A stretch of 64,000 nucleotides of DNA from Allacma fusca. Taxonomy: Eukaryota; Arthropoda; Collembola; Symphypleona; Sminthuridae. This document shows positions 1-64,000 of this stretch, one piece after another. Position 1 is the stretch's first letter, and every line of letters starts with the position of its first letter. The stretch covers positions 52,687,067 through 52,751,066 of the forward strand of contig OX359245.1 in assembly GCA_947179485.1 (NCBI GenBank). Reading direction: 5' to 3'. The position numbers and the translations under genes are program-made. Under the pieces are notes generated by a model. That model was not told the DNA's origin, did no database searches, and saw only the letters and a list, made by a program, of their open reading frames with translations.

Positions 1-63
1 CCTGAAGCTGACACATCTGTACCAGCAGAAATTTAATTAAATCTCAGCGATGATATTCTTGTA

Positions 64-2610
64 ATGATAATCGAGGACAAAGATGAAACTCTCAAGGAAG
101 AGCTAAGATCTGTTGTTTCTAGTGCAGGTCATCGTATTGGGATTATCAACGCATACCGAATCAAAAGTGAACTCGCAAAAAAGGTAACAAAATGCACGTT
201 ATGTTCTTTAACTCTTAATCTAAATTGGAAATCTCTGTGGACACATTTAAAATGCTCACACAAGTTTAACGCAAGATGCAGAAAGTTTTCGTGTCCCGTA
301 TGCAATTCTGAGTTTACATGGTACAATTCGTATCGCCGACATTTTCAATTACATGAATCCAGTCCAAAAACAAGTGTCAGTGAACACGAAGGAAGCATCC
401 AGAAATCCAAAGAGTTTGTTGGCTCTAACGAAAATGAAGAGGAAACCGAAAATACTGATGAGAGTAAATTGCCAGAATCAGCAGAAAATTTAATCAGAAA
501 TCTCGAAAGAGAAGCCGCAATTTACACAGTAAAACTCCACAGTTCTGGAAAAATTCCACGAAGTGTCATAGCTGAAATTATTAGCTGGACAAAGGACATA
601 GTGGAGAAGATTGTTGAAATTTGCATTGCTGAGCAAGAATCGTTAAATGAAGACTCTTTTTTGCTTAACAAGCTAAAAAATCCATTCTTTAAAGTAGAGA
701 CACAGTACAAGCTGGATAAATATTTGAAGGATAATGGATTTTATGTTGAGCCAGAAGAAATAGTCTTAGGAACGTATCACAAGATTACAAATATAAATAA
801 TGTGACAATAACGAAGCTGGCAAAGGATACACTTGAATACGTCCCGATTTTCCCGTTGCTTAAAAAAGTTCTGGAACTGCCAGGAGTGCTAGCAAATTCA
901 TTCGAAGTTTCGTCGCGTCTAAGGAATAATTCAGAAAGTATTTGCTACTCCGGGCCGATGTGTGGAAATTATTTTACAAAAATGATTTCCAATCAAAATT
1001 ACGATGTCCAGGCTCCGACAATTTTTTTGCTCCTGTTTTTCGATGAGCTTGAAGTAGCGAATCCTCTATCGTCACGATCTGGACTTCATAAACTAGCTAA
1101 TTGTTACATTTCACTTCTCAACATTGATGCGGCATTCAATTCCAAACTTCAGAACATTCATCCCTGCTTATGCTTTAAATCCAAGCTAATTGGGAAATAC
1201 TCCCTAAATCGGATTTTAAGTGCTCTAATTAATGATATAAAGAAGATTGAAATATGTGGAATTCAAGTCGAGTCTGCTGAATACACTGGACTTGTAAATA
1301 TTCGATTGGGTCAAGTAATAGGGGACAATTTGGGAATTCATATGCTGTTCGGTCTCACTCAAAGTTTTTCTTCCAATTATTTTTGTCGATTTTGCAAAAT
1401 GTCAAAAATGCAAACCCAGAATCAGGGCAGGGCTATAAAATCTCTCACCAGAAATAAGCTGAACTACGAATTTGATCTATCCAGAAATTCACTTTCTCAC
1501 ACTGGAATTAAATGTGAATCAGTTCTAAACACACTTGAACATTTTCACACCACCGAAAACTTTTGTCCGGATATTCTCCATGACGTGTTTGAAGGCATTG
1601 TCCCCCTTGATATTAAATTGGCATTAATGAACCTTATTAGAAGTGGAAACATGACTATTGACCACATTAACAGTCGTATAAGCCATTTCGATTACCAAAG
1701 ATACAAGAATTCCAAACCCAGTCCAATATTACTTGGAAAAATTCAAGCACCAGATACACGCATGGGACAAACCGCTTCCCAAACGCTAACACTAATTTAT
1801 TGTTTTACATTTTTATTCGGAGACTGCTTTGAATTATCGAACCCTTTCTACCAACTGATTTTGCTCCTTAAAGATATTCTAGAAGTTATAATGAGCTCCA
1901 ACATAACGGAGGCGTCAATACCATTTTTGACAGATTTAATCGATGATCATCACCATCTTTATCGAATTTTATCAAAAAACAATCTTCGACCAAAGCATCA
2001 TTTCGTCACTCATTACCCCGAATTGATTAGGAAAATTGGACCCTTAATTCGATACTGGACTATGCGTAACGAGGCGCGGCATAAATTTTTTAAAAGCGTA
2101 GCAAACGTCTGCGGAAACTATAGAAACATTTGCAAAACAGTTATGTCCAGAAATCAGATTTACTCAAGCTATGTATTTTTAATGAGTAAATCGTATGAAC
2201 CGGCCCGTATGATTGAAGTTGGAGCAACAATCTCATCGCCGGAAGAAACTCTATTTGCGGATATTATCTGCAGCTCAGTACATATAATTCCTGCTGAGGA
2301 AATTATACTTATGAATGAGATAATTTGCCGTGAAAATAGTATAACCAAGAGTAAACTGATGTGTAAAACGTGGAATAATGATGAGCCTGTTATTGTTATG
2401 ATTGAGTTATTGTTTAGACATAAGGGCGTGAACTATACAATAGTCTATCCAATAAATACTACATTTGATCCGCATTTTCGTGCTTACAAAATTAAAGAGC
2501 GGAAAGAACCAATGTGTATTAAACTAGAAGATATAGAAAATATGTTTCCGTGTTGTCAGTTTAAGAACTGCGGTTCCACGGGAGAATGGGTTCAAATGCC
2601 TTATTATTAA
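64..2610 (+). CDS. DDE-type transposase-like protein with two C2H2 zinc fingers
   Basis: This is an uninterrupted 848-codon frame from ATG to TAA. Two C2H2 fingers lie near the N terminus: C44/C47/H61/H66 and C77/C80/H93/H97. The core holds an FFDELE motif (about residue 327), a GDNLG motif (about 421), a CRFC pair (about 440) and HDVFEG (about 510). The order D...D...E looks like an RNase H-fold DDE transposase core, but that assignment is inference. The layout resembles metazoan proteins related to CACTA/Plavaka-like transposases, recognised from memory and not by search. The frame is intact, so it is either recently active or domesticated. A second spliced gene follows 33 bp downstream on the same strand, as expected for a two-gene element. 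Terminal repeats cannot be judged because the left end is outside the window. Confidence is high that it codes and moderate for the family. Confidence 0.72.
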   Translation: MIIEDKDETLKEELRSVVSSAGHRIGIINAYRIKSELAKKVTKCTLCSLTLNLNWKSLWTHLKCSHKFNARCRKFSCPVCNSEFTWYNSYRRHFQLHESSPKTSVSEHEGSIQKSKEFVGSNENEEETENTDESKLPESAENLIRNLEREAAIYTVKLHSSGKIPRSVIAEIISWTKDIVEKIVEICIAEQESLNEDSFLLNKLKNPFFKVETQYKLDKYLKDNGFYVEPEEIVLGTYHKITNINNVTITKLAKDTLEYVPIFPLLKKVLELPGVLANSFEVSSRLRNNSESICYSGPMCGNYFTKMISNQNYDVQAPTIFLLLFFDELEVANPLSSRSGLHKLANCYISLLNIDAAFNSKLQNIHPCLCFKSKLIGKYSLNRILSALINDIKKIEICGIQVESAEYTGLVNIRLGQVIGDNLGIHMLFGLTQSFSSNYFCRFCKMSKMQTQNQGRAIKSLTRNKLNYEFDLSRNSLSHTGIKCESVLNTLEHFHTTENFCPDILHDVFEGIVPLDIKLALMNLIRSGNMTIDHINSRISHFDYQRYKNSKPSPILLGKIQAPDTRMGQTASQTLTLIYCFTFLFGDCFELSNPFYQLILLLKDILEVIMSSNITEASIPFLTDLIDDHHHLYRILSKNNLRPKHHFVTHYPELIRKIGPLIRYWTMRNEARHKFFKSVANVCGNYRNICKTVMSRNQIYSSYVFLMSKSYEPARMIEVGATISSPEETLFADIICSSVHIIPAEEIILMNEIICRENSITKSKLMCKTWNNDEPVIVMIELLFRHKGVNYTIVYPINTTFDPHFRAYKIKERKEPMCIKLEDIENMFPCCQFKNCGSTGEWVQMPYY

Positions 2611-2643
2611 GCACTATAAATGTATAAATATATTGTATTTCAG

Positions 2644-4761
2644 ACACACCAGGTTCTTGGGAACGAACAAACTTGCAACTCTTTACCTCAGGTTATATCA
2701 GATTTAATAATGCAACTTTATACACAGTAAATTTTATGTTGGAATTTGTGGTCAATTTTTTAGTTAACTGAGCTTATATAACTTAATTGATTTTTACAGG
2801 TTACACTTTTTTTACAAAATGAAATCATACAAAGTGGAATGGTTCAAGATGGAGCCGGACACTTTGCTCCCACAATTTCACAAAAGGATCCAGTGCGACA
2901 GAGCAGCAGGGCGAAGAGGAGGAAATTATTCTTCGACGAAGAATCGGATATAACGGTAAACTTCATTTGACATATTTGCTAAATTGTTTAAAATTAACCA
3001 ACTAATTTGGAACTTAATACTTTGTGCTTAATTTAGGACATCGTCAAAATACTAAAAACCCATGACAGTAATATGAGGGTGACGTTCGGCGAACAAATAA
3101 TTGTAGCTTGTAAATCCATGAAGCCATTACCACCAAAGCTGAAGCGTCATCTAGTGAAAATTTGCTGCGAGGATCTAATTAAAAAATGTCATTCAAATCA
3201 GTTAGTAATTTTAAAATATCTATGTAAGTCTGATTATATGCCTGTACTGGCAGTTATGATTTTTAAAAATTACAGCCCATCCACGGATCAAAGAGAACAA
3301 CTGGCTGAATGCATTGTATCTCAACTGTACCCTACGCTGACTGGCAAGGAAAATCTGGAATTGAAGGCAAGCTACATTATGGCGAGCTAAAACACGCGGG
3401 TTTTGTGTTTTCTTTGCTTTAAAAGTGCTTTACTAATGTTTCCTTTCAGAATTCGTATTATGCTCCATCTACTACCGTAACAGATATGAACACTGGTAAA
3501 AAACGATCATTGTCCCCCACGGGATATATTCAATATTTTTAAGAATTTCTGGACAACGATCAGAAAAAATGTGGGAACCACGTGTGAATCTCTTCCAGAT
3601 GCTATTTTGGATGAAGCTTTGGATGATTTTGAAGGTAGCCTGAAAAGTTATTAGATTGCATGTAATTATTTTATAAATTATTCATATAAACGGCAGTTAA
3701 AATATCGGAGGGTGCTAATCCGCAGCGTCATCTATTGAAGAAGGGCAAGAAATGCAGCGATGGCTCTGTAACCATAGTGCTCCCCCTCAAAAAGTATTCG
3801 ACTATCTTACCAAGACATTTTCGCTTCGAAGAAAGGACATTCTTAAGTGCCGAGCTAACCTGGAGTTTGAAGCATTTCTAAAACAATGGCCTCGATTGAT
3901 GGATACTCCGGGAGCAGTATGTATACTAGTTAAATTCTAACTGCGTTTTTGCCTTTGTACAACATTTAATGAATTCTACGTATCTCTACCAAATTTGCAG
4001 ATTCAGCAGGACTTTCAATTGTGCTATCCTTTAGTTGCGGACAATCTGACGTCAAAATGGACTGACATTGCTCCAAAAATTTTGGAGTATTTTAAATCTA
4101 CGAAGAAGAACTTGGTAAACTTCGGAATACTGGGAGAAGGTAACAATATAGCATATGGTTACATTTTGTTATATAACCTTTATGTCATTCACATCTACTG
4201 CAGTAATTTCTTAGAAATATTTCATTTACAATTTCAGAACATGACGTCCTCACATTAGCATTTTTTATGCTTGCTGCTCTTCACCGACCCAAAGCTAAAA
4301 AAGTTACTCAGGGGGATAGCTTAAAATCTTTTTTGAATGTCACTCATGTCAGCTCCCATTATTTTTTATTGAATTAATTTCGCTGTAAAAAATGAAAATT
4401 CATTCAAAATTCAAGCTATAAGTAAATTTGTGTTATTATTTTAATTTCACAGCCTTTGTCGGACATTGACGAATTGGCAAGGCAGTCAGTGGAGAAATCA
4501 GTTCAAATTATTTGCAAGGGAAATCTGGAAAAATTGGAGTTGAACGAGCATTTTGTACTATTTGAGGGCCACGCTCTTAAAGTGGATACACTAATTTCTG
4601 CAGTGGATTTGGCCTTCAAAATTTGCTATGTATTTAATGTTCCATTTCCTAATTCATGCAACGGAGCCTGGCAGTTCTTAGATTATTGTGTGTTCGACAT
4701 GTGCCAAAAAATGCCACTTCCCCCGTCAGTATCAGAACTGTCGGCATTTATTTCTTGCTAA
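2644..4761 (+). CDS. Multi-exon companion ORF of the transposon (uncharacterised protein)
   Basis: A spliced gene is supported by frame-consistent exons: 2644-2691, 2800-2955, 3037-3366, 3450-~3495, ~3544-3634, 3741-3916, 4001-4139, 4238-4347 and 4453-4761 (stop TAA). Most introns are GT-AG. The one after 3366 uses GC-AG (AAG|GCAAGC). Recognisable blocks include WPRLMDTPG spanning the 3916/4001 region, LTLAFFMLAALHRPKAKK and a C-terminal AVDLAFKICYVFNVPFP. I recall such blocks from uncharacterised proteins found beside this transposase type in animals. The reading frame does not close cleanly near 3495-3545, which could be a one-base break or an unrecognised splice. The exon beginning at 2644 has an acceptor (tatttcag) but its upstream exon is not identified. 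It may be the second product of a mobile element. No function is assigned. Confidence 0.6.
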
Positions 4762-5443
4762 ATAATTGTAGTACGTAAGTGGTGCAACCTAAAAGTTGTA
4801 CCTATGTATATATTTGTTATGTCGGTTCATTTCGTGTGTATATATCTTTTTATTAACAATGAGCAATCTTTGATTATTTGAAAGTCTACTATGTTGATTT
4901 TTATGAATAAACACAAAAATTTAAAGCTACGAAATAATTTCATTAATTTTTTATTGTAATTTTAAATGTATACAACGATGATCATGGGAAACGTTTTAAA
5001 ATTATGCCGGATGGCTTTCAAATATAAGATGTTTTATTGTACGGCTAGGTTTAGTATAAGGGCACTCCCATTCCAATTTCAATCCTGCAAGTATCCATAA
5101 TGTAACTATGCTTACAACAAGAATTTCAAGTTAAGCCAGGCAAGCTTGAACAATCCAAGAATATATTATTCCTGTTGGGATTGAATTTTTACTAATATGC
5201 ATAACAAGATTAAAAGCTTCCTGGCCATGATACGTGTGCATATTCTTCCTGCTGGGATTTAAAAACCTTACCGGCCATGATTAATTTCAGTCCGGAGTTT
5301 TTAGAGTGTAGGAGTAGGTCACATTTGAACCAGTGCCGATGAGTAGGAGTAGGAGTAGTAATTCAAGGACAATGCGTGAGTACGAGTGCCTTTGAGTACC
5401 GGTAGTAGTTCGTGAGTGAGATTAGGAGTAGTAAAATAAGTCC
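4762..5443. other. AT-rich spacer with a short GAGTAG-type array
   Basis: No gene is seen. From about 5300 to 5435 there is a degenerate array of GAGTAGGAGTAG and GAGTACGAG-like words immediately before a truncated crystallin-like exon. It is probably the remnant of a motif-armed element that replaced the 5' part of that copy. Confidence 0.4.
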
Positions 5444-5789
5444 CATGTATGATTCAAACACAACAGAGGACGGCATGAGCCTCTTTGTTAATACCGTTTT
5501 AAAAGGTGAAGAAATCTACGTTGATCAATTCGCGTATAGCAATATTGAACCAATCATCTCATCATTGGGATATTCGGGAAAATCAGAATGGACTCTTTTT
5601 GAAGGGAAAAACTTCAATGGTAATTATAAATGTTTGCAACCACCACCATTTATTGAAGACACGCAATTTTTTTACAACATCACTCGTGATTTAAACCTTA
5701 CAACTGTCGGGTCCCTTTTAAAAGTTTGTATCGATAACGTAGCTCCTGCGATGAGAAGACAACTGATGGAGATAGCTCTTACAAACTAA
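5444..5789 (+). pseudogene. Crystallin-like family copy 1, 5'-truncated exon 2
   Basis: The segment matches the last three-quarters of exon 2 of the family: NTTEDG, GEEIYVD, SSLGYSGKS, an FEGxNFNG Greek-key signature and a C-terminal RRQLMEIAL. Exon 1 and the first Greek-key motif (YSxxNYxG...SARFYG) are absent, and the 5' edge abuts a GAGTAG array. The remaining frame is open to TAA, and AATAAA follows at 5806-5811. Downstream flanking DNA resembles that after the copies at 12.2 and 25.3 kb, so this is the type-A position of the oldest unit. Without a signal peptide and first motif it is unlikely to make the usual secreted product, so I treat it as a pseudogene. Confidence 0.7.
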
Positions 5790-5911
5790 ACTGTTTGAGG
5801 TTTTAAATAAAGTTCACTCCAATTTATAAATTATCCAGCTGACGAGGGCTCAATAATCACATTTATTACATTACAAAGGCATATTATTAATGTACGGAAG
5901 TCACTCGCGAT

Positions 5912-7364
5912 TAGTGTTTCTGAACGGTCCAAAAACATGGACTCGACCCGACTCGTTTTCCCGAACCGAAAAAAATTCCTTTTCTGTTCTCGAAACCGGA
6001 ACCTATATGTTCGAGTCCGGGACATTCTTGCATTCCCGGAACCGATCCGGATTATAAAATCGGTTCCCGGACCGGTTCCGGTTCCTTCCCGAACCGGCAG
6101 AAAATGCGTAGGATTCATTTTCATGGAAGTCAAAATTGTGTCGCGTTTTCAAATTATAGCTCCTCACGGGTCGAGTAGTTATCCATACCGTACTCGTACT
6201 TGGAACCGTACTCGAATTGTCGGGTCAAATTCCCGCTTGACCCGGACTTGTGTCTTCAAGTACGAGTAAAAAATCCTGTACTCGGAGGACGGTATTATAT
6301 TTCTAAATTTTTTACCGAACTTGGACCGTACTTACGAGTATAAAACATTTATACCGACCGACCCGTACTTGAACTCGTACTCGAGTATCAAGTACACCGA
6401 AATAAAATTTTTTGGATGTTATTTTTTGTTAAACAGATATTGACATAGAAAACACATAGTAGATTCAACTAACAAGAATTTGTAACTGCAACTTACGAAG
6501 TGTTTGCAATGAAAATTTTCTCCAACGAGATTAATAAAATGCCGATGAACAGATCAAGATTTGATTCTGCCAGCCATATCGACTGGATTCTCCTCAGTCA
6601 GGTCAATCTCACCTAACCTCCACTAATTCTGCCCCTCTCCTGTTCCATTATATTTTACGGCGATAGGTAAGTACTTACAATTAGTAACTACAGTAGTACT
6701 CAATTCGGAGCTGTAACAATAACTTACGCTGTAGGTGTAACGTTTCATGCTATTCGGAGTAATTTTGAATTTAACCGCTTTTCCTTTTTTACTTCGGAAA
6801 AACAACTTTTTTTTGTAATCAAGGAAATATGGATGTGGACTTTGTGCTGGAGGAAATTACTCGAGTATCAAATGTAAATCCAAGTACGGGTTCAAGTACT
6901 TTTGAATTTATGTCCCGAACTTGTACTCGTGCTTTGATTCAAGTACTTTGAACGTACTCGTACTCGCTCTGATACTCGTTAGAAATATACTCAAGTTCGA
7001 GTACGAAAACGGATACTCGCCCGACGAGTACAAGTACCAATTTAAGTTGATACCGTACTCGACCCGTACTCGTACTCGAACTCGAAACTCGAGTATCTAC
7101 TCGTACTCGTGAGGAGCTATATTTCAAATGATAGTTGACAAATGCTTGACAAATGCATGTTTCGCGTTTTCATCCAAAAAGGCAGCTTTAACAAACCCTT
7201 GCCGAAAACTTTCGGTTTTGATTTTTCTAGCCGAAACCGGTCCGAATGTAACGATTCTTTAAACCGTTGACCCGAAACCGGACCGAAATTTAACGGTTCT
7301 TTAAATCGTTGACTCGAAACCGTACCGGAACCTCGGGAATTCCCGACACCGAACAGAAACTCTA
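5912..7364. mobile_element. hAT-like motif-armed element (GGTTCCGG arms)
   Basis: A perfect 8-bp target duplication, CTCGCGAT, lies at 5904-5911 and 7365-7372. The ends are inverted: TAGTGTTTCTGAACGG on the left and the complement of CCGAACAGAAACTCTA on the right. Both arms (about 5930-6110 and 7195-7355) carry degenerate GGTTCCGG/CCGGAACC words. The flanks join into the same sequence that is uninterrupted after the copies at 12.7 and 25.9 kb. A GAGTAC element is nested inside (6155-7121). No transposase is seen, so it is non-autonomous. Open frames across the arms are repeat translations. Confidence 0.82.
6155..7121. mobile_element. Nested hAT-like motif-armed element (GAGTAC arms)
   Basis: The ends read TATAGCTCCTCAC...GTGAGGAGCTATA, flanked by the 8-bp duplication TTTCAAAT at 6147-6154 and 7122-7129. 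The arms are degenerate GTACTCGTACTCG/CGAGTACGAG arrays (about 6165-6395 and 6855-7105), with a central unique segment of about 450 bp. The same terminal sequence and motif occur in the element at 35,084-35,751, so they are one family. It sits inside the GGTTCCGG element, which dates it as the later insertion. Confidence 0.82.
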
Positions 7365-7372
7365 CTCGCGAT

Positions 7373-8011
7373 GCATATTCAGTAGAGATATCGTTGGTGA
7401 ACCTCATTGCAATTACAAAGATTGTAGAATAGCACGTGTTCAGGGTGCATAAAAACACTTGTATCCGCCTCCACTCGACAGAAATTGCAGTGGGGAAACA
7501 TACGATGACTCCATATTTAATAGCATAATATTTTTTGCAATTTGTCTCACTCCTCCAGTTCAAAATCTCTGAATGTATAGCTCCAGGGAAGGAAATCAAT
7601 TTTTTTGAGTAAATAGAAAATTCAAAAGTTTTCATCATCATTTTGCAAAAATTAAATTTGACACTTTTATTATTAAAAACGGTGTTTTTAAAACAAGAAT
7701 AAGTTTCCACGTTGATTACTTTAGACGAGACAGAAGATGCAGAACAGAGAAGCAAAAATTATCCAATAATTGAGATTCAAAATTTAAAAAATTAAATCAA
7801 TAATTTCATGTGTGTAATATTTTATGACCAATGTCTTTTATAGTTGTCAAATTAGGTCATGTCTTTTATAGTTGTCAAATTAGGTCAGGCTATTAGTTAC
7901 TAGTATATAATCTAGTTAATGTATTCATTTGGTCCAGGTGTTATTCCATATATGTATGTGCCGACTTATTTAAAATATCCACACAAGCATCAATTAAATT
8001 CTGATTTTCAG
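7373..8011. other. Spacer between crystallin-like copies 1 and 2
   Basis: The left part (to about 7560) continues the conserved downstream flank of type-A copies (AGAGATATCGTTGG, then a region matching 12,740-12,840). A 27-bp tandem doublet containing TCTTTTATAGTTGTC lies near 7832-7886. No gene is supported here. Confidence 0.4.
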
Positions 8012-8804
8012 AATTCTCTCAGCTATTGCATGGGGAGGTGCTGTTCTACAGGAAATAATTCTACACGAAAGTCATGTTGATCAGGACGGAAACTTTTACA
8101 CTTCCCGGAAGGGAATTCCAGACTTAACAATGTATCCCTTTTATCAGGAAATTGTTCGGTATTGTCAAAACTCAAGGTAAATTAAATAAATTAAATACTT
8201 TTGCTTACTTCAATTTTACGTGCATATCATGGCTGAAAATGCCAAATGGTCGAATGCTTTTGTATAGTTTTTGCTCTTCAGTGATGATATGTAATCACAT
8301 ATATTATGTTAGTACAAAATCAAAAAGTTGAAATAATGGTTTTTGGAAATTATTAGGGTTATGTTTTACAACAAAGTCAATTATACGGGAAGTTCATATT
8401 TCAACAACCCCGGGAAAATATGTCTTAACATCAGTACATTGTTCAAATCAGCCCGTTTTTATGGCAATCCAAATACAACAGAGGACGGCGTCAGCCTATT
8501 TGCAGAACATTATTTAGTAGGGGAGGAATTTTATATTGATGGGTCGCCATATGCAGGAATTACCAAGACAATTTCATCGTTGGGATATTCCGGGAAATCA
8601 GCGTGGACAGTTTTTGAAGGTGTGAACTTCAATGGCACATCTGCTTGTCTGCCACCACCGGCGAATATTCATGACACGTCTTATTATTACAATATCACTG
8701 AAGATCTAAAAATATCAACCATCGGATCCCTTTTTAAAGGATGTGTAACTCACGTAACTCCTGAGTTGAGATCACAACTGCTGGAGACAGCTATTAGAAA
8801 TTAA
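8012..8804 (+). CDS. Secreted crystallin-like protein, copy 2 (start unclear)
   Basis: Exon 1 is about 8012-8176, with donor AG|GTAAAT. Exon 2 is 8357-8804, after acceptor tattag. The phase is as in the intact copy (split Arg codon), and exon 2 has the same length (448 bp). Exon 2 encodes three Greek-key-like motifs: YNKVNYTG...SARFYG, FAEHYLVGEEFYID...SSLGYSG and FEGVNFNGTSACL...TIGSLFKG. Exon 1 encodes the conserved EIILHE...IPDL segment, but no in-frame ATG aligns with the one used at 19,141. A TTTTCAG just upstream could be the acceptor of an unseen first exon, or the start has been lost. AATAAA follows at about 8820. It is expected to be secreted if a signal peptide is supplied, and may be a young pseudogene. 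Confidence 0.6.
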
Positions 8805-10595
8805 TTAATTTGCTAATTCGAATAAAGTAAATTATTACACTCAAATTTCTGGGTTATCCAGTCAATGAAATGTTACATTTTTAACAAAAGGAGCTAAAGA
8901 TACACACGGTTTCAATCTCGGTGATATCCAATAACGCTTTCAATGTGAACGCACTTGGTTTAAAAATTGTAACAAAATCAGAAACATACATAATTATTTT
9001 AAAAATAAATAGATATATATATATTGTATTCTCAAACGTTTTATTGAGACCAGATCGCCCAAATGTGGGGAATTATTTTTACAAGTCTACCCTGTCGCAT
9101 GCTCTTTTGTGATTTTAATATCATTTGTTGTAAGTTCATACGTAACTATAGCTAATCGTTCCTTAGCGCATACGAGTTCATGACATCATGTACACAGGAT
9201 ATCACGATAAATTGAGACAAAGTTTACAATTCAAAATCTTTGGTATAACCTGCTGCTTCACTATCTGTTGATGAAGAACACTTAATAGGAGGATACTTTA
9301 CATTTCCTGTAGAAAACTGTGAATTTGTGTTGATTTGAATATAGGTAATTATCTACTATAAACTATTTGTTAAAAAATTCTTTCAAAATCTAAGCTCGTC
9401 CAGAACATTCCGCATTTTTAATAGCATGCAGGAGTTGTTAGAGCTTATGTAGTTGGTTCATGGTTAAACAGAATTTGACTTAAACACAACTCATGCATTG
9501 CCAGTATAGAAACACTATGATCGTGTCGTAGTTGAAGTTGCGCAATCGAAATTGCATGGTATAAATGTTGGGATTTGCATTACATATGTTTCATAACGCC
9601 GACACAAGTGTGTGCATTTTGGATAATTTCAGTACAAGGTTTGCAAGCATGGGATTATTTCGAATCTGCAGCTCCGTTGACCAACAGATTTTTCAGAATC
9701 ATTATTGAAATGTAGATACTAATCTTTCAATATTTCACGACCAAGTTGCAAATGTTTGAATTTGTCAATTGGAATCAAATTCTTCCTAAACACACAATTT
9801 TATTTTATTTATCTTGTAATTGTAACAGTGATAATGTAATTACATTTAGCGTTTGACGTAGACGAGCTTCTATAGGAATATGTTATGTCTTTGAATGAAA
9901 GGTTAGCGAATCATTTGAGAATACGTGCAATTTCATCCAAGTAAAGCTCGAATTTTGTTACTTCATAAAATTTCAAGTATTTTATGTGAAACATACATTA
10001 TTTCTTAGAATATTAATAATTATACAGTCGTTATTACTCACAATCCTTGACTAAGCCAGCTCTTCTCAACTTCCGAATCCCTTTAATTTTTTCAATAAAT
10101 GAATACAGCTTTCGGATCGATTCTCTTTTAATTCCAAAATCAGATTAATTATATTTGTTACAATCTTGGATTTGTTCTCTTTTGATTCCTGTCTCGGGTT
10201 TATTCTCTTTTGATTCCAATCTCGGATTTATTCAACTTGATTAATTCAGCATGATTCGCTCTTATTAATGATTATTCCGGGAACTTGGCTAATTCAAGTA
10301 ATTATCTAAGAAGTTTAGTCTAAAGAATGTATAATATGTATATCAAAAGGCGATGCATTCATATTCGCTTGATGTAAAATAAATTCCCTTTTTAAAGATA
10401 CGCCCGGCAATTTACTCCGAATTACCATCAGTTACGACTTCCCGGTTTAAAATGTGTGTTAATTGATAAATCTGTGAAACGAGTCCTTGTATCATGTTGA
10501 TATGAAATTTAATTAACGTGTCAGATTTTGGTGAGAGTATTTCAATTCACAGATTTTGACCAGCAGATATATGATTCCTACAGTTTGGACGTTGC
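8805..10595. other. Downstream flank of copy 2 (type-B flank, oldest unit)
   Basis: No gene is seen. From about 9050 to 9980 this aligns, with many changes, to 14,290-14,980 and to 30,460-32,950 minus its insertion (shared words include CATTTGTTGTAAGTTCAT and GACGAGCTTCTATAGGAATAT). The alignment shows that copy 2 occupies the same position as the exon fragments at 14.15 and 30.4 kb. Beyond about 10,000 only AT-rich unique sequence is seen. Confidence 0.45.
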
Positions 10596-10603
10596 ATCTT
10601 TGC

Positions 10604-11080
10604 TAGTGGTCGGAACAGTTCAGTTCAGTTCAGCTTTTTCCAGTTCAGTTCAATTCACATGCTGAACTGAATTGAAACTACATTTTCAATTCAGTTCAGT
10701 AAAAACTAATTCAATTCAGTTCAGTTCAAAATTTTTAACTGAATTGAACTGAACTGATTCGAAAACCAGCGGTTTCTACAGATATACTTACAAATGCGCT
10801 TTCTAGAAATGGCGGGAGTATTTTCCAAGCGCACAACAAAAGGAAGCTAAATTAAGTGTACAAATCGCCACCTAAAGGATCTGGAGAGCTTGTAAACGGT
10901 GGATTTTTTTTGAAATGTTTGGGGCAGAATGAATTGTTTGAACTGCAATTATTCAAGGAAGACGATTCAGTTCAATTCAAAGTTACGAACTGAATCAATC
11001 GGTTCAATTTCATCTTGAATTGAATCGAAAAAGTAGTGAATTGAATTGAACTGAATTGAACTGAATTGGTCCGAGTACTA
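10604..11080. mobile_element. hAT-like motif-armed element (CAGTTCA/GAATTGA arms)
   Basis: A perfect 8-bp duplication, ATCTTTGC, lies at 10596-10603 and 11081-11088. The ends are TAGTGGTCGGAAC on the left and GGTCCGAGTACTA on the right. The arms consist of degenerate CAGTTCAGTTCA and its complement, and a central unique segment of about 180 bp separates them. It shares its TIR with the element at 62,141-62,638, although the array motifs differ. Confidence 0.85.
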
Positions 11081-11297
11081 ATCTTTGCCCAGACAAGACG
11101 GAGAATAATTTCGTGAACACTGAAGTTCAGGTGGATTGTAAGTAATTTGGATGATAGATACATATTTGGATTTGTAAAATGTGGTAGAGAGAATAATGGC
11201 ACTAGCAATGAGGTGGATATCATGAATTGTTTAAAATAAATAAGGATTCCTGTACTGACTTTTCTATGCAGTAACAAATGTAAGTTAAGGTACGATT

Positions 11298-11764
11298 TAG
11301 GGATGCCAATGGTCTGGTCCGGACCATTTATAATGGTCCGTTATTGGTCTGGTCCGGTCTGGTCCCAGATTTTTATGGTCTGGTCCGGTCTGATCCAACG
11401 CTTGGACCAGACCAGATACAATTGGTCCAGCTTCAGGACCAGACCAGACCAGACCACAGGACCATGGTCTCAAAAGTACGCAAAATAAAAATTTATGAGT
11501 TAACAAAATCCCATGGAACCACTTAAAAATGTCTTTTCTGGGGATAAAAGAAAAGTGTGACTGGATAAAATGTGATTATTTAATTGCTCACAATAGTATT
11601 CTGGACCATGGTCCGGACCATGGTCTTTGGTCTGGTCTGGTCCGAACGACTGGATCAGACCATTGGTCTGGTCCAAAAACTGGACCAGACCAATGGTCTG
11701 GTCTGAGCTTTGGACCAGACCAGTTTCATAAAATCTGGATCAGACCAGACCATTGGCATCACTA
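11298..11764. mobile_element. hAT-like motif-armed element (GGTCTGGTCC arms)
   Basis: A perfect 8-bp duplication, GTACGATT, lies at 11290-11297 and 11765-11772. The TIRs are TAGGGATGCCAATGGTCTGG and its near-complement ending GGCATCACTA, which fits the usual hAT end pattern. Each arm contains about 150-180 bp of GGTCTGGTCC/GGACCAGACC words, and the centre is about 110 bp of AT-rich unique DNA. The several overlapping open frames here are artefacts of the array. Confidence 0.87.
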
Positions 11765-11950
11765 GTACGATTAGAAAGGCTACCCGTTAATTAGCACTTT
11801 ATGAATTGCTTCTGTTAAAATACAAACAAATTGGTTTTCTTCTAAATTAGTACTGCGCCTGTTTCTTGCCTCAGCCAGCTGCTGCTCAACTGATTACTGC
11901 AGGAACCAGAACTAATCAAGCCCTTACTGAATGATTGAATGGAGTCTGGA

Positions 11951-12576
11951 CTTCCCGGAAGGGAATTCCAGACTTAACCAAATATATCCCTTTTTCCAGA
12001 AATCTTTTCGGTATGGTCAAAACTCAAGGTAAATAAAATCAATAAAAATTTCCAACGTGGCTGTTTATATTGTTCTTGTGGAAAATTTATAGTTGCATTA
12101 ACCTACTTTTTGAAAATTAGTAGAGTAATGTTCTAACCCGGTGCCAACTATTTGGGAGTTCAATCTTATAACAATTACCCCGGGCGGACATTTAAAAGCT
12201 TCATTTCGGGATTGTTTAGATCCGCCCGTTTCTATGGTAATGCAAACACAACAGAGGATGGCGTTAGTTTATTTGCTGAAGTTGTTTTAAGGGGAGAAGA
12301 ATTTAATGTTGATCGGTTGCCGTTTGCTGGGATTACTCAAAAAATTTCAACATTGGAATATTCTGGAAAATCAGCATGGACTGTTTCGAAGGGACAAACT
12401 TCGATGGTAGATCTGCTTGTCTGCCACCGCCAGAAAATATTCATGACACGTCTTATTATTACAACATCACTAATGATTTAAACATTTCCACCATCGGATC
12501 CCTATTTAAAGGTTGTGTCTCTACCATAACTCCTGAGATGAGAAAACAACTGTTGGAGACTGCTATGAGAAACTAA
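11951..12576 (+). pseudogene. Crystallin-like copy 3, decayed
   Basis: The exon 1 remnant (11,951-12,028) starts in the middle of the conserved CCGGAAGGGAATTCCAGAC segment, so its 5' part is gone. Exon 2 begins at 12,124. Compared with the copy at 25.3 kb, the first Greek-key motif carries a stop (TTC TAA where the other has TTC TAC). One base is missing in the T-run before GAAGGG near 12,385, which shifts the frame in the third motif. The rest (NTTEDGVSLF, GEEFNVD, CLPPP, RKQLLETA) is well preserved. AATAAA follows at about 12,616. Three independent lesions make this a pseudogene. Confidence 0.85.
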
Positions 12577-14126
12577 TTTTTTTGTGTATTGCAAAAAATT
12601 AAATAATAATGTTTCAATAAAGTACAATCCAATTTCTGGATTATCCCGCTGATGAATGCTCACAAATCCCATTTATTACAAAGCCATGTACGGAAGTTAC
12701 CCTCGATGTACAAATATGCATTAGAGATATCGTTGGGGAATATAATAGCAATGACAAAGATTGGTGTTCAGTGTGTATAAAAGCATTTGTCTCCGCTTCA
12801 ACTCTACACAAGTGGCAGAGGGAAAACGTATACGACTCCCCTAATTTAATTGAACATTATTCGGGAGGAGGATTTTTTAGGGTTTATTTGAGCAAACTTA
12901 AAATTTGAAAGTTTTTCACCAACGTTTGACAAAAATACAATTTGACTACAATTTGAATGAAAACAGCAGGGCGTGTTGTTCAATCCTTTAATCTTGCGGT
13001 ACGAAGTTTCAAATCGATTATATTTATCTAGAATTGCCAATGTCAGTGACTGATTACCGCAGTGTTTCGTGCATCGTTCAAAACGCACTATTGTTGTATC
13101 AAGACAATTATAAATAGCAAGAACATGTAGTAAGCAAATACTATTAAATATGTGTGAGTCCTGATTTAATCATTAAAAATTACTATTTGTTCCCCCTTTC
13201 TGATATTAAAGTAGACTTTTCTTATCACAACCAGATTTACTTGATTGAAGCAGTATTTTACGTATAAAAAATATTCTCTAACAAAATTAACTGAATTTTG
13301 ACCATCAAAACCATAAAAATCTTTTTCACGTAGCGGAGATAATGCACAAACATCTATCGGATTACTTGATAGAAATGCGAATGATTTAGTAGTATTTATT
13401 AGTGATTAAGTGTAATTATTTCCTACTTCAAATAAGATACGCACTTTTTTCCAAATCCCTTTGGCATGTAAGCACGAGCTATTGGAGTTTAAAAATAGTC
13501 GCTTCGCAACGATTTAAATGCTACGGCGAAGAGGGAAGCGCTAACGGTATGTTACTCCGACAAGGCTTGACCAATTAGTTCGTGTATGCAGTATTCCAAG
13601 ATGTATGCCTGAAGACGGTGGTTACCAAATTTAAACAAAATAGAATGATGGGTATTTGAATTATCGAAAAACCCTGATAACTTTAAATATTTGATCAATT
13701 GAGCCTATTTTGTAAAATTGTAGATATCGTGCATTTACTGTAAGACTTATAATAGCAAATTAGAACAAAATCTAATAACTTGATGCTCCGATTAAAACAT
13801 ACACGGATAACTCCGAGACCGTTTTACCGTTTGAGTTCAATAACAAATGCTTCCTTGCTTCGTGCCTGGGTCTGTGTGCACCAAGTTTCACAAAAATACT
13901 ATAGTAACTAAGTCATGAGTAATCGTAGCACTGCCCATAAAAACCCGGGTACCTGCGAAACGGTTCGACCGATAGATCTTATTTGCAAGCTCTTCCAGGC
14001 TTATGCCTAGAGACTAGTATACGTGTACCAAGTTGGGGTTGTTGAGTAATCTTGCCTACAGACAGAAGTATGGACGTACCCCCACGACAAACCTATAACG
14101 GGCGCTAGCGTAAAAGCATCTTTACA
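12577..14126. other. Type-A downstream flank of unit II, intact empty site
   Basis: No gene is seen. The sequence matches 25,748-28,984 minus the insertion there. GACAAAAA at about 12,926-12,933 is single-copy here and is the unoccupied site of the element at 26,107. The upstream region 13,250-13,530 also resembles 24,600-24,920 and 28,130-28,410, probably an old promoter-side duplication. Confidence 0.5.
13800..14105. repeat. Near-identical non-coding block shared with 28,670-28,980
   Basis: About 300 bp, beginning near GAGACCGTTTTACCG and ending at CCCCCACGACAAACC, is almost unchanged between the two units, whereas flanking DNA on the left differs every few bases. It contains GTGCACCAAGTTTCAC and GTGTACCAAGTTGGGG and reads like a dispersed-repeat consensus. 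No convincing open frame crosses it. Confidence 0.5.
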
Positions 14127-14275
14127 CAATATTATTTAATAGGACAAGAATTTTTTATTGATAGGTGTGTATCCATATGCAGGAATTATCAACCAATTTC
14201 ATCATCGGGATGTTCCGGGAAATCAGTTTTTGAAGGGGTGAACTACAAAGTTTGTCTGCCACCCCCAAGAGAGAC
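14127..14275 (+). pseudogene. Crystallin-like exon 2 fragment (type B)
   Basis: About 150 bp matches the middle of exon 2 of copy 2: the TTATTTAATAGG...GAATTTT stretch (GEEFYID), CCATATGCAGGAATT, TTCCGGGAAATCA and GTCTGCCACC. Internal deletions remove the W and the NFNG part of the third motif, and the frame is shifted several times. The same fragment occurs in unit III, where it is split by a 1.3-kb insertion. Confidence 0.75.
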
Positions 14276-14285
14276 CCAGATTTGG

Positions 14286-15683
14286 TAAATTATTTTTTAC
14301 AAGTCTACCTAGGCGTACGTTCTTATGTGTTTTGAATGCCATTTGTTGTAAGTTCATGCGTAATTACCCAATTGTTCCTTTATACATAAGAGTTCATGCC
14401 ATCATGTAGGTTAAAACATACATTGAGTCCAAGTTTAAAATCCGAAATCTTGCTTCAATATCTGTTGAGGAAGGACATTTATTAGCAGCATCCATAACAT
14501 TTCCTGTATAACAGACACCTACGAAATTTGCATTTTGTGTTGATTTGAATTTAATATAAATTATTTGCTAATCAATTCTTCCAAAATCTAGCCTCGTTCA
14601 GGACATTTTAGATGGAATACAAGAGTAAATAGGCCTTGCGGACTTGATTGAAAATTGAAAATAATGGGGTTATTTTGGATATACAGCTCCATCAACTAAC
14701 TAATTTTTCAGAATATTGGGAAAAGGGGATGATCTTGCATATTCCAGGACACAATTGCAATATCATTGAATGTTCGTCAGGGAATCAAAATCTTCCTAAA
14801 CACTCAACTTTAATTTTATTTCGTCCATTCTAATTGCAACAGCATATAAATACATGTACTAGCTGACATACATAGACGAGCTTCTATAGGAATATTTAGA
14901 TTTTTGAAGGAAGTCAATCCTTGGAGAATATGTGCAATATCGTCCAAGTTATGTTACAATATTATTACTTCATAAAATGTTTAGCCAAATTAAACTCTCT
15001 TTAAACATTGAAGGAGAAAGCAAATCTGTTGTTCGTTGTGCTAGCACAACAGGTACTGTGTAAACATGAATACAGGATGTTTATGTAATGTGCTGTTAAC
15101 AAAACATACAACCTTGGAATGTGTCTTTAATGGATAGGACTCACAATCAGCATTCAGACAAAAACATAATTACTATGAGCAGATCCTCATGATGTAGTTG
15201 TACGGGAATACTTGCTAAGGCCAGAGTCGCTATCAAAAGGTCAACTGTAAATAATACGGTTTAAACAAAAAAGAACCATTTGTCAATCAATTTTAAAATA
15301 AATAATATTCTCGTTGGAACTTTTGTTAAAGTTCGTATGTTTAGGAAAGCTCAGATTTCTCGGCTAATCTGAATTAGTTCTGGTTAACTGGCCTCAGTCA
15401 ACGTACTTGAAAATAGTGAATCCAATATTTGACGTCATGTCTCTTTTATGTGTTATTGGGTGAGAAGGGATATAAAGCCCGCTGTGTGTTCTTTTAAGAC
15501 TCGCCATATCGCAGTTTTGAAAGTGACTGATAAGAAAGAAACATTGGATCACATTATCAGAGTGTGACCAACCCTAACTCAAAATGTAACTTTTTTCATA
15601 ATGAAAAAACCATGAACAGAGAACAGTATGGAGACAATTTTTAAAGTTATAATTATGAATGATGTAAATGAGAGTGTAGTGGA
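14286..15683. other. Type-B downstream flank of unit II
   Basis: It matches 30,456-33,440 minus the hAT insertion. AATGCCAT at about 14,333-14,340 is the single-copy empty site for that insertion. A 61-codon open frame at 14,648-14,833 (ending in LILFRPF) has a close counterpart at 32,588-32,794, but the older copy near 9,700 is full of stops. I do not call it a gene. From about 15,475 the two units diverge completely. Confidence 0.45.
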
Positions 15684-17258
15684 CCCAGTAAACCACGATA
15701 GGTTGGACTAACGTTAAACCCTGACGTTGGAATGTTTCCATCGAAATTTAATGTTGTATAAATGCAGGACCACTAACGCTACGGTTTTAATGCTTTATTA
15801 GCATTAACCTTCCGTTTTCGAGAATTGCTTGAAAATTCACTTGCCAATAACGTTGACGAAACGTCAACAGATAATGTTGCATAACCATTCATGCAGAAAC
15901 GCTGGATTAATGCTTGTTTAGCGATAGTGTTAGCGGACATGCGTTTAAACAAGGATGCGTCAACCTGTTTGAGAGGGAATAGTCCTGTTTGACCGTTGCT
16001 GCATCCAATAAGTAGTATAAGCACACCACAAGCTCGCTGTGTTTGTACAGCAGTCAAAATTAATTTGCTGGAGTTAACAACAAACTAACTAAAATAAAAT
16101 TAACTTTTGTTCGGAGAAACAACATTTATTGTGCTGTTTTCGTCTGCATTAAAAGGTAAGTGTGTTACCTGAAATAATTATTAACTTTGTTCCTATCATG
16201 CATTTTATATTTACAATTAGCTTATAGTGTTAATTATTTATTGAATTTGTGGATTGTTTATCTTAGCTAATTAATAAAAATGATATATCATGCTTTGTAA
16301 ATAGGGTTCTTTGAATAATTTCAGTGAAGTGGCCTGGTAAGAAGAGGTCAATACTGATGGCCAATTGACAACTGTGAGTCTTGCACTGATGATGCTGAAT
16401 AAAGGTACATAAGGTGCACTTAATTATTTCTATTGATGTGTACTTAAGTATATAATTATTTACATAATTATACAATTCTTTGAGTTCTCCGAAATGCATA
16501 CATTTAAAATACATTCTATACAAAATAAGTTTTGTATTTTGGGTTTGTAGGAGTTAAAAAATGTCGAATAGTTATTATTTTGGGATATTGGGATTATGTG
16601 TTCAATTAAAATATTTTGCACTTTCAATGCAATTAGTAGATTATTTTGTTTTATAAAGTTTGCAGTTTGGTTTAAATGCTCCTGTATTTTGAATATTTTT
16701 TAATAATATATTTGGGCCCCTAATTATGTAATTATTTCATGTAAACTTTATTATGTATGTATATTATTTTTGTTTTCACAGCCTCATTTCGCAGCTGCCT
16801 CTAATTTATTCGGAAATTCCAAAGGGACTGACGGTTTGACAGCCGTCGAGATTCGTGACAACTTCATTGATTAATATTTTTGTGTTTATGCCATTTCCAA
16901 ATTATTGAATTATTTCTAAGTTCATATGTACATCATGTAAAAATTATAATAAACAAATGTAATTGATGATAAAATGTTGAAGGTAGTTTAACTTAAGTAT
17001 TATCATTAAAAGTAAACCATATAGTTCAAAAATATAAATAATCTAGCGTTCGACTACTATTACACGATTCACGTTCCATGTGTTGATTCAACGTTAGAAA
17101 TTGACGTTGCACCAATCTTAACTAGGAGTGCAACGTGAGCGTTACGCAGGCGGACATCTAAACGTTTGGGAAACGCTAAGTTTAATGTTAGATAAACCAT
17201 GCTAACGTTAGAATTTTACGTTGGTACAATGGTTCTACAACGCTCGTGGTTTACTGGG
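15684..17258. mobile_element. Element with CCCAGTAAACCACGA ends and ACGTTA motif arms
   Basis: The terminal inverted repeats are CCCAGTAAACCACGA on the left and TCGTGGTTTACTGGG on the right. The arms (about 15,700-16,060 and 17,045-17,245) are rich in AACGTTA, GACGTTG and AGCGTTA words in inverted arrangement. The centre is AT-rich and unique. The whole segment is missing at the corresponding place in unit III. Flanks do not show a clear 8-bp duplication (at most GA/GA), so the superfamily is open. No transposase is seen, and the 92-codon frame on the minus strand at 15,779-16,057 overlaps the arm and is rejected. Confidence 0.7.
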
Positions 17259-19040
17259 GAATTTCTACACCCAGGCAGTAATATTATTATTAATAATGTG
17301 GGAATTATACTTATCCGAGGCCTTACCGCGTTTTCTATATATACATACTTGATTGTTTACAGTTTTGAATCATTAGAGTCATTCTGGTCCAGTAACTATA
17401 CTTACTTAGAAGTGGGAATGACCGTTCATTCCACACATTTTAAACCACCAGCCTGTATATTATCTTGCAATCACATCGAGTTATAACTGTCGGGATTACC
17501 CCTGAACATGTACATAATTATAAATAATATACCGGAACAGACCGAACCAGACCAAATCTTTTGGTGCGTACCGGAACAATCCATAACTTCTACAGACCTT
17601 TCCCCACAATACATACCAACTGTTGGGTTAGGGGATTTTCGATTTATTTTTGCTGTCTAGTTATATTTTATTGGTAAAATAGATATTTCGAGTTAAGCTG
17701 AAATTACCTGTGCAAGACAGACAAATGAGTTATCTTGAAGACCATAGTTGACTCAAGACTGAGGAGCTCATATCTCCTGAGCTGCTGAACTTATTCATAT
17801 CTTTACATTCATGTCATATTGTCATTTCATCAGCAGATCTACTTTCAAGACTGTTGCAGCTGGAGCATCAATAATAAAATCACATTTCACATTATTTCTT
17901 GGAGGATGGAGTATTCTTAGTTCATTTTAATCTACCTTAAAATTTTGGATTGCAACAAATTATGCAATTTATTTCACTATTTTAATTTAATTCGGCTCTT
18001 AATTGGACTCAAATTTAATTTGAATTTAAAACATTAATTCAAGCAAAACTTGAAATTTCCCTTTGAATACGAGTGTGGGTATTTGTCATGAGAGTGACAC
18101 TTTTATTTGATCGTTTAAAACCAAACCTTTTTTCTGGAACTGAAAATTTGAGTATCATGTTTCCGCTATTGTCTCCCACTTTTAAAAAGCTCAATTGCTT
18201 ATCAGATTTAACACGGAAAATGCATTTTAGGAATGTGAACATAGTTTCAGGTTTTCAGCAGTGATTTATGTTATATTTCATTGAATTTTCAAAATGAGTT
18301 TTCTTTGAAATGATTTTAAATGGAATAGCAGCTAAAGATTTAGATTAGCATAAACAATTTCATTTTTGGCAGGATTGCCGGCCCCAACCAGTGCTAGGTA
18401 CATTAACCAAAGTCTCGTTTCGTTCCTAAGCGAACATGTGACAGAGGATGTTTGCTGGGAAGTCAAAGCACTTCCCTTAAATTATCTGTATAAAGTTTAT
18501 CTATTGGAATTTCTGGAACATGAATTTTATTCGTCTGAGGAACTCCCTCCACGATCCACGACACTCGGTTTTGAAAAGTTCCCTTTTGGAAATGAAAAAT
18601 CTTTTTAAAAATTCCTCTTTTAAATCATTTATCTTTTTTTACTTTCAAAAGCATTTTGTTTTTATGGTTAAAATGTAAATGAAGAGATCCTGAGGAGTTG
18701 TTCAGTTTTACAGTTTTAATCCTCAGGGAAGAGTTTTGAAGTATATTATTTTTAACTGCATTTCATAATAGCTAATGACAGCTATTAGTGAACAAAGTAT
18801 GTCCAAACTCATCTGTTCTCTAGTTAAACGATAGTTGTAACAAGACAATGGTACGAAGCATGTTCGAGACAAAGTTGAGTTCTTTTTCACAATTCGTAAT
18901 CTGGAGATAGCGGAACTAATTACTTGATTTATCAGTAATTTTTATAGATTACGGGGAATTTATTTCAGAACAACTACTGTAAACAAGATGTTTTTCGTCT
19001 GTTTAAAGTATTAACATACGTGTTTTAGCCCTTTAGTCGA
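17259..19040. other. Upstream flank of the intact crystallin-like gene
   Basis: From about 17,530 this matches 33,590-38,600 in unit III, minus three insertions there. It starts with an ACCGGAACAGACCGAACCAGACC array (17,533-17,575). Single-copy empty sites for the unit III insertions at 35,084 and 36,723 lie near 17,835 and 18,803. A 80-codon frame at 18,366-18,608 is broken in unit III, so it is not called. Confidence 0.45.
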
Positions 19041-19041
19041 G

Positions 19042-19049
19042 TATAAAAG
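19042..19049 (+). promoter_or_regulatory. TATA box of the intact crystallin-like gene
   Basis: TATAAAAG lies 99 bp before the ATG at 19,141. An initiator-like CTGTCAAACC sits about 25-30 bp downstream. In the duplicate gene the same place reads TATACAAA (38,630-38,637), a weaker match. Confidence 0.6.
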
Positions 19050-19140
19050 GCTGACACACATTCTGTCAAACCTAGAATTATTACTCACGTTTCAAAAGAG
19101 TTCCAAGCACAAACAATTTTTCCCCATCCGCTCAACAAAA

Positions 19141-19872
19141 ATGAGAGTATTAATATTTCTATCAGTCCTTGCCATGGGGAGAGCTGTAATCCAGGAAATA
19201 ATTCTACGCGAAAGCAATGGAAATAACCATACTTTCCAGGAGAGTATTCCAAACTTGAGTATTTACTCGTTTAGAAAAGATATTGTTCAGGCGTGTCAGA
19301 GGACGAGGTAAATAAAATCAGTATTTGCTAAACATATTCCTTTAATTGGCAGTATATACATATGTACATAACTAAATGGTACTTATGTGAAATGAAAACG
19401 TGATAAAAACTTTTTGTCTGTTAGAATTGTGTATTACTCCGAAATCAATTATGGGGGAACGACATATCGAAATGAACCTCAAGAATTCTGCTATAATTTC
19501 TCTTCAACATACAAATCAGCCCGTTTTTATGGTCATCAAAATACGGAAGAGGACGGCGTGAGTCTCTTCACTTCAATTAACCTTCGAGGAGAAGAAATCT
19601 ATGTTGCGTGGTCGCCCGTATCCGGTATTACTAAAAGAATTTTATCATTGGGATATTCGGGCAAATCGTCCTGGACTGTTTTTGAAGGAACAAATTTTAA
19701 TGGCAAATCTGCTTGTTTGCCACCACCAGCGAAAATTAATCATACATCTTATTATAACGAAATCTCTAAGGATTTGAACTTATCTAGAATTGGATCCCTT
19801 TATAGAGGTTGTGCAGCTAATTTTACTCTAGAGATGAGAACGCAATTGCTGGAAGCAGCTGTTAGAAATTAA
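19141..19872 (+). CDS. Secreted beta/gamma-crystallin-like Greek-key protein, intact copy
   Basis: Exon 1 is 19,141-19,307 and exon 2 is 19,425-19,872, joined by a 117-bp GT-AG intron that splits an Arg codon. The product has 204 residues. It opens with a short hydrophobic signal peptide (MRVLIFLSVLAMGRA). Exon 2 holds three segments fitting the crystallin signature [YF]xxxx[YFL]xG followed by a conserved Ser/Gly turn: YSEINYGG...SARFYG, FTSINLRG...LSLGYSG and FEGTNFNG...IGSLYRG. Exon 1 may hold a fourth, divergent repeat, giving two domains. The mature protein has few Cys and several N-glycosylation sequons. The family assignment is pattern-based inference. It could bind calcium or act as a structural, adhesive or defence protein, and nothing here decides which. 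A TATA box lies upstream and AATAAA about 100 bp past the stop. It is the only copy with no lesion. Confidence 0.85.
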
Positions 19873-21975
19873 TTATTGACCAACACACATGTGCATACTT
19901 TAATTTTTCTGTTTAAAATATCGGCAAAAATATTCCTTCAAAATGGAATTTGACAATTTTCAATCTTGAACTGAAATAAAAGGACTATCATAAACGCTCG
20001 ATTTTCTTCAGAATTTATTGCACTCTCCGTTGCATAAACATTTGCCAATTTCTGTCCGACCTTAGCTTTCTTTTAGTTTGTTGAGATATTTAATTTGACC
20101 TTACCAGTTTGGTAGCTGTTTTGGTTGTGCCTGTTGGAAACGTGCATTCCTGGACAACTCCATCATAATTGTCTCGCATATCGTTGGGTTCTTGGGCACG
20201 CAGCAAACTATGAGTGAAATCACTAATGTAAAACGCAACAGTGCATACCAACTAATTAATCCAACTAAACTAATTCTAGCCCAAGTTGTACACATGTATG
20301 ATGTGGGAACTTTGACAACTTGGGTTAGTGTGTGCATGTACCTAGCACCCAGATTTCGAATTCCAAAAACTAACTATGGTTTGTAGTTGCATAAAGTATA
20401 TTAGTATTGGTTAAGCTTCATCCATAAGAACACATAAGTGTACACGTTTAACCACTGGGAAGTAAGTAAAATATGCACAACAAGATTTATGATAATGTTC
20501 CAGAAAAAATACAAACAATCACAATATTACGCAATAAAAGATACCTCAACATTAATATGCAGATTACGTCACACATCGACATTTCCGAATAATGAAGACA
20601 TAGGTTATAATAACACTTGATACAAAGCTAAAATGTTTTGTAAACACGAATTCTCGTCATCGTCAATATTGACTGACAATGAGCAAACAGATTGTCTTAC
20701 AGATTACTTCCATCACTGTGTCAAGCATTCATTATCTTGTCTGTCTACACTAGTATCTCATTTAAATGCGTTGTTTAAAAGGACACTTCAATTATTACAA
20801 CTTCCAGCTATCCTTTGACGTCATTAGCATTTGGTGCTGCTAATACGATTGAATCCAAAATTGGGTCCATCAAAATTATATTTAAATATTACTTGCGAAT
20901 TTGAACTATCCATGTTGATTGTTTCTACTGGGTGACATCCTGTTTCCAGGAAAACTGAAGCAACTTCTACGGGAAGCTCTCAAAGCCCACCTGCAAAGTT
21001 GCTTGATATACATACTTCATACGTTCACACTATCATGTCTTCTATGCCTTACTTTCAAGGGTAACGCAGTATGTAATCATTACCTTCAAATGCAAAACCA
21101 TCTAAATGTATTCGTAAAGATTAACTTTTACGCAGATATTTTATTTCGCAATTCGGATTTGGTAATTGGCTGATACATTTTTAACACCAATCTACATTTG
21201 CTTTCAAAAATGAAACCAACCTCCAGTGGATATGTGAAGCGACTGTACCAGTTGCTGCACTTCCATCAGTTGCTGCAAATTACGTGTCATTGTTTTGCAC
21301 TGCCTACATGTACCTAGCCTTCCAGAAAAGAAAAAAACATGCTGATGAATTTTGGTTTATAAAATTGCTGCAAAACCTCCATATAAAGAAAATTTTCATA
21401 ATTCATATTAATCATAATGAAATAATTAGAATATGTGGATAATGCTTCTCAGCAATACATTTCCGAGGTATTTAAGATTTCGATTTTTTAAAGTCATCTA
21501 CACCAGGCTTAATATTGAAAAACTAACCAGTCTAGTTAGTAAGTTATCCTGGCTGAGTTAACTAACATCTTTCCCTTTCATTACATATATGTAATTATGT
21601 ATAATTTAACTTTCATATCAGCGCTTCCAAGCATTACTTCAAATAAAACGTTGGTTGACATTTATCAATAGTGGTTACGACCAGGCCTATGTAACCTCTG
21701 CCAGGGTTTTCTAACTGACGTCCCGAGAATATAACAAGACGGTCTTTGCAGGCTATTTTGGTACTCCGATGTTTAAATGCTATACAACCACTCGAATATG
21801 CGGTGTAGCACTGAAGGCGCTTTGTTTATGCTGAAACATTCAGGTAGCAGAATACCAGACTGGATATTGACAACTTAGAAAGGCTTTTAGCAGTAATTAT
21901 TGGTCAAATTTAAACGAATAATGGTGTATTCCGGGGCGTAAAACCTAATGAAACAAGACAATGCTTGAATTGTAT
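19873..21975. other. Downstream flank of type-C gene, unit II
   Basis: The region matches 39,480-41,365 in unit III with moderate divergence. About 270 bp at 20,940-21,270 is replaced there by unrelated DNA. Short open frames (20,192; 20,438; 20,633) are not conserved as proteins and I see no gene. Confidence 0.4.
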
Positions 21976-22014
21976 ACACAAGTGTTAAGGATTAATATAC
22001 TGTGAGTGCACAAT

Positions 22015-22490
22015 AATGATTTTTAGGGTGGCGTTAGCCCCCTTGAAAAATAGCCTTGTGCGTATGTCCGAACGTCCGGGTGTACTTCCGCACGATTACT
22101 CAAACACTATTAGTTCGATTTCAATGAAATTTTGTATGGATATTACTAGTGTCAAAAGTAAGGCTGAATTAGTATTTGGTTGAAATCGGCCGGATAGTTT
22201 TTGAGAAAAAAATTATTTACATTTTGGAATTCAAGTCAAATGACAGTTATCTCCAAAACTACTGAACCGTTTTCAATGAAATTTTTTGTGAATATTGCTT
22301 ATGTAAATATAATAGTTGTTGGTTATGTTGTTGAAATCGGCCTTATAGTTTTTTCGCAAAATATTCTTGAAGTTTTGATCTAACTACTGAATCGATTTCA
22401 ACGAAATTTTTTGTGAAAATTGGTTATGTAAATCGGAATGGTGATTGCTTGTGTGGTTGAAAGCTTCCCGATAGTTTTTTTAAAAAAGCT
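22015..22490 (+). repeat. Dispersed repeat with GGGTGGCGT...AGCCCCC head
   Basis: It begins at GGGTGGCGTTAGCCCCC and continues with tandemly related lines of the type ACTACTGAACCGTTTTCAATG...AAATTTTTTGTG. Copies lie at 55,218-55,560 (same strand) and 53,497-53,690 (opposite strand). Internal repetition of an ACTACTGAATCGATTTC-like unit about every 120 bp is visible. Function and class are unknown. Confidence 0.6.
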
Positions 22491-22669
22491 CAAAATGCAT
22501 CTTACTTTGACTTTCACTTTGTGGCTGACGTCACCCTACGCGTAGCCTCAAATTATCTTGTAGCGATGATTTTTTTAACCACAGCAGACATTTGGCACAT
22601 GTGTATTCCACTCTCGATGCCATTCATTTGCAGCTTCAACCAGCTAATAATTTCAAGCATAAAAGAGGA

Positions 22670-22870
22670 GTGGATAAACTTGAAATTCGGATGTGAACTT
22701 GAAGCTTGAATGTTAACTGGAACTTCCAGTGTAAAACTGAAACCCGAGTGCAAGGTTTAAAGACGAATGTAAACTTGAAACTCGAGTGAAAGCTTGAGTG
22801 TAAGCTTCAAAATTGAGTGCAAATTTGAGTTTAAACTGGAAACTCGAGTGCAAACTTGGGTGTGAAAAGT
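22670..22870. repeat. Degenerate tandem repeat (AACTTGAAACTCGAGTG type)
   Basis: About ten diverged copies of a roughly 20-bp unit built from AACTTGAAACTCGAGTG occur here. The open frames on both strands across it are products of the repeat. Confidence 0.6.
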
Positions 22871-22879
22871 TTAATGAGT

Positions 22880-25050
22880 TGTGAATGCAGGAGCATCGAT
22901 TGAATTTCCATATATTTGAATACAATGAACGAATTTCAAAAGCTTTTAATTTTACCTTTAAAACAAAGTACGACTTGGTGTGCGGTACTTCTACCAATAA
23001 TTATAATAATTATTGTTTTATTGCGTGCCTGCCTTTGTTATTTAAAAATAGATCCATTCCGTTATTCATTGCAGGGAAAATTCCATTCAGACTAGGAAAT
23101 GAATCCTGCTAATAATTCACGTGTTGGTAATGGGAATCCAGAAGTTAACACTACAATAAGGTCAGGAAATTCAGCAAAAGCATACTTAACGAAGCCGAAA
23201 TTAAATCGCTAGTTAACATTCAAAGGCAAGGAATTACATTATTGGAAGTAGCATAAATATCGCAAGTTTAGAAAACACGTAAACAGGTAGATACAGGTTG
23301 TCTTAAATTATGTGAAGTGCAATGAGTGCAGGCATATTTTTAGCTGGGAATCATGCCCTGGACGGACATCAACTCTGGCCAGACATAATTGGAAGAATTT
23401 TGCAGTGACTGCAACCCCAGCTATTAATAATTGCATCTAAAAAAAAGTCGATAAATACAAGATTGTGACAGACCAAAAATGAATGAGAAAATTATGCTGG
23501 GTCCAGCTAAGGATTTACAAGCAGAACTGGTATACGATCGATCTTTTTAAATTTTGCGGGCCAGGCCGGGATTTGTCATTGAGCTTCAATTTCGGGTTGA
23601 CAGGGTTTGGGTAAAAATTTACAGCCCACGTGCGACCAAACGAATTCAAACCTGACATAGCTGTTCCTTATATTAATAACCCAGGTGACTTAAATTCTTT
23701 CTAAATAGGTGGAATAATTTTTGGGAAAACGAACTTCTCAAACTTCGAAAGTTTGATAAGAAAGGATCGAGGTAAAGTGATACAATAATGTCGTTTTATC
23801 ATCTATCGGCCATTTAACAAAAGAATACAAGGAAGCAAATTGCCAGGGATATTTACTTCGCTAGAAATAGTTTCAACGTGTATTAAAGGTTGCTGTTGAG
23901 ATGTTATTCGCAATCATTCCATTCTAGGAAAGGGTAGATCGTTGCGAAGCGATAATTTTTGGGTTCCGCAACCATTGAACTCTGTGCACTGTTTTTTAAC
24001 TCAATTGTTTTTATGCTATATGCTGGTTGTCACGAAACGATTTCCCCCTCTAGGCCTTAAAAGGAACAAATATACAAAATATTCAAAATCACTACGATTT
24101 GCCCAATCTTTTTCCAAATGCTTAGACAGGTCTTTACGCTAAGATTTGTAGGATTGATCCATAAGAACAGATATGTAATTAGGGAAGTTTACCTTCAAGA
24201 GCAAAGAAATCTGAAAAGGTTCTAGCTGATTGCTGATTACACCAATGAGGAATTCAATATGTTTTGCCACTGTCCCTATTGTGCTCTATAGGGTCGACAA
24301 TCGTTCTTTGGAAACCCGCACAAAGGTGCGTAAAGCCTTGTCATGTCATCTTGATAAAATATAATTACAAGTATGTAGCTATGCTACAACCATGGCTATA
24401 GCTGGTTCTATAATAATTATCTATGTATATGGAATTTTGGACGATGTAAAAAGCAGGAATGAACTCTCTAAAAGGATATCCCTGAAAGCTACTAAATTAG
24501 ATTCATTTAAAAACTTCCCAGTTTATAGACGGATTTAACATTTTTTTAAGATTATGTTACGAAATCTGTGTGACACAAGGCTGAGTATTAAAAAACATTT
24601 TTTATTCTCCGGTTAAAATATCTGAGAATAACATTTTAACCATAAACGGAATTAGTGGATCGAAGCTACATATATTCTCTGTGTGAAAGATATTCTCTAA
24701 TAAAAGCAATTAAATTCTTGCCATAAAAACAATCAAAATCCTTCACACAAACCGTCACATCTTTATCAGTTGTCACTGGATTAGGGGATAGAAAAAAATA
24801 TGATTTAGCAGTATTTATTACGGATTACATGGAAATTATTTCTTTGGACCTACATCAAACAACATATCACCGTCTTTTAGATCTTTGAGCTTGTTGGTGT
24901 TTAAAAAGCGAAAAAGGCTGAAGATTTGACCCAAAAAGCATTAGTATCGCTGCGAAGGAATTACTAAAAGAAATCATATTTGGCCATAGGCTCCGTCGAA
25001 ATGAAAGCGTTCATATTAGTTTTTACAGTTTATATATAGTTTTTGCCTTA
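22880..25050. other. Region between units II and III
   Basis: No gene is recognised. The last 450 bp (24,600-25,000) resemble the promoter-side DNA at 13,250-13,530 and 28,130-28,410, so the duplication history extends slightly left of unit III. Short frames, such as that at 23,942, carry no recognisable motif. Confidence 0.35.
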
Positions 25051-25747
25051 GGAGGTGCTGTTCTGCAGGAAATAATTCTGCACGAAAACCATGCTGATCA
25101 GGATGGAAACTTTTACACTTTCCGGAAGGGAATTCCAGACTTAACCAAATATATCCCTTTTTCCAGAAAATTGTTCGGTATTGTCAAAACTCATCAAGGT
25201 ACATAAAATCAATAAAAATTTCCAACGTGGCTGTTTATATTGTTTTTGCGGAAAATTTATAGTTGTATTAACCTACTTTTTGAAAATTAGTAGAGTAATA
25301 TTCTACTCCGGTGCCAACTATTTGGGAGTTCAATCTTATAACAATTACCCCGGGCGGACATGTAAAAGCTTCATTTCGGGATTGCTTAGATCCACCCGTT
25401 TCTATGGTAATCCAAACACAACAGAGGATGGCGTTAGTTTATTTGCTGAAGTTGTTTTAAGGGGAGAAGAATTTAATGTTGATCGGTTGCCGTTTGCTGG
25501 GATTACTCAAAAAGTTTCATCATTGGGATATTCTGGAAAATCAGCATGGACTGTTTTTGAAGGGACCAACTTCGATGGTAGATCTGCTTGTCTGCCACCG
25601 CCAAAAAATATTCATGACACGTATTATTATTACAACATCACTAATGATTTAAACATTTCCATCATCGGATCCCTATTTAAAGGTTGTGTCTCTAACTTAA
25701 CTCCTGAGATGAGAAAACAACTGTTGGAGACTGCTATGAGAAATTAA
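25051..25747 (+). pseudogene. Crystallin-like copy with intact exon 2 but damaged exon 1
   Basis: Exon 2 (25,294-25,747) is open and complete, with motifs YSGANYLG, FAEVVLRG and FEGTNFDG, and a C terminus RKQLLETAMRN. Exon 1 (25,051-25,198) keeps GAVLQEIILHE, but two extra bases near 25,150 shift the frame before the splice donor. The upstream ATG (near 25,001) is out of frame with it and runs into stops. An open frame crossing the intron (from 25,181) would give a product without a signal peptide. I favour a recent pseudogene; an alternative start or splice could rescue it. AATAAA is at about 25,785. Confidence 0.65.
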
Positions 25748-26098
25748 ATTTTTTGTGTATTGCAATAATTTAAACAATAATGTTACAATAAAGTACAATC
25801 CAATTTCTGGATTATCCCTTTGATGAATGCTCACAAACCCCATTTATTACAAAGCCATGTACTGAAGTTACCCTCGATGTACAAATATGCATTAGAGATA
25901 TCGTTGGGGAATATCATAGCAATGACAAAGATTGGTGTTCAGTGTCTATAAAAGCATTTGTCTCCGCTTCAACTCTACACAAGTGGCAGAGGGAAAACGT
26001 ATACGACTCCACCAATTTAATTGCACATTTTTCGGGAGGAGGATTTTTTAGGGTTTATTTGAGCAAACTTAAAATTCGAAAGTTTTTCACCAACGTTT
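25748..26098. other. Type-A downstream flank, unit III
   Basis: About 350 bp closely matching 12,577-12,925, with AATAAA near the start. No gene is seen. Confidence 0.5.
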
Positions 26099-26106
26099 GA
26101 CAAAAA

Positions 26107-27795
26107 TAAAGGTCTTCACGGATCGGATTCTGGTCTCATCCGTATCCGATCCTATCCGATCCGGTAAATTCCGGATTTCAAAAACACCCATCCTATCCGA
26201 TCCGATAGAGTCGGCTACCATTTTATAAGTATCCGTATCCGATCCGGAATGTTCGGATCGGATAAAATCTTCGATCCGGTCCGGCGGATGCATTTACGGA
26301 TGCATCCGATTCGATCCGCGGATATCCGCGGATATCCGAACCTTACTTTAAGAAACCGTAAAAGAGATAAATCTTATATATTGTGCATGTTTCTAATTTT
26401 ATCACATTCATATCAACATGAAAATTTTCAAATTCCGGTGTATCGATAATTACCTCGTTACATGCAAAACCAATTTTGCTTCCAAAAAACTTAAAACAAA
26501 TAGATTATGCATTTAATATAATTGACACGGCTTTCCTTGATTCTTTTGTCTTGAATATTTTTCCACCAACTGTTTAAGTTCATGATGGAAATAAGTACGA
26601 AGAAAAATAATTAAAAATGTAACAACAAATTCACGGAGAATTTGAACAACTGATGCCGGACACGTTGCATGCGTGTATGGAGGGCGAGAATTCTCATGAA
26701 TGCATTAAAGTTTTAAATTAGAGGTGGGATTCGGCCTTGACTTCAGGCCCGAACCCAGAAGAAACCCGAACAAATACTCTATTAGCCCGCCCCGGCCCGC
26801 CAACGGGCTAAATATTCGATATTCAACCCGGCGCGTTTTATGCACTTCACATTTTGTGAAACCCGAACCCGTTAAAAACCCGGTCTCCAAAATATTTTGC
26901 AACCCGAACCCACTAAAAACTCGATCTTTAAATAGTTTTAAAACCCGTTGAAAACCCGGCTTTTTACTAACAATTGAATGCGCTGTGAAACCTTTATTTA
27001 CACATTCTATTATATTTGCATATACTGTCCATCCCAATAAACGTACACACACGGAGAAAAACTTTTTATTAGCTCTGAAAATTATTGAAGATAAACTATC
27101 AAACTTAAGGTATCGTTTCAAAATGTTTAAGCATGTGTACGTATTAAATACTGAACCATTATTTAGCTTTGGCATGAATATACATGAAAGCAATGCTTGA
27201 ACTCTGCGCAACGTCAAATATGCATGCCATTTATCTGTCCTAAATCATATTCTAGTAGAATTGTCGGGTCATTTGTAATTTGTGACCCGCCGGAAACCCA
27301 AACTGAAAAATATATAAGTGCATGCCCAAGGCCGATGTTCATCCGGTTTCATTGTTTTAGTGCAGCCCGAACCCGGTCGGAGCCCGACGTAAGTTCGTAT
27401 TTGCAGCCGGAACCCGGCTAAAAACCCGGCCGGGTCGGGTTCGGGCCGGCTAGAATCAAATAGCCCGCTTCCGGGCCCTCCTCTATTTCAAATCCTAGAA
27501 TCGCTCTACTATAAAATGCATGACAATATGATAGCAATATTCCTCACGAGAGGGCTCGTCTAAAAGACGGATATCAGCGGATATCCGCCGGATCATCCGA
27601 AAAAACAGAACATGCTCATCCTATCCGGTCGGATGCATTCATTACTGCATCAAATCCTATCCGAAATAAATACACGGATTCAAATGTTGCATCCGGTCCG
27701 CCATATGTTTGACGGATAGGATTAATTGTGTTTTCAATCCTATCCGAATCCGATCCGAATCCGTCCGGATCAATCCGATCCGATGAAGACCTTTA
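26107..27795. mobile_element. hAT-like motif-armed element (GATCCG arms), with a nested element
   Basis: A perfect 8-bp duplication, GACAAAAA, lies at 26,099-26,106 and 27,796-27,803. The same site is single-copy and unoccupied in unit II. The ends are TAAAGGTCTTCACGGATCGG and the complement ending TGAAGACCTTTA. The arms (26,118-26,335 and 27,555-27,785) are GGATCCGAT/ATCGGATCC/GGATATCC arrays. Between them lies unique DNA plus the nested GGGTTCGG element. No intact transposase is seen. Confidence 0.88.
26719..27485. mobile_element. Nested hAT-like element (GGGTTCGG arms)
   Basis: The left end is TAGAGGTGGGATTCGG and the right end is CCTCCTCTA, flanked by TTTTAAAT (26,711-26,718) and TTTCAAAT (27,486-27,493), 7 of 8 matching. 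The arms are CCCGAACCCG/CGGGTTCGGG arrays. It belongs to the same family as 54,346-55,105. The long frame on the minus strand (26,705-27,217) is translation through the arrays. Confidence 0.78.
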
Positions 27796-27803
27796 GACAA
27801 AAA

Positions 27804-28984
27804 TACAATTTGACTACAATTTGAATGAAAACAGCAGGACGTGTTGTTCAATCCTTTAATCTTGCGGTACGTAGTTTCAAATCGATTTTTTAAATCTAGA
27901 ATTGCCAATGCCAGTGACAGATGACCGCAGTGTTTCGTGCATCGTTCAAAACGCATTATTGTTGTATCAAGACAATTACAAATAGCAAGAACATGTAGTA
28001 AGCAAATACTATTAAATATGCCTAAGTCCTGATTTAATAATTAAAAATTATTATTTGTTCCCCCTTTCTGATATTAAAGTAGACTTTTCTTATCACAACC
28101 AGATTTACTTGATTGAAGCAGTATTTTACGTATGAAAAATATTCTCTAACAAAATTAACTGAATTTTGACCATCAAAACCATAAAAATCCTTTTCACATA
28201 GCGGGGGGCAATGCACAAACAAATATTGGATTACTTGATAGAAATGCGAATGATTTGGTAGTATTTATTATTGATTAAAAGGAATTATTTCCTACTTCAA
28301 ATAAGATACACACTTTTTTCCAAATCCGTTTGGCATGTAGGCACGAGCTATTGGAGTTTAAAAATAGTCGCTTCGCACGATTTAAACGCTACGGCGAAGA
28401 GGGAAGCGCTAACAGTATGCTACTCCGAAAAGGCCAATTGACAAATTTGTTCGTATGGATTATTCCAAGATGTATGCCTGCAGACGGTGGTTACCAAATT
28501 TAAACAAAATAGAATGATGGGTATTTGAATTATTGAAAAAACCGGATAACTTTACATATTTGATCAATTGAGCCTATTTTGTAAAATTGTATATATCGTG
28601 CATTTTAGGCTTATAATCGCAAATTAGAATAAAATGTAATAACTTGTTGCTCCAAATACAAAATACACGGGTAACTCCGAGACCGTTTTACCGTTTGAGT
28701 TCAATAACAAATGCTTCCTTGCTTCGTGCCTGGGTCTGTGTGCACCAAGTTTCACAAAAATACTATAGTAACTAAGTCATGAGTAATCGTAGCACTGCCC
28801 ATAAAAACCCGGGTACCTGCGAAACGGTTCGACCGATAGATCTTATTTGCAAGCTCTTCCAGGCTTATGCCTAGAGACTAGTATACGTGTACCAAGTTGG
28901 GGTTGTTGAGTAATCTTGCCTACAGACAGAAGTATGGACGTACCCCCACGACAAACCCATAACGGGTGCTAGCGTAAAAGCAAC
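27804..28984. other. Continuation of type-A flank, unit III
   Basis: It aligns with 12,934-14,126, including the near-identical block 28,670-28,980. No gene is supported. Confidence 0.45.
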
Positions 28985-29030
28985 TTTACACAACATTATT
29001 TAATAGGAGAGGAATTTTTTATCGAAGGGT

Positions 29031-30320
29031 GTGAGGGTGCATAAGTTAATTCAAAGGGTTATCCAAAAGAATAATTCAATTTAAACTTTTTGAACAAAAT
29101 AAACTTTGTATTTAATTTAATTGACAAAATAAACTCAAAATTATTTAATTAATTAATCGGAAATTAATTGATATTTATAAAATTTAATTAATTGTAGTGG
29201 TAGAGCAAATGAAAATAAACTTTGTAAATTTAATTATAAAATATATTGGAGTGGTAGAGCAAGGGTTGTTGTAATTTAAATCTCGCAAAAAGGGGTTCTC
29301 AAAATTATCAGGAGTAGGTAGAGCAAATTTCAAACTGGCATAGTAACAGGTTGGGGAATTTAGGAATTAATCCAGCGCTCCGCGCGGAATATGTGCATTG
29401 CCCGGAAAACAATTTATTTTAACTGTAGATTTTTATCCGGAGCTAATGCTCGGAAAAACTACTCTTTTATATAACAAATTCCCAGGGCAGATGCACATAC
29501 AATTTTTTTAAAGGAGGATAGGCAAAAATATTTAGGGTAGGATAGGTGCCCACACCTGCCAGACCCGGCTTTTTACTAATAAAAAAATAAAATCCCAAAA
29601 ATATATCAAAAACTTACTTAAAGGGTCCAAAAATCACCTTTGTAGCACGGGAAGGTCCTAATTAAATTTATCCCCAAAACAAAACAAAGTTTCAAAAAAA
29701 AAATATTCCAAAAAAATTTAATTTTTAATTTTTAAGAAAAAAATCACAAGTGCAATAAATAATGCCAAAGAAACCAAGCTGCCAAGTTTTTAAACTTGGC
29801 GCTGGATGGTCTGGGTAGGCAGGGATTGGTGGTCAGGTTTGGGTTTAGGTCTGGTGGTTTAGGAGCGGGAGCAGGTATGAAATTACCTAAATAGAAACCG
29901 TCCTTTCGGTCGGAAATCCTGGAGAATTCTCCGGAATCAGGAGCCAGAGGTGAAGACCTCGGAACCAACCGCTAAGGCAGTGGATTACTGAATGTCCTTC
30001 TGTGGAAATCCCTCGCCTTTTTATACCCTTGGAGGGGTCCAGGATTTCCACAGAAGGTACATATGGTAAGTTTTTATCTTTTATTTTTTTACATTTTTCT
30101 ATTTTTAGTTTTAAGTAGGTTAGGCATTAGTATAGGGTAAGGATTGAGAAAATGTAAACAATGAGTTTACATTTTCTCACTAATCCTTTTTATTGTAATT
30201 TGCAGGACTGGGGAAAGCAGTGGAAGTCCTCAACATTATCCGGGGAAAGTGTTTGTGTTTGTGTGTGTGTGTGTGGGTGTCCAGTGAAAGTGACAGTTTT
30301 TGTCAGTTTCCACACTGACA
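29031..30320 (-). mobile_element. 1.29-kb insertion with 6-bp flanking repeat, possibly a solo LTR
   Basis: AAGGGT flanks the insertion (29,025-29,030 and 30,321-30,326), and the DNA is absent from unit II. Read on the minus strand it begins TGTCAGTGTGGAAA. It has TATAAAAAGG (30,025-30,016), 58 bp before a 74-codon frame (29,968-29,744). No reverse transcriptase is visible. A TG start, an internal TATA and a short target duplication suggest a solo long terminal repeat, but the other end reads ...CCCTCAC rather than a clean CA, so the class is uncertain. An AT-rich stretch with GTGGTAGAGCAAA repeats fills 29,040-29,330. Confidence 0.5.
29996..30057. repeat. Perfect 16-bp inverted repeat around a TATA box
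   Basis: CCTTCTGTGGAAATCC (29,996-30,011) and its exact complement (30,042-30,057) bracket the minus-strand TATAAAAAGG. Another perfect hairpin, with 14-bp arms around GAGAAAATGTAAAC, lies at 30,146-30,178. Confidence 0.75.
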
Positions 30321-30512
30321 AAGGGTATATATCCATATGCAGGAATTATCAACGCAATTTCATCATTAGAGTGTTCCAGGAAATCAGTTTTTGAAAGGGT
30401 GAACTACAAGGGCACATCTGTTTGTCTGCCACTCCCAAGAGAGGTCCAGATCTGGGAAATTATTTTTTACAAGTCTACCCAGGCGTATGTTCTTATGTGT
30501 TTTGAATGCCAT

Positions 30513-32117
30513 CAGGGACTAAACAACCCTATGGTACAGGTGGTACAGTGTACCCCCCCCCCTGATTATATCCAGGGTGGTGCAATATATGCAATGTACC
30601 CTACTCAATTTTGACAACAAATGTCAAGTTCCGAAATTAGTAGCTCTAAATTTTCCAAAATCAGATATTCGTTCGATCAGTTAGTAACCTAAAATGTAAT
30701 TACATGAGCATGTGCCCAACCATGTCAGAAAAACATTCGCGAAAACGTTTCGCTCATATCAGTTCATTGCATCATGTGGTATCAGTCGTCTTTGGTACTT
30801 CATTCAAGCTTCTAACTATAAGCTAGAGAACCTTAAGGTTTAGGTTGTGCACAGAACATACGGTGAAATGATGGCTATGAATTGAAGCACAGTAAAGTTT
30901 CATTTGAAGACAATGAAGAATTTTCAGAAGTTAGTGTTCAGCCATGTTGTTCGACGAGATTAACGGTTAAAAGGCCTAGTGTCACCACTACATTGCAAAA
31001 TTATTAGGGTCTCTTAAAATTTTTGCACACACGCGCGAAGTCAGCCGACAAATGTGCAACTACATCATCTGGATTATATACATAGCTCAAAAAAGGGAGC
31101 TCTTATTTTGGTTTCCTCCTTCTACAAAGCATTTTGAACCCAACCGAGATTTTGTGTACAATCACACAAGCACAGCGTTCTACCGTCGGTGGCACTGTTC
31201 AGGCTTCGAAGGTGTGCATTGACAGTTTTAGTAAGCAGAAAGGTCAGAATGTCTTCAGTGGGCTTTGGAGTCGCATGGAGGAAGCCTGTGACCGTTTTCA
31301 TTTAGAACGTTCTTCTCTTGGCCAAATCCGCAAAACACCAAAGCGGTATGAAATAAATAATTCCCGCTTACAACTGCAGAAGCAAAGTACCAAAACATAT
31401 TTAACAATTCGATCGACCTTGTTGTTGCGGAACTCAAGCGTCGTTTTGACCAGCCCGGGATCAAGAAATTCCAGGAGTTAGAGAGCATTTATCTTAACTG
31501 GAATCAACTGGAACCAAAATCCCGGGAGAACCAAGTAGATGCTATTTCAGATTTGCAAAGTTTCAACACTGAGAGATTTAATTTTAAAATGACATGATAT
31601 GATACATGGGATGGAAGGAGTAGACCGAAGCTCTATAACAGGATTTTTGTCATGGTTTAAGGACAGCGCCCCAGAAGTTCGTCTAAAGTTCACCGAAGTT
31701 AAGGAATTTTAAAAAATTTTAATAGTGCTCCCAATCAGCTCCCGCCTCAGCTGAGAGATCATTTTCCACTTTACGGCGAATAAAAACATATCTAAAATCC
31801 GTAATTGGACAAGAAAGACTAAACCACTGCTGCGTCATTCACTGCTACCCAGATATTGCAAAGCAACTGGACATTGAAGAGCTTATGAGGACCTTCGTGA
31901 GTAATGACTACCGCCGAAAGGTTTTTGGAAAGTTGTAATGCTTTTTACCAAATGTAATGACCGCACTGTTCTGTTCTAGATAAATTCAAAAGTCACAACA
32001 CGTAAATTAAAGGCTAAAAAACTTATGAAAAAATATGGCAAATTTTGTCATTTATTTGAAGCATTTTTGGCGAGGGTAGTTGTACCCCCCACTTTTCTCG
32101 GCGTGGTTTAGTCCCTG
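30513..32117 (+). mobile_element. hAT element with degraded transposase
   Basis: The TIRs CAGGGACTAAAC and GTTTAGTCCCTG are perfect over 12 bp. The duplication AATGCCAT (30,505-30,512 and 32,118-32,125) is exact, and unit II keeps the empty site. The element carries transposase remnants (31,134-31,938). Unlike the motif-armed elements it has no short-motif array. It is a true hAT copy, now defective. Confidence 0.9.
31134..31938 (+). pseudogene. hAT transposase remnant (ZMYM1/DUF4371-like)
   Basis: Three blocks in shifting frames read as one hAT C-terminal half. The first is around QRSTVGGTV...CIDSF..(31,170-31,370). The second, around LVVAELKRRFDQPGIKK, runs to about 31,590. The third is the dimerisation segment SAERSFSTLRRIKTYLKS followed by QERLNHCCVIH (31,745-31,860), ending at TAA 31,936-31,938. 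The ASAERSFS...RIKTYL signature is diagnostic of hAT proteins. At least two frameshifts separate the blocks, and the N-terminal DDE part is missing, so it cannot be functional. Confidence 0.85.
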
Positions 32118-32125
32118 AATGCCAT

Positions 32126-33848
32126 TTGTTGTAAGTTCATGCGTAATTACCCAATTGTTCCTTTATATAAAAGAGTTCATGCCATCATGTAGGTTAAAAC
32201 ATAAATTGAGTCCAAGTTTAAAATCCGAAATCTTGCTTCAATATCTGTTGAGGAAGGGCATTTATTAGCAGCATCCATAACATTTCCTGTATAACAGACA
32301 CCTACGAAATTTGCATTTTGTGTTGATTTGAATTTAATATAAATTATTTGCTAACCAATTCTTACAAAATCTAACCTCGTTCAGGACAATTTCAGGTGAT
32401 ATACAAGAGTAGATAGGCCTTACGGACTTGGTTCATGGTTAAAGAGAATTTGACTTAATCTCACCTCACTCATTGTCAGTATAAAAAAACCATGATCGAG
32501 CCGTGGTTGCTCAACAATTATTCCATGGTATACTTTTTGAAAATTTGCATTACATAATATTTACATCATTCACGCCGACACCAGTTTGTGCTTTTTGGAT
32601 ATTTTCAGTACAAGGTTGGTAATCATGGGGTTATTTTGAATATACAACTCCATCAACCAACTAATTTGTCAGAATATTGGGAAAAGGGGATGATCTTGCA
32701 TATTCCAGGACACAATTGCAATATCATTGAATGTTCGTCAGGGAATCAAAATCTTCCTAAACACTCAACTTTAATTTTATTTCGCCCATTCTAGTTGTAA
32801 CAGCATATAATTACATGTACTAGCTGACATACATAGACGAGCTTCTATAGGAATATTTAGATTTTTGAAGGAAGTCAATCCTTGGCGAATATGTGCAATG
32901 TCGTCCAAGTTATGTTAAAATATTATTACTTCATAAAATGTTTAGCCAAATTAAACTCTTTTTAAACATTGAAGGAGAAAGCAAATCTGTTGTTCGTTGT
33001 GCTAGCACAATAGGTACTGTGTAAACATGAATACAGGATGTTTATGTAATGTGCTGTTAACAAAGCATACAACCTTGGAATGTGTCTTTAATGGAAAGGA
33101 CTCACAATCAGCATTCAGACAAAAACATAATTACTATGAGCAGGTCCTCATAGTGTAGTTGTACGGGAATATTCACTAAGGCCAGAGTCGTTATTAAAAG
33201 TTCAACTGTAAATCATATGGTTTAAACAAAAGAGAACCAGTTGTCCATCAGTTTTAAAATAAATTATATTTTCGTTGGAACTTTTGTGAGAGTTCGAATG
33301 TTTAGGAAAGATCAGATTTCTCGGCTAATCTGAATTAGTTCTGGTTAACTGACCTCAGGCAACTTACTTGAAAATAGGGAATCCAATATTTGACGTCATG
33401 TCTCTTTTATGTGTTAGTGGGTGAGAAGGGATATAAAGATCGCTGTACTTCCGTTAGTGCTGGGAATGTTCCGGTATGCTACAAGATTTATTCTCTGACC
33501 AGTCCAAATGATGTGTTATATATAATGACCAAGGAACATTATAATTTCATAGATCTTGAACAAACCATTTCAAATGGCCCAAATTTTGGAACCAAACCGG
33601 AACAGACCGAACCAGACCAAATCTTTTGTTCCGTACTTGAACAATCCATAACTTCTACAGACCTTCCCCACAATACCAACTGTTGGGTTAGGACTGTTAG
33701 GAGATCTTCGCTTTATTTTGCTGTCTAGTTATACTTTATTGGTAAAATAGATATAACTGTCTAATGTAGAGGGAAGTGAAGTATGAGCTGACAGTGGCTT
33801 ATTATTAGCTTTACTAAGGACACAGGCATATGTATGTATGCGACCCAA
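32126..33848. other. Type-B flank, unit III
   Basis: It aligns with 14,341-15,475 and then diverges at about 33,440. The 68-codon frame at 32,588-32,794 resembles that at 14,648 but is not supported further. An AACCGGAACAGACCGAACC motif patch lies at 33,590-33,640. Confidence 0.4.
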
Positions 33849-33856
33849 CCTGTCAA

Positions 33857-34900
33857 CATAGATGCACACCCTCATGAGAGATGAGGGCAACGCTCACGCT
33901 CACCCTCATGAGGACTACGATGTATTCACTGCATGAGGGTGAGCGCTTGCAAATTTTTGATGCACTCATTGAAATGAGCGTGAGGGCAGCAGGTACTCAT
34001 ATTGTAATCACGAGATGAGGGTGAGAGGGATTTATTGCACTCACGACACGGTAGCACACGTAAATAAATATATATATGACGCCATTTTGCGTTGTGGTTA
34101 CAATTATCTATGCAGCTTTTTAGAATATTATTGATAGTGCTTTTAAATTCAGTTCTACGAGTGACTTGCAGAAAAATTTTCATGTTATTTTAACACACTT
34201 TTTTTTACTACATCACTATATTAATCATTTTTGCATACATTACGCACAAACTTAAGAAAAACTTTACAAACACCGCTGTAAATTTGAAGCACAGAATTAA
34301 TAAAAAAACTCGTAAAAGCGGCACAGTTACTCCTTGAAAAAATTGTTGGTGCACATTTCGTTCTTATTGGTAGCTCGAACGCGCTAAAAATTTGATTTTC
34401 GGATATCCGTCGGATTATCCGATATTTTATTATTTGTGATCCGAACCGATCGTATAAAGTCGTTTCCAAATCCGATTCGATCCGAATCCGTTGACCGGAT
34501 AAGGGGTACGTATCCGATCCGATCGGATTGTGTTCGGATCGGATAAGTAGTGTATCCGATCCGAAATTTCGGATATCCGCGGATCATCCGATCGGATGGG
34601 AGCCTTACATACGCTGACTGACTGAAGCCTAGTATTAAAATGTGTAAAAAATAAATGTAAACGGACAATTTCGAGACAATAATATACAATTGAACTAGCC
34701 AAACTCATTGTAAACGTAAATTAAATGAGCGCACTCATGAGCGTGAGGGTGAGGGCATAATTATTTTTGGTGCGCTCATGAGCGTGAGGGCGATTACAAT
34801 ATGTATACAATACTGTGAGGTAGCGTGAGGGTGAGCGAGCGGTGCTTCATGGACTATGAGCGTGAGGTGAGGGTGAGCGAAATTAAAATGTACATCTATG
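33857..34900. mobile_element. Motif-armed element (GAGGGTGAGC arms)
   Basis: A perfect 8-bp duplication, CCTGTCAA, lies at 33,849-33,856 and 34,901-34,908. The ends are CATAGATGCACA and the complement TGTACATCTATG. The arms (33,870-34,035 and 34,725-34,880) are CTCACCCTCATGAG/GAGCGTGAGGGTGAG arrays. A GATCCG-motif block is nested at 34,398-34,615. No transposase is seen. Confidence 0.85.
34398..34615. repeat. Nested GATCCG-motif block
   Basis: GGATATCC, GATCCGAT and ATCGGATC words in inverted arrangement, as in the arms of 26,107-27,795, but with a different right end (GGGAGCCTTA). Clear terminal repeats and target duplication were not found, so this may be an internally deleted element. Confidence 0.55.
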
Positions 34901-35083
34901 CCTGTCAATGAGTGACTTTCCACAATTTACTTTATTTCGAGTTAAGCTGAAATCATCTGTGCAGGTCAGACAAATGAGTTATCTTGAAGATCATACTTGA
35001 CTCAAGACTGAGGAGCTCATATCTCCTGAGCTGCTTGTTCATATCTTTACATTCATGTCATATTGTCATTTCATCATCTGATC

Positions 35084-35751
35084 TATAGCTCCTTATCGAG
35101 TTCGAGTATACCGGCGAGTATCGAGTACGAGTTCGAGTCGAGTACGGTCAAATTTTTGTGAATACTCGATACTTGAAATGGGTTTCGAGTACGGGTAACG
35201 ATTTTTCACATACTTACGAGTACGAGTATCAAACGAGTACGAGTCCAATAAAAATACTCATAAGGGTTATCGAGTTCGAGTTCGAGTACCACATGCTCAA
35301 TATACGAACGCGTACACGTGCAAACAAGTGTTGCAAACTTTTGAATTTCCAGTAAAGAGACGAAGGTGCTAATATGAAATTGTCACAAAAAATCGTTGTA
35401 TCCACCAGTCACGACTCTCTCAGGTTTCAAAGTATAATCTCTCTCCATTTAGTACATTACTATTAAAGTTAAAACAATTAGTCTTGTTATTATTAAATAC
35501 TCGAGTATGAACACTCGAGTCACGGCACGAGTACGAGTACGGGATTTCGGTATTTACAGTTCCGTACTCGCGAGTATGAAACAAGTTCGGGTTCTGAACT
35601 GGAACTCGGTCGCTTATTTCAAGTATTTTCCTGAGTACTCGTATATGTGGCGAGTACGAGTACCTTGGATTGGAGTCCATACTCGATGCTTCGATTTCGA
35701 GTACGAGTTCGAGTACGGTTCCGCAAGGTAATCACTCAATAAGGAGCTATA
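35084..35751. mobile_element. hAT-like motif-armed element (GAGTAC arms), second copy
   Basis: A perfect 8-bp duplication, ATCTGATC, lies at 35,076-35,083 and 35,752-35,759. The ends TATAGCTCCTTATCGAG and AATAAGGAGCTATA match the element at 6155. The arms are CGAGTACGAGTTCGAG and its complement. Unit II carries the empty site (near 17,835). Confidence 0.88.
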
Positions 35752-36722
35752 ATCTGATCTACTTTCAAGACTGTTGCAGCTGGAGCATCAATAATAAAAT
35801 CACATTTCACAATATTTCTTGGAGGATGGAGTAATGTTAGTTCATTTTAATCTGCCTTAAAATTTTGGATTGCAACAAATTATGCAATTCATTTCACTGT
35901 TTTAATTTAATTCGGCTCTTAATTGGACTCAAATTTAATTTGAATTTAAAACATGAATTCAAGCAAAACTTGAAATTTCCCTTTGAATACGAGTGTGGGT
36001 ATTTGTCATGAGAGTGACACTTTTATTTGATCGTTTAAAACCAAACGTTTTTTCATCATGTTTCCGCTATTGTCTCCCACTTTTAAAAAGCTCAATTGCT
36101 TATCAGATTTAACACGGAAAATGATTTTTAGGAATGTGAACATAGTTTCAGGTTTTCAGCAGTGATTTATGTTATATTTCACTGAATTTTCAAAATGAGT
36201 TTTCTTTGAAATGATTTTAAATGGGATAGCAGCTAAAGATTTAGATTAGCATAAAGAATTTCATTATTGGCGTGATTGCCGGCCCCAACCAGTGCTGGGT
36301 ACATAAATGCAAAATATCGTTTTGTTCCTAAGTGAACAGTTGACAGAGGATATTTGTTAGGAAGGTTAAACAATTCCCTTAAATTAGAAAGTTTATCTAT
36401 TAGAATTTCTGGAACATAAATGTCATTCGTCTGAGGTAGTGTACTCTCTTCAGGATCCACGGTCCACGACACTCGGTTTTGAAAAGCTACCTTTTGGAAA
36501 TGAAAAATCTGTTTGGAAATTCCTCTTTTAGATCATGTATTTTTTTGGACTGTCAAAAACATTTTATTTTTATGGTTACAATGTGAATGAGGAGAACATG
36601 AGGAATTGTTCAGTTTTACAGATACAGTCTTAACCCTTAGGGAAGAGTTTTGAAATATATTATTTTTACCTACATTACATATTAATTAATGACAGCGATT
36701 AATGAACAAAGTATGTGCAGAC

Positions 36723-38383
36723 TAGTGTTGGCAAGTGCGATACTGCGATACGATATTATCGCAAATATCGCCAAAATTATGTGCGATATTAGTGGCGATA
36801 CTTATCGCCAATCATGTCGAGAATATCGGGTATCGCCAATGAAAATTATTTTAAACTGCAGGTACTTTCTGACATATTTCTTTCGTGCGAGTCAAGTAAA
36901 AGGGTACATAAGCCAGCATGCCGTCGCTGAAGAGGCAAATTGGAGTATGTGCGCATGCTTTTGTACAGCACTTAGACCATTTTGCCTCTTCATCGACGAT
37001 ATCCTCTACCTTTTGTTTTTACAACAATACAATTCCAGACCTTGTAGGAGAAAAAACTTTTGAACGGTTCAATTAAAAATTTTTAAACAAGCGTAGAATG
37101 TCTCATATAAACTCTAGATGTGCAACTTGAGTTTACATTTTTAAATTTCCACAATTTTTAAATTTATAAAAAATTAGAAAATTTAACTCATATATTAGTT
37201 GCCAATAGGCATGTTCATATCGTTCGATTTTAAAATATCGTTCATATCGTTATCGTTCTCTGAAAAATTACCGATAACGATATCGAGGAACGATATAACG
37301 ATATATCACGTTGTGGCTTCTGGCATTATTTAACGAAAATTAATGAAACTTTAATTTCGTATACAAGCTAATGATTATTACTAAGGCTCCTTAAGAACCA
37401 AATTTTCAACTAAAATTAGCACAGATTACATTTTATTCCAAATACATGAGTCAAAAAGGCATTGAGTTGAAAATATGTACAACTCAAAGATAGTAATGCA
37501 AGGCATCAGCACCAGTAAGAAAACAATAAAACTACACATAATAATTACACCATAGAATTTCTGTTCATCATTACATTGACAACTGACGCCCGAATTCGGA
37601 TAACCTTATTTGGGAACTTAAGTCATTCAAGTTTCTAACTTTTTTGAAGTTTTCAAACTAAAGTCAACAAATTAGCGAAAATCCAAAATTATAGTTGCAC
37701 ATCTTTATTCGGAAAAATGTTAAATCCTGTGTATTAGAATGAAGGCCAGTTCATTAATTTCAACTGTTAAATGGATCAGGTATAGAATAAAAAAATTTGC
37801 AACATTTTTCGACCGAATTTGGTGCGGTATGACTTTATCCACAAGCTTTGCTAGCATTTTTGTCAAAAAAATGTGCAATTCTTGTTATTACTCGCGAATG
37901 TACGATAAAATCATGTGACGATATATCGTCGGGAAACCCCGATAAATATCGTGGTATATCGTTTCTAAAAAATGTACGATATGGACGATAATATCGTATC
38001 GGTATATCGTTATGAACATGCCTAGTTGCCATACAACCACATTTTTGAAAATTAGAAAGTATTTTAAAAATTTCAGTAACATCACATGACAGCCACAATG
38101 GTTGTCTTATTGTTAGATGTAATATAGGTATAAAATTCAATATTTTGCATACTATCTTCGCTCTCCATGTAATCACCCAGTGATTACAAGATTCAGATTT
38201 TTCAGATATCATGACAAATCTAATAGCTAGTTCCGTTGATGTTAACTCTTTATACTTCATGTGCTAATTCACTTTAGCAAAAAGTATCGGCGATACCCGA
38301 TATTATCGCAAATATCGCAAAATTGCATTCTACCGATACCGATATTCCCGATACTGACAAACTGGCGATACTTGCCAACCCTA
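36723..38383. mobile_element. hAT-like motif-armed element (GCGATA arms) with nested element
   Basis: A perfect 8-bp duplication, GTGCAGAC, lies at 36,715-36,722 and 38,384-38,391. Unit II has one copy of the corresponding site near 18,803. The TIRs are TAGTGTTGGCAAGT and the complement ACTTGCCAACCCTA, a typical hAT end. The arms are GCGATACGATATTATCGC-like arrays of about 110 bp each. A second element (37,206-38,024) is inserted inside, and a palindromic AGAGGCAAA...TTTGCCTCT segment lies at 36,926-36,994. Confidence 0.9.
37206..38024. mobile_element. Nested hAT-like element (ATATCG arms)
   Basis: The ends are TAGGCATGTTCATA and TATGAACATGCCTA (14-bp perfect inverted repeat), flanked by GTTGCCAA (37,198-37,205) and GTTGCCAT (38,025-38,032), 7 of 8 matching. 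The arms carry ATATCGTTATCG words. It is inserted inside the GCGATA element and has its own related but distinct motif. The 141-codon minus-strand frame at 37,835-38,260 crosses the right arm and is not a gene. Confidence 0.82.
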
Positions 38384-38730
38384 GTGCAGACTCATAGTGT
38401 ATACTCTAGTTAAACTATAAGTTGTAACAAGACAATGGTAGGAAGAATGTTCGAGACAAAGTTGAGTTCCTTTTTTTCAATTCGCAATCTTCAGATAGCG
38501 AACTATCTACTTGATTTATCAGTAACGTTTTACAGATTACCGTGAATTTATTTCAGATAAACTACTGTAAACAAGATGTTTTTCTATATCTTCAAACTAT
38601 TAACGTACATTTTTTAGCTCTTTAGTCGAGTATACAAAGGCTGACACACATTCTGTCAAACCTGGAATTATTACTCACGTTTCAAAAGAGTTCCAAGCAC
38701 AAACAATTTTTCCCCATCCGCTCAACAAAA

Positions 38731-39435
38731 ATGAGAGTATTAATATTTCTATCAGTCCTTGCCATGGGGAGAGCTGTAATCCAGGAAATAATTCTACGCG
38801 AAAGCAATGGAAATAACCATACTTTCCAGGAGAGTATTCCAAACTTGAGTATTTACTCGTTTAGAAAAGATATTGTTCAGGCGTGTCAGAGGACGAGGTA
38901 AATAAAATCAGTATTTGCTAAACATATTCCTTTAATTGGCAGTATATACATATGTACATAACTAAATGGTACTTATGTGAAATGAAAACGTGATAAAAAC
39001 TTTTTGTCTATTAGAATTGTGTATTTTTCCGAAATCAATTATGGGGGAACGGGATATCGAAATTCACCTGGAGAGTTCTGCTATGATTTCGGGTCAGCTT
39101 ATAAATCAGCCCGTTTCTATGGTCATCAAAATACGGAAGAGGATGGCGTGAGTCTCTTCACTTCAATCAACCTTCGAGGAGAAGAAATCTATGTTGCGTG
39201 GTCGCCCGTATCCGGTATTACTAAAAGAATTTTATCATTGGGCTATTCGGGCAAATCATCCTGGACTGTTTTTGAAGGAACAAATTTTGATGGCAAATCT
39301 GCTTGTTTGCCACCACCAGCGAGAATTAATGATACATCTTATTATAACGAAATCTCTAAGGATTTGAAATTATCTAGAATTGGATCCCTTTATAGAGGTT
39401 GTGCAGCTAATTTTACTCTAGAGACGGGAACATAA
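38731..39435 (+). CDS. Secreted crystallin-like protein, twin copy with early stop
   Basis: Exon 1 is 38,731-38,897 and exon 2 starts at 39,015. Exon 1 is identical to that of the gene at 19,141, and the intron differs by one base. The three Greek-key motifs (FSEINYGG, FTSINLRG, FEGTNFDG) are intact. Near the 3' end a CAA codon has become TAA, giving ...FTLETGT and removing the last nine residues. An AT-rich insertion of about 45 bp follows before the old AGAAATTAATTA end. The TATA-like element is TATACAAA. The core fold may survive, so the gene could still be functional, but the loss of the conserved C terminus suggests early decay. Amino-acid differences from its twin cluster in the first Greek-key motif. 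Confidence 0.72.
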
Positions 39436-41365
39436 TTGCTGGAATTAATTTAATTTATTTATTTATTAATTTTAATTTAATTTAGAAATTAATTAACACT
39501 TATGTGCATACTTTAATCTTTGCTCATTAAAATATCGGCAAAAATATTCCTTCAAAATGGAATTTGACAATTTTCAATCTTGAACTGAAATAAAAAGACC
39601 ATCATAAATGTTCGATTTTCTTCAGAATTCATTGCACACTCTGTTGCATAAACAATTGCCAATTTCTGTCCGACCTTACCTTTTTTTTGACAACTCTGTC
39701 GTAATTGTCTCGCATATCGATGGGTTCTTGGGACAACTACGAGTGAAAAAGCACTAATGTAAAATACGCAACAGTAAATACCCACTAATTAAACAAACTA
39801 ATCTAATGCTAACCCAAGCCGTACATATTTATGATGTGGGAACTTTTACACGTTGGACTAGTATGTACAACTCTAACTATGGTTTGTAGTTGCATTAAGT
39901 ATAATAGCATTTGTTAAGCTGCATCCATAAAAACGCATAAGTGTGCAGGTTAAACCACTGGGAAGTAATTAAAATATTCCCAACAAGATTTATGATAATG
40001 TTCCAGAGAAAATGTAAACAATCACAATGCTACGCAATAAAAGATACCTCAACATTAATACGCAGATTATGTCACACACCAACATTTCCGAATAATGAAG
40101 GCATAGGTTACAATAACACATGATACAAAGCTAAAAGATTTTGTAAACACGAATTCTCGTCATCGTCAATATTGACTGACAATGAGCAAACAGAGATTGT
40201 CTTACAGAGTACTTCCATCACTGTGTCAAGCATTCATTGTCTTGTCTGTCTACACTAGTATCTCATTTAAATGTGTTGTTTAAAAGGACACTTGAATTAA
40301 TTTAACTTCCAGTTCCCTTCGACGTCATTTGTGTTGCTAATACGATTGAAACAAAAAATGGTTCCAATATTGCATCAAAGTTATATTTAATTATGTACTA
40401 TACTTGCGAATTTGAAGTATCCAATTTGATTGTTTCTACTGGGTGACATAAAGCATATACACATTAACTATACGTCTGTAAATAATATTAAAAGGCGAAA
40501 AAAATCAAGGAGCCAATCCAGTTTGCGCATATTGAGATTCAATTGAAAGCACCACTGATTGTGAATTTAATGCATGTATAAGTAATTATGTATCTATTGA
40601 TACACATGCATAATATGCTTCCAAAACGTAATTATTAATTTAAAAATTACACAAATTTACTAACCATTGGTCGTGTAACTACCTAGTAATCTATTAGCCT
40701 TCGTTCAGAGAAAGGTTCACACGATCCGCTTGCTGAGATTGCTGAATTTGCTACTGCGTACGTGTCCCCAGCCTTCCGGAAACGAAAAAACATTTTCTCA
40801 ATTCATATCAATCATAATGAATTAATTGGAAAATGTGGATAATGCTTCTCAAAAATATATTTCCTAGGTATATAAACTTTCCATCTTTTAAAGTGATCTA
40901 CATCAGGGCTTAATATGAAAAACTAAGCAGTCTAGTTACTATGCTGTCTTGGCTGAGTTAACTACCATCTTTCCCTTTCAGTGCATATTTATATCTTTCA
41001 TATCAGCGCTCCCAAGCATTACTTCAAATAAAACGTTGGTTGACATTCAATAGTGGTGGTTACAACCAGGCCTGTGTAACCCCTGCCAGAGTTTTCTAAC
41101 TGACGTCCCGAGAAGATAACAAGACGGTCTTTTGCAAGTTATTTTGGTACTCCGATGTTTAAATGCTATACAACCATTCGAATATGCTGTGTGACATTGA
41201 AGGAACTTATTTTGTTTGTTGAAACATCAGGTAGCAGAATACCAGACCAGGTACTGACAACTTACAATTAGAAGGGCTTTTTGCCAGTATTTATTGGTCA
41301 AATTGAAATGAATAATGGTGTATTCCTGGACGTAAAACTTAATGAAACAAGACAATGCCCGCATT
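39436..41365. other. Downstream flank of type-C gene, unit III
   Basis: It aligns with 19,873-21,975 except for a replaced segment at about 40,446-40,730. No gene is seen. Confidence 0.4.
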
Positions 41366-42713
41366 TCAACATTTTCGGTTTTTTATCTATTACGGGTAAT
41401 ACAGTACCAATTTCAACGTCCGGGTGAGACCTTGACTGAAAGAAGTTGAAAAAGGGCTAGTGTTTACATAAAACTTGATTTTATCTGGTCAAAATTGGGG
41501 AATAAATACGGTTGAAAAGCGCTTCCAAGTTGTCGATACCCGGTGAGATATCCTGCAAAAATAATTATTATAAGCTCATATATACAATGTCACGCAACAA
41601 ATTCAAATGGTTGTATAGCATCGAATTAACAAAATATCCTGACGGGACCGTTTTAACTTCATTGTCATTAATGGAAAACCTGTCAAAGATTACACATGCA
41701 TGGCCATGACTGTTCGATGTCTAAAGCAGTCATTGTTAATGTTTAAGAAGAAATTGAGGCATTCAAGTTTTGTAATGGCGGCTACACAACAGGACTTGTT
41801 GTGGGAAATGTATGTTCCCCAAATCTTTCCCTAGGAAGTTTCGTTCCTCAGTTTTTAGCCGTTTATATTTTGTTAATCTTTTATTTAATTTGTTATTATC
41901 ATTTAGTATTTATCGGATAGTAACAGTTTAATTAAAATGTGCATTTTGTTTTTACTAGCACAAGTTCTGAAAGCGGAAGATCCATCTCATCTCTATCGAA
42001 GACTTTCTTCAAAACATTTTGCAAAATTCAACAATTAACAAGATAAATGAGGGAACACTATCCTCCTATTGTTATAGCATAAGAATAAGATATAAGAAGT
42101 GTACAGACACCGTGTCAAAAAAAAGTTTGCCTACTAAATATTAGGAATTTCTAGAATCTCCAGGTTGTAAGTATTTCAGTTCCAGTAAATTACGCAGTTT
42201 ATTTCAGAGCTAGAGAACCTCTCCGTTCATGGAAAACATGATTCATTTGCTAACATTCCTCACTATACTGAAGTGCAGCTCTGTAATGTTTGCTATTAAC
42301 ATTACCCGATTGGAATACAAAACTGTAAACCAATCCACAACTCTCATACGCAGAACACAGTAAATAAATTCTTAATTTTTATTACCGTCCGTATTTTCTG
42401 ATGACAATGCCTTTAATCTATCAGAAATTGACACTCCGCAGTGAAGTTGTTGTACAATTTTTGATAATTTGCCTATTGTTTATTCAACCGAGACTTTTAA
42501 CACTCCCAACAATACACAGTGGAATGCGTAAAGTAAGAAGTTCCAGCCTCCTGCATGATACATTTATTCATATTCATATACATTCACATTACTCCTATAT
42601 AATCAATGAGAGATATAAAATAGCTCCTAACTCCGGCCTCCTCGCACGTTTGAAAATTGGTTTAAAATAGCATACAAGTAGAAAGCAAAATAGCGGTTAT
42701 TGAAGAGACGTAG
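41366..42713. other. Unique spacer right of the duplicated array
   Basis: AT-rich sequence. Open frames at 41,512-41,709 and 42,401-42,670 show no recognisable motif and have no paralogue in the window. I see nothing that I can support. Confidence 0.3.
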
Positions 42714-43868
42714 CTAAAATGTAGGAGCTTCATCTTCGACCTCACTGAAATGTGAATCTTCTAATCTGCAAATATTTGGAGGAATATGTGCTCGATGGTC
42801 AAGGCCTGCTAATATTTGCAACCTGAAAACAAAACAGCAGGAAGCCATCCAAAGTTTCAGGCCAGATTGAACGAAAACAAGGACCAGTAAAAGTACAATT
42901 CCAGCAACTGCTTCATCCCCCCGTGACTGTTGTAAGTCTGACAGGCGTCCATTGATGTAATAACTCAAAGATACGTGAACTACAATTTCTAGTAGCCCAA
43001 ACAGAGCTGTGAGAAGAACGAAGATGCCGGCTGACAATGCGCAACGAGCGTGACGCTAAATGAACATTTCAATATTTTTTATAGTTTCATCAAAATGGCA
43101 CTTAAAATAACAATAAGTGTTTATTTCTATGCAGTTTGTAAATACACTGTAGTTAGGACGGAGTTTATGAACTCTGTATTATTAAAAAAGAGCCTTACGC
43201 CAAAAACAGCTACTAGCAGAATTACTCCTGAGGCTAGAGACGCTATCCATCCAGCTGTCAGAAATATCATCTCGGCTAAATAATAAAATGTAGCTTTTTA
43301 ATATTTAAAATACGTAATTTCTCGGCGTCGTATTAAGTACATCAGGGCTTGAATTAAATTGTAATAATTATTGCAAGAATTTCATACCAAGCAGAAGCAG
43401 CCTAGACTTACCATTAATCAAAGCATTTTCATTGCTACAGTCCGCAGTTTTACAGTAGTTTGGAACTTCTGTGATGAAGCCGACATTTAACATAGCACAA
43501 GCCTAAGTTTGAAACGAATGGAAAATTTTGCTTAGAAATTTATTCAAAAATAAAAACACTGCTGGATCCACTAGGTTTGAATGAGCAGTCCTGAGCTGAA
43601 TTTTAACATAATTTGAGAACATTCAAGTAAATAAACTAACTATTTGAATGAAGCCGATGGCCATGCAGTTAGCACGAAGGTTACAGCAACTGCAACAACA
43701 GCAAAAACAAGGGTTGCGTATTTTACTGGATGTACCTGTCGCATGTTTTCGTTGATTAGCATTCTTCTGAATTATTGATGATCTTGACATGACTGAGGTT
43801 CCTGAGCCGATCAAATCATCTCTGGGCAGATCATCTGAGCCTTTTACATCTGGCGGTGGGGAGTTCAT
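42714..43868 (-). CDS. Four-helix membrane protein with a cysteine cluster
   Basis: The minus-strand exons are 43,868-43,641 (ATG), 43,502-43,412, 43,275-43,199 and 43,030-42,714 (stop). Splice signals and phases agree for the first two junctions. The last junction is off by one base, so one boundary is probably misplaced. The N terminus is polar (MNSPPPDVKGSDD...), followed by NPCFCCCCSCCNLRANC, a likely palmitoylated cluster, and then the first membrane span. Further hydrophobic spans lie in exon 3 (MIFLTAGWIASLASGVILLV) and twice in exon 4 (AGIFVLLTALFGLLEIVV and AVAGIVLLLVLVFVQSGLK). An acidic tail ends the protein. The arrangement recalls the many small four-span proteins of arthropods, but no named family is claimed. 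Confidence 0.62.
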
Positions 43869-44959
43869 TTAAAGGCAGCTATGTATATTGCTTTAAATTC
43901 CACTTGTAATTTGGGTTAAAGCTACGCGGGTAATTTTAATGGATTGAATCTATCATTAAACAGGCACTCATTTTGTTCATAAGATCAGGATTAAAAATCC
44001 AGGTTTCCTCCAGCAATTTCTCTTAAAAATGATAAATTTTATGCACAAATTTATAATACGGAATGGGAATCAGGTGACTTATGGAGAGTACTTAGAGTAG
44101 TTACTTAGAGTACAATGTATTATTAATAAATTTTTATAGAACAGTCCACAGTAATGTAAGGTGATGAATTCGGTTGAGGTTACTAAATACGAATAACGAA
44201 ATAATAATTTTTAAAAAAAAAGGTTTAGAAAAAAAAATCGAAAGTAATATCTCTTCTTTGGGTCTTCAAAATTTTTAAATTGTATTTCTGGTTTGAGTCA
44301 TTGTAAAATTAGCATTTCCATGTGAATGCTATTTTGAATGACTTGCATACTCGGATAATGGAAAACATCTGCAAGGATTGCCTTTATTAAATGCAAATAC
44401 TAGTTTTCTTGAGAGTTAGTATCGCTTCTGGAATTTGCCTCTCGACACAGGATATTTTAGCATATGGTCACAGGATATTTTATAGTAACTGATATTCAGT
44501 TCTACCGAAATCTTACACAAATATATGAAATTTTAATAGGCTTAGCTGTGTTACTATAAAAAAGAGTAGTCGCCAGGTTTGTCGTGTTTGGCAAGGCTTG
44601 TCTGAACTTGGGTTCCTAGGACTCCTCAGGTAACTACGTGTCAAAGTGCACCAAGTGGAGTATAAATTTTCATGAGCAATTTTATTTTTATAATTGGAAG
44701 CTACATTTCGTTTAAAAAGGAATACGAATTGAACAAAACCACTGCGGAAGAAACTGGACCCATGGGATACCAAATGTAGAAGATACAACTTATTTAACTT
44801 TACTGGGTGCCACAAAAAGATTGCCGCACCCCTAGCTCACATTAAGGGAGCAACTCACAAAATATTTGATTCGCCCAATCTGAAACAAATTCATTTCCAG
44901 ATTTTCTAAATTTAGGTCATTGACCTTGGTCAATTTTTTCGGTCACAGGTCTTAGGAAC
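43869..44959. other. Spacer with a block resembling 47.2-47.4 kb
   Basis: No gene is supported. Sequence around 44,480-44,660 (GATATTCAGTT...CGAAATCTT, then AGTAGTCG...TTGGCAAGGCTTGTCTG) resembles 47,215-47,350, pointing to an old local duplication. The 100-codon minus frame at 44,513-44,815 lies in it but shows no family features. Confidence 0.35.
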
Positions 44960-45235
44960 GTGAAGTAAAGTCGGCGTTTTTCTTTCGGAGTTAATGACTT
45001 TATAATCCTGTACCTGAACCTGTTCCTGGACCCATATAACGGGTACTTTAAAAGTATGTACCATATTTGTACCCATACTAACGAGTCCAAATTCTTTGTA
45101 CCTGTACCTCATCTCAATTTAAAGTATTGTACCTGTACCTGAAATGTACCTGTACCCTAAAACAACCCAAACACTGGACCCGTGAGTACAGGTACCTGGC
45201 TGTAACTGGACCTGTACCCAGATTCTTATTTTAAG
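44960..45235. repeat. Degenerate GTACCTGTACC array
   Basis: TGTACCTGAACC, CCTGTACC, GGGTACAGG and related words are repeated over about 230 bp. A similar array lies at 46,300-46,560. Element ends and target duplications were not found. Confidence 0.6.
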
Positions 45236-46299
45236 ACTCCCAGAATTTATTGCAACAAATATTCCACACTGTAAGAAAATTACTGGTTACAATCAACTTT
45301 CACAATAATTATGGATACAGTAAACTCGAAAACCTATGTTAAATTATGCTTCAAAAATAGCTGCCACAGTGTTTAATTACTGGGTGTCTTAATTCATCTA
45401 CTGTTTAACAATATTAATGAACAATTGTTCAAAAACAATACGAAAAGGATCACGAGTCTGAAAAAAATGCTTAAGAAACAAACGCAGTTTTTGTAATACG
45501 GGACGTCAAAAGTCACCTCTTAATGTATTGCACAGGTTTTGCCACCTTTTTTACTCACAACCAGCTTTTATGTATGTACTCTTATAATTCAAACGTTCAA
45601 GTACTGTTCAAGTATTCCTGAAGAATTATTATACTCAAATCATTAAATCAAACTAATTACCGTTACAACAATCCTATATACTTGTTAATGGTATATTTTA
45701 CATATTTTATATCACACACAAGAAAACTTATTCCATTTTGGTCAGATTTATATGTGTAAGGGGCCGAAATCCTAAATTAAATAGCTTTTGAGGTCTTTTT
45801 GTAGACCAATTCTGGGTGGTAATTAATCTGTGCCATGTGAATGGTAGCAGCGCTTGCTGTCTCATTAGCACATTCAAATGAGTTACTCAACAAAATATTT
45901 GATTCCTTAAATTTGTAGCAAAATTCTTTTCCAGTTTTTATAATTTTTACAATGCATTTCACTGTTGATTTTTGACATTTCGTATTTCCGATACTACTTC
46001 CTCCTAAACAAAGTTCCCTTGGATTCGTATATTGTACTCAATATACCCTTTACATCAATTTTCATTAAAATTGTGGAATAGCTTGTCAAGTAAATCTGTA
46101 AGTTCCTGTAAAACAAATGCATAAACATATCAACGAAAATGTAAATGTTAACGACGCATGGGATAATGTGAAACAAAAAGAGGCTGCGTGCATGACAAAA
46201 ATTCAAATGGGGCTCATGAAATAAAAAATTCATGTTGTGCTCAACATGGCACTTGTTGTAGAGTAGGCTGCTTTCTTGATTTTACGTTTTCATAAAAGT
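45236..46299. other. AT-rich DNA between two GTACC arrays
   Basis: No gene is recognised. It may be the internal region of a single motif-armed element whose arms are the two flanking arrays, but the ends are unresolved. Confidence 0.3.
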
Positions 46300-46560
46300 A
46301 CCCAAATATTTAAGGTACTTGGAGATCAGGTGCGGGTATATCAAGCACTCGTACCTGGTCCTGATGGAATCGACTCAAATAGGTATTCTTCCGTACTCGT
46401 TCGCATACCCGTACCTGTACCCCTGTTGCGGGTACAAAGTGAATGTACCCAGAAAGGACCCAAAACGTTTGGGTACAAAATTTATGTACCCATTTTGTTC
46501 CTGGACCTGGACGTGTACCCATATATCCGGGTACTTCCTGTACCCGTACCCATGAGGGGC
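46300..46560. repeat. Second GTACC/CCCGTACC array
   Basis: GTACCCGTACC, GGGTACAAA and CCTGGACCTGG words. The right end, GGGGCACTA, resembles an hAT-like terminus, but no matching left end was seen. Confidence 0.55.
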
Positions 46561-46984
46561 ACTAATTTAGATTTTTTGGCTGGTTTGTAGTACTTTATAC
46601 TGTATCGTATTTTAATGTATGTTAGATATTCTAATTGGATTTTAAATACGACTCAATGTGAGGGCCATCAATTTAGTTAAATTAGTGTCCTGTATGTGTG
46701 AGAAGTACAAAAATGTATGGATCGGGCCAACAGGTGGGAAACAGAACCAGAATGTATTTGAGAAAGTGATCTGAAGTTTCAAAATCAAGATCAGATTTGA
46801 ATGTAATTTATTAATATTGATTTTCAAAATCGGCGTGTTTCAGAGAAGTTTGTTAAGCAAACATTGATTTTTAATTTGGTTGACCTTATATATTTGGTAG
46901 GGTTGTGATGTCTTGGCATTGCAGTTTATGTAACCGCATTGTACCATTTGATCACAAAAGGAAAGTAGTTTTGTATTTAGTAGA

Positions 46985-47205
46985 GTTTTAGTAGTTTAGT
47001 TTTAGTTTTTTTAGTAGTTTAGTTTTAGTTTTTTTAGTAGTTTAGTTTTAGTTTTTTTGTAGTTTAGTTTTAGTTTTTTTAGTAGTTTAGTTTTAGTTTT
47101 TTTAGTAGTTTAGTTTTAGTTTTTTTAGTAGTTTAGTTTTAGTTTTTTTAGTAGTTTAGTTTTAGTTTTTTTAGTAGTTTAGTTTTAGTTTTTTTAGTAG
47201 TTTAG
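46985..47205. repeat. 23-bp minisatellite, about nine copies
   Basis: A head-to-tail array of AGTAGTTTAGTTTTAGTTTTTTT, almost perfectly conserved. One unit near 47,056 lacks a few bases at its junction. Confidence 0.92.
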
Positions 47206-47744
47206 TACAGAAATGGATATTCAGTTTTGTCGAAATCTTTTAATCGAAAAATTTTAATCCGTTTAACTCTGCTAAAATAAAGACGACTATTCGTCCAACT
47301 TGTGTTGGTTGGCTAGCCTAGTCTGGACTGGGGTTCTCATGAGTTTCTGATCGTGCCATGGCAGATATGTTAGAATTTGATCAATCAGACAAAGTAACTA
47401 ACAATATCCATATATAAAAGGATTTGTTTGTGTGATCCTGGAAGCGCTCGAACAAATTCGTCTCATATCTGCATCGATGTTACTTCCTTTGGAGCATCCG
47501 TACGAATGGTGTATTTTCTCAACAGAGTTTTACAACATTGAAATAGACTTAGACACCAGAAGATACAGAAAATTATAATAGAGTTGTTTCCAATGGGAAC
47601 TTACGCAAACGGTGCTTGATGTCGTTTGTAATCAAATATCTTACGAAGACACGTCTCTCACTTCCTAAGAAGTAAGAAAAGTCAAAAATTCACCCACTCC
47701 GGTTTGCTGATTGGGAGTGGGTAAGTTGCATACTCACAATTAGA
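47206..47744. other. Spacer, diverged copy of 44.5-kb block
   Basis: It starts with the block matching 44,480-44,660. Beyond about 47,400 nothing is recognised. Confidence 0.3.
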
Positions 47745-48007
47745 TTAACACTCTATACTTACAATAACTAAGATGATGATAACTTTCGCCAATGTATTGT
47801 TGTTGCTCATCTTTAAGTTGCTAGATGTAGCAACTGTTACAGATACATCAAAAAGCACACTTGCTGTTCACCGGCAAGTGTAACACTTAATTGAAATAAG
47901 TTGGATTCAGGGTCTTTTATAATAATGTCCACTTTGCTATTCGCGCAGATGCTCATTACTAGAAATGATGCCAGGGCAAAAATTTTAATATTAAATAAGT
48001 TTGCCAT
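47745..48007 (-). CDS. Possible small secreted protein, frameshifted or misread
   Basis: From ATG at 48,007-48,005 on the minus strand a clear signal peptide is encoded (MANLFNIKIFALASFLVMSI, then CANS). About 30 polar residues (KVDIIIKDPESNLFQLSVTL) follow, before TAA at 47,839-47,837. From about 47,863 an overlapping frame stays open to 47,745 and reads VSVTVATSSNLK and then a hydrophobic end, AKVIIILVIVSIEC. A one-base frameshift would join the two into a short secreted or membrane-anchored protein. It may alternatively be a first exon with an unseen donor. No family is recognised. Confidence 0.35.
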
Positions 48008-48747
48008 GAATTACTGGAAATTACGATGAGAACCTTAAAATGCCAATAATATCTGTAAACTATTAACATATTTACGAATCAGATCGCATGTCATAAAAGA
48101 TTTTATGTGAAGCTTTTTTGGTGGAAACTTAAAAATGAGGATGAATCATATCAGACTTATTTCGTGTCAGTACGAGCACAAGAACCAAATGAAACAAATA
48201 ATGGAAAAAATAACAAAAAATGAAAAACGTAACTTGACTTAAACATACCGAAATAATTGTAAGTGATTTGATGGTTTCCATACAGTAATAATTATTGCAG
48301 ATTAGGTGTAGATAAAACTAATCTTTTATTCTTTTAAAGAATTATTATTTTAGATTACCATTCTATTAGTGCATAATTAAAAGCAGCATTAATTCAAAAT
48401 ATGGATTCTAAAGGTGATTTTATTATGTAGTGCAATTAAGCAATAATTACACTATTCATTTTGAACTAAATATTTCTTGCTAATATTTTATTGTCTTAAT
48501 TTTTGTATGTATAATACTTATAGCTAGGTCTAATGCATATATTTATATCCCACCTGTGCCTCTTTTGGTGCTACCTCTTCCCATCTATTTCCCAAATTAT
48601 TATTTGATGTACATTCTTGGAATTGAAATAATATTTCTTTCAACTAGATTTTTATTTAACATTTTCCAGAGAAGCTAAATTATTTATCATCATTAACAGT
48701 TCCTAGCGGGATGTCAGAACAGATTACTCCTCCCGTTTCTATTCAAC
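48008..48747. other. AT-rich spacer
   Basis: No gene, RNA or ordered repeat is recognised between the possible secreted ORF and the last exon of the 48.7-52.8 kb gene. Confidence 0.3.
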
Positions 48748-51700
48748 TCAAAGTGACTCCCTGACTTCTGATTGGATGTTGACAATTTCTAGAAATTCCG
48801 TCACCCATTTCGGTTTCCACGAACAATTTTCTGCTTTTAGCTTAAATTCTTTCAAACGACTGTCCGTTTCACTTTCCGTTAACCTGAAAATATTTTAATT
48901 AGATTCGATAAATTCTTCATAGCATTTTCTTTCCAAGAACTGGTAAAACGCCTGCATGTGTATACAGATAAAGCAGTAAAATGTTGTAATATGCAGTACA
49001 TTCAAAAGCAGGTCTCTTATATGAAACATTCTAGATTTGAATTAATCCTACTGAAGGTGAAATGATTACGTGGGAAAATCCCTGGAAGGCGAATATGATC
49101 AGAAATCAAAATTAGCAATCGAACTTACATTTCAACGACATTCAAACTCCAAAATTCAATTTTTTCTGTTAGCTGTTTCAAAGTATTTTTAAATAATGGT
49201 TCCAAGATCTCATTGAATTCGTCGTAAATCTTCTTGTCCGCATCAAAGAGCCAAGTTACGACAAAAGATATTCGGAAATATTCAGACACAGGAGTATCCT
49301 ACAATTGAAATCGATTTTGCTGTAAAGTTTTAAGCATACAAATAAATTAAGATTTTGTTGACTTGTTCGAAAAGTAGAAAAAATGATTACATAAAAAAAT
49401 TCAATATTTTGCAGACGAATTTTGCAGACGTCCATGAATGTAGCTAGAAAGGCTGGAGACATCACAAAATAGTCCAGGTTTCCCGTGGTATTCCAGACTT
49501 TTAGTAAATTCCCTATAATGTTTCAAAAATAAAATTCAAGCAATTTTATCAAGTCCAAGCATCGTGAGACAAAATTTCTGCAAAATGATTGGGTGAGATG
49601 ATACATCATGAGATATAAAATTATCGAAGGAATACCCAGAAATAATTCAAGTTTGCAAAACATTATGTACTTATTGTCGCTCAAGAGGCAAAAAGTTATG
49701 CGTGAGGGTGCGCTTCAACAAAACTTAGACCATTTTCCCTCTATAGTGAGGAAACATTTCCAGGAGCTAAACAACATCCAGTAAAGTGGATGGAGACAGT
49801 GGTCCAAACATTATGTACATATGCAATACGTACATAATATGTATGTATATAAGAAAACCTGGCCCCGCCTGCTCGTAGATGACATTATTGACTTTATTAA
49901 GATCAAGGTCTCAGTAGCAACTTTTAAGGGGTTTTAAATGAGCACAATAACATATCCGTAGTGAATAGTTAAGTCATCGCCACAATACCGTGATCCAATT
50001 TATAAATCAAAAATCGAAAAAAGAAGTTTAAATCGTTCCAGCACTTTGAAGTCTGTTTCAGCTTAAGTTTCGTCATTTCTTGTCCAGGTTAAAAATCAGC
50101 AGCATGACCTCGAAGATGCTCTGCAAAATTTAGACTGTGTCCCTAATTCTTATTCTTTACAATGCTGACTTTGTTACCTTTGTGACCGATACCTAATCTA
50201 GGAAAATGTCAACTTTGTGAACAACTCATATTCGCAAAGAAGCATTGTACAGATTCGCGCGGCGTTAGAAGTGAGATTTGACACGTTTTGATTCAGTATA
50301 GTGTCAATAGAAAGTTAACCGCAATTATTAATTGAACTTGCAAGTTCGGTTCAATTGCGGTTTTTTTACACCAGGGAATTGCAATTGTCTGTGCACTTAA
50401 ATTGCAATTACAAAAGCATTAAATACTCGCAATTACCGGTTAAGCACGACTGAAATTGCACGAAATTCAATTGCAATTACAAGTGCTTGCACTGCAAAAA
50501 GTTGCAATTTAAAAACTACTTACCAAGTTAATTGCAACTTGCAACCATTTCGAATTTGAGCGCAAAAATCGACACAATGCCTCGAATAACTAATGTACAT
50601 AATAATCAAGAGCATTGTCTCAACGAGTGTGATTATTGTACTGACTGTACAATTTCGTCAGTGAGGAGGCAAATTGATCTAAGTGAATTTTTGATTCGCA
50701 TCAAAATTTTCCCATTTGCACAAAATTATAGAAACACTGGACGTGTTTAATTATTTAAGTGTTTCTTGTAAATATTTCTTGAAGGATAAACGTTTACAAT
50801 ATTTTAGTCATGGAAGGCTTAAAGAAACTCTATTTGATTTGCGCATTTCTGTTTCACTATTCATTTCATCTAGATCAATTTATTTAATACACTTTATTCA
50901 ATTTAGTGAAACAGCATAGGTATTTGCATCATCTTGCAAAAATGCACAGATCATTTTGCCTCTTCGATGACGATATATATTGTATATCAGTGAACTTGCA
51001 ATTACAAATTTCAATTGCACTTTCAATTGTACTTATCGATTCATTCGATGCTTACTTATCGATGCATTACATTCAAATGTTTTTGCAATTGCCTTACCAA
51101 TTGCATTTTCTGACGCTGGAATGATAAAGTCAGTGGGTCTAACAAGTTCATTGTGACATCATCATCAACGATTAAATGAAATAGGGGGTACAAAGAACTA
51201 TTCGACATCTGCCTCTGAAAATTATACCATTTTCGCTAAATGAAAACGATAGATTTTTTTTACAATCACGTATATGAACTATCTATACCTTTATACCATG
51301 AGGATCATACATTTGAAACCATTTTTCACCGGCAACGAGTTTTTAGATTCATAATACGAGTCTTCTACTTTTTTGTCGCACCACATTTCATTTATCTAAA
51401 GCATTCTTCGTAAATTCAATGTTTCAAGATCCAATTTTTTGTGTTAGTATCGTTTTTTTTATTTATTGGCTAGGTGCAGGGAAAGTTTCGCAAACAAGGG
51501 TTTTTAGATTGGTTGATCTTATTTGGCAGGGATTTTGACGTCTTGTGGGGACATTAATTTTTCTAACAAGGATTTTGAAAATCGATGAGCTTTTTTCAGC
51601 AGGGATTCTTGACATCGTTGAGGACCTCCATGCAGGGACATAAAATTCAGCAGTGACATTCATGACATTCATTTCAGTGACAAAAATGATCTTTCATGGA

Positions 51701-52836
51701 GATTAACAAAAATCCGACATCTGATTTACAAAGGCTTCTGCGATAAAGAATGTGCTGATTTTTGGACGTTTTAACCACAAATGTTTGAGAACATGCGTGG
51801 TTAATTTCTGGGATTGGTGAGAGTGACGTCATTATGAGGGTGGGTCCATCACTAACACCAGAAATGACGGCTTAGTGACACTGCTATCAGTGGGTGGGAA
51901 TTTTATGACTTTTGGCATGACATCATTTATGGACGCTCCCTTAAAGATACATTGGAATTGCATATATCGTTGGCTAAATTCTAAAAAGTACCATTTTTAA
52001 TAGAGATCCCATTTAAAAAGCACGTTTTAAGAAATGAAAATGGTACCTTTTAGAATTTAACCGACGATATCTTCATTAAAAATCAGTGCAGGCCTTTGTC
52101 ATGGTCTTTCCTATTTCCTACATATGTACATACTTTATGCTTTGCCAGCCAACACGTACCCTTCCTATTTGTATTCTTGCTCGGAAGGAGGCTTCCAATC
52201 CTATCCCTACTTTTAGTTATTAGATTTTTCGTGCCTTCCATATCCTACATTTAAATTCTTGCAAAGTCCGTTCCTATCCTATAAATATGCCTATTTGTAG
52301 GATCCTTGTAGGAAGGAAATGCATCTTTGTACTAAGCTATATTGTGTTTACATGTATGTCACAAAGCCACAAATGTGTACTTGCAATTAGCTTAAATCAA
52401 AATTCTAGATTTTGATTTGCTAACAAGGAAAATTAGCATGTGACCCAACATTTTGCATAAATATTCATGCACGATTAAAATCTTTGAGATGAAACTTAAA
52501 TATACATATATTATACTCATTACAGAAAATTCTGAAGTACATTTCAAACGTTGGGGGAGAAATTCATGGGATGCCAATCCCTGTGGAAAAGTAGGGGGAC
52601 AATGTCCCAACCAAAAAATCTGTTGCTTTGAACCTGTATTACCTGTATTTTTTATAGTTAATCTGGGAAAAGGCGAAAGAATTGAACTTACCAAGGCAGT
52701 TTGTGAATTTGTTATTCTCAAACTCATCGTCTTCATCATACGTGCGAAAAAGTGTTGTAATAAACCCGTTAACACCCCATACTTTGAATATTTCATTACA
52801 AATGCGGTTTTCTCTCTCTTCTTGCGAGTAACTTTC
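48748..52836 (-). CDS. Partial duplicate of the 3' exons of the NB-ARC-like gene
   Basis: The minus-strand exons 52,836-52,692, 49,512-49,391, 49,298-49,129 and 48,883-48,748 (TGA) are phase-consistent throughout. They are paralogous to 58,594-58,423, 58,189-58,062, 57,973-57,816 and 56,221-56,038. Shared landmarks are CNEIF.VWGVNGFI, LFDADKKIYDEFN and LTE.ET.SRLKEF.LKAENC. Splice donors are GTAAGT or GTAATC. The first intron is 3.2 kb and contains a TTGCAATTG array and other repeats. The last exon ends early (...SEVRESL) and lacks the segment that leads to the final exon of the paralogue. No NB-ARC exon precedes it: a retroelement remnant lies there. It could be a truncated gene or a pseudogene with frames still open. 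Confidence 0.6.
50290..51125. repeat. TTGCAATTG-motif element with nested AGGCAAA palindrome
   Basis: Arrays of TTGCAATTGCAATT words lie at 50,315-50,545 and 50,990-51,110 with a central unique part, the usual motif-armed layout. Inside, GAGGCAAATTGATCT (50,666) and AGATCATTTTGCCTC (50,951) form inverted repeats of a further insertion of about 300 bp. Outer ends and target duplication are unresolved. Confidence 0.6.
51469..51725. repeat. Diverged relative of the 60,474 element
   Basis: Words such as GCAGGGATTTTGACG and AGCAGGGATTCTTGAC, and an end ACAAAAATCCGAC, correspond in inverted orientation to the element at 60,474-60,848. No target duplication was found. Confidence 0.5.
51964..52070. 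repeat. Imperfect foldback, about 45-bp arms
   Basis: ATATCGTTGG.TAAATTCTAAAA pairs with TTTTAGAATTTAACCGACGATAT, continuing through AGTACCATTTT/AAAATGGTACC. A loop of about 15 bases is left. It resembles a small MITE or a hairpin-forming remnant. Confidence 0.7.
52098..52325. repeat. TTCCTATCCTA-motif array
   Basis: Words such as CCTATTTCCTAC, CTTCCTATTTG and CCTATCCTA run into an inverted GTAGGATCCTTGTAGGAAGG at the right end. It is probably a short motif-armed element, with ends undefined. Confidence 0.5.
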
Positions 52837-53099
52837 CTACAACATGGGAAAATAAACACAGCTACAATATCAGAGCTGTTCAAAATATATGCATTTCAAA
52901 TACATTTCTGTATTTTGTAGGTTATATTTTTGATTCCTGAAGACCGTATTTAGTATTTTGTAATTTATGGGAGCATGTATTTTGGACAGCTCCGTACAGT
53001 AATACATGCGTGAAATTATTTTTAATTCAAAAAGATACCAGAACCTCGCAGTCACCCTGTGCATTAACAATTTACGACAAATAATTCCAAGCTGATTCT
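52837..53099. other. Short spacer
   Basis: AT-rich DNA with an ATTTTGTA-type inverted patch near 52,885-52,980. No gene is seen. Confidence 0.3.
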
Positions 53100-54190
53100 C
53101 ACTCGGAATGTATTGTTGATGGGTGAAATGAAACCCTTAGCCCCACAATGTTCATTTTATACGTCGATGAGGTTATTGAAATACTGAGTAAATCAGGAGT
53201 AAACGGCGCAAGAATCTACCCAGATGACATCGTTTGCACAGCGAATACACCACAAGAACACGCAGAACAACCTGCTTTGCAACTGCATGCAATTTTGAGA
53301 CCTCGCTTAGGGTTACGTCCGCTACAGCTGTCAAAGTACGGTAAATTTTGAGTTTTGTTTCATAATTTCAAAATTTATTTAGATAAAACTAAATCAGACC
53401 GATTTCAACCTCACAAACAATTCACACACTTTCATTTAAGTAGATTCAGTAGTTTTGGATATAACTATCATTTGACTTTAAGATACAAATTTCAAGATGT
53501 CTTCTTCTCGAAAACTATCTCACCTGCTATTACAACCAAATACGAAATCAGGCTTATGGTTGACACAAGTAATGTCCATAAAAAGATTCTTCCAAATCTG
53601 TTCATTAGTTCTGAAGATATCGTGCGGAAGGATGTACGGACATGGCTATTTTACTAGGGGGCTGACGTCACCCTCAGAAACATTGCAATTCATCTCATTT
53701 GTAACAAACACCGCAACAGAAGAGGCCAGAGAATGTCACAAGAATCAAATATTTAACGAGCATTACGCCAAATTAAACGTATACACAATTGAAAGACATT
53801 TTTACAAGAGCAGGCCTAAAAACCGAATACAACTTACTAATTTAATAACATTCTCGGGTAAACTGGACGAGACTCTTCATATCGACACAAGTATGATAAT
53901 TAAATACATGAACGCCCAACTAGGTCGAAGGGTGGCATTCAACACATCCGGTAACTTCCCTCGACTTGGGTCAATTGTGGGAATGAATGAACGGCAGAAT
54001 TCGTTGAACTTTTTAAGCATACTGGAGGATTATCCTATTTGCGCCACAGGGAATCGTTAGCTTCTGGTGGGTCCCAGGGACATGGAGCAGCATCACAAAG
54101 TCCGCGAAAATTGATGCATTCAGAAAATTCGGAGAAAATAATTTCCTCGGAAAATTTTTGATGAACGTAGCTGATGAGAAATTAGGGTAA
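53100..54190 (+). pseudogene. Non-LTR retroelement remnant (RT and possible RNase H pieces)
   Basis: GEMKPLAPQ shifts frame into MFILYVDEVIEILSKSGV...GARIYPDDIVC (53,120-53,250). This matches the LFxLYxxD...ADD region of reverse transcriptases of non-LTR elements, with YPDD in place of YADD. At about 54,058-54,090 VSFWWVPG resembles the end of an RNase H domain (WVPGH). Between them lie an inverted copy of the GGGTGGCGT repeat (53,497-53,690) and a 125-codon open stretch of unknown identity (about 53,690-54,060). Several frame breaks rule out activity. Confidence 0.5.
53497..53690 (-). repeat. Inverted copy of the GGGTGGCGT dispersed repeat
   Basis: The complement begins GGGTGACGTCAGCCCCC and continues as AAAATAGCCATGTCCGTAC, matching 55,218-55,400 and 22,027-22,200. 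Confidence 0.65.
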
Positions 54191-54337
54191 CTCGCTTGTA
54201 TATTAAAATAATAATAGCGGTAATATTGGCAGTTTCAGTCCATTCATATTTACAATAATAATTTATATTTAATAATATTCTTCAGAGGCGGGAAAGCGCG
54301 GCGCGTAAATATGGTTCCAAAGCGTCGTCACTCTGTG
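54191..54337. other. Short spacer between retroelement remnant and GGGTTCGG element
   Basis: AT-rich DNA ending in ATGGTTCCAAAGCGTC just before the target duplication of the next element. No gene is seen. Confidence 0.3.
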
Positions 54338-54345
54338 ATGACGAG

Positions 54346-55105
54346 TAGAGCTGGGGCCCGGAAGCGGGTTGTTGGCCCGCTTCCGGGTTTTTGGCCCGCT
54401 TCCGCGTTCGGGTTTTTGGCCCCGAACCCGGCCCGGCTAGGTTTTTGGCCGGGTTCGGCTGTAAATACGAACTTATGTCGGGCTCCGACTGGGTTCGGGC
54501 TGCATTAAAACAATGAAACCGGGTTAAGATCGGGCTTGGGTCTGTATTTATTTTTCAGTTCGGGTTTTGGGCGGCCCAGAAATTACCGACCCGACAATCC
54601 TACTAGAATAGAATTTAGTACGCGTATTTTCACGTATGTATATTTATGGTAAATAATAGTTCATTCTATTTAATACCTACACATGCTTAAGCATTTTGAA
54701 ACGATCCCTTCAGCTTGATAGTTTATGTTCAAAACCTTTTAGAGCCAAAAAGAAGTTTTGCTCCTGTAGAGCTCGCTTATGAATGTGATGAGTAGGAGTG
54801 GATAGAATATGTATGATGTAAATTTAATAGAATATGTAAACAAAGGGTTCACATCGGATTCAGTTGTTACAAAAAGCCGGGTTTTAAAACCATTTATAGA
54901 TCGGGTTTTTAGCGGGTTCGGGTTCTACAAAATTTGGAGACCGGGTTTTTAACGCGTTGGGGCTTTGCAAATTTTAAGGTACATAAAACGGGCCGGGTAG
55001 AATATCAAATATTTAGCCCGTTGGCGGGCCGGGTCGGGCAAATATAGTATTTGTTTGGGTTACTTCCGGGTTCGGGCCTGAAGTCATGCCCGAATCCCAC
55101 CTCTA
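54346..55105. mobile_element. hAT-like motif-armed element (GGGTTCGG arms), second copy
   Basis: A perfect 8-bp duplication, ATGACGAG, lies at 54,338-54,345 and 55,106-55,113. The ends are TAGAGCTGGGGCCCGG and the complement CCCGAATCCCACCTCTA. The arms are GGCCCGCTTCCGGGTT/CGGGTTCGGG arrays with an AT-rich core. It is the same family as the nested copy at 26,719-27,485. Confidence 0.88.
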
Positions 55106-55217
55106 ATGACGAGCTGCAAGTGATAAATCGTTGCTGGATCATACAATGTATAAATGTTTGTTGCATATGTAAGTTTTACTAATGTCGATGTCAAAATCCT
55201 TGCGGAGCATGCATTTT

Positions 55218-55560
55218 CGGGGTGGCGTCAGCCCCCCAGTAAAATAGCCTTGTCCGTACGCCCGTGTGTCCTTCTACACGATATCTCAAAAACTACTGGA
55301 CCAATTTCAGTGAAACGTTTTACAGACATTATTTGTGTCAAAAGTAAGCCGGAATTCGTGTTTGGTCGAAATAGGCCCGATAGGTTTTTCAAAAAAAAAT
55401 CTGCAACGAACTTCAAGTCGAATGACAGTTATCACTAAAGCTACTGAATCGATTTCAATGAAAGTTTATGTAAATATTGCCTATGTAAATCGTGATGGTT
55501 GAAATTGGCCCGATAGTTTTTTGAAAAAATCTGAAAATCTGAATTTTGATCTGAATTTTC
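55218..55560 (+). repeat. GGGTGGCGT dispersed repeat, second direct copy
   Basis: It starts GGGTGGCGTCAGCCCCCC and continues as AAAATAGCCTTGTCCGTACG, AAAAACTACTGGACCAATTTC and so on. It overlaps neither exon of the minus-strand gene. The frames on both strands here are repeat translations. Confidence 0.65.
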
Positions 55561-55762
55561 GCGTAGCAATAATTTTTGCTAGTGTGGAATCGTACCTCGT
55601 AACATTATTTTATGATCATGAAAATTTAATTTTCACTCTTTACTAAACGCGCTTTTATTGTTTGCCTACGGATTGCCACAAGACGAGACAGCATGCGCAC
55701 AAAATTAATTTCAATACTTTTTGTCTTCTCGAGATTTTCAATGTATTTTCCTAAAGCTTTTT

Positions 55763-58700
55763 TCAACTCCACTTTTCCGAAAACTGATGATAGGTAAACT
55801 GAACGAATCCTGATTTATTTGAAACAGAAAATTGCATAACGATGATTTGCGTGGTTGCAGCATATTGAAATGCCCGTCCAAAATCACACTCTGGTGTAAG
55901 ACGTACTTGGATATTTACCATTTCGGTTGATTTAAAAAAGCCGATGTGAACGGGTGTTTTCAGTGACAAGATCTTATTTTAGTAAATGTTACATTTATTC
56001 GCGTATAATTCTGGATTAATTTTTACGCGGTACTCACCAAATTATAAACTCCAATTAAGTAAGATTTCTGAGAGAGAATTTCTGCAGGATTTTCATCCAG
56101 AATTTGTAATGGCGTATTAAAATATTTTAGGAATTCTGTCACCCATGTTGGTTTCCCCAAGCAATTTTCCGCTTTTAGCTGAAATTCTTTTAAGCGGCTT
56201 TCAGTTTCACACTCCGTTAACCTGAAAACATTTTAATAAGATTCGATAAATTTTGAATACTCACATTTTATAAATCGTGAATTTCAAATATTCAGAAAAC
56301 GTGTGCCAGTAGAATACCATCACGCATTTTTCTCGTGTGTTAGTTAGGATCAGATTAAATACTTGACTTAACTTCACACATGTCAAATCCAATAAGATAA
56401 TCAAACGTGTCTAACCTAGATGATACTAGTATCTCCTTAAAACCTAAAAGCTAAATAGCTTACTTGAATTGAGCCTCGAAAATAGTTTGCGTAGCCCTCC
56501 AACAAACAAAATCTGATTTTTTTCTGAAGAGTTTACATAGGAAAAGTTAGGTCAAGCATTTAGACTCATTCTTTGTAACACCTAAAATTTGCGAATTTAA
56601 TAATTGAAGTTATGGGATTTGACATTGAATTGAACATTGAACTGAATAAGAGATAGGGTCGTTGTACGTATTCCTATTTGAAGGATGTCAATTTCTAGTT
56701 CTTACTGGTCGAAGAGCATTCAAAACGCATTCACATTATCTCAGAGAACTACAGTCGACTCTCCTTATAGCGTCTCTCCCTATAGTTACTCTGCCTATAA
56801 AGTCATCCTGGGTGCCTCCCAAGCTACATTACATGATCATTTCTACCTTTATAGCGTCACTCGTTACGTCAGTTCCTTTATAATGTCGGTTTTTGTGTAA
56901 CCCTAGGGTGAAAAGCGTGCCCTTAGAACGTCATGTTCACGTTACAAAGCGTCAAACCTAGCTAAATAACATACTGGTGCTGTCATTTTAAAGCTACATT
57001 TATTCTTTAGTTTCACTATAATTGCATTGCCTTATAATGTCGTGACGTTATAAAAGACTGGAAGAAACGTGTTATTGTAAATACAGATATACATATGTGC
57101 AAGCGTGGTTAACGACATTGATTAAGCCCCATCCAGGAAAATCCACATTTCCAAGCTTTTAAATTTATTTTCGCATCCAATAAAGAACTGGCAGTCATAG
57201 TTTTAACAGAATTACAATTTTCACTGTTTGAAAACGTTTGTAAATGTTTTGAGAAATGTCTTATTGAGAATCAGAAAGCACTTTATTCAATCCTGACCTT
57301 TGTTTTTGGAGGTGTCTGTTGTGTGAGAAACTTCGAAAAATATTAATATTTATTTATTTATATTAATCTTTTTTATTAAATCTTTTTTAACAAAAAATTA
57401 ACAATTAAACCGCTATTTATATGATGTGCCTTTATAACGTCGTTCCCTTATAACGTCACTTTTTGGGAGACTTAGTCATGTCCTTATAAAGACAGTCGAC
57501 TGTACTAAACATATGTGCTTTAGGTCATTTTAAACAATGAGGAAAATGAAATTTTCTTAATAAATGTTTCCAAAGGATGTGAAACGGCTATACAGACTCC
57601 ATTATGCAAAACTACTTTGTACATACAATATAGTACGAATGGGAAACACCTGAGAGGGAACGTAACTATTTTAGTACAAACTGTTTATTCACAAGGAGGG
57701 GATAATGATATGAACCATGCTAATTTTAAACGAAGGAAAGCGAAATCAACCATATGTGATAATCGTATTTACTATAGCATCGGCACGGTAAAAACCAACA
57801 GCAGCAAGCACTTACATTTCAAAGATATTAAATCCAGTTAATTGAAGTAGCTGTAAAGCCTCCTCAAATATTGGTTCCAATCTGGGGTTGAATTCGTCGT
57901 AAATCTTCTTGTCCGCATCAAACAGATAAATAAACGCAAAAGTAAGGCGGAAGATTATACATTCATCCAACTTCTGAAATTGAAATCACTTGACCGTACC
58001 AATTTTGAAGGGTAAAAAGAAAAGTTTTTAAATTATCTAAAAGCACATAAAAGTAACTTACAATGCCGTAATCACTATTGTAGTCGACCAGCAATTTAAC
58101 ATATCTCACGAATTTATTTACAAAAACTGAAGACAATAAAAATTTGTCCAAGTTTTCTGGGGTCTTCCAGACTCTCAGCAATTTTCCCCGGATTTGGCAA
58201 AAATCAATTTTAAATATAAATTACAAACCCAAGTGACACGTTTTAGATTAATGAAACAAGTATTGAATCTCACGAGTTTAATACACACTCTTTTAACATC
58301 GTTTGTCCCCACTTAAATTTCTGCTTGAGTTATAAAATTATGAATGTAAACATTGTAATGCACCACGGTTTACACATGAAATTATGCACACTAATGGGAC
58401 AATGAAAACCAATTGAACTTGCCTAGATATCCGCGGCTGTCTCGAATTTCCAGAATCCCGAATGTGATTTCTGATATTTTAAAACATTTGAAGTCATCAG
58501 GGAAGTCAATGGCTTTAATAAATCCGTTCACACCCCAGACCTCGAATATTTCATTACAATAGCGGTTCGCACTCTCTTCTTTGGAAAGGTTTTCCTAAAT
58601 ATTTGAAATGCATAGTAACACTGTATATGTGAATAATATTCTCAATATTTTTGCTGACATTAATGACACATGATGCCGCTGATGAACCACAAGCAATACT

Positions 58701-61700
58701 GTATATTAATATTGTTTAAGCAATCTTAACGACTACAAATCATGAATATAACTGCTGGTTACACTCACCAGATGAGTGCAATACTAATGTGCACATGTCT
58801 AAAATATCACTACTAACCACTTACTTATGGAAATTAGCAAATTAGACTGCAATCTTTGCATTCAAATATCATTGATTCCGATTCAAGAGCCTAAAGTTTG
58901 AACAATAGCTTGCTTGGGTAGCTCGGAATTTTCTCGAGTGGGTGCAATGCAAGCACTTGCACTTATATTATTTTACTACACTCGTTAGTAAGGAGGTATT
59001 TACATATGTTGCACTCATCCGGAAGTGCTGAGAAAATCTGAAATAAGATTTAGTAGATCCCGTGTTTTAGTCCTTCATATAGTGTTCCTGCAGCTTATTC
59101 TGCTAATCACCTAGAATAACTGCGGACGAAATTTCTATTATTTTTCAAAGTATTCATGTACAAAAAAAACTTGATTCATCAAACTAACTTGTTTAGGGTA
59201 ACTCAGGATAACTTGTTTAGAAAATGTTTCAAAATCAAGTCAAGATCGAGTCAAGTTCTCTAAAATAACTTGACTTGAACGTAGCTCTGGTCACTGCTAT
59301 CGCAAATTAACTTTCTCGTATTCTAGTCCACAAATGATGAGAAAATATGGTTTTATCTTTGTCATTTTCCCTTACTGATTTTCATGATTCTACACTTTAA
59401 AAAAAATAATAAAAAAAGGCATGAAGCAAATTCTAGTTAAGTGCTATTAAACAAGCCATTTCGTTGTGATGAGTAGTATCGAACAGCAAAACAAAGGACT
59501 TTCCTTTGTTTCAATTTTTTAACGTACATATATTCTGGTGTTCACAAAATATTTCCAAGTTTTTTTTTGTAAAAACGTTTTAAGGGGAATCGTTTACACA
59601 TTTTTATTTATTTCCCTATTCTAAAAATTATTCTGAAATTTTCAAGCTTATTTATAACTGTAATAATTCTTGAAACATGTCACTCCTCTCACTTTTGTAC
59701 CATAAATGTAATAATTATCGTGTGTAACCGCTTGGGCCGTAACACCGCTTGAACAGCTGTTTATAAATTTATATGGAAATGCCAAATATTAAGACTAGTA
59801 CTTCTTGGCATTTACAAATTACAGTAAAACCAGTATATAATAGTTTTCCTAGGGACGCCAAAATTTTACCACTATAGACAGGGACCACTATATAAGTATA
59901 TAGTGGTCAGGAGTCACTATATAAATACATTCACAGACATACAGGCATACCAGCAGGAATCCGACAAAGTTTTACTTCTATACATTATTGAAAACCAGTT
60001 ATTTTACACTTTTTTTAAATAGTCACTAATTTTTTGGTCATTTTTAATACTTCAACAAGCTCACTCTGGGATTTCCCATTTTCAATACTTTCAAAAACTG
60101 TAAGTTTCTTAGAGAGATTGAGAACTTTGCGTAACTTCGATCGAATCATGCATCGAACCTTATAAGTGCAGTTTCAAAAAATAGTTAATACAATGCCTTT
60201 ATTATACATAGCATGCAAATTATTTTAATCTTTAGGGTGGACTGCTTATAGATCATTTCGCCGTTAGGTTACATTGAATAAGGATGATTTTCTCTTTAGG
60301 ATGCATTTCATAAAAATCATTTAACTTTGAAAAGTTCAGTCACTTGACTTTAGTGAAATTGCATAGAGATCACTTAGCCTCTTCACCGAAGTTTTATACT
60401 GTAAAGATTGCAAGTTCAACTACGGTAAATTGCATAAACTAATTTGCTCATTTCAGCAAGTGACAGCTACCACCAGGGGTCGGATTTTTGTAAATCTCCT
60501 GGGAAGATCATTTCTGAATTTCCCTGCTGAATCAAATGTCCCTGCTGAGAGGTACTCACCTATTTCAAAAATTCCTGCTGAAAAAATTTCAACGATTTTC
60601 AAAATTCCTGCTGGCAAAAATAATTTTCCTACAAGACGTCAAATCCCTGTCAAGTAAGGTCAACAAATTTAAAAATTCCTGTTTACCTAACCTGTAAACA
60701 AATTTGAATGTTACTGCCAACAAAAGTTCAACGATTTTAAAAATCCCTGTTTGTAAAATAGAATCCCTACCCTTTGGGATTTTCCCTACCAGAAATATTT
60801 TTTCCCTGGGTAGAATCTTCCCGTCTTCCCACAAAAATCCGACCCCTGGCTACCGCATGACTAGTAATAACTTGCATTATCACTTATACTTATTGCAATT
60901 TCGGTTACACCCATTCTTTGCACCTTGAATCGAGCTTCCATTTTATACTGCCTTGAAACAAATTGTCTAGTAAATGGGAGAATTGAATATTAGATTTCTT
61001 ATGTTACAGGTTACGAGGTTAGAAGCATGTTTCACGAAAACATGGTGACCAGAACATCATAAAATCTACAGCTACACATACTAAAAAGCCTTCTCTTTCA
61101 ATTACAGCAGTCAGAATTTCAAAATGCCACCAAAATTAGTGTCCTCAGGTCAAACCTATCCGCGAATATCTAGATTTTCATCGACAAACTCAACCATTGA
61201 TTTTTAAAAAATTGTACAAATTTCCGTCATAAATCGAAACTTAAAAATTAAATTATTTGATTGGAAAATGGAAAAAGCTTGGCAAGATGGAAAGAGTTCG
61301 GTTACATTTTGATTTCGGACAGTTCGATTAGTTTCTAGCTTCATTGTATTGTCTTTATTATAATTGACTATTGTTTTCACAAATGAATCGTGTTTATAAT
61401 AACATTTTTGATATTTGTTTTCTTCGAGTTTCACACCACTGTGAAATAAAAATGTCCTGAAAAATAAATTGAAGTGAAAATGGAATGTATCTGCTTGACT
61501 ATAAACAAGGCATAAGCAATTATCCGTTACATCAATTTACGAATCACTACATATTCGTGTTGTGTAAATATGAGGTATAACGTATGTAGATTGAAAATGC
61601 TGCGCAGTATTTGCCCGCCTAATTGAAAATGCCTAAAATGACTACCCACATGCCCAAATTCAGGCACGTGGGCAGCTTTTGAAAATGCCCTGATTTTGGG

Positions 61701-64000
61701 CATTTTGACCAGGTCAAGTTGGGCACTTTGGTCATTTTTTGGATTTTCATGGCACCAAATTCGGATCACTAGTTTAGATTCAGAATATCCTAATGTATAG
61801 GAGAGCCGCGAAAGAAAAATAACAAATGTAAATTTCTGGCTATTCGCTTAATCATTCATATTAATTGCAGAAACATTGATAATTTAATTTCAATGACATG
61901 AGATGGTATTTATCTCCAATATGAAAATCAATTTCAATCACAGCATGATTGATATACCGAATAAAAATATAATCGACCCCAATTACTAAACACTTCAAAT
62001 TTCAACAGAATACACATCTCCGTCCACCCATCAGCAATGTAAATATCTACATCTATTGGTGCATATGTATATTTCCAGGATGGAGGAAGTTCATTTTAAG
62101 CCGTTACATAAGTCAAAACCACAACAATGTATATACTTGGTAGTGGTCGGATCGATTCAATTTGATTCGAATTTTTCAATTTGATTCAATTTGAAGCTTA
62201 TTGAATCGAAAAACCGATTTTCGATTCAATTTGCCCCAAAACAATTCAATTCGATTCAATTCACTCAGTGAATCGAATTGAATCGTAAATCGAACGATTC
62301 AGGCGGGAAAATGCAAAACTTTCCTTATGTTACTGGAGTGTCGTATACACATTATAAAGGGTATAGTAAAAGCTACGCTAAAATAACAAACGTTGTGGTA
62401 TACGTAGTATTTGGAATTTGAATATGCGGAAAAGAAGTACCCGTGCGCAGCCGAAGCGGTTTTGATGAATTGTTTGAATTGCAATTCACATGATATGATT
62501 CGATTCAGTTCAGTACCCAAATCGAATCATTCGATTTGGCTTTGCTGCAAATCGAATCGAAATACTACTGAATCGAATTGAATCGAATCGAATCGAATCG
62601 AAAATTTCCAATTCTGAATTGAATTGGTCCGACCACTAAATTACTTGGCAAGACATTTTCGAACGCTTTTCCTCCAAAATTGCAAAGACATGCCAAATTG
62701 TACAAATTGTGCAATTTAATTCCACGCTTCTGACCAAAATGCCCAATCGCCCTCGAATCAAAATGACCTATTGCTCGCTTTGAAACGAAAATGCCGAAAT
62801 GCCCGGGCATTTTGGTCGGGCAAGTTGCCGAAAATGCCGCGCATTTTCAACTCGACATACTAGGTATAGCTAAACTTGGTTGTCGAAAGTAGAAATTAAT
62901 AGATGAAAATATACATACCAAATCACCACACCACCAGTAATTCTGTAGGTTTTGAGGTGGAAAATCAAAAATGTTCTTGAGAAGTGGAAAATCCTCGCCA
63001 GCATTTCGATTTCTGTCATATCCATATATAGTTTTGATAAATCCATACATGGTTATGAAAACGCGATGAAACACTTTGAACTCCATGCACATTTTAATAA
63101 TAAAATGGCTTATTTTATCCCTTGTTGAAGCCAACGGGGGCTATATACAAAATAATAGTATTTGATAGTGATGTTAGTGTGATAGTAGTGTTAAAATATT
63201 GTATTGGTTATCAGAACAGATAATCGTTTTGTATGATAAAGAATTATGTATTTAATTTATTACCGTTTTTGAATTTAAAAGGCTTCTCAGGAAAGCCAAT
63301 AAGGCTCTTGCAACCCATAACTGCCTTGTGAAATGTTCAGGCAAACTCAAAATTCCTGTTTCTATTTCTTCCCAGTTGACAGAGAGCTGAAACGAGCGTC
63401 TAATCTTTCTCCTAATCTCGAACAAATTTGTCATAAAAGCTTCGGGATTTTTTCCAACATTATAACATAACTTATTCTGTAGGATTGGTTCACTAATTTC
63501 AACATGTCCATCGTATTCATCTTCTTTATCATCTTTGTCTTCAACATCTTCATCGTTATCATCTTCACCGTTATAATATATCTGTACATTAGAGCCAGTT
63601 CGCCATAACGCTAAGACCTCAAAATATTTTTTATTCTCAAAGCATGCCGCAGTTCTCAACATGTCAAGTAAAATATCCATATGCAAATCAACTATATCAT
63701 TAAGTTCAAGAAATCGACATATTGTGCTCATTGCTCTCTCTAAGGCATTTGTTTTTCGTACACATTGCTGAATTAATCTATGTATCATTAAATCACCCGA
63801 ACTACCCTTTGTCACGATTGAATAATCAATTAGTACCTTAAGCCCTTTCATCACAATTGGATTCTTAACTTCCTCCTTGTACTTATGACGAACGTCAATC
63901 ATTGATCCACTGTAGATTGTATCAATCAGCCCCAGAGACAAATCATCGGGGCTAAGACATGCTATGATATTCAGAAGTTCAATCGCAATATCACCATTGT
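55763..64000 (-). CDS. NB-ARC/STAND-like protein, 3' part (5' end beyond the window)
   Basis: The minus-strand exon model is >64,000-63,264, 63,140-62,919, 58,594-58,423, about 58,189-58,062, 57,973-57,816, 56,221-56,038 and 55,972-55,763 (stop). Codon phases agree at every junction. The donor at 58,422 is GC (AG|GCAAGT), and the acceptor expected near 58,190 is CG instead of AG, so that junction is doubtful. The first exon has GDIAIELLNIIACLSPDDL and MIHRLIQQCVRK, typical of the winged-helix end of NB-ARC STAND ATPases, then an acidic run EDDNDEDVEDKDDKEDEYDG. Later exons have unknown domains. GFIKTIYGYD (62.9-kb exon) and GFIKAIDFPD (58.5-kb exon) look like internal repeats. A role in innate sensing would fit the family but is inference. 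The 4.3-kb intron 58,595-62,918 is filled with mobile elements. Confidence 0.6.
56222..56751. other. Intronic DNA of the NB-ARC-like gene
   Basis: AT-rich DNA between the 56.2-kb exon and the Tigger-like element. Nothing further is recognised. Confidence 0.3.
56752..57502. mobile_element. Tigger/pogo-like MITE with TTATAACGTC motif arms
   Basis: It starts CAGTCGACTCTCCTTATA and ends TCCTTATAAAGACAGTCGACTG, inverted relative to each other, with TA on both sides as the target duplication. These ends are typical of pogo/Tigger elements of the Tc1/mariner superfamily. The arms contain CTTATAACGTC, TTATAGCGTC and TTATAATGTC words, and the centre is AT-rich. There is no transposase. It lies in an intron of the minus-strand gene. 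Confidence 0.78.
59168..59292. repeat. Small AACTTG/CAAGTCAAG motif block
   Basis: AACTTGTTTAG words on the left are mirrored by TCAAGTCAAG and ACTTGACTTGAACG on the right. The right end, GAGCTCTGGTCACTG in complement form (CAGTGACCAGAGC), looks like an hAT terminus. The left end is missing. Confidence 0.45.
59820..59940. repeat. Pogo-like terminal fragment
   Basis: ACAGTAAAACCAGTATATAATAG, then repeated CACTATATA words in both orientations. It is probably one end of a pogo/Tigger-like element. Confidence 0.45.
60474..60848. mobile_element. hAT-like motif-armed MITE (CCCTGCTGA arms)
   Basis: A perfect 18-bp TIR, CAGGGGTCGGATTTTTGT, is flanked by GCTACCAC (60,466-60,473) and GCTACCGC (60,849-60,856), 7 of 8 matching. 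The interior is repeated TTCCCTGCTGA, AAAATTCCTGCTG and AATCCCTG words. It lies in the large intron. Confidence 0.85.
60857..61599. other. Large intron, middle part
   Basis: No gene or repeat is recognised. The 76-codon minus frame at 61,204-61,434 has no support. Confidence 0.3.
61590..62860. mobile_element. Motif-armed element (AAAATGCCC arms) with a nested element
   Basis: The arms at 61,590-61,745 and 62,640-62,855 are AAAATGCCC/GGGCATTTT arrays. The inner ends TTGAAAATGCTGCGCA and the complement CGCGCATTTTCAA are inverted repeats. A clear target duplication was not found. The element at 62,141-62,638 is inserted next to its right arm. Confidence 0.6.
62141..62638. mobile_element. hAT-like motif-armed element (GATTCAAT/GAATCGA arms)
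   Basis: The ends TAGTGGTCGGAT and GGTCCGACCACTA match those of the element at 10,604, but the arms are GATTCAATTTGATTC/GAATCGAATC instead of CAGTTCA. The flanks ATACTTGG (62,133-62,140) and TTACTTGG (62,641-62,648) match at 7 of 8, with two extra A on the right. It is nested in the AAAATGCCC element. Confidence 0.78.

What the first reader, a model, noticed from the sequence alone, without database searches (positions are those of the whole stretch)
5912..62638. A class of hAT-like elements whose two arms are degenerate short-motif arrays in inverted orientation
At least eight elements in this window (5912, 6155, 10604, 11298, 26107, 35084, 36723, 54346) share one design. They have TIRs beginning TAG/CAG or similar, exact or near-exact 8-bp target duplications, and 100-250 bp at each end filled with one degenerate motif of about 5-10 bp, inverted at the opposite end. 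Each family has its own motif. Foldback-type elements with repetitive arms and subterminal transposase-binding repeats in hAT elements are established. A whole cohort with family-specific, rapidly changing arm arrays is not something I recognise. The arrays may be expanded transposase-binding sites.
Basis: partly seen in the sequence, partly recalled or inferred. Interest (0 to 1): 0.88.

Follow-up and report, generated by a model that had tools for sequence, protein, structure and literature searches.

The report
hAT transposons with binding-site arms
A springtail genome holds many hAT "cut-and-paste" transposons whose two ends are packed with a short DNA word that differs from family to family; the words are probably docking sites for each family's own transposase, so the genome may record how transposon DNA-binding specificity changes.

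Summary
All eight elements exist and carry exact 8-bp target duplications. A median 46% of each arm is covered by words found in the opposite arm, against 7-8% of interiors and flanks (27 elements). The genome is Allacma fusca.

The arms are no MITE oddity. Of 20 hAT-transposase loci fetched, ten have mapped ends; all ten show arrays, eight passing the held-out test both ways. Of 19 further loci cut upstream of the transposase finger, 16 show one. Window elements 33857 and 62141 match both ends of two autonomous elements.

One claim is wrong: behind the tips the arrays mostly run the same way, not inverted (16 of 20 families). A palindrome often lies 11-29 bp from one tip, as in the Hermes left end. 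Finger similarity tracks word similarity, but so does the catalytic domain.

Best reading: dense subterminal transposase-binding arrays of Ac-type hATs, a new variant of a known kind. Binding itself was not tested.

The parts
5912..7364 (.). Non-autonomous hAT-type element; TSD CTCGCGAT, tips TAGTGTTTCTG/TAGAGTTTCTG; arms of CCGG/GGTTCCGG-like words; palindrome centred at bp 25 of its right end
6155..7121 (.). hAT-type element nested in 5912-7364; TSD TTTCAAAT, tips TATAGCTCCTCACG; arms of CGAGTA/TACTCG
10604..11080 (.). hAT-type element; TSD ATCTTTGC, tips TAGTGGTCGGA/TAGTACTCGGA; arms of AGTTC/AATTC units; member of the TAGTGGTCGGA family
11298..11764 (.). hAT-type element; TSD GTACGATT, tips TAGGGATGCCAATG/TAGTGATGCCAATG; arms of TGGTC/GACCA
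   Evidence: 868 copies of the tip in the genome, control 0
26107..27795 (.). hAT-type element; TSD GACAAAAA, tips TAAAGGTCTTCA; arms of ATCCG
   Evidence: both ends match L021 at 80-81% over 271 and 293 bp
35084..35751 (.). hAT-type element of the 6155 family; TSD ATCTGATC, tips TATAGCTCCTTAT; arms of CGAGTA/TACTCG
36723..38383 (.). hAT-type element; TSD GTGCAGAC, tips TAGTGTTGGCAAGT/TAGGGTTGGCAAGT; arms of TATCGC/GCGATA; holds 37206-38024
   Evidence: 107 copies of the tip, control 3
37206..38024 (.). hAT-type element nested in 36723-38383; TSD GTTGCCAA/GTTGCCAT (7/8), tips TAGGCATGTTCATA; arms of ATCGTT/ACGATA
54346..55105 (.). hAT-type element; TSD ATGACGAG, tips TAGAGCTGGG/TAGAGGTGGG; arms of GGGTTCGG/CCCGG words
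62141..62638 (.). hAT-type element of the TAGTGGTCGGA family; flanks ATACTTGG and AA+TTACTTGG (7/8 after a 2-bp shift); arms of GATTC/AATTC units; derivative of an autonomous element like L022
   Evidence: ends match L022 at 95% over 169 bp and 88% over 249 bp
30513..32117 (.). TSD/TIR element without array arms (CAGGGACTAAAC tips), a contrast inside the window
   Evidence: held-out 0.8 and 1.2; coverage 4%
60474..60848 (.). TSD/TIR element with at most a weak array (CAGGGGTCGG tips; duplication 7/8)
   Evidence: held-out 0.0 and 2.9; coverage 16%

Best explanation
The window elements are non-autonomous members of a large and diverse set of Ac-type hAT transposons of the springtail Allacma fusca. 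The short inverted tips are where the transposase cuts. The 100-200 bp behind each tip is a dense array of 5-6 bp subterminal repeats, most likely bound by the N-terminal BED-like zinc finger of that family's transposase. One end often carries a palindromic pair of the word just behind the tip (in the five autonomous cases with both ends known, on the transposase-start side), and the words mostly keep one polarity along the element, so the two ends differ, as in the Hermes transpososome. Shown here: anatomy, duplications, autonomous counterparts with such arms, concentration of words at ends, palindrome position, polarity, shared unit variants of both arms in one family. Inferred: that the finger binds the word, that the arrays recruit and align a multimeric transposase, and that word and finger change together.
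For: 8-bp duplications with T at position 2 / A at position 7 in 44 of 72 places, p=6e-7. Held-out arm test 24 of 28 against 13 of 4000. Ten of ten autonomous elements with mapped ends show arrays; 16 of 19 further finger loci. Window elements 33857 and 62141 match both ends of autonomous L021 and L022. Palindrome centred 11-29 bp from the tip in 13 of 47 ends against 2, 0, 2, 5, 4 in later bins, and in 6 of 14 later-fetched ends against 1, 0, 0, 1. Polarity direct in 16 of 20 families. Finger-word Mantel r 0.59 over 24 families. Precedents: Hermes BED fingers bind a quasi-palindrome at bp 11-27 and repeats beyond (passages); Ac hexamers in the terminal 200 bp (passages); hAT fingers whose measured motifs match their own subterminal regions (passages).
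Against: No binding data. The finger is not a clear Pfam BED finger: one of ten N-terminal pieces hits zf-BED, at E=0.015, below the cut-off; a PDB profile search gave no BED hit. Word similarity tracks the catalytic domain as well as the finger (0.54 and 0.51; partial for the finger 0.21, p=0.05), and also the tips (0.40), so common descent could explain the covariation. The recognition half of the finger adds nothing over the other half (partial 0.00). Twelve of 20 families with both ends known have no >=6/7 palindrome at either end. L024 has a hAT domain but no array beyond an AT-rich word. L022's interior also passes the held-out test (2.6 and 4.2).
Confidence: 0.8

Rival explanations
1. 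Foldback-type elements: the arms are long inverted arrays that act by pairing with each other (hairpin or cruciform), not as protein-binding sites.
For: Both orientations of the word occur within arms, and the TAGTGGTCGGA family does have inverted arms in 8 of 9 members.
Against: In 16 of 20 non-redundant families, and 8 of 9 autonomous elements, the two arms agree better in direct than in inverted orientation, although in several the difference is small.
Confidence: 0.06
2. Neutral slippage: short words near the ends expanded like microsatellites and have no function.
For: Units are tandem at 5-6 bp, and a longer tandem repeat has grown inside the left arm of L015 (seen).
Against: The same word is at both ends and rare in between, arrays recur in 16 of 19 separately found finger loci, and a palindrome sits at a preferred distance from one tip.
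Confidence: 0.07
3. The words are sites for host proteins or for control of the transposase promoter, not for synapsis.
For: The 5' array lies just upstream of the transposase finger exon; host nuclear proteins have been reported to bind Ac ends (title of a reference printed, paper not read).
Against: The 3' arm has the same word, and gene-less MITEs keep both arms.
Confidence: 0.07

Closest known systems
Hermes (housefly hAT)
   Same: 8-bp-duplicating hAT; many short BED sites (17 and 14 AAGT/C at the two ends), a quasi-palindromic pair at bp 11-27 of the left end, ends not equivalent (PMC10368747, passages)
   Different: Sites are 4 bp and interspersed; here 5-6 bp words are near-tandem, cover about half of the arm and differ between many families of one genome
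Ac/Ds (maize hAT)
   Same: Multiple copies of a hexamer in the terminal 200 bp, bound by the transposase; non-autonomous Ds derivatives (PMC3260210, passages)
   Different: One hexamer family, a few copies suffice; no cohort of different words described in the passages seen
Herves, Tag1, Tol2 (hAT)
   Same: Subterminal motif bound by the transposase (Herves CG/AATTCAT, PMC3143072, passages); Tag1 and Tol2 as cited in passages
   Different: Single elements with few sites
CGGBP/hAT fingers with diverse motifs
   Same: hAT-derived BED fingers with different DNA preferences; motifs of four hAT proteins match subterminal regions of their own elements (PMC8097297, passages)
   Different: Measured across many species; no dense arm arrays described in the passages seen
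Galileo and Foldback elements (Drosophila)
   Same: Repetitive long ends; Galileo's long TIRs hold multiple sites for its THAP domain (PMC3688188, listing and start of abstract only)
   Different: P-superfamily or foldback elements with inverted arms; here hAT, with mostly direct arrays behind short inverted tips

Membership tests
hAT superfamily | 8-bp target site duplication | tested here: met
   8 of 8 listed elements exact; length profile over 23 elements
hAT superfamily | Short TIR of YARNG type (consensus recalled) | tested here: met
   47 ends of 27 families: Y 47, A 47, R 40, G at position 5 39 of 47, counted position by position
hAT superfamily | hAT transposase (PF05699) in an autonomous element with the same ends | tested here: met
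   Shown for 33857 (L021) and 62141 (L022) by DNA match of both ends; 10604 shares tips and word with the latter. Not shown for the families of 5912, 6155/35084, 11298, 26107, 36723, 37206, 54346
hAT superfamily | N-terminal BED zinc finger | tested here: inconclusive
   Cys pair and His conserved but 1 of 10 pieces hits zf-BED, E=0.015, under the cut-off; no PDB hit; structure prediction not available
Ac group of hAT | Target consensus nTnnnnAn (recalled) | tested here: met
   T2 or A7 in 44 of 72 places of 36 duplications, p=6e-7; Buster-type T4/A5 22 of 72
hAT elements with subterminal transposase-binding repeats | Repeats in the terminal ~200 bp | tested here: met
   24 of 28 elements pass both ways; median coverage 46%
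hAT elements with subterminal transposase-binding repeats | Transposase binds the repeats | not testable with these tools
   Only indirect: finger-word covariation
Foldback elements | Long arms that are inverted repeats of each other | tested here: not met
   Direct orientation in 16 of 20 non-redundant families; inverted in the TAGTGGTCGGA family

The most novel reading that the evidence does not exclude
The arms are a genome-readable record of an evolving protein-DNA code: in each of two dozen hAT families the BED-like finger and the many copies of its word, at both ends, have shifted together in small steps (in one clade, read by eye, CCCTCA, CTCACT, GAACTC, GAACTGAA), inside one fixed end geometry (tip, palindromic pair on the transposase-start side, polar array). 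A high number of weak sites would let the word drift without losing binding, which is how specificity can change and how families stop mobilising each other.
Probability: 0.4. Interest if true: 0.8.

Novelty: new variant of a known kind. Interest (0 to 1): 0.62.

Why it matters
Subterminal binding repeats are known from single hAT elements. A genome in which many related families each display their own dense array would let dozens of zinc-finger specificities be inferred from sequence alone, and would make it directly testable how a transposase changes its recognition word without losing its ends. The shared geometry across unrelated words also suggests that the asymmetric end architecture seen in Hermes may be general in hATs.

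Tried and rejected
The control column (148 pairs against 2) is faulty: a reversed, uncomplemented TIR cannot start with the required letters. I do not use it.

A loose TIR rule without the arm condition does not separate signal from chance (11 exact duplications at the right offset, 1-10 at displaced ones).

Finger-specific coevolution is not proved: the catalytic domain tracks the word as well, and so do the tips.

Transposase loci without a clear array of their own: L024 (only an AT-rich word), L019 and L020 (copies of one family; own ends not found, a MITE sits in both); L066, L067, L069. L009, L012, L013, L014, L023, L026, L027 show an array at one or both ends but no mapped duplication. 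The 3' array of L026 belongs to an inserted element of the 60474 type.

The GGTAC array pair around 44961-46631 gave no convincing duplication; a CGTTA pair at 15686-17256 has TIR 13/14 but no duplication.

Rows dropped before counts: the pairs 54253, L013:1651, L020 and the L018 copy of L017; families counted once (20 of 31 rows); in the Mantel tests (24 families) loci that repeat a family or lack their own arms. Family assignment was by eye. L068, L074 and L077 have partial fingers.

Literature searches for such a cohort (listings, plus passages of the papers cited) showed none; the library holds open-access papers only, and listings are capped.
Full report
WHERE IT IS. The window is G000:C1:52687067-52751066 of a 392.7-Mb assembly in 91 contigs.

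THE OBSERVATION. A search for 8-bp duplications flanking inverted tips returned seven of the eight listed elements with exact duplications; 10604 failed its 6-base tip rule and was confirmed separately, also exact. The design recurs at 33857 and 37206 and 62141. The arrayed elements, nested ones counted once, cover about 8.7 kb, 14% of the window (sum of coordinates). Of 6386 overlapping 150-bp windows 726 are array-like (score >= 5), against 19, 11 and 4 in three simulated sequences.

ARE THE ARMS REAL? In 28 elements the best word of one arm was tested in the other: 24 pass both ways at score 2, against 13 of 4000 random pairs. The misses are 30513, 60474, L011 and L028; the last two pass one way only, and their arrays are visible. 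Selection differs: the window elements other than 10604 and 62141, and nine autonomous elements, were picked by duplication and tips alone; L022 and the MITEs in L009, L014, L015, L018 and L019 were picked partly by passing this test. Words enriched in one arm cover a median 46% of the other, 7% of interiors and 8% of flanks (27 elements, interiors where long enough). Neighbouring copies in the same orientation are most often 5 or 6 bp apart (53 and 48 cases). The interiors of 5912 (which holds 6155) and of L022 also pass the test.

AUTONOMOUS RELATIVES. PF05699 scored 150 places, a lower bound; I fetched 20 loci. Nine contain an element with an exact 8-bp duplication around the hAT domain, and a tenth, L022, one with a single mismatch. 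All ten show arrays: TAGGC (L010), CTCTAC (L011), CCTTC (L015, L016), GCCTTG (L017, L018), CTCAC (L021), GATTC/AATTC (L022), GAACTC (L025), CGTTAC (L028); eight of the ten pass the held-out test both ways. L024 has no such array. DNA cut upstream of further N-terminal fingers shows an array next to the finger in 9 of 12 loci and 7 of 7; several belong to one family. Window element 33857 matches both ends of L021 at 80-81%, and 62141 both ends of L022 at 95% and 88%. So in these two cases the arms come from an autonomous element.

COPY NUMBER. TAGTGGTCGGA occurs 1793 times, its reversed control 119. Among the 30 loci cut for it, 18 form nine pairs of exact tips, and all nine pairs show a duplication (six 8/8, one 7/8, two 7/8 after a 1-2 bp shift; read by eye, two of them across two loci). 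Of the 12 single ends, one (L038) has a partner with 10/11 tip and 7/8 duplication; for 11 none was found within the locus. TAGKGATGCCAATGGTC occurs 868 times, control 0. TAGKGTTGGCAAGT occurs 107 times, control 3; in the 40 facing pairs that I counted by eye among the 100 places listed (one of them 7 kb apart), one end reads TAGTG and the other TAGGG, so the ends stay distinct in every pair. Copies share ancestry, so this is not 40 independent events.

END GEOMETRY. Three of the four exceptions are near zero; the fourth, the TAGTGGTCGGA family, is inverted in 8 of 9 members. Reading the ends I noticed palindromes behind one tip. Count: 13 of 47 ends have a >=6/7 palindrome centred 11-29 bp in, against 2, 0, 2, 5 and 4 in the next bins; 1000 shuffles average 1.4, maximum 7. 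This set holds the ends that suggested it, and also six ends fetched later. Among the 14 five-prime ends fetched after the idea, 6 have it, against 1, 0, 0 and 1, and none of 2000 shuffles reaches 6. Two of the six are weak witnesses: L064 belongs to the L015 family and the start of L073 is uncertain. Allowing a spacer of 0-3 bp, 9 of 14 against 4, 3, 2 and 3. Of 20 families with both ends known, 8 have one palindromic end, 12 none, 0 both. In the five autonomous ones of the eight (L010, L015, L016, L021, L025) it is the transposase-start end (with strands). In Hermes two BED domains bind a quasi-palindrome at bp 11-27 of the left end (PMC10368747, passages).

WORD AND FINGER. The N-terminal fingers fall in two groups. 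Finger distance correlates with word distance: r=0.65 (12 families), 0.485 (12) and 0.59 (24). Ancestry is in this: over 12 families the catalytic domain does as well (0.54 against 0.51), and the partial correlation of the finger is 0.21, p=0.05; tips correlate at 0.40 (21 families). The word can change fast: matching open frames of L017 and L022 are 46-70% identical, yet their arm spectra are unrelated (distance 1.07). Within the TAGTGGTCGGA family the two arms of an element share unit variants (cosine 0.855 against 0.564 permuted, p=1.5e-4, nine representatives of 13 elements), so both arms change together.

CLASSIFICATION. 8-bp duplications, tips of YARNG type, an Ac-type target bias (44 of 72; consensus recalled) and hAT transposases in matching elements place them in hAT. 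A transposase partner is not shown for eight window elements. Foldback membership fails on polarity.

MECHANISM. Most likely the fingers of a multimeric transposase dock on many array sites, the palindromic pair and the polarity give the ends different roles, and the catalytic core cuts at the tips. Every step beyond anatomy is inference from Hermes, Ac (PMC3260210, passages), Herves (PMC3143072, passages) and hAT-type fingers (PMC8097297, passages).

NOVELTY. The principle is known. The density, the number of different words in one genome, the shared polarity and the one-sided palindrome across unrelated words were not found described together in the searches (open-access library, capped listings).

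Noticed in passing
36723-38383 and G000:C10:49709323-49710983: The compound element (36723 with 37206 nested) is 1661 bp; another pair of its tips on C10 has the same spacing while most pairs are 0.8-0.9 kb apart, so the compound may have moved or been duplicated as a unit.
   Followed up: no
46986-47206: 23-bp tandem array, 9.7 copies at 98%.
   Followed up: no
44961-45331 and 46281-46631: A pair of GGTAC arrays with no convincing duplication.
   Followed up: partly
34400-34580: An ATCCG array, as in 26107, inside element 33857-34900.
   Followed up: partly
37-2610 (+): 857-aa open frame without a Pfam hit at E<=0.1; looks transposon-like.
   Followed up: partly
8337-8804, 19396-19872, 25145-25747 (+): Three similar open frames of 155-200 aa, seemingly a small gene family; the one scanned (19396) has no Pfam hit at E<=0.1.
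   Followed up: partly
L041, L054, window 62141-62638: Some copies of the TAGTGGTCGGA family have 1-2 extra bases between the right tip and the duplication.
   Followed up: no
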